Positions 1 to 26,324 of a stretch of 26,324 bases of DNA are shown here, piece by piece. Within the stretch, counting starts at the first letter, position 1. Every line of letters starts with the position of its first letter. The DNA lies in the IMG/VR virus record IMGVR_UViG_3300025598_001291, positions 1 through 26,324 of that record. One strand, 5' to 3'. The position numbers were made by a program, and so were the translations under genes. Source of the DNA: a virus. The notes under the pieces were generated by a model. It was not told the DNA's origin. It saw only the letters and a program-made list of their open reading frames with translations, and did not search any database.

Positions 1-142
1 TACCGAGTATTTCTGCTACGATTAGTAATATACCGGTAACCCAGAGAGCACCGAAGCAAAGACATGTACCCGCAATAATACGAATAATGCTTTTGATAAT
101 ACTAATGTTTTTATGTTTTTTAGGATCAGGAATGTCGTTCAT
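1..142 (-). CDS. Small membrane protein, C-terminus cut by window edge
   Basis: An ORF reads leftward from an ATG at 140-142 and is still open at base 1, so only its first 47 codons are visible. The protein starts MNDIPDPKKHKN, a short charged cytoplasmic-type segment. A long hydrophobic stretch follows from about residue 16 to 46 (IIKSIIRIIAGTCLCFGALW and onward), enough for one or two membrane segments. It lies 3 bases downstream of the queE stop on the same strand, so it is probably co-transcribed with queE. I do not recognise a function; small membrane proteins of this kind are common in T4-like phages. Gene call is fairly safe; function unknown. Confidence 0.6.
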   Translation of the reverse strand, partial: MNDIPDPKKHKNISIIKSIIRIIAGTCLCFGALWVTGILLIVAEILG

Positions 143-145
143 ATA

Positions 146-949
146 TTAAACCTTGAGTGCGCGATCCCAAACTTGCAAGTGTAATCTGTTAGAGAATTTA
201 AAACCATACTTTTTGCAAAGCTCTGCTACTACTGGTCCAACTTCTAATAATTCTTTACGACTACCACAGCAAGGCATAATCCATACTTGCTCTGAACGTA
301 AACCTACATCTGGGTTGTTTAAATATTTTTCTAACACTTCATTTAAATCAGACTCTTGTCTTGCTACGAACTTAAAACAAGCATCTTTCTTTACTAAGAA
401 ACGTAAGACTTCTGGTTTAAAGCGCTTATCTTCAGGATCTCCATTACTTGATAGTTTTGGCGATGTTGTGTATGTAACAATACAACCAATTTGATCCCAT
501 TCTGGGTCAGGCATTAAAGTAGCATTAGTTTCAAAATCAATATGTAATGATGGTCTGTTAGTATCATCCATAGTGAGAGTTTTACTATAGTTTGCAAAAC
601 CCCAACGATCTCTAATAAATTTAACGAACTCAATTAAGTTCTTTTGCTGAATAAAAGGTTCACCACCGGTAATTTTAAGTAGAGCGCCTTGTCTTAGATT
701 CTCATCATAACCATTCTTTTCGTAAAATTGAGCAATCTCTTCAAACGTCATCTTGTTCTTCTTAGACCAGCTGACATAAGAGTCACAACCAAATGGTGCA
801 TCTTCACTTTTAAAACCGATACACGTAAGGTTGCACATAGACAATCTCATAAACACTGAAGGGTAACCGATATAACGGCCTTCACCTTCTAATGTATAAA
901 ATACGAAATCGTCTGAAAGAAATAAAGTTTTATTAGGGTCAATTGGCAT
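146..949 (-). CDS. queE: QueE-like 7-carboxy-7-deazaguanine synthase (radical SAM)
   Basis: QueE is a radical-SAM enzyme that converts 6-carboxy-tetrahydropterin to 7-carboxy-7-deazaguanine, a precursor of preQ0. The N-terminus has the family pattern FYTLEGEGRYIGYPSVFMRL (residues 17-36). It is followed by a cysteine cluster, C39 and C43 in CNLTC and then C55 in GCDSY. The SAM-binding TGGEP motif is at 94-98. The usual CX3CX2C cluster motif is here CX3CX11C, because nine extra residues lie before the third cysteine; QueE enzymes with expanded cysteine spacing are known. At 267 aa it is longer than minimal QueE (about 210-230 aa). It is 21 bases downstream of queD on the same strand, so the two probably form one operon. 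In the same genome queF, dpdA and a dpdN-like gene point to a DNA-modification role instead of tRNA queuosine. Confidence 0.9.
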   Translation of the reverse strand: MPIDPNKTLFLSDDFVFYTLEGEGRYIGYPSVFMRLSMCNLTCIGFKSEDAPFGCDSYVSWSKKNKMTFEEIAQFYEKNGYDENLRQGALLKITGGEPFIQQKNLIEFVKFIRDRWGFANYSKTLTMDDTNRPSLHIDFETNATLMPDPEWDQIGCIVTYTTSPKLSSNGDPEDKRFKPEVLRFLVKKDACFKFVARQESDLNEVLEKYLNNPDVGLRSEQVWIMPCCGSRKELLEVGPVVAELCKKYGFKFSNRLHLQVWDRALKV

Positions 950-956
950 ACGTTAT

Positions 957-965
957 TATATTATA
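957..965 (-). promoter_or_regulatory. Candidate promoter element upstream of queE (TATAATATA)
   Basis: Read on the minus strand, TATAATATA lies 7 bases before the queE ATG, in the 21-base gap after the queD stop. The same nonamer, in one or other orientation, occurs upstream of uvsY, gene 46 and gene 41. It resembles a sigma70-type -10 box but has no visible -35 partner. The region is very AT-rich, so chance occurrence is possible. Confidence 0.3.
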
Positions 966-970
966 TAAGA

Positions 971-1435
971 TTAGCTTTTCCACTCTCCATCATGAATTGT
1001 TTCAAATATAGCTGAATTGTCCGGGTGTTCCCACACTTCAACTTTAGAACACCAGCAACGACCTAATGTGAGATCATTTACAAATTCATTTGCTTCTTTA
1101 TGACAATATTCAGCAAACTTTTCAATACCTACACCGCCAGACATTATACGTAAATCTATAATCTCTTTTTTATTGAGCATTTGAAATGTTTGTAGTTCGG
1201 GATCCTTTTCCCACACTACAGTTGTATGATCAAACTGCTCTTCTAATGCTGTCTTAAGCGGTTTAAGAGCACCAAAATCTACTACCCAATTGTTATCATC
1301 TAATTGATTACATTCAAACCAGAACTTAGCTTGTAATCTATAACCATGAATAAAGTGACAGTGACTGTTTGCAAAAGGTTGGCGAAATGCGCACGACCCT
1401 AACGGAATAACTTTAGTAGAAGTGTATTTTGACAT
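971..1435 (-). CDS. queD: QueD-like 6-carboxy-tetrahydropterin synthase
   Basis: QueD converts 7,8-dihydroneopterin triphosphate to 6-carboxy-tetrahydropterin, the step before QueE. Family features are the Cys-x3-His-Gly segment (C26 to H30 in SHCHFIHGYRL), the WVVDFGALK motif (50-58), the FDH catalytic pair (D69, H70) and the VEVWEHP strand with the expected Glu (about 132-138). It is a small single-domain protein of 154 aa, slightly longer than E. coli QueD. The zinc site is unusual. The HGH motif is HGY, and the first zinc His of classical QueD (AAHRL) is not present in the aligned position (CAFRQ). C15 or H25 may substitute. queE lies directly downstream, which supports the assignment. 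Remaining doubt is whether it is catalytically standard. Confidence 0.85.
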   Translation of the reverse strand: MSKYTSTKVIPLGSCAFRQPFANSHCHFIHGYRLQAKFWFECNQLDDNNWVVDFGALKPLKTALEEQFDHTTVVWEKDPELQTFQMLNKKEIIDLRIMSGGVGIEKFAEYCHKEANEFVNDLTLGRCWCSKVEVWEHPDNSAIFETIHDGEWKS

Positions 1436-1461
1436 AACTTCATACTATAATAAAAATAATT

Positions 1462-1815
1462 TTAATCAAGCTTTTCTAAATGGTTTTGTACCCATTTTAG
1501 CAAGGTGTCTTCATCTATATCATCTGGAGCACACATCATTGCATTATTATCCGCGTCATTAGTATCAAATAAACTTCTTTGTAAAGTGCGTTTTTCTTCT
1601 TTTTCATCAATTCTGAAATATATAAATGCTCTTTTGTCTTTTATTACAGTTTTACCTGCTAAAACAAAATACATACAGTTTACTCTGCACCAAGTGCCTA
1701 ATTCATAAAATTGCAGTAAGTTTATAAAGTCATTACGGTTTTTATCCGTTTTAAAATAGATAAAAATTGGTAAGTCAATACTACTGTATGTTTTATCGCG
1801 ATACTTTATATACAC
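1462..1815 (-). CDS. Hypothetical protein, 117 aa, GTG start
   Basis: The ORF begins at a GTG (MYIKYRDKTYSS) and ends 26 bases before queD on the same strand. No ATG is available upstream in frame. The protein alternates hydrophobic beta-type segments (LPIFIYFKT, CMYFVLAGKTV, RAFIYFRID) with charged stretches. It ends in an acidic Asp/Asn-rich segment followed by a short helix (about residues 86-115). It could be a small alpha/beta protein, but I recognise no family. A late-type AATAAATA element on the minus strand lies 12 bases before the start (1828-1835), which would give a very short leader and supports the GTG start. Confidence 0.6.
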   Translation of the reverse strand: MYIKYRDKTYSSIDLPIFIYFKTDKNRNDFINLLQFYELGTWCRVNCMYFVLAGKTVIKDKRAFIYFRIDEKEEKRTLQRSLFDTNDADNNAMMCAPDDIDEDTLLKWVQNHLEKLD

Positions 1816-1827
1816 TTTATTATGGCA

Positions 1828-1842
1828 TATTTATTATAAATA
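1828..1842. promoter_or_regulatory. Symmetric divergent T4-late-type promoter
   Basis: The 15-mer TATTTATTATAAATA contains the exact T4 late promoter octamer TATAAATA on the plus strand (1835-1842). It also contains AATAAATA on the minus strand (1828-1835). It sits in the gap between the divergent genes starting at 1815 (minus) and 1849 (plus). T4 late promoters need only this -10 octamer, recognised by gp55, and a gp55 homolog is encoded at 6444-6977. The plus-strand start of transcription would fall at about 1848-1849. Confidence 0.6.
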
Positions 1843-1848
1843 TAACTA

Positions 1849-2463
1849 ATGCAATCGGTAAAGCATAATAAGCAAGTAAATATAAAAGAAGCCATTATGG
1901 ATGTACCTCCACCACCTCCAATCCATTTTGACAATCCTGCAGCAATTGTACATAAAGTAAACAAACCGGCGGCTGATTTTAAGTCTTTTTACCAGGCAAG
2001 CTTTATGCCAACACCTGACTTTATCAATTATATTAAAGGTGTAGAAAACAGTACACATACAGGTTTTAAACACGGGTTGTGGCACCCACACAAAAGTGTC
2101 GAGGGCGGTACTGATACTATTGCTTATGGCCACAAACTACATCACGGTGATATTTTTAGTAAAGGTCTTACTGATGAAGAAGCAACTAAGCTTTTAATTA
2201 AAGATATAATGAAAGCTTCAGAGACAGCTAAGCACGTCATTAATAAAACTTACGGTGCTGGTGTATTTGAAAAGTTACCAACTAAAAGCAAGGAAATGTT
2301 AATAGATTTCGCATTTAATGGTGTTATTAACAAATTTCCACAATTTGTAGACGGCGTAATTAACAACGACATTGATACAATGATGACACAGTACAAACGT
2401 CACTCTAACGGCAAAGAGCTAACCGGTCGCAATCATGCATTTGCAAACCGGTACTTTAATTAA
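1849..2463 (+). CDS. Lysozyme-like muramidase (candidate endolysin)
   Basis: Residues 56-200 resemble phage lysozymes of the T4 / GH24-like fold, which cleave peptidoglycan glycan strands. FINYIKGVENS carries the likely catalytic Glu (E66). GGTDTIAYGHKLHHGD (87-101) matches the family TIGYGH segment, with T90 in the position of T4 lysozyme Thr26. The typical GLTDEEATKLLIKDI helix follows (106-120). About 44 residues precede the domain and include a run of five prolines. There is no signal peptide, so it would need a holin or could be a virion-associated lysozyme. The ATG at 1849 lies 6 bases after a late-type TATAAATA, so the transcript may be leaderless; an alternative in-frame ATG is at 1897. 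It is the only plus-strand gene in the left 4.6 kb. Its stop overlaps the stop of the convergent gene. Confidence 0.7.
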   Translation: MQSVKHNKQVNIKEAIMDVPPPPPIHFDNPAAIVHKVNKPAADFKSFYQASFMPTPDFINYIKGVENSTHTGFKHGLWHPHKSVEGGTDTIAYGHKLHHGDIFSKGLTDEEATKLLIKDIMKASETAKHVINKTYGAGVFEKLPTKSKEMLIDFAFNGVINKFPQFVDGVINNDIDTMMTQYKRHSNGKELTGRNHAFANRYFN

Positions 2464-2807
2464 AGACCTTCTACTATTTGTTTAATACGGTCTGCTACTT
2501 GATCAGCGTTATCTTTAGTAACGTGGGTTTCAAATATAGATTTGTCTTGTTCACTAATCGTAGAAGAATCAACAGCTAAAGCTTTAAGTGCAAGTTCTAC
2601 TAAGAATACTTTACCCTCAGGGGTCATTGGTTGAGCTTCTTGTTGCTCCGGAGCTGCAGGTGCTGGTGCTTGTGCTGGTGCTTGTGCAGGAGCAGCTGCT
2701 GTAGTTTGATCTCCTTGTTGACCGCCGGTTTGATCTAAACCAGTTTGTTGATCAGCCTCTAAAAGATTAAAATAAAATTCGTTTATTTTTTTATTAAATT
2801 TACTCAT
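2460..2807 (-). CDS. Small Ala/Pro/Gln-rich protein with leader-like N-terminus
   Basis: This 115-aa protein has three parts. An amphipathic basic N-terminus (MSKFNKKINEFYFNLLEA) comes first. A low-complexity Gln/Thr/Ala/Pro linker (about 20-60) with tandem AQAPAQAPAP follows. A compact C-terminal helical segment (about 61-115) ends in DRIKQIVEGL. The first 18 residues resemble those of the 91-aa protein starting at 4618 (MKKFDKKIQKILED). Both contain a Leu/Ile-x-Glu site of the type cut by T4 prohead protease. This suggests, but does not prove, a capsid-targeted internal protein. It overlaps the upstream gene by 4 bases, implying translational coupling. Function is not known. Confidence 0.55.
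   Translation of the reverse strand: MSKFNKKINEFYFNLLEADQQTGLDQTGGQQGDQTTAAAPAQAPAQAPAPAAPEQQEAQPMTPEGKVFLVELALKALAVDSSTISEQDKSIFETHVTKDNADQVADRIKQIVEGL
2659..2688. repeat. 12-bp tandem repeat in coding sequence (GGTGCTTGTGCT)
   Basis: Two adjacent copies of GGTGCTTGTGCT/A (2665-2676 and 2677-2688) are preceded by a half copy (2659-2664). On the coding (minus) strand they specify the AQAPAQAPAP part of the linker. The repeat could vary in length by slippage. Confidence 0.7.
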
Positions 2808-3181
2808 GGTTGTTTCATTATTGCTTGAGCTTGTTGTAACTTTGCATTAGCAGCAGCAAGTGCAGCTGTAGCAGCGGCTTTTTGTGTAGGGTCTTGTGTA
2901 TTGGCTTGACTTTTAAGTTGTCCAATTTGACTGTTAACTGAATTAATATCTTGTTGTGCCTGTACTTTTTGTTTTTTCTTTAAATCAGCTGTATCTTTAT
3001 TAACTTTGTCTTGTGCTTGTGCTAAAGCTGGATTTGGTGCAGAAGTCGGTGCAACAGGTGCAGTACCAGGCAATGCTCCAGGATTCGCTCCATCTTCAGT
3101 CGCAAGACCACTCTTATTAAATTTTGCTACAATAGCTAAAAATTTACTTTTAGGTTTAAACTTCTCGTATAACGTTTCCAT
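2804..3181 (-). CDS. Small Ala/Gln/Lys-rich coiled-coil-like protein
   Basis: This 125-aa protein starts METLYEKFKPKSKFLAIVAK, a basic amphipathic segment. A Gly/Pro/Ala-rich linker follows (about 29-52). Residues 54-122 are heptad-like and rich in Ala, Gln, Lys and Asp (for example QAQDKVNKDTADLKKKQ), which predicts a long helix or coiled coil. The composition is like the neighbouring gene at 2460-2807, with which it overlaps by 4 bases. I recognise no family. A scaffold, internal capsid or decoration role is possible only by analogy with other small phage proteins of this composition. The ATG is preceded by an A/T-rich leader with no Shine-Dalgarno site. Confidence 0.5.
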   Translation of the reverse strand: METLYEKFKPKSKFLAIVAKFNKSGLATEDGANPGALPGTAPVAPTSAPNPALAQAQDKVNKDTADLKKKQKVQAQQDINSVNSQIGQLKSQANTQDPTQKAAATAALAAANAKLQQAQAIMKQP

Positions 3182-3395
3182 TGTTATTATTTACTGACTT
3201 ACAACAAAAATAAAGAACTATAGTTGATTTTTCGTGGATTCATTTAATATAATACCGGGGAGGGAAAAGACGGACTATGTACAGATAGTAATCTATACGT
3301 TATGTTTGTTATAGGTTTTTCTTGTTTATTTTTTAATAGGCTCGCTGCGCTCGCCTGATATATCATATATAATATATATATCTCCCGGAAACTTG
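3182..3395. other. Longest non-coding gap, structured and AT-rich with a GC-rich knot
   Basis: This 214-base gap separates two minus-strand genes. It contains CCGGGGAG (3255-3262), which can pair with CTCCCGG (3382-3388) across about 120 bases. It also holds a GC-rich segment with the direct repeat GCTCGC-TGC-GCTCGC (3340-3354), the 10-bp palindrome TGATATATCA (3356-3365) and TATAATATA (3368-3376). I find no tRNA and no convincing ORF. It may hold the promoter and leader of the 2804-3181 gene, or a small structured RNA. Confidence 0.35.
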
Positions 3396-3878
3396 CTACT
3401 TGCACTGGTTTAGAATATCCGGACTTATCTTGCGCTTTTTAAGGTATGTTACTAATTTCCGGTGGGAGTATTTGTTGTGATCGAAATTAAAGCGGTAATT
3501 AGTTACACTGTTAATTAATTCAGTAGATTCCCCGGATTTGCTGTATATACAATCATAATATATTGTATTAGTATATACTATTAGATTTAATGCATTTGCT
3601 ACGCTTTTAAAGTTAGATTTTATATCTTTATATGTATCTAACTTTTCGTTAATGTAAAATATTATGTTCTTTTTATGTTCTTTAAAATTTACCTGTATTT
3701 CAAGTACTTGTTGCAATATATAATAAACTAATAGCCTGCTTGCATCTTTTTTAGGTAAATCATCAGCAAACACCTGAAACTCGCTTCTTAACTTTGTTAA
3801 ATAGCTGTTTTGTATATCTTCAGCTACACTTTCAAAGTCTACTACTATCAAGTGAAGATCTGTCTGGTGATATCGCAT
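3396..3878 (-). CDS. Hypothetical protein, 160 aa
   Basis: The protein starts MRYHQTDLHLIVVDFESVAED. The strand-then-acid pattern LIVVDFE near residues 10-16 looks like the first strand of an alpha/beta fold. Further hydrophobic strands follow (NIIFYINEKL about 69-78; LNLIVYTNTIYY about 92-103) with charged helices between them. The C-terminus is basic (HRKLVTYLKKRK). This could be a small P-loop-less alpha/beta or nuclease-like protein, but no catalytic motif is convincing. It overlaps the 3' end of the GIY-YIG gene by 47 bases in another frame. No alternative ATG exists within the first half of the ORF, so the start at 3878 is preferred. Confidence 0.6.
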   Translation of the reverse strand: MRYHQTDLHLIVVDFESVAEDIQNSYLTKLRSEFQVFADDLPKKDASRLLVYYILQQVLEIQVNFKEHKKNIIFYINEKLDTYKDIKSNFKSVANALNLIVYTNTIYYDCIYSKSGESTELINSVTNYRFNFDHNKYSHRKLVTYLKKRKISPDILNQCK

Positions 3879-4329
3879 TATTGTTTATAATAACACCGTT
3901 TTCTTCTTGTGCAAGCTTTTTTAATAGTGCGTCAGGTGCTCTTCCAATACGGCAATTTATAATACCGTTGTAATATCCTTCTTTTAACAGTACATTGTTG
4001 TCAAACTGTATTTTAGCTTCGTAATATGCTAATTCAAACTTACTATCACAAAAACGCAATATTTCAAATTTAAACTTGTCTTTACCGATTTTTTTTATAT
4101 CTTCATTAACATCATTAGATGATGAAGTATAAGTCTTCCAATCTGTTTCTACGTCGAAGTGTCTTTTGTTTTTTCTTCCTTTAAGCGGTTTAAGTTTTTT
4201 AACGCTTCTAATCTGCTTTTTACCGAAATAGACCTTACCACTGACCACGTTTGTAATACGATAAATAAAACCGTAAGGCAGAATATTGTTGTTGAAAGCT
4301 TCATTTGTTGTCCAGTGGCCTAAATCCAT
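3832..4329 (-). CDS. GIY-YIG family endonuclease
   Basis: The N-terminal domain matches GIY-YIG nucleases, which cut DNA using a Tyr/Arg/Glu active site. GFIYRITN (20-27) and KVYFGKKQIRS (32-42) correspond to the GIY and YIG strands, with R41 as the likely catalytic Arg. WKTYTSSSNDVNEDIKKIGKDKF (about 64-86) and the helix with E104 (YYEAKIQFD) follow in the expected order. At 165 aa it is a nuclease domain with a short tail and no obvious separate DNA-binding module, unlike I-TevI. It could be a free-standing homing endonuclease or a domesticated repair or host-DNA-degrading nuclease. No intron or split gene is visible nearby. Its 3' end overlaps the next minus-strand gene. Confidence 0.75.
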   Translation of the reverse strand: MDLGHWTTNEAFNNNILPYGFIYRITNVVSGKVYFGKKQIRSVKKLKPLKGRKNKRHFDVETDWKTYTSSSNDVNEDIKKIGKDKFKFEILRFCDSKFELAYYEAKIQFDNNVLLKEGYYNGIINCRIGRAPDALLKKLAQEENGVIINNNAISPDRSSLDSSRL

Positions 4330-4342
4330 TTACTTTGACTTA

Positions 4343-4618
4343 TTACAAACCTGGCGGAGTTCTACGGATAACCTTAAATTTGGATTTAAAACCTGGATTA
4401 TTTTTAGGAGCTTTAAATTTAGATTTTTTCTTCTTTGTTTTTTCCGGAGCACCAAATAGATTGCGAGCATCACCTGGTGCATATATTTTATCACTACTTT
4501 GACCTATAGGTACACCAGCAGCTGCACTTGTGCTTCCGATTCCTGCAGCTGCAGTAGTACCTGCTGCCGCTCCCATATCTTCTAAGATTTTCTGTATTTT
4601 TTTATCAAATTTTTTCAC
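4343..4618 (-). CDS. Small Ala/Gly-rich protein with leader-like N-terminus and basic tail
   Basis: This 91-aa protein, with a GTG start, begins MKKFDKKIQKILEDMGAAAG. An Ala/Gly/Thr/Ser low-complexity stretch covers residues 15-40. The C-terminal half is strongly basic (KTKKKKSKFK, NNPGFKSKFKVIRRTPP). The N-terminus resembles that of the 115-aa protein at 2460-2807, and ILE-D fits a Leu/Ile-x-Glu prohead-protease type site. A basic, low-complexity protein of this size would suit a DNA-binding internal head protein. That is inference from composition only. It lies 13 bases upstream of the GIY-YIG gene on the same strand and diverges from uvsY. Confidence 0.5.
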   Translation of the reverse strand: MKKFDKKIQKILEDMGAAAGTTAAAGIGSTSAAAGVPIGQSSDKIYAPGDARNLFGAPEKTKKKKSKFKAPKNNPGFKSKFKVIRRTPPGL

Positions 4619-4622
4619 TGTT

Positions 4623-4646
4623 GATTATATTAAAGATTATATTATA
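4623..4646. promoter_or_regulatory. Divergent promoter region between the minus-strand block and uvsY
   Basis: The 10-mer GATTATATTA occurs twice in direct orientation at 4623-4632 and 4635-4644, a 12-base period. The second copy runs into TATATTATA (4638-4646), the element also found upstream of genes 46 and 41. The site lies between the divergent starts at 4618 (minus) and 4650/4662 (plus), so it could serve both directions. Confidence 0.45.
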
Positions 4647-4661
4647 CTTATGTTGTTTATT

Positions 4662-5063
4662 ATGGACTTACCCGATTTAGATACACTATTTATTAACTAC
4701 CAAACTGAAATTATACAAGATATACAGGTAGATGAATTGTCTCTTAAAGACAAAGCAATGTTAGTGCCCACTATCAAACATAAATGGGTAGCACGCATGA
4801 TGCAACATAAAGCTCAATTGCGTAAGCTTCAAGCTAAGAAAAAAGATCTTATTAAGAATACTGCTAATGCGAGTCCTGTTTCAATGAGTAAGACTGCATT
4901 AGAACAATTATCTCAAAATAATCCTAATATAGTGCAATTGACTGAGTATATTGAAAAGTTAGAAGGTATTATTGAGTATCTTGAGAAGGTAGAAAAACTA
5001 ACCAGCTCGTTAACGTACGATTGTAAAAACGTAATAGATTTACAAAAGCTCGAAACGACCTAA
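4662..5063 (+). CDS. uvsY: UvsY-like recombination mediator protein
   Basis: UvsY loads UvsX recombinase onto gp32-coated single-stranded DNA. From ATG 4662 the protein is 134 aa, close to T4 UvsY (137 aa). It has a similar layout: an acidic N-terminal helix, a KHKWVARMMQHKAQLRKLQAKKKD basic helix (about 42-65) with the conserved Lys-x-x-Trp pattern, a Ser/Met-rich linker, and two C-terminal helices ending in a conserved-looking VIDLQKLE tail. Its stop overlaps the uvsW ATG, and the uvsY-uvsW pairing is the T4 arrangement. ATG 4650 in frame is possible, but it lies only 3 bases after the promoter-like element, so 4662 is chosen. Sequence identity to T4 UvsY is low; position carries much of the weight. 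Confidence 0.75.
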   Translation: MDLPDLDTLFINYQTEIIQDIQVDELSLKDKAMLVPTIKHKWVARMMQHKAQLRKLQAKKKDLIKNTANASPVSMSKTALEQLSQNNPNIVQLTEYIEKLEGIIEYLEKVEKLTSSLTYDCKNVIDLQKLETT

Positions 5064-6514
5064 TGGTAGTAGAACTTCAATACGACCCTAAACGCAAAGA
5101 AGTAAAGATTGTTTCGGAATACCTTAACAATATTAAAGAACGTTTTAGTGTTAAAAACCCGGGGGCACGTTTTAATCGATATCAAAGATTTTTACCTCAG
5201 CGTATCTACGCTATAACTAATGCCGGTTATTGTGGTATAGGTTTAGTTCCGGAAATTGTAGATTACCTTAACTCTCAAACTATACCATTTGAAATTAAAG
5301 TTAATAAAGAATACAATGATGTTTTACTTCAAACTCATATTCTCAATGACGGAACACATAAAACTTTAGACAGTGAATTTAAACTTAGAGATTACCAGGA
5401 GACAGCTGTTAATAAAGCATTAGAAAGTGGTTATGGTGTTGTAGAGTTAGCTACTGGTGGTGGTAAAACATTAATTATCGCTAATTTAGTATATGCTGCA
5501 TTACACAGTATCAAACTTACTGAAAAAGTATTAATTGTAGTGCCAGATTTAGGTTTAGTGGCACAAACTTATAAAGACTTTATTTCATACAACTTTCCTA
5601 TGGAGATAGTGAGTAAGTGGACAGGAGATACTGAGTTAGACTCTAATGCCCGTGTTATTATAGCTAATATGGGTATTTTACAAAGTAAGTCGTCGGATAT
5701 TTCTTGGTTTAACAAAGTAGGTTTGTTAGTTGTAGATGAGTGTCATAAGCTACGTAGAGGTAATAAGGTATGTAAACTTATTGATAAAATACCCACACTA
5801 AGACGTATTGGTTTTACAGGTACATTACCAGAAAATGATATCGATAAATGGAATATTAATAATTTTATCGGGCCGGTTATATTTAAAAAAACTACAACCG
5901 AACTAAGAGAAGCAGCTGGTGGAGAGTATATTGCTAATGCTCAAGCTTTAGCCTTACATATTGAGTATGCAATGAAGCCAGATTATACTGCAGTAGCGGC
6001 AGCTCAAAGATACTTAACTGAGTTAGATTTTATACACATAAACAAATTTCGTAACGAGGTTATTAAGAACATTATTGGTAAACTAAATAATAACAGCCTT
6101 ATACTTGTGGACCATATTGCACACGGTGAAAATTTGTATAATACTTTATCAACCTTAACCGGTAAACAAGTGTACTTTATACAAGGTAGTGTTGAAGTTG
6201 AGGACCGTAAAAAGGTGCAAGAACTAATGGAACAGCATAACAATGTTGTATGTGTTGCTATAAGCAAAATTTTTTCTACTGGAATTTCTATAAAAAACAT
6301 TCATTATATAGTGTTTGCTGCAGGCGGTAAGTCCAAGATCAAAACTTTACAGTCTATTGGTCGTGGTTTACGTGTACATGAAAATAAGGACATTCTTACT
6401 ATCATTGACATTGTAGATGAGCTTATCTATGGTGGTAAACACTATGACAAACGAAAAGAATTTTATGCCCTTGAACAAATCAAAATTACCGAAAAAACAA
6501 TTACCGAAAGCTAA
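5063..6514 (+). CDS. uvsW: UvsW DNA/RNA-DNA helicase (SF2)
   Basis: UvsW unwinds R-loops, branch-migrates recombination intermediates and restarts stalled forks. In T4 it also switches off origin-type replication late in infection. The 483-aa protein matches T4 UvsW in length (503 aa) and domain order. A small N-terminal domain (1-100) comes first. The SF2 core follows with the Q-motif-like LRDYQETAV (108-116), Walker A ATGGGKT (130-136), DECH box (225-228) and motif III GFTGTLP (250-256). The second RecA domain carries SIGRGLR motif VI (431-437). It overlaps uvsY by one base, and the gp55-like gene starts inside its 3' end. Confidence 0.93.
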   Translation: MVVELQYDPKRKEVKIVSEYLNNIKERFSVKNPGARFNRYQRFLPQRIYAITNAGYCGIGLVPEIVDYLNSQTIPFEIKVNKEYNDVLLQTHILNDGTHKTLDSEFKLRDYQETAVNKALESGYGVVELATGGGKTLIIANLVYAALHSIKLTEKVLIVVPDLGLVAQTYKDFISYNFPMEIVSKWTGDTELDSNARVIIANMGILQSKSSDISWFNKVGLLVVDECHKLRRGNKVCKLIDKIPTLRRIGFTGTLPENDIDKWNINNFIGPVIFKKTTTELREAAGGEYIANAQALALHIEYAMKPDYTAVAAAQRYLTELDFIHINKFRNEVIKNIIGKLNNNSLILVDHIAHGENLYNTLSTLTGKQVYFIQGSVEVEDRKKVQELMEQHNNVVCVAISKIFSTGISIKNIHYIVFAAGGKSKIKTLQSIGRGLRVHENKDILTIIDIVDELIYGGKHYDKRKEFYALEQIKITEKTITES

Positions 6515-6977
6515 AGCACCACCTAAGCCTAAAAAGCCATTAAGTGAGTCTGCTAAAGCTAAAAAAGTATATTATGTGAGCCCAGCTGATTTTACAGCTG
6601 AGTTACGCAAATACTATGAAACCAATATCATTACCGATGATTTAGCAATGATGATTAAAAACATTGCTTATGGGCTTGCACATGCTTCAAACTTTATCAA
6701 TTATACCTTTAAAGAAGACGCTATTGGTGATTCTTTAATTAATATGTTCAATGCATTAAAAGATAAGAAATATAATTTTGATAAAGGTAGTAATCCATTC
6801 TCTTATTTTAATTCAATTTCGTTTAATTGCTGGCGTTCTCGTATTAAAAAAGAAAAACGCATGAGAGACACATTAGCGGCATATCAAGAAGAAGTGTATA
6901 GTATTATCGGGCCTCAGGTAGGTGTTGATGATCCGGTTAATCCCGCTAAACGTAATAATAATAATGACAATAACTAA
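6444..6977 (+). CDS. 55: gp55-like late-transcription sigma factor
   Basis: gp55 directs host RNA polymerase to TATAAATA-type late promoters. Residues from about 43 onward match it. YYETNIITDDLAMMIKNIAYGL and the region ending PFSYFNSISFNCWRSRIKKEKR correspond to the sigma-2-like segment of T4 gp55 (T4 has ITQACFNAFVQRIKKERK). The N-terminal 40 or so residues are an extra Lys/Pro-rich tail (KLPKKQLPKAKAPPKPKKP). The C-terminus ends in NNNNDNN, and no SLDFLYE-type clamp-binding tail is visible. The start is uncertain: ATG 6444 or 6465 both overlap uvsW (ends 6514). An ATG at 6417 would give a longer overlap and is less likely. It sits between uvsW and 47, as in other marine T4-like phages. Confidence 0.85.
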   Translation: MTNEKNFMPLNKSKLPKKQLPKAKAPPKPKKPLSESAKAKKVYYVSPADFTAELRKYYETNIITDDLAMMIKNIAYGLAHASNFINYTFKEDAIGDSLINMFNALKDKKYNFDKGSNPFSYFNSISFNCWRSRIKKEKRMRDTLAAYQEEVYSIIGPQVGVDDPVNPAKRNNNNDNN

Positions 6978-8019
6978 TTTAAGAATCGGTATATTTTCTG
7001 ATCCGCACTACGGTGTTCACCGTAATAGTGAAACATGGCACAAGATTGCTTTGGAGCACGCTAAGTGGGCTGCTGAGCAGTTTAAACAACAAGGCATAAA
7101 AGATATACTAATACCTGGAGACATATTTCATGATCGTAATGACATTGCTGTTAACACTCTTCACGTGGTTACTGACATTTTTGATGTATTGCGTGATTTT
7201 AACATCATTGTTACCGTGGGTAATCACGATGCTTACTACCGTGATAATTCTTCAGTTAATTCCGTATCCATACTTCGTGGCTGGAGTAATATTACTGTTA
7301 TTGATAAGCTTACGGTCGAAACGCTCCAAGGAAAGAAAATAGCATTCTGTCCATGGGGTCAAGATATTAACGAAGTACCTAAATGTGATCTAATTGTAGG
7401 TCATTTTGAAGTTAATAGCTTTAAAATGAACTCTTATAAAGTATGTACTAACGGGCTTAAGACTTCTGATTTAACTGATAGAGCACCTTTAACTATTACA
7501 GGTCACTTTCACCATAGAGAAGAACGCAAATACAAAGATGGTACTATTCTTTATGTTGGGTGCCCGTATCAACAGGATTGGGGTGATTATGGTACTACTA
7601 AAGGTTTATACATTTTAGATTTAAAAGACTTAAGTTACGAGTTTATTGTTAATAACATATCACCACGCTATAACAAGATTAAATACTCTGAAATAGCTAA
7701 TGGTGTATATACAGCTGAATCTTTAAAAGGCTTTATACGTAACAATATAGTAAAATTTTACATAGATAAACAACTTACACCTGAAGTAGTAGATAATATT
7801 GTTAGAAAGATTGCTTCAATTAAACCTGTCGAGCTTACTTTAGAATACGATTATTCAGAACTATCTAAGCTTAATGTAGAAGAAGCTAATACCAAGGATT
7901 TTAGTATTAGTGTTGAAAACTCTATATCAGAATTCATTGATTTATTAGATGTTAATCATAAGGATAAGGTAAAGAGTTACGTAACAGATTTATACCATAG
8001 AGCATTAACAATAACATGA
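6964..8019 (+). CDS. 47: gp47 recombination endonuclease subunit (SbcD/Mre11-like)
   Basis: gp47 is the nuclease subunit of the gp46-gp47 complex that resects DNA ends for recombination-dependent replication. From ATG 6964 (MTITNLRIGIFSDPHYGVH) the protein has 351 aa, against 339 in T4. All phosphoesterase motifs are seen: D13 and H15 in SDPHYG, GDIFHDRND, GNHD, GHFE and TGHFHHRE, which together bind two metal ions. A longer in-frame ORF begins at 6922 but would overlap gp55 more and add a non-homologous hydrophobic stretch, so 6964 is preferred. The partner gene 46 lies 4.3 kb downstream, separated by the glycosyltransferase island; in T4 the two are almost adjacent. Confidence 0.93.
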   Translation: MTITNLRIGIFSDPHYGVHRNSETWHKIALEHAKWAAEQFKQQGIKDILIPGDIFHDRNDIAVNTLHVVTDIFDVLRDFNIIVTVGNHDAYYRDNSSVNSVSILRGWSNITVIDKLTVETLQGKKIAFCPWGQDINEVPKCDLIVGHFEVNSFKMNSYKVCTNGLKTSDLTDRAPLTITGHFHHREERKYKDGTILYVGCPYQQDWGDYGTTKGLYILDLKDLSYEFIVNNISPRYNKIKYSEIANGVYTAESLKGFIRNNIVKFYIDKQLTPEVVDNIVRKIASIKPVELTLEYDYSELSKLNVEEANTKDFSISVENSISEFIDLLDVNHKDKVKSYVTDLYHRALTIT

Positions 8020-8813
8020 AAATAGGAGCAGCAGTAATAGCATGTGATAGATTGGAATACACTAAACAGTGTGTTGCAAGTATACTTGCGAATAAAGGCC
8101 CGTTAACTGATATTATTTTAATTAATGATGGTATTAAAATACCAGATGGTGCATTACCTGATGGTATTGAAATAATGAACAATAGACCGCCATATCAATC
8201 AGTTGGGAGAGCTAAAAATAGAGCTATGCAGGTGTTAGTCAATAGAGAATGTGAACATATATTTCTTGTTGAAAATGATATTTTAATTCAAACACCTGAT
8301 GTTTGGCAAAAATATATAGATACTGCTAATGGTACAGGTATACGTCATTTAAATTTCGGTTATCATGGACCAGCCAACAGAACACCAGATTATAGTAAAC
8401 CAAATCCGAGGTATATTGTAGAATACCCAAATAATATAAAAGTTGCACTTAATTTTCATTGTGTTGGAGCGTTTTCGTATTTTCATCGTCAATTTATGAC
8501 AGATGTTGGTTATCATGATACATTTTTTCAAAATGCATGGGAACACGTAGAGCTGTGTCAAAGAGCAATTAAGAAAAACTATTTGCCTGCATTTTGGTGG
8601 TTTCCAGATGTAGAAGGTAGTGATGAATTACTTAAAGAAATACCAGGCTCTATACAAAACAGTTCTATTACACATACCGAAAAATGGACTGAAAATATGT
8701 ATAAAGGTGCTGATCATTACAGAAAGATACACGGTGTATCAGCTGTAGAAAACCCTGATACCGGTCTTTCTGTAGTACTACAACGCTTAAAAGAAATTTA
8801 TAAATGCAAGTAA
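8016..8813 (+). CDS. GT2-like (GT-A fold) glycosyltransferase
   Basis: The N-terminus (MKIGAAVIACDRLEYTKQCVASIL) is the typical nucleotide-sugar-binding start of GT-A family 2 enzymes, followed by DIILINDG. HIFLVENDILI (81-91) provides the metal-binding acidic motif in the DxD position. NAWEHVELCQRAIKKNY, in the second half, matches the Glu-Asp-type acceptor-site helix seen in GT2 and GT-A enzymes. Donor and acceptor are unknown. It overlaps gene 47 by 4 bases (ATGA) and the next glycosyltransferase by 10 bases, so it is the first gene of a tightly packed sugar-transfer operon. It may modify a virion glycan, host surface polysaccharide or DNA base; the sequence does not decide. Confidence 0.75.
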   Translation: MKIGAAVIACDRLEYTKQCVASILANKGPLTDIILINDGIKIPDGALPDGIEIMNNRPPYQSVGRAKNRAMQVLVNRECEHIFLVENDILIQTPDVWQKYIDTANGTGIRHLNFGYHGPANRTPDYSKPNPRYIVEYPNNIKVALNFHCVGAFSYFHRQFMTDVGYHDTFFQNAWEHVELCQRAIKKNYLPAFWWFPDVEGSDELLKEIPGSIQNSSITHTEKWTENMYKGADHYRKIHGVSAVENPDTGLSVVLQRLKEIYKCK

Positions 8814-9592
8814 CACATTTAGGTATAACTAACGTAAAACGTAGTGGTTATGGGTTTGGTAATCAATTATTTTTAATTGCAAGTACGATAGGTATTGCTA
8901 TCAGCAATAATTTAAAGTATGGTTTTGCAGAATGGAGTAATAATCGTTACTTTAACGAGCAGTTACCGGGTTTAGCGCCAGGAACAGGTAATATTGTAAA
9001 AGAACAGAGCTTTGATTATAACCCGGTAGTGTTGCCAAAAAATACATTTACATACCTTGAAGGTTATTTTCAAAGTGAAAAATACTTCAGTTCTCCTGAA
9101 GCAAAAAACACAATACGCAATTTCTTTACATTTAAAAATGAGTATATACAACCAATAAAAGACTCTTTAAATGGTATAACCAATACATGCTCTATACATG
9201 TACGTCGCGGAGACTATTTAAAATACCCTGATATACATGTACAGCAACCTGAAACCTATTGGTATAACGCTCAACTTAAAGTTGAAAGCTTAACCACTGT
9301 TAACACTTATATAGTAATGTCTGATGACATAAATTGGTGTAAAGAAAATAAACAACTGTTTACTAAAACAGGTAAAAAGGTATTATTTATGCAAGGTAGA
9401 AACGACATGGATGATTTTGTTATGATGTCTTTGTGTAGCAACAATATAATAACTAATTCCTCCTTTTCATGGTGGGCAGCTTGGTTAAACACAAATAGAG
9501 ATAAAGTTGTTGTTATGCCCAAACAGTGGTTTGGTATTAACGGGCCATCAGATGGTAAAGATTTGCAAGCAGAGGGGTGGATAAAAGTATGA
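8804..9592 (+). CDS. GT11 family glycosyltransferase (alpha-1,2-fucosyltransferase-like)
   Basis: GT11 enzymes transfer fucose from GDP-fucose, usually in alpha-1,2 linkage. The family start is present as SGYGFGNQLFLIAST (14-28), equal to the usual GGLGNQMFQ. The GDP-binding HVRRGDY motif is at 132-138. The third motif NSSFSWWAAWL lies at about 217-227. The length (262 aa) is typical. No membrane segment is visible, so it probably works in the host cytoplasm. The next gene is a GT10-type fucosyltransferase, which together suggests assembly of a multiply fucosylated glycan. GDP-fucose synthesis genes are not in the window. Confidence 0.88.
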   Translation: MQVTHLGITNVKRSGYGFGNQLFLIASTIGIAISNNLKYGFAEWSNNRYFNEQLPGLAPGTGNIVKEQSFDYNPVVLPKNTFTYLEGYFQSEKYFSSPEAKNTIRNFFTFKNEYIQPIKDSLNGITNTCSIHVRRGDYLKYPDIHVQQPETYWYNAQLKVESLTTVNTYIVMSDDINWCKENKQLFTKTGKKVLFMQGRNDMDDFVMMSLCSNNIITNSSFSWWAAWLNTNRDKVVVMPKQWFGINGPSDGKDLQAEGWIKV

Positions 9593-10410
9593 AAAAAGAA
9601 TTATACATAAAAGACTCTAATTTCGGTCACTGCGCGTTTAGTAATAATCCAACACCACCAGTAAGCATTTCTGAACATATAATATGGAACCGCAGCGACG
9701 CTCCACATGGAACTGATGTGGTGTGTACTGATTACCAATTAGATAAAGGCAATATTGCATGGTTATTAGAACCTTATGAAATTAACCCACAGCCATATGA
9801 GTATGTCAAAGCTAATTCAGCTTTTTATAAAGAAATATGGACACACGATAAAGAGTTTTTGTCTTTACCAAACGCTAAATGGTATCCGGTTGGAGGGTGT
9901 TGGTTAGAAGTACCTGAAAGAAAAATATATGAAAAGAGCAAAATGTTCTCTATTATAGCTTCGAACAAAAACCAACTGCCCGGTCACAAATTAAGACATC
10001 AAATAATACAAGCCGCTGGTAATAAGGTGGATGCTTTCGGTCCTTCCTATATTCAGTTTAAGAAAAACCCCATGCATAAAATAGAAGGATTAGCGGATTA
10101 CCGATATCATTTTGCAATTGAAAACTGTAAGAGAGATTTTTATTTTACAGAAAAGCTTATTGATACCTTGATGTCTGGTACAATTCCTATATACTGGGGG
10201 TGTCCTTCTATTGATAAATTCTTTAATACTGATGGTTTTATTATCTTTAATGACTTGTATGATTTAAAAGAGAAGCTTAAAAATTGTACAGTAGAATTAT
10301 ACGATAGTAAGAAAGCAGCTATTGAAGAAAACTTTAAATTAGCACAAAACTATATTTTATCAGAAGATTGGATATATAACAATATATTACAAAATGAAAA
10401 GACAATTTGA
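9589..10410 (+). CDS. GT10 family glycosyltransferase (alpha-1,3/4-fucosyltransferase-like)
   Basis: The second half has the conserved donor-binding region of GT10 fucosyltransferases: HFAIENCKRDFYFTEKLIDTL (about 174-194) then SGTIPIYWGCPSI (about 196-208), matching the FAIENS...YVTEK...G.VPI.WG family pattern. The N-terminal half is the variable acceptor domain. The length (273 aa) is that of short bacterial or viral members. The ATG at 9589 overlaps the preceding stop (ATGA). It is preceded by AGAGGGG at about 11 bases, one of few good Shine-Dalgarno matches in the window, so it is chosen over the in-frame GTG at 9577. The acceptor sugar is unknown. Confidence 0.85.
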   Translation: MKKELYIKDSNFGHCAFSNNPTPPVSISEHIIWNRSDAPHGTDVVCTDYQLDKGNIAWLLEPYEINPQPYEYVKANSAFYKEIWTHDKEFLSLPNAKWYPVGGCWLEVPERKIYEKSKMFSIIASNKNQLPGHKLRHQIIQAAGNKVDAFGPSYIQFKKNPMHKIEGLADYRYHFAIENCKRDFYFTEKLIDTLMSGTIPIYWGCPSIDKFFNTDGFIIFNDLYDLKEKLKNCTVELYDSKKAAIEENFKLAQNYILSEDWIYNNILQNEKTI

Positions 10411-10708
10411 TACAGGTGCACAAAGAGACACTGATGTTGGCAAACCAAGAGTTAGCCTGGTGCCTCATGAAGAATTAATGAGAGTGGCAAGCCACTTTGT
10501 TGTAGGCGGGCAGAAGTACGGTTTCAATAACTGGAAGAAAGGTATGAATACGTCAGTATATTATGACAGTGCACAGCGTCATTTAATGAAATACTGGCAA
10601 GGAGAAGACAGTGAGGATCATGCTGCAGCTGCTGTGTGGAATATTATGTGTATGATGTGGACGGAAAAAAATAAACCAGAATTAGACGATAGAAAAGAAT
10701 ACCAATGA
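10394..10708 (+). CDS. dATP/dGTP diphosphohydrolase-like protein (PF18909/DUF5664-type)
   Basis: This 104-aa protein has the pattern of small phage proteins annotated as dATP/dGTP diphosphohydrolase. It includes GKPRVSLVPHEELMRVASHF (16-35), KYGFNNWKKG (41-50) and the helix RHLMKYWQGEDSEDH followed by AAAAVWN (62-83). The Glu/Asp/His residues there would bind metal and nucleotide. Proteins of this all-alpha type hydrolyse dNTPs to dNMP and pyrophosphate. It lies inside the glycosyltransferase island, overlapping its neighbours by 17 and 4 bases. In this genome a dGTP-directed enzyme could relate to guanine modification, but modification by DpdA is thought to be post-replicative, so a nucleotide-pool or housekeeping role is equally possible. 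Confidence 0.7.
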   Translation: MKRQFDTGAQRDTDVGKPRVSLVPHEELMRVASHFVVGGQKYGFNNWKKGMNTSVYYDSAQRHLMKYWQGEDSEDHAAAAVWNIMCMMWTEKNKPELDDRKEYQ

Positions 10709-11460
10709 AAATTGATTTAAAAAACCTAACATTCACAATACCTGTCAGAATTGATAGTGATGATAGAGCATTCAATCTCAACTATGTTATCGAGTATTTG
10801 TTACACAATTTTGATACTAATATAATTGTGTATGAAAACGGACCTAAACCTATATTTAAAAATAAATACAGTATTACACATGTTTATGAACAAAATGACG
10901 GTGTGTTTCACCGTACTCGTTATCTTAACAATATGGCTAAGCAAGCCACAACTGATTTTATAGCTAATTATGATTGTGATGTAATATTTCCTGTAAAACA
11001 AATTGTAAAAGCATATAATTTATTAAAAAGCAATAACTTAGACTGTGTATATCCTTATAGTGGTTATTTTGTTAACATTAAACGTGATGTTTTAAAGGAA
11101 ATTGTAAACTTAGACCCGGCTAACTTAAACCCTGATACATATCAAAATTTCGGTAAAAATTCCTTTGGTGGTGCTGTATTTTGGTACAAAAAAGCCTTTA
11201 TAGAGGGTGGAATGGAAAATGAAAATTGTGTATCTTGGGGCTGTGAAGACTGGGAACGGTTAAAGCGTTTTGAAATACTTGGTTACCGTATTGCAAGAGT
11301 AAATGGTCCTTTATATCATATTGATCATGTAAGATCTCAAGATAGCAGTGAAGCTAACCCATATTATAATAATAATAGAAAAGAATTCGATAAAGTATTA
11401 AATGCTAAAAAAGAAGACTTACTAAGATACGTCAGCACATGGCCTTGGGCTAAATTATAA
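10705..11460 (+). CDS. Glycosyltransferase, galactosyltransferase-like (GT-A, GT7-type C-terminal motif)
   Basis: The first half is a GT-A nucleotide-sugar-binding domain with the acidic motif NYDCDVIF (88-95). The second half has the motif typical of the C-terminal domain of beta-1,4-galactosyltransferase and chondroitin-synthase relatives: FGGAVFWYKKAFIEGGM (154-170) followed by WGCEDWERLKRFEILGYRI (178-196). Here the Gly-x-Glu-Asp residues bind acceptor or act as base. A His-rich LYHIDHV segment follows, as in the family. Length is 251 aa with no membrane segment. It overlaps the gene before by 4 bases and the gene after by 1 base. Donor and acceptor are unknown. Confidence 0.75.
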   Translation: MKIDLKNLTFTIPVRIDSDDRAFNLNYVIEYLLHNFDTNIIVYENGPKPIFKNKYSITHVYEQNDGVFHRTRYLNNMAKQATTDFIANYDCDVIFPVKQIVKAYNLLKSNNLDCVYPYSGYFVNIKRDVLKEIVNLDPANLNPDTYQNFGKNSFGGAVFWYKKAFIEGGMENENCVSWGCEDWERLKRFEILGYRIARVNGPLYHIDHVRSQDSSEANPYYNNNRKEFDKVLNAKKEDLLRYVSTWPWAKL

Positions 11461-12242
11461 TGAAAAAAGTATACATTACTTTTGGTGGTAATATCTATGA
11501 TGACACCACTCGTATAATAGTTCAAGACGGTATTAAATTCGGTGCTGATGAAGTTAAAGTGTACGATGATGTATGGTTAATGAAACAACCATTCTTTGAA
11601 CAAAATAAATGGCTTTGGGAACACCCGCATAAAAGAGGTTTTGGATGGTATTGCTGGAAACCATTTATAATATATCATGCTTTACAAAACCTACAAGACG
11701 GTGATATAGTGCTATTTACAGATGCTGATTGTTACCCTGTTAGTGATTTAAATGTATTGTTTAATCAATGCGATAAAGACGGTGGTGTAATGCTATTTGC
11801 GGCTAACGGACAAACACACTCTTATTGGTGCAAGAAAGATTGTTACATTGTGATGGGACAAAACGACCCTAAATATTACAACGTACAGGCTGGTGTTGCA
11901 CGGTTTATGTTATTTCAAAAAGGTAAATGGAAAGCTACACAGTTTTTAATGGAATGGTTAACATATTGTGTCAACCCATTAGCTACAACGTTTGATAAAA
12001 GTATTCTTGCTGCAGAAGCTCCGGAATTTATTGAACATAGAACTGAACAAGCAATAATGACCAGTCTTGCACATAAGTACGGTTTAAAGCTCTATAGAGA
12101 AGCTTGTGAAGCTGGTAACAAGTACAGTTTTGATAAAGAACTATATAGTCAATTATTTACACAGTTTAACCCTACTGATTTGTTTGGTGGTGAAAAAGTT
12201 ACACTTAGACCGGTAGGTTCTAAGTTTGCAAACGTTAAATAA
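11460..12242 (+). CDS. Putative GT-A glycosyltransferase with DAD motif
   Basis: The protein (260 aa) contains GFGWYCWKPFIIYHALQNL (60-78) followed by DGDIVLFTDADCYP (80-93). The DxD motif D88-A-D90 is placed as in GT-A enzymes that bind a metal and a nucleotide sugar. A second conserved-looking block, ehRTEQAIMTSLAHKYGL (about 196-214), resembles the C-terminal acceptor region of capsule and lipopolysaccharide glycosyltransferases. I cannot place it in a numbered CAZy family. It ends the packed glycosyltransferase run that begins at 8016, and a 44-base gap with a promoter-like element follows. Confidence 0.65.
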   Translation: MKKVYITFGGNIYDDTTRIIVQDGIKFGADEVKVYDDVWLMKQPFFEQNKWLWEHPHKRGFGWYCWKPFIIYHALQNLQDGDIVLFTDADCYPVSDLNVLFNQCDKDGGVMLFAANGQTHSYWCKKDCYIVMGQNDPKYYNVQAGVARFMLFQKGKWKATQFLMEWLTYCVNPLATTFDKSILAAEAPEFIEHRTEQAIMTSLAHKYGLKLYREACEAGNKYSFDKELYSQLFTQFNPTDLFGGEKVTLRPVGSKFANVK

Positions 12243-12267
12243 GTTTACAGTAGAAAAAAGATAGTTC

Positions 12268-12276
12268 TATATTATA
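12268..12276 (+). promoter_or_regulatory. Candidate promoter element upstream of gene 46 (TATATTATA)
   Basis: TATATTATA lies 10 bases before the gene 46 ATG, in the 44-base gap after the glycosyltransferase island. The same nonamer precedes uvsY and gene 41. Transcription starting 6-7 bases downstream would leave a leader of only about 4 bases. Confidence 0.4.
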
Positions 12277-12286
12277 CTATTAGGTA

Positions 12287-14110
12287 ATGCGTTATGTTTA
12301 TTTCAAACATTTAAAAATTACTAATTTCCTGTCTGTAGGTAAAAGACCGGTAGTTGTAGATTTTAAGCCTGGACTAAATATTATTACAGGTAAAAATTAT
12401 GATAAAGCTGATAGAGCGAATGGCGTTGGAAAGTCCACTATTGCTGACGCAGTGCATTTTGCTCTGTACGGTAGCACTATACGCGATCTTAAAAAAGAAA
12501 ACATAGTAAACGATCAAGCACCGGATCAGTTGTGTGAAGTCGAGCTTGAATTTACTTATCAGCAAGATGGTATTAATAATGAATGTCGAGTGCTAAGAAC
12601 ACTTAACCCCACTAAATGTTTCTTCTTTATTAATGGTGAAGACGTTACCAGATCTGGTGTACCGCAAACTACAGAGTTGATAGTCGACACTATTAAAACC
12701 TCTTCTGAAATATTTCAGAACAGTGTTGTTATGACAATTAATACCACTGTACCTTTCATGGCACAGAAGAAGATCGAGAAACGCAAGTTTATTGAAGGCA
12801 TACTTGGTTTAGAAGTGTTTAGTAATATGTTAAGTTTTGCACGCTTTGATTATAATGAAGCAAAACGCTTACTTGATATTGAAAGTACAAAAGTAGAAGA
12901 AACTAACAGATCTTTAGCAGACGCGATTAAACAAAAAGAAACTTATGAAGACACTAAAAAGAAAAGACTTGAAGTTCTATTAACACGTCAGTCTAACAAT
13001 GCTAAGGAACTGGCAGGTATAGATGAAAAGCTTAACAGTTTAGAGTCAGTAGATACAGTAGCAGAAAAGCAAATACAAGATAAGCTATCTACATTAAAAA
13101 CAGCTGAAACAGCATGCGACCGTAAAATAGCTACTATAAACAAGCTTATTACTGAAGCGGAAACACATATCAAACTTAATAATGATCGTATTAAAAAGCT
13201 AAAGAAGGTAGATAGTAAATGCCCTCATTGCGGTAAAGACTTAGCTGAAGCTGTAAACACTCAATATGAAAAAGATAAAGCGGAGTGTCAGACTGAAATA
13301 CAAAAGTACACAGAGGTTATTGATACACAAAAGCCGCTTTTAGTAGAAGCACAAGAGCAATTAGATAAAGTTGAAAAGGCTATAGTAACAATTCAGAAGA
13401 AAATAAACGACTTTAATATTCGTAAGAAAGAAGTAGAAAACATTAATAATCGTGTTAAGCAACTCAATGAGTGGCAATCTTCATTAGTCGTAGATATAGA
13501 TCAGCTCAACAAAGACTCTAATAACTATCAAGATATTATAGATGCTATTGTTACAAGGCAAAACGAGACTAAAAAACAAATTAGCTCTTTACAAGAAAGA
13601 ATAGATATAGTTGAGTCTGCTAAGTTTATTGTGGACGAAGAAGGAGTGAAGTCGTATATTGTTAAAAAGATACTACAAGTATTAAACATGCGTTTAGCAC
13701 AATATTTGCGTAGACTTGAAAGCAATAGTATCGTTACATTTAACGAGTTTTTTGAAGAGACTATTACCAACGAGCGTGGAAGTCAGTGTAGCTATTTTAA
13801 CTTTTCCGGTGCAGAGCGTAAAGCTATCGATCTTGCAATGTTATTTACGTTTCAAGATATCCGTAGAGCACAGGCTGATGTTTGGCTTAACTTGAGTATG
13901 TTTGATGAATTATTTGATTCATCATTGGATGAAAAAGGTATTGAGTTAGTACTTGATATTCTTAAAGAAAGGGTAGATAATTACAATGAATCAATTTATA
14001 TTATTTCTCACCGTAAAGAGAGTAAAAAATACTGTATCGGTGGTGAAATCGTATATCTTGAAAAGAAAAACGGCATAACAACAAGAACAACAACTTATGA
14101 TATTTCCTAA
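12287..14110 (+). CDS. 46: gp46 recombination endonuclease subunit (SbcC/Rad50-like ATPase)
   Basis: gp46 is the SMC-type ATPase partner of gp47. The 607-aa protein has all parts of the family. The N-terminal ATPase half carries NGVGKST (45-51). Two long coiled-coil arms (about 195-305 and 325-445) flank a zinc-hook CPHC (C312, C315). The C-terminal half holds signature FSGAERKAIDLAMLF (506-520), Walker B FDELFD (D540, E541) and the switch His in IISHRKE (H575). The P-loop contains about eight extra residues before NGVGKST (GKNYDKADRA), compared with the compact GRNGGGKST of T4. It is longer than T4 gp46 (560 aa), mainly in the arms. The following glycosyltransferase gene starts inside its 3' end. 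Confidence 0.95.
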   Translation: MRYVYFKHLKITNFLSVGKRPVVVDFKPGLNIITGKNYDKADRANGVGKSTIADAVHFALYGSTIRDLKKENIVNDQAPDQLCEVELEFTYQQDGINNECRVLRTLNPTKCFFFINGEDVTRSGVPQTTELIVDTIKTSSEIFQNSVVMTINTTVPFMAQKKIEKRKFIEGILGLEVFSNMLSFARFDYNEAKRLLDIESTKVEETNRSLADAIKQKETYEDTKKKRLEVLLTRQSNNAKELAGIDEKLNSLESVDTVAEKQIQDKLSTLKTAETACDRKIATINKLITEAETHIKLNNDRIKKLKKVDSKCPHCGKDLAEAVNTQYEKDKAECQTEIQKYTEVIDTQKPLLVEAQEQLDKVEKAIVTIQKKINDFNIRKKEVENINNRVKQLNEWQSSLVVDIDQLNKDSNNYQDIIDAIVTRQNETKKQISSLQERIDIVESAKFIVDEEGVKSYIVKKILQVLNMRLAQYLRRLESNSIVTFNEFFEETITNERGSQCSYFNFSGAERKAIDLAMLFTFQDIRRAQADVWLNLSMFDELFDSSLDEKGIELVLDILKERVDNYNESIYIISHRKESKKYCIGGEIVYLEKKNGITTRTTTYDIS

Positions 14111-15260
14111 TAACGGCTTAGTAATCGGTGCACCGCAAATGCCTCTTGGGGCACCTGCTTTTGGTAGCCCGGTGGTTGATACACCACTTCCAGTAATGGA
14201 GACACCAGGTGGTATGAAACGTGCAGTGAGTTTTGCTGCAGACCATCAAGGTTGTGGTTTCTGGCGTATGCATTGGCCTGAATCAGTTATTAATGCACAT
14301 CAATTAGGTATTATTAATAACAATAACTTTATGATTTTACAGGAGAACTTCTATCAAGGTATTTCTTCTGTAAGAATACAAAGACAAGTTACCCCCACTC
14401 AATTACAATTTGTAAAGTTCTTAAAGAGTATTTCAGAAAAAACTAATAATTTTAAGATATATTATGAAATTGACGATGTAATATTTCCTGAAGATATTCC
14501 TTTATATAATAAGGCTCGTGAAGCATTTGTTGATCCAAGTATTGGTAAAACCGCTATCGAGATAATGCAGCTATGTGATGGCATTACTGCTCCAACTGAG
14601 TATATGGCTAAGTATTATCAGGAGAAGTCAGGTGTACCTGGTATTGTATTGCCTAACTATATGCCGAAGTTCTGGATGGATAGGTTTTATAACAAGACTA
14701 AGATATCAGAAAATTACGAAACCAACAAGCGCCGACCACGTATTGGTTATATCGGTAGCCCTACACATTTTAATGTTGCAGGGGTGCCTGGAATTAAAGA
14801 CGATTTCGGTGATATATTGGATGTCATTAAGAAAACAGTCAAGCAGTTTAAATGGGTATTAATGGGCGGTTGCCCACAAGAGCTTGCAGACTATGTACGT
14901 AGTGGTGATATAGAGTATATTGGTTGGACGAAACTCTGGGATTATCCCTATGCATTCAATGCTTTAAACGTTAATATGGTAATAGCTCCATTACAGAATA
15001 ATAGGTTTAATTTAGCTAAAGCCAATATTAAACACATTGAAGCTGGTGCATTAGGTATACCTTGTGTTTGTCAAAACTTAGAACCATATAAAAACGCTCC
15101 ATTGAGATTTGATACAGCAGATGAAATGGTAAGTGTTATCAAGAAAACATTAAGTGATCGCCGTACATATCTAACCGAATCGGATATTGCTCGTAAAAAT
15201 GCTACAAAATATTGGTTAGAAGACCATATAGATGAGTATTGCAAAGTATATTTCTCTTGA
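14097..15260 (+). CDS. GT4-like (GT-B fold) glycosyltransferase
   Basis: This 387-aa protein begins with a Gly/Pro-rich stretch of about 40 residues. A GT-B type enzyme follows, from about residue 41 (KRAVSFAADHQGCGFWRMHW). The N-terminal Rossmann half contains KIYYEIDDVIFPEDIP. The C-terminal half begins RRPRIGYIGSPTH and contains a donor-site block NIKHIEAGALGIPCVCQN, matching the Glu-x-Gly/Ala-Gly-x-Pro pattern of GT4. The start overlaps gene 46 by 14 bases; a shorter start at Met40 is possible and would drop the Pro-rich tail. It lies between 46 and 43, apart from the other five glycosyltransferases, so it may serve a different acceptor. Confidence 0.75.
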   Translation: MIFPNNGLVIGAPQMPLGAPAFGSPVVDTPLPVMETPGGMKRAVSFAADHQGCGFWRMHWPESVINAHQLGIINNNNFMILQENFYQGISSVRIQRQVTPTQLQFVKFLKSISEKTNNFKIYYEIDDVIFPEDIPLYNKAREAFVDPSIGKTAIEIMQLCDGITAPTEYMAKYYQEKSGVPGIVLPNYMPKFWMDRFYNKTKISENYETNKRRPRIGYIGSPTHFNVAGVPGIKDDFGDILDVIKKTVKQFKWVLMGGCPQELADYVRSGDIEYIGWTKLWDYPYAFNALNVNMVIAPLQNNRFNLAKANIKHIEAGALGIPCVCQNLEPYKNAPLRFDTADEMVSVIKKTLSDRRTYLTESDIARKNATKYWLEDHIDEYCKVYFS

Positions 15261-15273
15261 TATTTTTGTGGAA

Positions 15274-15291
15274 GGTCACATAATAATGACC
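15274..15291 (+). promoter_or_regulatory. Hairpin just before the DNA polymerase start: candidate gp43 translational operator
   Basis: GGTCA (15274-15278), an 8-base loop CATAATAA (15279-15286) and TGACC (15287-15291) form a perfect 5-bp stem, extendable by an A-T pair. It ends one base before the GTG start of gene 43. T4 gp43 represses its own translation by binding an RNA hairpin with a 5-bp stem and 8-base loop (AAUAACUC) at its ribosome-binding region, so size and position match. A GGAAGG at 15270-15275 overlaps the 5' arm and could be masked. Binding itself is inferred. Confidence 0.6.
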
Positions 15292-15292
15292 T

Positions 15293-17857
15293 GTGTATCG
15301 TAACATTTATTACAGTCAACGAGATAGTATGTGTCATCTCTTTACGTGGGATGAGAATGGTAAGCGTGTAATCAAAAAAACACCTTATCAGCCTTATTTT
15401 TATGTAGAGACAAATGCTGAAACAGCTGATGCTTTATCTATCTTTAATACTAAGTTAAAGAAAAAAGTATTTAAGAGTAACTTTGATCGTAATAAAGCTG
15501 CACAAGACGGCGCCATTAAACGTCTATATCACAATATTCAGGTAGAGCAACAATTTCTTATTGAGCAGTTTAAAGACGAATACGAAAAACCTGAGTTTTC
15601 TGCTAACCCATTAAAGGTTTGCTTTCTTGATATCGAAGTTTATTCACCGGATGAGTTCCCTGAAGCTAAGGATGCAAAGCATCCTATCAATCTGTTAACT
15701 ATATATGATAACCTTTCTGAACACTTTTATACCTGGGGTTGTAAGCCTTATACTCCGACTCGTGATAACGTTACATACACTCAATGCACAAGTGAATATA
15801 ACCTTTTAGAAAAGTTTTTAGAGTTCTGGGAAAGCGGTTATTACCCTGATATACTATCAGGGTGGAATACAGACTTTTTCGACTTCCCTTATTTAATTAA
15901 CCGTATTAATAACTTATTAGGAGAAGACGCAGCTAAGAGGTTATCCCCAGTAAAAAGTCTTTGGTGTCGTAAAGGTATCTTTGTTAAAGGTCAAGAGTTA
16001 GATCGTTGGTATATTCATGGTATATCTGCAATGGATTATCTCGAAGTGTACAGAGGTTTTGCTCGCGGTTTGTTAGAGTCGTATGCACTAAACTTTGTGG
16101 CACAACACGAATTAGGTGAAGGTAAATTAGCTATCAACGCTACCAACTTAGCTTCTCTATCTGAAAACGACTGGAATAACTTTGTAGATTATAATATTCA
16201 AGACGTTGACCTGTTAGTACGAATGGAAAAGAAACTGCAATTCTTTAAGATTATTCGTATGTTAGCTTACAAAGGACTAACCTCGTTTGAAGCAGCTTTA
16301 GGTAAAGTTTCTATTGTTACCGGGTGCGTTGCACTACAAGCATATAAACACGGTATGGTTATACCAACATTCGTTGAAGGACCTCTACGCGAGGAAATTC
16401 AGGGTGGTTTCGTAAGAGAACCAGAAAGAGGCCTACAAAAGTCTATAGTAAGTTATGACGCTAACTCACTATACCCTAATACCATTATTACCTTGAATAT
16501 ATCCCCGGAGACTAAGTTCGGTAAAATAGTTAGTAAGAGTGATACTGAAGTGGTTATTCGTTACGGTAATAACAAAGAGCAGCCACTATCGCATGAAAAG
16601 TTTATACAGTTTATGCAGGTTGAAAAACTTGCTCTATCTAAAGCAAATGTACTATACACGCAAAAGAAAAAAGGTGTGGTGCCTGCATTAATTGATGGGC
16701 TGTATAAAGAGCGTGTAACCAATAAAAATCAGTACGTCGAATTTAAAAAGAAACTAAGTAAGTTAACTACAGATACAGATGAGTACAAAACGTGTAAGTT
16801 TAATATGGAACGAGCTGACACCATTCAGCACGTTATCAAAATTCTTCTTAACTCCATTTACGGTGTTTTTGCTAATAAGTTTAGCCCTATTTGCGATAGT
16901 GATCACGCCGGTAGCATTACTCTTACTGGTCAGTCAGTGGTTAAGCAAGCAAGTGATATCATTGATCAATACGCTAAGGAAAGGTTTGGCTACACTGGTA
17001 AATCGTTAACTATATATAACGATACGGATAGTACTCACGTTACTATTCAACCTTTATTAGATCAAATGAAGTTAAACATATTAACTGAAAACAAGGTTAA
17101 TAAAGAAGGTTTAAAGTTCATTGATGACGAATTAGGTGTATATCTTAACGAACATATTAAACAATGGGCTAAAGATAAACTCAACTCAATAGACCCACGC
17201 TATTTCTTCAAACGTGAATCTATCTGTGATGTAGGAGTATACCTTGAAAAGAAACGCTACATTATACATGTATTAAATGACGAAGGTGCAGATGTTAGTA
17301 AGTTTAAATATGTTGGTGTTGAAATTGCACGTTCTACTACCCCTAAGAAAGCTAAAGAACTAATTAAAAAGGTTATTGAGAATAGCTTATTAGTACAAGA
17401 TCAAAATAAAGCAAACACTATTTATAGAGACGTTTATGATGGGTTTAAATCATTATCTATTGACGATGTAGCTATTAGAGGTGGTTTAAGTGATTTAGAA
17501 AAACATGAAGTACGTTCAGAAGGGTTTAAAATAGCTAAAGGTACACCTAATCATGTCAAAGGAGCTATTTGGTATAACATGCTATTAAAACATAGAGGGT
17601 TAGAAACAAAGTACGAACGCATTACTTCAGGTGGTAAGGTAAAGAAGATTTATATTGCGCCTAACAGGTATAATATTGATACTCTTTGCTACCCTGTTAG
17701 TTTTCCACCAGAATTAAACGATTTTCAAGTTGATTATGAAGAAATGTTCGATACAATTATAGTACCTCCAGTAAAAGCAGTTTATGAAGCTCTTAACTGG
17801 CAGTTACCACAAGTAAACAATCAAGCACAAACAGACTTATTTGACCTATTCACATGA
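15293..17857 (+). CDS. 43: Family B DNA polymerase (gp43)
   Basis: This is the replicative polymerase with 3'-5' proofreading. The 854 aa contain exo I FLDIEVYS (D113, E115; T4 D112, E114), exo II GWNTDFFDFPY (190-200) and exo III YNIQD (Y300, D304). Motif A is YDANSLYP (D389), motif B KILLNSIYG (516-524) and motif C YNDTDS (D577, D579). Motif C has Asn where most family B enzymes have Gly (GDTDS). The C-terminus, QTDLFDLFT, resembles the T4 tail that binds the sliding clamp. The GTG start gives an N-terminus (MYRNIYYSQRDS) that aligns with T4 MKEFYISIETVG; the next Met is residue 13. It is shorter than T4 gp43 (898 aa). A hairpin directly before the start suggests autoregulation. Confidence 0.97.
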   Translation: MYRNIYYSQRDSMCHLFTWDENGKRVIKKTPYQPYFYVETNAETADALSIFNTKLKKKVFKSNFDRNKAAQDGAIKRLYHNIQVEQQFLIEQFKDEYEKPEFSANPLKVCFLDIEVYSPDEFPEAKDAKHPINLLTIYDNLSEHFYTWGCKPYTPTRDNVTYTQCTSEYNLLEKFLEFWESGYYPDILSGWNTDFFDFPYLINRINNLLGEDAAKRLSPVKSLWCRKGIFVKGQELDRWYIHGISAMDYLEVYRGFARGLLESYALNFVAQHELGEGKLAINATNLASLSENDWNNFVDYNIQDVDLLVRMEKKLQFFKIIRMLAYKGLTSFEAALGKVSIVTGCVALQAYKHGMVIPTFVEGPLREEIQGGFVREPERGLQKSIVSYDANSLYPNTIITLNISPETKFGKIVSKSDTEVVIRYGNNKEQPLSHEKFIQFMQVEKLALSKANVLYTQKKKGVVPALIDGLYKERVTNKNQYVEFKKKLSKLTTDTDEYKTCKFNMERADTIQHVIKILLNSIYGVFANKFSPICDSDHAGSITLTGQSVVKQASDIIDQYAKERFGYTGKSLTIYNDTDSTHVTIQPLLDQMKLNILTENKVNKEGLKFIDDELGVYLNEHIKQWAKDKLNSIDPRYFFKRESICDVGVYLEKKRYIIHVLNDEGADVSKFKYVGVEIARSTTPKKAKELIKKVIENSLLVQDQNKANTIYRDVYDGFKSLSIDDVAIRGGLSDLEKHEVRSEGFKIAKGTPNHVKGAIWYNMLLKHRGLETKYERITSGGKVKKIYIAPNRYNIDTLCYPVSFPPELNDFQVDYEEMFDTIIVPPVKAVYEALNWQLPQVNNQAQTDLFDLFT

Positions 17858-18660
17858 TTAAAATATCTCACGAATCTCCTTTAAGTATGCTCGAGATCTC
17901 TCGTACATACAACGATTACTGCTACGCTTTAGTGCACCTCTTCGAAACTCACCCAGAATATTACAAGTTCTTTGAAGATAGTGTTAAAATGGGTAGACAT
18001 GTCTTATTAGATAATTCTATCTTTGAATTAGGTGAATCTTTTAATCCTAAACGCTATGCTTATTGGATTCAAAGACTTAACCCTACAGAGTATATCATAC
18101 CAGACGTATTGGAGGATTGTAATGGTACAATTGAGTCTGCTAAGAAATGCTTATGGAGAGAATGGGACTTTGTTAACGATTCTAAAACTATCGGCGTGGT
18201 ACAAGGTAAAACTTATGCTGAATTAGTTAAATGTTATGTAACTTTAGATCAAGAAATTGATGTAGATAAGTTAGCTATTTCATTTGACTATTCTTATTAT
18301 CTCAAACTATTTCCGCACCCTAACAAATGGGTATCTTATATGATGGGTAGAGTAATGACTCTTAATCAATTAATGAATGATGGTATTATTAATAAAGATA
18401 AAACTCATCATTTATTAGGCTGTGCACACCCAAGAGAATTTAGTTTTTATCAAGGACCTGAATATAATTGGATCGAGACGTTAGATACATCATCACCTAT
18501 TGTTCACGGTATTAAAAGAGTAAGATACTCTAATGCTATTGGTAACTGGAAAAAGGAGTCTACTAAGCTTGTAGATCTTTTAGATGTAATACCGGATGCA
18601 ATGCAAGAAAAAATCATTGCAAATAATTTAATTGAGTTTAGAAACTACGTTAATGGATGA
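17854..18660 (+). CDS. dpdA: DpdA-like DNA guanine transglycosylase (TGT superfamily)
   Basis: DpdA replaces guanine in DNA with a 7-deazaguanine base. The 268-aa protein keeps the TIM-barrel landmarks of tRNA-guanine transglycosylase in order. LLDNSIFELGE (51-61) carries D53 in the position of the TGT base-recognition Asp (SDSGGFQ). IIPDVLED (81-87) carries base-contacting acids. IGVVQGKTYAEL (113-124) equals the TGT GIVQGG loop. HLLGCAHPREF (186-196) equals YLMGVGTPEDL. ETLDTSSP holds D211 in the nucleophile position. The C-terminal CxCxxC-His zinc motif of tRNA enzymes is absent, as expected for a DNA enzyme of compact size. It overlaps gene 43 and orf76 by 4 bases each. The subfamily (possibly DpdA3) is not decided here. 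Confidence 0.82.
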   Translation: MIKISHESPLSMLEISRTYNDYCYALVHLFETHPEYYKFFEDSVKMGRHVLLDNSIFELGESFNPKRYAYWIQRLNPTEYIIPDVLEDCNGTIESAKKCLWREWDFVNDSKTIGVVQGKTYAELVKCYVTLDQEIDVDKLAISFDYSYYLKLFPHPNKWVSYMMGRVMTLNQLMNDGIINKDKTHHLLGCAHPREFSFYQGPEYNWIETLDTSSPIVHGIKRVRYSNAIGNWKKESTKLVDLLDVIPDAMQEKIIANNLIEFRNYVNG

Positions 18661-18887
18661 CAACGTTAGAAGCTATAACTAATTCCGTCCATGCTAATTA
18701 TCCCCACCTCCTGGCAAATAATATTTCTATTAGGGATTATTGTTTTTGGGATTGTATTCGTAATTGTGAAATCCCTGTAAGAGAGTTAACCGAAGTTAAA
18801 CCTTACCTAATAAAACACGGTATTATTGACTTTACACTTGTAATTTTCTTTAGTGATAATACAATAGGTTATCGCTTAAAAATATGA
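18657..18887 (+). CDS. Hypothetical protein, 76 aa, inside the deazaguanine cluster
   Basis: A short gene with ATGA overlaps to both the dpdA-like gene before it and the formyltransferase after it, so it is almost surely translated and coupled to them. The protein starts MTTLEAITNSVHANYPHLLA and contains RDYCFWDCIRNCEIP (26-40), with three Cys and two aromatic residues. It ends in a strand-rich segment (IDFTLVIFFSDNTIGYRLKI). I recognise no domain. Its placement suggests a small partner of base modification, for example a subunit of the transglycosylase or formyltransferase, but nothing in the sequence proves this. Confidence 0.6.
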   Translation: MTTLEAITNSVHANYPHLLANNISIRDYCFWDCIRNCEIPVRELTEVKPYLIKHGIIDFTLVIFFSDNTIGYRLKI

Positions 18888-19462
18888 AACGTACCCTAAT
18901 ATGGAAAACCTTTTTCTCTCAGAGCGGATCTGAGATATACGAGATATCTAAAAATATTGGTAGGTTTCCGGATGCAATCATAACTAATAAAAGCTTTGAA
19001 GAGATGGATAAAATTAATCCTGATCTCTTAGAAAAGTGTTTTGATCGTTTTATTTTCTTACCTAAGAAACCAACAGTAGAAGAATATAGAGAAGCTATAA
19101 GGAACGCTGATATAATTACCCTTCACGGCTATCTTCGTATATTACCGCCACAGATCTGCGGTAGGTTCAAGATATACAACGGACATCCAGGTCTTATAAC
19201 TAAGTTTCCTGAACTAAAAGGTAAAGACCCACAAGCTAAAGTATGGTATAAACATTTTGAAAAACCTTATAAACTACACGGGCACGTTATTCACGAAGTT
19301 ATACCAGAAGTAGATGCTGGTAGAGTGATATCCGAAAAAGAGTTCTTTAGTAACAATATCTATAACGAGTTTAACAGTTTAAACGAATATATTGGTAGAC
19401 TACATAAATTAGCAATCGAAAATTGGGTTGGCTTTATGCGCAAAAGCCTATTAAATAAATAA
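18884..19462 (+). CDS. dpdN: PurN-like formyltransferase, candidate dPreQ1 formyltransferase DpdN
   Basis: The fold is that of glycinamide ribonucleotide and methionyl-tRNA formyltransferases, which use 10-formyl-tetrahydrofolate. The N-terminal loop FFSQSGSEIYE (10-20) corresponds to the GARFT phosphate-binding SGNGSN loop. The catalytic set is present: N99 and H101 in YNGHPGLI, and D144 in PEVDAGRVIS, equal to Asn106, His108 and Asp144 of E. coli PurN. GHVIHEV matches the family G-x-T-V-H-x-V strand. At 192 aa it is close to PurN length (212 aa). It lies between the dpdA-like gene and queF. DpdN, a formyltransferase predicted to make 7-(formylamino)methyl-7-deazaguanine in phage DNA, is the best fit. 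A purine-biosynthesis or sugar N-formyltransferase remains possible. Confidence 0.75.
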   Translation: MKRTLIWKTFFSQSGSEIYEISKNIGRFPDAIITNKSFEEMDKINPDLLEKCFDRFIFLPKKPTVEEYREAIRNADIITLHGYLRILPPQICGRFKIYNGHPGLITKFPELKGKDPQAKVWYKHFEKPYKLHGHVIHEVIPEVDAGRVISEKEFFSNNIYNEFNSLNEYIGRLHKLAIENWVGFMRKSLLNK

Positions 19463-19465
19463 CTT

Positions 19466-20044
19466 ATGAGATCAAATTATAAAGCTGCAATCTGTGGTGC
19501 TCATTCACAAGGCAAAACTACTTTGGTTAAAGCTCTAAAAGAGAATGCTAATCTTACAAGTGATTATCATTTTAGTTTTAGAACTAATTTAACAAGAGGT
19601 TTAAAAGATCTTAATGTACCTATTAATGAAGGTGGTACCTCTTTAACTCAATATCTGGTAATGTCTCGTCATTTAGAGTATGGTTTAACTCCAGGTAACT
19701 GGATCTTAGATAGAGGTGCTTTAGATGGGATTGCATATACAACTTATTTTTATGAAAAAGGACAAGTACATAAAGATGTTTATCAAGCTGCTTTAGTTGT
19801 ATACGAAGAAATGTTAAGGACTTATGATAAGATTTTTTATGTTGTACCTGAACTTAGTATCAAAGAAGACGGAGAAAGAAGTACAGGTAAAGAGTTTTTT
19901 GATGGTGTTGTAAATCAATTTGATTTTTATCTTAAACATCATTCAATGCCTGCTGATAAACTTGTTTATGTAATGGGATCATTAGAAGACAGAACTAAAA
20001 TTGTAATTGATAATATAAAGAAAGATTTTACCAATGAGTTATAA
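19466..20044 (+). CDS. P-loop nucleotide kinase-like protein (AAA_28/NadR-like)
   Basis: The 192-aa protein has a Walker A motif GAHSQGKTT (11-19) at the very N-terminus. A lid/DR-type motif NWILDRGALDGIAYTTYF follows (about 78-95), of the kind seen in thymidylate-kinase-like and NadR nicotinamide-riboside-kinase-like proteins. A strand KIFYVVPELSI carries a Walker B-type position. It resembles the AAA_28 group more than T4 dNMP kinase. The substrate is unknown; a nucleoside, nucleotide or deazaguanine derivative would fit the context. It is 3 bases after the formyltransferase and overlaps queF by 11 bases, so it is part of the same transcription unit. Confidence 0.7.
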   Translation: MRSNYKAAICGAHSQGKTTLVKALKENANLTSDYHFSFRTNLTRGLKDLNVPINEGGTSLTQYLVMSRHLEYGLTPGNWILDRGALDGIAYTTYFYEKGQVHKDVYQAALVVYEEMLRTYDKIFYVVPELSIKEDGERSTGKEFFDGVVNQFDFYLKHHSMPADKLVYVMGSLEDRTKIVIDNIKKDFTNEL

Positions 20045-20954
20045 TACTAATAATATTGACAAAGTACTTGGTCAGAGAGTTGATTCTCCTACCACCTACA
20101 CGCCTGAGATTTTAGTGCGTGAAGAACGCCAACGTAATCGTACCTATTTAGGTTTACAGAACGATTCTTTACCATTCGTAGGTTACGATATTTGGAACGG
20201 TTATGAATGTAGTGCATTAACAGATAATGGTTTACCAGTTACATGCGTAGCTAAGGTAATTTATTCTGCTACTAATGATTTCATTGTTGAATCTAAATCA
20301 ATGAAGCTTTACTGGAACTCATTTAACATGCAAAAGATGGGTAAGAATACTAAAGAAGTACTTAAGAACATTAAGCAAACAGCTTCTAAGGACTTATCTC
20401 TATTATTAGAAACTGATGTTAAAGTAGAGCTATTTCCACAAATTATAGATATTACTACTGAAGAAGCGCGTAATGTTTGGCTCGGAGATTATAATCCGCA
20501 GTCATGGTTAGCTCTCGAAAAGATTAAAAGTGCTGAAAAGGTTAAATTTACAGTGTTTAACGAGAATGCTGATCTTTTAGTTGCAAACGACGCTGAAGTG
20601 TCTAAACCTCATTTCTATATGAGTACTTTATTACGTTCTAACTGTAAGATTACTAAGCAGCCAGATTCTGGTGATATCTTTATTTATTATAAAGGTGATA
20701 AAGAAGTAACAGAACAATCCTTATTAGAGTGGATCGTATCATTCCGTAATGAATGTCATTTCCATGAAGAAATATGTGAAGCTGCTTATAAACGTTTATG
20801 GGACTTGTTACAACCAGAAGAGCTTATGGTGACTTGTTTCTATGCTCGTCGTGGTGGTTGGGATATTGTTCCTACTCGCGCATCAAATAAAAAATTACTT
20901 GATCAAAATCTTATCAACATAAAGTTCCCGTACTTTAAATTTCCTCGTCAATAA
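20034..20954 (+). CDS. queF: QueF NADPH-dependent 7-cyano-7-deazaguanine reductase
   Basis: QueF reduces the nitrile of preQ0 to the aminomethyl group of preQ1. The 306-aa protein is of the long, two-domain type of E. coli QueF (282 aa). It has LPFVGYDIWNGYECSAL (46-62), the NADPH motif ESKSMKLYWNSFN (86-98) and LLRSNCKITKQPDSGD (199-214) with nucleophile C204 and acid D211. The preQ0-binding WIVSFRNECHFHEE (233-246) includes E245, and RRGG is at 272-275. All catalytic residues are intact. The ATG overlaps the preceding kinase gene by 11 bases. Because preQ1 in DNA is known only from phages encoding QueF, the gene predicts preQ1 or a derivative in this phage's DNA. Confidence 0.95.
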   Translation: MSYNTNNIDKVLGQRVDSPTTYTPEILVREERQRNRTYLGLQNDSLPFVGYDIWNGYECSALTDNGLPVTCVAKVIYSATNDFIVESKSMKLYWNSFNMQKMGKNTKEVLKNIKQTASKDLSLLLETDVKVELFPQIIDITTEEARNVWLGDYNPQSWLALEKIKSAEKVKFTVFNENADLLVANDAEVSKPHFYMSTLLRSNCKITKQPDSGDIFIYYKGDKEVTEQSLLEWIVSFRNECHFHEEICEAAYKRLWDLLQPEELMVTCFYARRGGWDIVPTRASNKKLLDQNLINIKFPYFKFPRQ

Positions 20955-20973
20955 ACTTGATTATAATAAAAAC

Positions 20974-20985
20974 TATATTAATATA
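20974..20985. promoter_or_regulatory. AT-rich palindrome TATATTAATATA, possible promoter
   Basis: A perfect 12-bp palindrome in the 36-base gap after queF, ending 5 bases before the ATG at 20991. The bases after it (ACTATATG) resemble the spacing after the late-type box at 1835-1842 (ATATAACTAATG). Promoter function is inferred only from position and composition. Confidence 0.25.
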
Positions 20986-20990
20986 ACTAT

Positions 20991-21341
20991 ATGAACCCAG
21001 ATCAAATCATTGTATTCCTTGATAACATACAACGCACTATTGTTGCTACATACGTAAGCGATGATAAAAATAGTATCGTTGTTAGTAAACCTGCAATCTT
21101 GAATGTTACACCTTCTCAAGATAAAAAACTACAAGTACAACTCTATCCTTTAATGTTTAGAGAATTTTTTGCAGATCGTGACGTATTCCCAACCTGGACA
21201 TACAGTAAATCCCAGATCGTTTTAGCAGGTAATTTAAACCTTGAAGCAAATCTTACAGCACAGTATGTAGAGATGTTTAAGATTACTAAAAACGAACCTG
21301 CTCCAACTATTAAGCTATTTGACGCAGACGATAATAGCTAA
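20991..21341 (+). CDS. Hypothetical protein, 116 aa, upstream of uvsX
   Basis: The protein begins MNPDQIIVFLDNIQRTIVATYV and is predicted to be mainly beta strands (IIVFLD, TIVATYV, SIVVSKPAILNV, LQVQLYPLMF). A C-terminal helix (about 90-104) and acidic end (IKLFDADDNS) follow. No signal peptide or membrane segment is visible. I recognise no family. It has its own short upstream gap and lies 8 bases before uvsX, so it is probably expressed with the recombinase. The phage-type small beta fold could be an oligomer-forming or DNA-associated protein, but this is a guess. Confidence 0.65.
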   Translation: MNPDQIIVFLDNIQRTIVATYVSDDKNSIVVSKPAILNVTPSQDKKLQVQLYPLMFREFFADRDVFPTWTYSKSQIVLAGNLNLEANLTAQYVEMFKITKNEPAPTIKLFDADDNS

Positions 21342-21349
21342 TACAAAAT

Positions 21350-22501
21350 ATGGCACGTAAACAAACAACTGCGGAGTCTAAGACTACTGAAACTAAGGCT
21401 TCGTCATTAAAAGACATTTTTGAGGCGGTCGATGCATTGAATACAGATGCATCGATGCTCTCTGAAGATAATTCTTTATCTATTGTAGGTGACTGGATTG
21501 ATACCGGCTCTTATGCACTTAATGCTATCTTTTCTGGATCTCTTTACAAGGGTATTCCTGTTGGTAGGGTTACTGGTTTTTCCGGTCCTTCCGGAGCGGG
21601 TAAGACGCTTATTGTTAATAAGATCATTGCGAACGCTCAAAAGAAAGGCTACTTTGCTGCAGTATGGGATACAGAAGCAGCAGTAGATAGGCAATCTGCT
21701 GAAGGCGTTGGTGTTGATCCTAAGCGCTTAAAGTACTATCCAGTAGAAACAGTAGAAGATTGTCGTAACCAAATCGCTACATTCTTAGACAAGATTATTG
21801 CAGCTAATGACCCTAACTTAAAGGTTATTATTGCTATTGATAGTCTCGGTAACTTAGCAAGTGCTAAAGAGCTTCGTGACGTTACAGAAGGTAAGGATGC
21901 AGCAGATATGGGTACTAAGGCTAAAGCAATGAAGTCTATGATGCGTGCTTTAACCTTTAAGGCAGCTAAAGCTCGTGTGCCTATTCTGTTTACTAATCAC
22001 ATTTATGACAACCCTACTTCACTCTATCCTGAATTGGTTAAGCGCCAATCCGGTGGCTCTGGCCCTATTTATCTTGCTTCTTTGTTGGTTCAGCTTGCGA
22101 CTCGAAACGAAAAGATTGACAAAAACGAAGGAGAAGAAGCAATAGCAGTAGCTCACAACGTAAGCGGTGTTACTCTGTCAGCAATGACAGTAAAGAACCG
22201 TTTTGCACCTCCTTTCTTAAAAGCTGAGCTTTATAACAACTTCCGTACCGGGTTAAGTCGTTATGCAGGTTTAGCTGACATGGCTATTGCGTTTGGAGTA
22301 ATTCAGCAAACTGGTTCTACGTTTCAGTTCAATGGAGAAAAGATCGGTTATAGAAAGACTTGGGAAAATGACACTGAGTTTTGGGATACTAAAGTTATAC
22401 CTCTATTAGAAGAGACCTTAAAAGAAAAGGTTCGATATGGTGGGGCTCTCGATCAGATACCTGATTCAGAGCCGGTAGAAAAAACTGAATCATCAGAATA
22501 A
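21350..22501 (+). CDS. uvsX: UvsX RecA-like recombinase
   Basis: UvsX forms filaments on single-stranded DNA with help from UvsY and drives strand invasion for repair and recombination-dependent replication. The 383-aa protein (T4: 391) contains Walker A GPSGAGKT (79-86), the YFAAVWDTEAAV strand with the catalytic Glu (101-112), Walker B VIIAIDSLGNL (159-169) and the L2-type QSGGSGPIY segment. The C-terminus is acidic (SEPVEKTESSE), as in RecA and UvsX regulators of gp32 displacement. The first 20 residues are Lys/Thr-rich and probably disordered. A strong terminator follows its stop. Confidence 0.97.
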   Translation: MARKQTTAESKTTETKASSLKDIFEAVDALNTDASMLSEDNSLSIVGDWIDTGSYALNAIFSGSLYKGIPVGRVTGFSGPSGAGKTLIVNKIIANAQKKGYFAAVWDTEAAVDRQSAEGVGVDPKRLKYYPVETVEDCRNQIATFLDKIIAANDPNLKVIIAIDSLGNLASAKELRDVTEGKDAADMGTKAKAMKSMMRALTFKAAKARVPILFTNHIYDNPTSLYPELVKRQSGGSGPIYLASLLVQLATRNEKIDKNEGEEAIAVAHNVSGVTLSAMTVKNRFAPPFLKAELYNNFRTGLSRYAGLADMAIAFGVIQQTGSTFQFNGEKIGYRKTWENDTEFWDTKVIPLLEETLKEKVRYGGALDQIPDSEPVEKTESSE

Positions 22502-22503
22502 AC

Positions 22504-22534
22504 AAAAAAGCTAAGGGAAACCTTAGCTTTTTTT
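22504..22534 (+). terminator. Rho-independent terminator after uvsX
   Basis: AAAAAAGCTAAGG pairs perfectly with CCTTAGCTTTTTT around a GAAA tetraloop (22517-22520), and the 3' arm runs into a T tract. The stem has 13 bp with the core GCTAAGG/CCTTAGC. It begins 3 bases after the uvsX stop and is the clearest terminator in the window. Confidence 0.93.
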
Positions 22535-22540
22535 ATTTTA

Positions 22541-22549
22541 TATATTATA
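22541..22549 (+). promoter_or_regulatory. Candidate promoter element upstream of gene 41 (TATATTATA)
   Basis: TATATTATA lies between the uvsX terminator and the gene 41 GTG, ending 8 bases before the start codon. Because the terminator should stop upstream transcription, a promoter is needed here, which makes this the best-supported copy of the element. Confidence 0.5.
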
Positions 22550-22557
22550 ATAATAAA

Positions 22558-23901
22558 GTGAAGAATAAACTTCAAGTAAACGCAGAATATTTTGAAAACA
22601 TTGTTGCACATCAATGTTTATTTAACTCTTACTATGTATCTTTAGTATTAGACCATTTATCACCGGAGAACTTTAAAAACGCTGGTAATAAACTTGTAGT
22701 GAGTATTGTCAAAGACTTTTACAATAAGCGTAAAGCACTACCTACTATTACCGAGATTAAAACCTATCTCAGTAAAGAAGAAGATCTAAAACTATTTAAA
22801 GATACAGTTACTACCTACAAGCAATATGATACCACTCTTAATATGGATGAGCTTATTGCTAATACTGAGACGTTTTTTAAAGAAAAGAACGTTTATAATA
22901 CGGTACTGAAGATAGTAGATGATGTAACGAATGATAAAGCTGATTATGGTAAGTTCTTAAAGATGTTTGAAAAGGCGTGTAATGTAACGCTTATTAACGA
23001 CATTGGTTTAGATTTTTACGGTCAATATCAAAAAATTATTGATGAGCTTGGTACACCTAATGAAACTATACCTACAGGTTGGAACTTCATCGACGATAAA
23101 ATTGGTGGTGGTTTAGCTAAAAGAGGTAGAGCTCTTTATCTATTCCTGGGACCAACTAATATTGGTAAATCTATCTTTTTAGGTAATATAGCTTCTAATA
23201 TGGCAGAACGTGGTTTAACTACCGTTCTTATTTCATTAGAAATGCCTGAAATGATGTATGCTAAACGCATTAGTTCACATCTATCAAAAATACCTATTAA
23301 AGATATCCAGCAACAGATAAAACCATTAGAAACATATTTTCAAGAAGTATCAGTACAACGTAAGCAAAAGCTTATCATTAAGGAGTTCCCACCGAAATCC
23401 ATTACTATAGGTGGTATTAGAGCCTATCTTGAGTCTTTAGTAAAGACCGGGATAAAACCGGATATACTCGTTATAGACTATCTTGGACTGATAAAGGCGA
23501 GTAGCGGTGATAACTCTTATGAACAAGGTAAAAATACTGCAGAAGAATTAAGAGCTCTTTCATATTTCTTTAGTATTCCTATAGTAAGTGCAATTCAAAC
23601 TAACCGTGAAGGTATGGAGAAACCAAGTCTGGATACCGTAAGCGAATCTTTAGGTGTAGCGTTTACAGCAGACGTTGTTTGGTCTATTCATCAAGATGAA
23701 GGTGATCAGGATTTAGGCATTATAAAAGTAGGTGGTATTAAAAATCGTGTAGGACCTAAACACGGAGCAACAGCTATGAGAATAGATTATAATACTCTTT
23801 CGCTTTCTGAAGAAAAAGACTATATAGGACTTGCCAATAATAACAGCGATTCTGATGTTATGTCAAGCTTGGAAAGAAAGCTTGAAAATATGGCCAAGTA
23901 A
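22558..23901 (+). CDS. 41: gp41 replicative DNA helicase (DnaB-like)
   Basis: gp41 is the hexameric 5'-3' helicase of the replication fork. The 447-aa protein (T4: 475) has an N-terminal helical DnaB-type domain (1-145) and a RecA-like C-terminal domain. The latter contains IPTGWNFIDDKIGGGL (171-185), Walker A GPTNIGKS (198-205), VLISLEMPEMMYAKR (223-237) and Walker B DILVIDYLGLI (302-312). The SAIQTNREG segment follows. The start codon is GTG. The gene is cut off from uvsX by a terminator and preceded by its own promoter-like element. Primase gp61 and loader gp59 were not recognised in the window. Confidence 0.95.
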   Translation: MKNKLQVNAEYFENIVAHQCLFNSYYVSLVLDHLSPENFKNAGNKLVVSIVKDFYNKRKALPTITEIKTYLSKEEDLKLFKDTVTTYKQYDTTLNMDELIANTETFFKEKNVYNTVLKIVDDVTNDKADYGKFLKMFEKACNVTLINDIGLDFYGQYQKIIDELGTPNETIPTGWNFIDDKIGGGLAKRGRALYLFLGPTNIGKSIFLGNIASNMAERGLTTVLISLEMPEMMYAKRISSHLSKIPIKDIQQQIKPLETYFQEVSVQRKQKLIIKEFPPKSITIGGIRAYLESLVKTGIKPDILVIDYLGLIKASSGDNSYEQGKNTAEELRALSYFFSIPIVSAIQTNREGMEKPSLDTVSESLGVAFTADVVWSIHQDEGDQDLGIIKVGGIKNRVGPKHGATAMRIDYNTLSLSEEKDYIGLANNNSDSDVMSSLERKLENMAK

Positions 23902-23915
23902 GTTAAATAAGTCTT

Positions 23916-24848
23916 ATGAGTGCCAAGAACATATACATTTTTACAGACATCGATTTAGATGGCTCCGTGAGTTTATTGGCACTACATTGGGGTCTTAATG
24001 CAAATATTGGCGACCTAAAATACAAAGCTACCACAGTCAGTAATTTAAGAAGAGAAATATTACGGTGGTTAGAAGAAGATAATTTCAGTAACTACGATAA
24101 AGTTTACTTTTTAGATCTTGATACAAGTAATTGTGCAGATCTTATTGACAAAGCTAATGTAGAGATTATTGACCATCATCTAACGCACGTAAACGCAAAA
24201 GATGTTTATAAGAACGCGACTGTTAATGTGGTTGAAGAAACTTCTTGTGCTAAAAAACTATATAAATATCTTAAGACAAGTTACCCTGGTTTTGAAAAGA
24301 AACTTTCTACAGAGCAAAAGCTTTTAATTGCGTTAGCGGATGATTACGACAGCTATCAATTTAAAATAAACGAATCTTATAATTTAAATTGCTTATTAAC
24401 CAACACACAAAAAACCTTAGACAAAACCCGTACTGATAAATTTGTTGAACGTTTTTATAACGGTTTTAGTGGTTTTAATAAACAAGAGCTTAATATCATT
24501 AAAGAATATATTAATGGTAGAGATAACACTATAAAGAACTTACAGGTGTTTTCAGGTAACGTGAATATTAGTAAGCAAAATGTTAAGGTTACAGGTACAA
24601 CCGGTACAAAGTATGTTAATGATATTTGCGACCATTTAATTAAAGAATATGATTCAGATATTGTATTTTTCGTTAATACTAATAACTCACATGTATCTTT
24701 TAGAAAGAAAAAAGAATGTAGTATAGATATGTCAAAGCTTGCTATTAAGCTATGCGAAGGTGGTGGTCACGAGTATGCCGCTGGTGGTAAAATTACAGAT
24801 ACATTTATGGAATTTGTTAAACAATTAACCCCAGTGGAGAATCAATAA
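23916..24848 (+). CDS. DHH-family phosphoesterase
   Basis: The 310-aa protein has the motif order of DHH/DHHA1 phosphoesterases (RecJ, NrnA, nanoRNase). The order is TDIDLDGSVS (10-19), YFLDLDTS (64-71), the IDHHLTH motif with D86-H87-H88, ADDYDS (141-146) and the C-terminal glycine motif GGGHEYAAGGK (282-292). These residues bind two manganese ions and the substrate phosphate. The compact length fits single-strand exonuclease or oligonucleotide/dinucleotide phosphatase members better than full-length RecJ (577 aa). It lies between helicase 41 and gene 32, so a role in DNA-end or nanoRNA turnover, or in cleaving a cyclic-nucleotide defence signal, is possible. Substrate is not determined. Confidence 0.85.
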   Translation: MSAKNIYIFTDIDLDGSVSLLALHWGLNANIGDLKYKATTVSNLRREILRWLEEDNFSNYDKVYFLDLDTSNCADLIDKANVEIIDHHLTHVNAKDVYKNATVNVVEETSCAKKLYKYLKTSYPGFEKKLSTEQKLLIALADDYDSYQFKINESYNLNCLLTNTQKTLDKTRTDKFVERFYNGFSGFNKQELNIIKEYINGRDNTIKNLQVFSGNVNISKQNVKVTGTTGTKYVNDICDHLIKEYDSDIVFFVNTNNSHVSFRKKKECSIDMSKLAIKLCEGGGHEYAAGGKITDTFMEFVKQLTPVENQ

Positions 24849-25144
24849 TGTCTGGAGTAATTGGTGCATTAGAATCCGCAGTTTTAGAAAACCCACTTGA
24901 CTCTTTAATTGAAGAAGAGGTAGAAGCAGAGCTAATTAAGTTTAGCTCGTTTTGTTCCATTATACACAATAAAAAACTTAACAATGTGGCTGTGTTTTCA
25001 TTGATTGTTAAGAACAAAATATACAAAAAAGTTTACATGCGGATGTTACAGGTTGACAACGAGAAAGAAGCTATTTTAATATTTTTAAAGTATAATTCTA
25101 ACCTTTGCCGTAGCAAAGTTGTGAGAGAGGTACTACAATCGTAG
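24848..25144 (+). CDS. Hypothetical protein, 98 aa (position of T4 gene 33)
   Basis: The ATG overlaps the DHH stop by one base and follows a GTGGAGA at about 8 bases, one of the few Shine-Dalgarno-like sites here. The protein has an acidic N-terminus (LIEEEVEAELIKF) followed by alternating helices (KNKIYKKVYMRMLQV, EKEAILIFLKYN). T4 has the small late-transcription coactivator gene 33 just before 59 and 32, and this gene is in the matching place with similar size (T4 gp33: 112 aa). I see no gp33 motif, including the hydrophobic clamp-binding C-terminus. The assignment is positional only. Confidence 0.55.
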   Translation: MSGVIGALESAVLENPLDSLIEEEVEAELIKFSSFCSIIHNKKLNNVAVFSLIVKNKIYKKVYMRMLQVDNEKEAILIFLKYNSNLCRSKVVREVLQS

Positions 25145-25149
25145 TACTA

Positions 25150-25806
25150 ATGAACGTTCCGGAAATTTATAATACATATTTAAGCGTTTCGCGTGGCTCT
25201 TTAAACAAGCCTTGGAAAGCACGTAAAGACTTTAATGATTTTGACAAAACCCCGGATGGTGTTATTTGTAAGCGTTTGGAATTATTCTTTAAGAAATTTC
25301 CTCAAATAGATCCAAGAGACTATTTTAAAGCACCTTATATTGTTTATAAAGATGAAGAGCATTTTCCGCTAAATTTTTACACTACACAAAAAGCTATAGC
25401 TATTTATACTACAGTAGAAAAGCAAAAGAAAGAAGAATTACCGGATACGGAAAGTCAAATTGAAGACATTAAAAAGACTTTAAAACATATTGCCGGTACT
25501 TGCCTTCGCCAGAAAACTACACTTACTGATTACTGTAGAGCGAAAGAAGGATATACATATAGAATATTTAACGAATATAATAACAAACTTATTAACATTT
25601 ATGTACTGATTAAGTTGCCTTTCTTTGAAAACCAGCTAAACTCTCTTAACCCTCAAGATAAGTTACTTTACTTGAAAGATGCTGCAAATAACATCCAGAA
25701 ATACAAGATGCGATTGAACTCATCCATTAGAGCAAAGAAACTTATTGACGAAGGTCTCAAACTAATAACAAATACAACTAATACTATTGATAAAACTAAA
25801 AACTAA
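25150..25806 (+). CDS. Hypothetical protein, 218 aa (position and size of helicase loader gp59)
   Basis: The protein (MNVPEIYNTYLSVSRG) is mainly helical and basic. It contains ICKRLELFFKKFPQIDPRDYF (about 40-60), YTTQKAIAIYTTVEKQKKEE and a Lys-rich C-terminal helix. It is one residue longer than T4 gp59 (217 aa) and lies directly before gene 32, where T4 has the gp59 helicase loader. The sequence does not show a clear gp59 match: the N-terminal HMG-like region of gp59 is not obvious. It may be a diverged gp59 or an unrelated replacement. The spacing of 20 bases to gene 32 suggests joint transcription. Confidence 0.6.
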   Translation: MNVPEIYNTYLSVSRGSLNKPWKARKDFNDFDKTPDGVICKRLELFFKKFPQIDPRDYFKAPYIVYKDEEHFPLNFYTTQKAIAIYTTVEKQKKEELPDTESQIEDIKKTLKHIAGTCLRQKTTLTDYCRAKEGYTYRIFNEYNNKLINIYVLIKLPFFENQLNSLNPQDKLLYLKDAANNIQKYKMRLNSSIRAKKLIDEGLKLITNTTNTIDKTKN

Positions 25807-25826
25807 ACTAAAATCACAACACAATT

Positions 25827-26324
25827 ATGAAACCTACGTTTAATTCAAATATGTTCGAAAGCATTAAAAGCGCTCTCGACTCAGCTAAGACAAAAAATAC
25901 TGGTAGCAGCTTTAAGAATCTATTCTCTATTGCTAAGCCAGGTAATTATGTAGTACGTTTACTACCTAATATTAAAAACCCAGGTGAAACCTTTTTACAT
26001 TATTATCATCACGGTTGGAATAGTATTGCTACCGGTCAATACGTAAGTGTAACATCTCCTTCTACATGGGGTGAACGTTGCCCGATTAGTGAACTATACT
26101 TTAAGGTATTACGCGGTGGTACTCCTGATGAACAAGAAAAGGCTAAAGCAAATCTACGTCGTAAAGAGAACTGGTATGTTAATGTTTATATAGTAAGTGA
26201 TCCAGTATCACCAGAAAACAACGGTACTGTTAAAGTATTACGTTTCGGTAAACAATTAAACAAGATTATTGAATCTGCTATTAGTGGTGATGATTCAGCT
26301 GAACTCGGCGCTAAGATCTTTGAT
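25827..26324 (+). CDS. 32: gp32 single-stranded DNA-binding protein, C-terminus cut by window edge
   Basis: Gene 32 protein coats single-stranded DNA in replication and recombination. The visible 166 codons match the core: GNYVVRLLPNIKNPGE (39-54; T4 GQAVIRFLPSKNDE), HHGWN (61-65), STWGERCP (79-86) and WYVNVYIVSDPVSPENNGTV (T4 [20 protein letters not shown]). LRFGKQLNKIIE follows. Of the four zinc ligands of T4 gp32 (H64, C77, C87, C90) only His62 and Cys85 are kept; the other two are Thr and Ser. The basic LAST motif at the T4 N-terminus is not evident. The ORF is open at the right edge. No Shine-Dalgarno site precedes the ATG. Confidence 0.93.
   Translation, partial: MKPTFNSNMFESIKSALDSAKTKNTGSSFKNLFSIAKPGNYVVRLLPNIKNPGETFLHYYHHGWNSIATGQYVSVTSPSTWGERCPISELYFKVLRGGTPDEQEKAKANLRRKENWYVNVYIVSDPVSPENNGTVKVLRFGKQLNKIIESAISGDDSAELGAKIFD

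What the first reader, a model, noticed from the sequence alone, without database searches (positions are those of the whole stretch)
146..20954. Split but nearly complete pathway for formylated preQ1 in phage DNA
QueD and QueE (left), DpdA-like transglycosylase, PurN-like formyltransferase and QueF (right) occur in one T4-like genome fragment. Known chemistry orders them as QueD, QueE, (QueC, not seen), QueF, DpdA, DpdN. QueF implies preQ1, and the formyltransferase implies the formylamino derivative. From published work on 7-deazaguanine DNA modifications (Cui, Hutinet, de Crecy-Lagard and co-workers) I recall DpdA subfamilies including one allowing full guanine replacement, and a predicted dPreQ1 formyltransferase DpdN. 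A T4-like phage carrying this whole set next to its own replication genes would be a strong system for testing how the replisome tolerates such DNA.
Basis: partly seen in the sequence, partly recalled or inferred. Interest (0 to 1): 0.9.

Follow-up and report, generated by a model that had tools for sequence, protein, structure and literature searches.

The report
Phage gene set for altered guanine
This phage fragment carries genes that probably swap the guanine in the phage's DNA for a capped look-alike base, and relatives suggest that the swap involves a partner kinase and that the chemical cap can vary.

Summary
A 99.94% identical contig carries FolE 2.2 kb to the right and a cut QueC 4.0 kb to the left. 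The transglycosylase is closest to those of Flavobacterium phage immuto, with the same gene order, and Campylobacter phage CP220, whose guanine is reported 100% replaced. So: a new member of the DpdA3/DpdN kind; fdPreQ1 is the likely product, unmeasured.

This fits exchange on free nucleotides before replication; recalled pool data argue against it. (2) In 3 of 95 loci QueF stays but PurN is missing; GNAT or amidoligase-like domains, some weakly matched, lie between DpdA and QueF, hinting at exchangeable N-acyl caps. Function is inferred throughout.

The parts
146..949 (-). QueE-like 7-carboxy-7-deazaguanine synthase (radical SAM)
   Evidence: phrog_2076 E 1e-41; several QueE NCBIfam models below their cut-offs; three Cys kept, CX3CX11C
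971..1435 (-). QueD-like 6-carboxytetrahydropterin synthase
   Evidence: PF01242 E 6.4e-18; phrog_2389 E 7.6e-37
15293..17857 (+). T4-like DNA polymerase (gp43); its end overlaps the DpdA start by 4 bases
   Evidence: phrog_262 E 3.8e-190; junctions computed
17854..18660 (+). DpdA3-type guanine transglycosylase, TGT core without the CxCxxC motif
   Evidence: 49% identical to annotated DpdA of immuto, 42-43% to CP220 group; TGT fold Z 17.8; D53, D84, Q117, G118, G189, D211 in 50 of 50, CxCxxC in 0 of 50
18657..18887 (+). small ORF of unknown function in the same gene run
   Evidence: no Pfam hit; homologues in the same place in 8 of 49 representative loci
18884..19462 (+). PurN-like formyltransferase, candidate DpdN
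   Evidence: PF00551 E 9.7e-8; family profile to PurN structures E 2.3e-15; N99, H101, D144 in 37 of 37
19466..20044 (+). small P-loop kinase of the dNK/TMPK/NadR fold, proposed partner of DpdA3
   Evidence: PF13521 E 3.6e-10; model pLDDT 89.9, Z 14.5-16.0 in the 50 rows shown, to NadR, dGK, dCK, dAK and TMPK; small P-loop ORF near DpdA3 in 93 of 95 distinct genes, this kinase family by profile in 90 of 95
20034..20954 (+). QueF, preQ0 reductase to preQ1
   Evidence: PF14819 and PF14489, TIGR03138 E 1.4e-65, below its cut-off; SNC...QPD and ESKS.K kept
10394..10708 (+). possible dATP/dGTP diphosphohydrolase domain protein; link to the cassette uncertain
   Evidence: PF18909 E 1.2e-25; present in only 3 of 21 records searched

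Best explanation
A DNA-base replacement cassette. FolE, QueD, QueE and QueC make preQ0 from GTP; QueF reduces it to preQ1; DpdA3 exchanges guanine for the 7-deazaguanine base; the PurN-like enzyme formylates the free aminomethyl nitrogen, giving 7-(formylamino)methyl-7-deazaguanine in phage DNA, probably as a shield against host nucleases. Shown: the genes, their order and packing, two predicted folds, conserved residues, FolE and QueC outside the window in a near-identical contig, and the kinase linkage. Inferred: the chemistry, the order of formylation and insertion, and the purpose. For the insertion step I favour, at about 0.45, exchange on a free deoxyguanosine nucleotide (or nucleoside), after which the neighbouring kinase phosphorylates the modified product towards a triphosphate that the polymerase uses; exchange in finished DNA has about 0.40. 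The confidence below is for the cassette as a whole, not for that step.
For: Genes and families. Same order in immuto, whose DpdA is so annotated. FolE and QueC in the 99.94% identical contig; QueC in 11 of 13 and FolE in 11 of 13 larger records. TGT fold. Small P-loop ORF near DpdA3 in 93 of 95 distinct genes with at least 4 kb downstream, PurN in 85 of 95, QueF in 85 of 95. PurN and QueF go together: both 82, PurN only 3, QueF only 3, neither 7. The 3 with QueF only have GNAT, HAD-GNAT or amidoligase-like proteins between DpdA and QueF (L212's GNAT and L329's amidoligase match below cut-off), which fits a cap on the preQ1 nitrogen. 100% of dG is reported replaced in CP220 (PMC8306585, discussion section read).
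Against: No chemistry was measured. Sequence profiles of DpdA3 and of DpdA1 or DpdA2 do not match, so DNA guanine transglycosylase activity rests on fold, context and relatives. QueF against QueF-L is not settled: KVP40's homologue, 42% identical with the same motifs, is listed as 'QueF or QueF-L' in PMC8056088 (passage). Against the nucleotide-level step: I recall from the abstract of Crippen 2019 (not held) that no dADG phosphate was found in pools of firehammervirus-infected cells; Cui 2023 (recalled abstract) concludes insertion after replication; PMC12783734 (passages) places DpdA at the nucleic acid level. A dGTP-removing enzyme, expected for a nucleotide route, is not universal. Net charge does not separate the DpdA types. 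The kinase also occurs away from DpdA: second copies in CP220 and CC_R7, weak relatives in controls KVP40 and nt-1.
Confidence: 0.8

Rival explanations
1. Same cassette, but DpdA3 exchanges guanine in finished DNA, as proposed for other DpdA types; the kinase serves nucleotide supply or another unknown role.
For: TGT-family enzymes act on polynucleotides (general knowledge); held literature places DpdA at the nucleic acid level (passages); recalled pool data for Campylobacter phages found no dADG phosphate.
Against: A small P-loop ORF is near DpdA3 in 93 of 95 distinct genes and in the window and all six named phages examined, with kinase types that match different Pfam families or almost none. 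Among 15 DpdA1 and DpdA2 controls one ORF has the motif and no Pfam kinase match. Background is 2 such ORFs in 380.5 kb of DpdA3 contigs more than 5 kb from DpdA.
Confidence: 0.4
2. The PurN-like protein is an ordinary glycinamide ribonucleotide formyltransferase that boosts purine supply; the DNA base is plain preQ1.
For: Its family profile matches PurN structures best; Prochlorococcus phage P-SSM7 carries a PurN-like gene.
Against: It lies between DpdA and the kinase, in 82 of 85 cases with QueF within about 5 kb, and in the 3 loci with QueF but without it other acyl or amide type domains are found in the cassette. Its closest named relative is in immuto next to DpdA; other phage hits are weak.
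Confidence: 0.1
3. The genes modify host tRNA with queuosine precursors rather than phage DNA.
For: All preQ1 enzymes are shared with queuosine synthesis, and the transglycosylase has the TGT fold.
Against: The protein lacks the CxCxxC motif that I recall for tRNA TGTs in 50 of 50 rows, is closest to those of phages annotated for, or reported to have, deazaguanine DNA, and its gene overlaps that of the DNA polymerase. No QueA or QueG was looked for.
Confidence: 0.05

Closest known systems
Flavobacterium phage immuto (Immutovirus, MW353175)
   Same: DpdA, small ORF, PurN-like, thymidylate-kinase-like, QueF in the same order; QueC, QueD, QueE and FolE upstream
   Different: Family A DNA polymerase after QueF and an NTP pyrophosphohydrolase before DpdA; the window is T4-like with gp43 before DpdA. 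Identity: DpdA 49-52%, PurN-like 43-47%, QueF 43%, kinase 33%, QueE 27%
Campylobacter phage CP220 and relatives (Firehammervirus)
   Same: Related DpdA (42-43%) with a related kinase just downstream
   Different: No PurN or QueF nearby; reported base is dADG, 100% of dG (PMC8306585)
DpdA3 and DpdN as described by Cui et al. 2023 (recalled abstract; paper not held)
   Same: Transglycosylase class linked to complete guanine replacement, and predicted dPreQ1 formyltransferase
   Different: The kinase linkage and the loci without PurN are not in what I recall; could not be checked
Z-DNA (PurZ) and T4 hydroxymethylcytosine routes
   Same: Proposed logic of the favoured insertion step: modify a monophosphate, then phosphorylate (PMC12783734 passage for Z; T4 recalled)
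   Different: Here the modifying step would be base exchange, and no constant dNTP-removing enzyme was found

Membership tests
DpdA3-type guanine transglycosylase | TGT fold | tested here: met
   Z 17.8, rmsd 3.0, 233 of 268 residues to 1iq8; Foldseek E 2.1e-8
DpdA3-type guanine transglycosylase | Catalytic aspartates of the TGT type | tested here: inconclusive
   D53, D84 and D211 in 50 of 50 rows; equivalence to TGT residues is by motif from recall, not by superposed coordinates
DpdA3-type guanine transglycosylase | Groups with the transglycosylase of a fully replaced phage | tested here: met
   Only immuto-type and CP220-type hits reach 42-49% among 26 matching records of 50,697; no tree was made
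DpdA3-type guanine transglycosylase | Puts deazaguanine in DNA | not testable with these tools
   Needs enzymology or mass spectrometry
DpdN (dPreQ1 formyltransferase) | Formyltransferase domain with N-H-D triad | tested here: met
   PF00551 E 9.7e-8; triad 37 of 37 (that this is the PurN triad is recalled)
DpdN (dPreQ1 formyltransferase) | Identity with the published DpdN sequence | not tested
   Paper not held
QueF | Both QueF domains with SNC/QPD and ESKS.K motifs | tested here: met
   meaning of the motifs recalled; score below the TIGR03138 cut-off
QueF | Reductase rather than QueF-L | tested here: inconclusive
   KVP40's homologue shares the motifs and is listed as QueF or QueF-L (PMC8056088 passage)
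dNK/TMPK/NadR kinase superfamily | P-loop kinase fold | tested here: met
   Z about 15-16 to NadR, dGK, dCK, TMPK; G11, G16, K17, R44, R83, D87, R138, R176 invariant in 45 rows
dNK/TMPK/NadR kinase superfamily | Substrate: nucleoside or monophosphate | tested here: inconclusive
   Glu at position 41 in 32 of 45, Asn in the window protein, R44 in 45 of 45; not decisive
Nucleotide-level base replacement pathway | Enzyme that removes the canonical dNTP | tested here: inconclusive
   Of 21 records, 4 of them controls: PF18909 in 3, PRA-PH in 4 including control pf16, MazG in 2, PF04447 in 1 below cut-off; PRA-PH-type gene cluster in 28 of 49 loci, HD domain beside DpdA in CP220

The most novel reading that the evidence does not exclude
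DpdA3 is not a DNA-editing enzyme but a nucleotide base-exchanger: it swaps guanine on free deoxyguanosine nucleotides for preQ1-type bases, and the dedicated kinase feeds the product to the replisome, which explains complete guanine replacement. On top of this the aminomethyl nitrogen carries an exchangeable acyl cap: formyl in most of these phages, and acetyl or larger acyl or amide groups in lineages where GNAT, HAD-GNAT or amidoligase-like enzymes stand in for PurN, giving DNA bases not yet described as far as I know.
Probability: 0.35. Interest if true: 0.88.

Novelty: new variant of a known kind. Interest (0 to 1): 0.66.

Why it matters
Whether deazaguanine enters phage DNA before or after replication was called unknown for phage MED16 in 2021 (PMC8306585); the later view that it is after replication (recalled abstract of Cui 2023; PMC12783734 passages) would be put to the test by a kinase that constantly accompanies the DpdA type tied to complete replacement. 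Two purified proteins would decide. Exchangeable N-acyl caps would add a family of new DNA bases. The T4-like setting would also show how a well understood replisome copies DNA without normal guanine.

Tried and rejected
Net charge and pI of DpdA1, DpdA2 and DpdA3 were compared in the hope of telling DNA-binding from nucleotide-binding enzymes; they overlap. Profile comparison of DpdA3 with DpdA1 and DpdA2 gave probabilities of 0.7% and 13%, the second with a wrong-looking alignment. A universal dGTP-removing enzyme was sought with four Pfam families and not found; PRA-PH also occurs in control pf16, so it is not specific. The kinase profile A8 misses the kinases of Youna2, BSTP8 and MA9V-3, which were seen by the P-loop motif and Pfam; for Youna2 and BSTP8 all Pfam hits are below cut-offs. 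A8 also finds weak hits far from DpdA2 in controls KVP40 and nt-1, and second copies in CP220 and CC_R7. Alignment A1 was too diverse to scan; the single BSTP8 protein and alignment A6 gave no viral relatives. PDB sequence search with DpdA3 gave only unrelated weak hits. The formyltransferase was not folded because only two structure jobs were allowed.

Limits of the counts. 143 distinct genes means not identical, not independent; 48 with under 4 kb downstream were dropped; the 95 include named phages. Presence by profile was counted from 4 kb before to 5 kb after, P-loop ORFs within 4 kb. The 15 controls were chosen by me from 70 DpdA2 and 226 DpdA1 records, with 9g and KVP40 fetched first; their P-loop scan used 110-270 residue ORFs, one search used 110-330. 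One control ORF (L254) has the motif; it has no Pfam match at E 0.05, though BSTP8's and Youna2's proteins match Pfam little better. Over the whole control loci 4 motif ORFs occur in 242.8 kb. The two cases without a kinase, L241 and L331, have 1.14 and 0.79 kb upstream before the contig ends. The Fisher value of 4.7e-5 for 7 of 7 against 1 of 15 treats phages as independent.
Full report
Observation. The window is the whole of a 26,324-base virus record. QueE and QueD lie on the minus strand at the left; DpdA-like, PurN-like and QueF on the plus strand at the right. The setting is T4-like by PHROGs matches: helicase, late sigma factor, SbcD- and SbcC-like subunits, DNA polymerase, UvsX-like recombinase, DnaB-like helicase and single-strand binding protein. 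QueC gives no match in the record.

The missing steps. The window is 99.94% identical over its full length to bases 4283-30606 of an 82 kb virus contig. That contig has FolE at 32768-33301, 2.2 kb beyond the right end of the window, and a QueC match cut by the contig's end at 7-264, 4.0 kb beyond the left end. Of 13 larger records of relatives (two of them named phages), 11 have QueC and 11 have FolE. So the preQ0 and preQ1 pathway looks complete in this phage group.

The gene run. gp43 and dpdA overlap by 4 bases, dpdA and a 76-residue ORF by 4, that ORF and purN by 4; purN and the kinase are 3 bases apart; kinase and queF overlap by 11.

The transglycosylase. Pfam's TGT family gives only E 0.2, but the structure model (pLDDT 93.9) matches TGT structures at Z 17.8. 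D53, D84, Q117, G118, G189 and D211 are invariant in 50 of 50 aligned relatives, and none of the 50 has a CxCxxC motif; that these are the TGT catalytic residues is by motif and recall. Of 50,697 phage records 26 match: immuto at 49%, the CP220 group at 42-43%, and weaker ones in Bacillus, Weizmannia, Chryseobacterium and Campylobacter phage CC_R7. PMC8306585 (discussion section read) reports 100% replacement of dG by dADG in CP220 and CPt10, against small amounts of dADG in four others and about 30% dPreQ1 in HVTV-1; a passage gives 7.55% dG+ in Vid5. I recall from the Cui 2023 abstract that the class allowing complete replacement is DpdA3; the paper is not held.

Conservation of the block. 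Immuto has NTP pyrophosphohydrolase, small ORF, DpdA, small ORF, PurN-like, thymidylate-kinase-like, QueF in that order, with QueC, QueD, QueE and FolE upstream. Scans of IMG/VR confirmed 506 stretches with a window-type query and 590 with an immuto-type query, best 80 kept each time. Over all loci there are 143 distinct genes; 95 have at least 4 kb downstream. Of these 95, a small P-loop ORF is near in 93, the kinase family by profile in 90, PurN in 85 and QueF in 85. The two without a kinase, L241 and L331, have 1.14 and 0.79 kb of upstream sequence before the contig ends.

The kinase. Its model (pLDDT 89.9) matches NadR, deoxyguanosine kinase, deoxycytidine kinase and thymidylate kinase at Z 14.5 to 16.0 in the 50 rows shown. 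The window and all six named DpdA3-type phages examined have a small P-loop ORF within 0.81 kb of DpdA; of 15 DpdA1 and DpdA2 controls one has a motif match, which has no Pfam match. KVP40.0122 is named DpdA2 in PMC8056088 (passage). Further than 5 kb from DpdA the DpdA3 contigs have 2 such ORFs in 380.5 kb; whole control loci have 4 in 242.8 kb. The kinases are not of one kind: AAA_28 in the window and CC_R7, AAA_18/33 in MA9V-3, and poorly matched P-loop proteins in BSTP8 and Youna2. The kinase is there whether the pathway makes a formylated base or, as in CP220, another. This ties it to insertion rather than to the cap. The simplest mechanism is base exchange on a free nucleotide followed by phosphorylation. 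Against it stand the recalled pool data of Crippen 2019, the recalled conclusion of Cui 2023, the view in PMC12783734 (passages), the lack of a constant dGTP-removing enzyme, and copies of the kinase away from DpdA in CP220 and CC_R7. A pyrophosphohydrolase-type gene family is found in 28 of 49 representative loci and a phosphoribosyltransferase, which could recycle released guanine, in 30 of 49 (Pfam checked on two members of the first, and one of the second). The Pfam family of the first also occurs in control pf16.

The cap. PurN and QueF go together: both 82, PurN only 3, QueF only 3, neither 7 of 95; one of the three PurN-only loci, L135, has QueF further away. In the three QueF-only loci other proteins stand between DpdA and QueF: in L212 the kinase carries a C-terminal stretch with a weak GNAT match (E 0.0023, below cut-off); in L194 (also L192 and L334) a 508-residue HAD-GNAT protein (GNAT E 2.8e-11; the HAD match is below cut-off) and a glyoxalase-like protein lie where PurN would be; in L329 an amidoligase-like protein (E 0.0021, below cut-off) lies before the kinase and a GNAT protein (E 2e-8) after it. 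L328, a 3.8 kb contig not counted above, has DpdA, kinase, QueF and QueC with nothing in the slot. Such enzymes typically act on amines, which QueF provides. I read this as exchangeable acyl or amide caps; it is an inference from position and family.

Novelty. The system is a new member of the DpdA3/DpdN kind; Immutovirus is already noted for genes of modified nucleotides (PMC11500664, passage). The constant kinase and the exchangeable cap were not found in the held library by the searches, of which I read listings and the passages cited; the two key papers could not be read, so this is no proof that they are unpublished.

Verdict. Observation confirmed; interpretation partly supported and extended; function inferred.

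Noticed in passing
window 8016-12242 and 14097-15260: Five supported glycosyltransferase-like genes, and a sixth (11460-12242) so called only by its look, sit among the replication genes, including family 11 (E 9.2e-25) and family 10 fucosyltransferase-like (E 2.1e-11) proteins. Whether they act on DNA, capsid or host surface is unknown.
   Followed up: partly
window 3832-4329 (-): SegE-like GIY-YIG homing endonuclease (PF19835 E 2.4e-29).
   Followed up: no
L194 6146-6871, L178 10844-11434, L174 7571-8350, L171 5045-5677: Homing-endonuclease-like ORFs, by their look, are inserted after DpdA in several relatives; NUMOD3 confirmed by Pfam for L194 only.
   Followed up: partly
window 1849-2463 (+): Phage lysozyme-like gene with a proline-rich start, at the left between minus-strand genes.
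   Followed up: no
window 23916-24848 (+): DHH/DHHA1 phosphoesterase next to the DnaB-like helicase.
   Followed up: no
L241 2451-2708: A DUF3310 protein (E 2.2e-13) lies where the kinase normally sits between PurN and QueF.
   Followed up: partly
L002 18862-19893 (CP220): An HD-domain plus P-loop protein lies directly before DpdA, besides the kinase after it; a possible dNTP hydrolase-kinase fusion.
   Followed up: no
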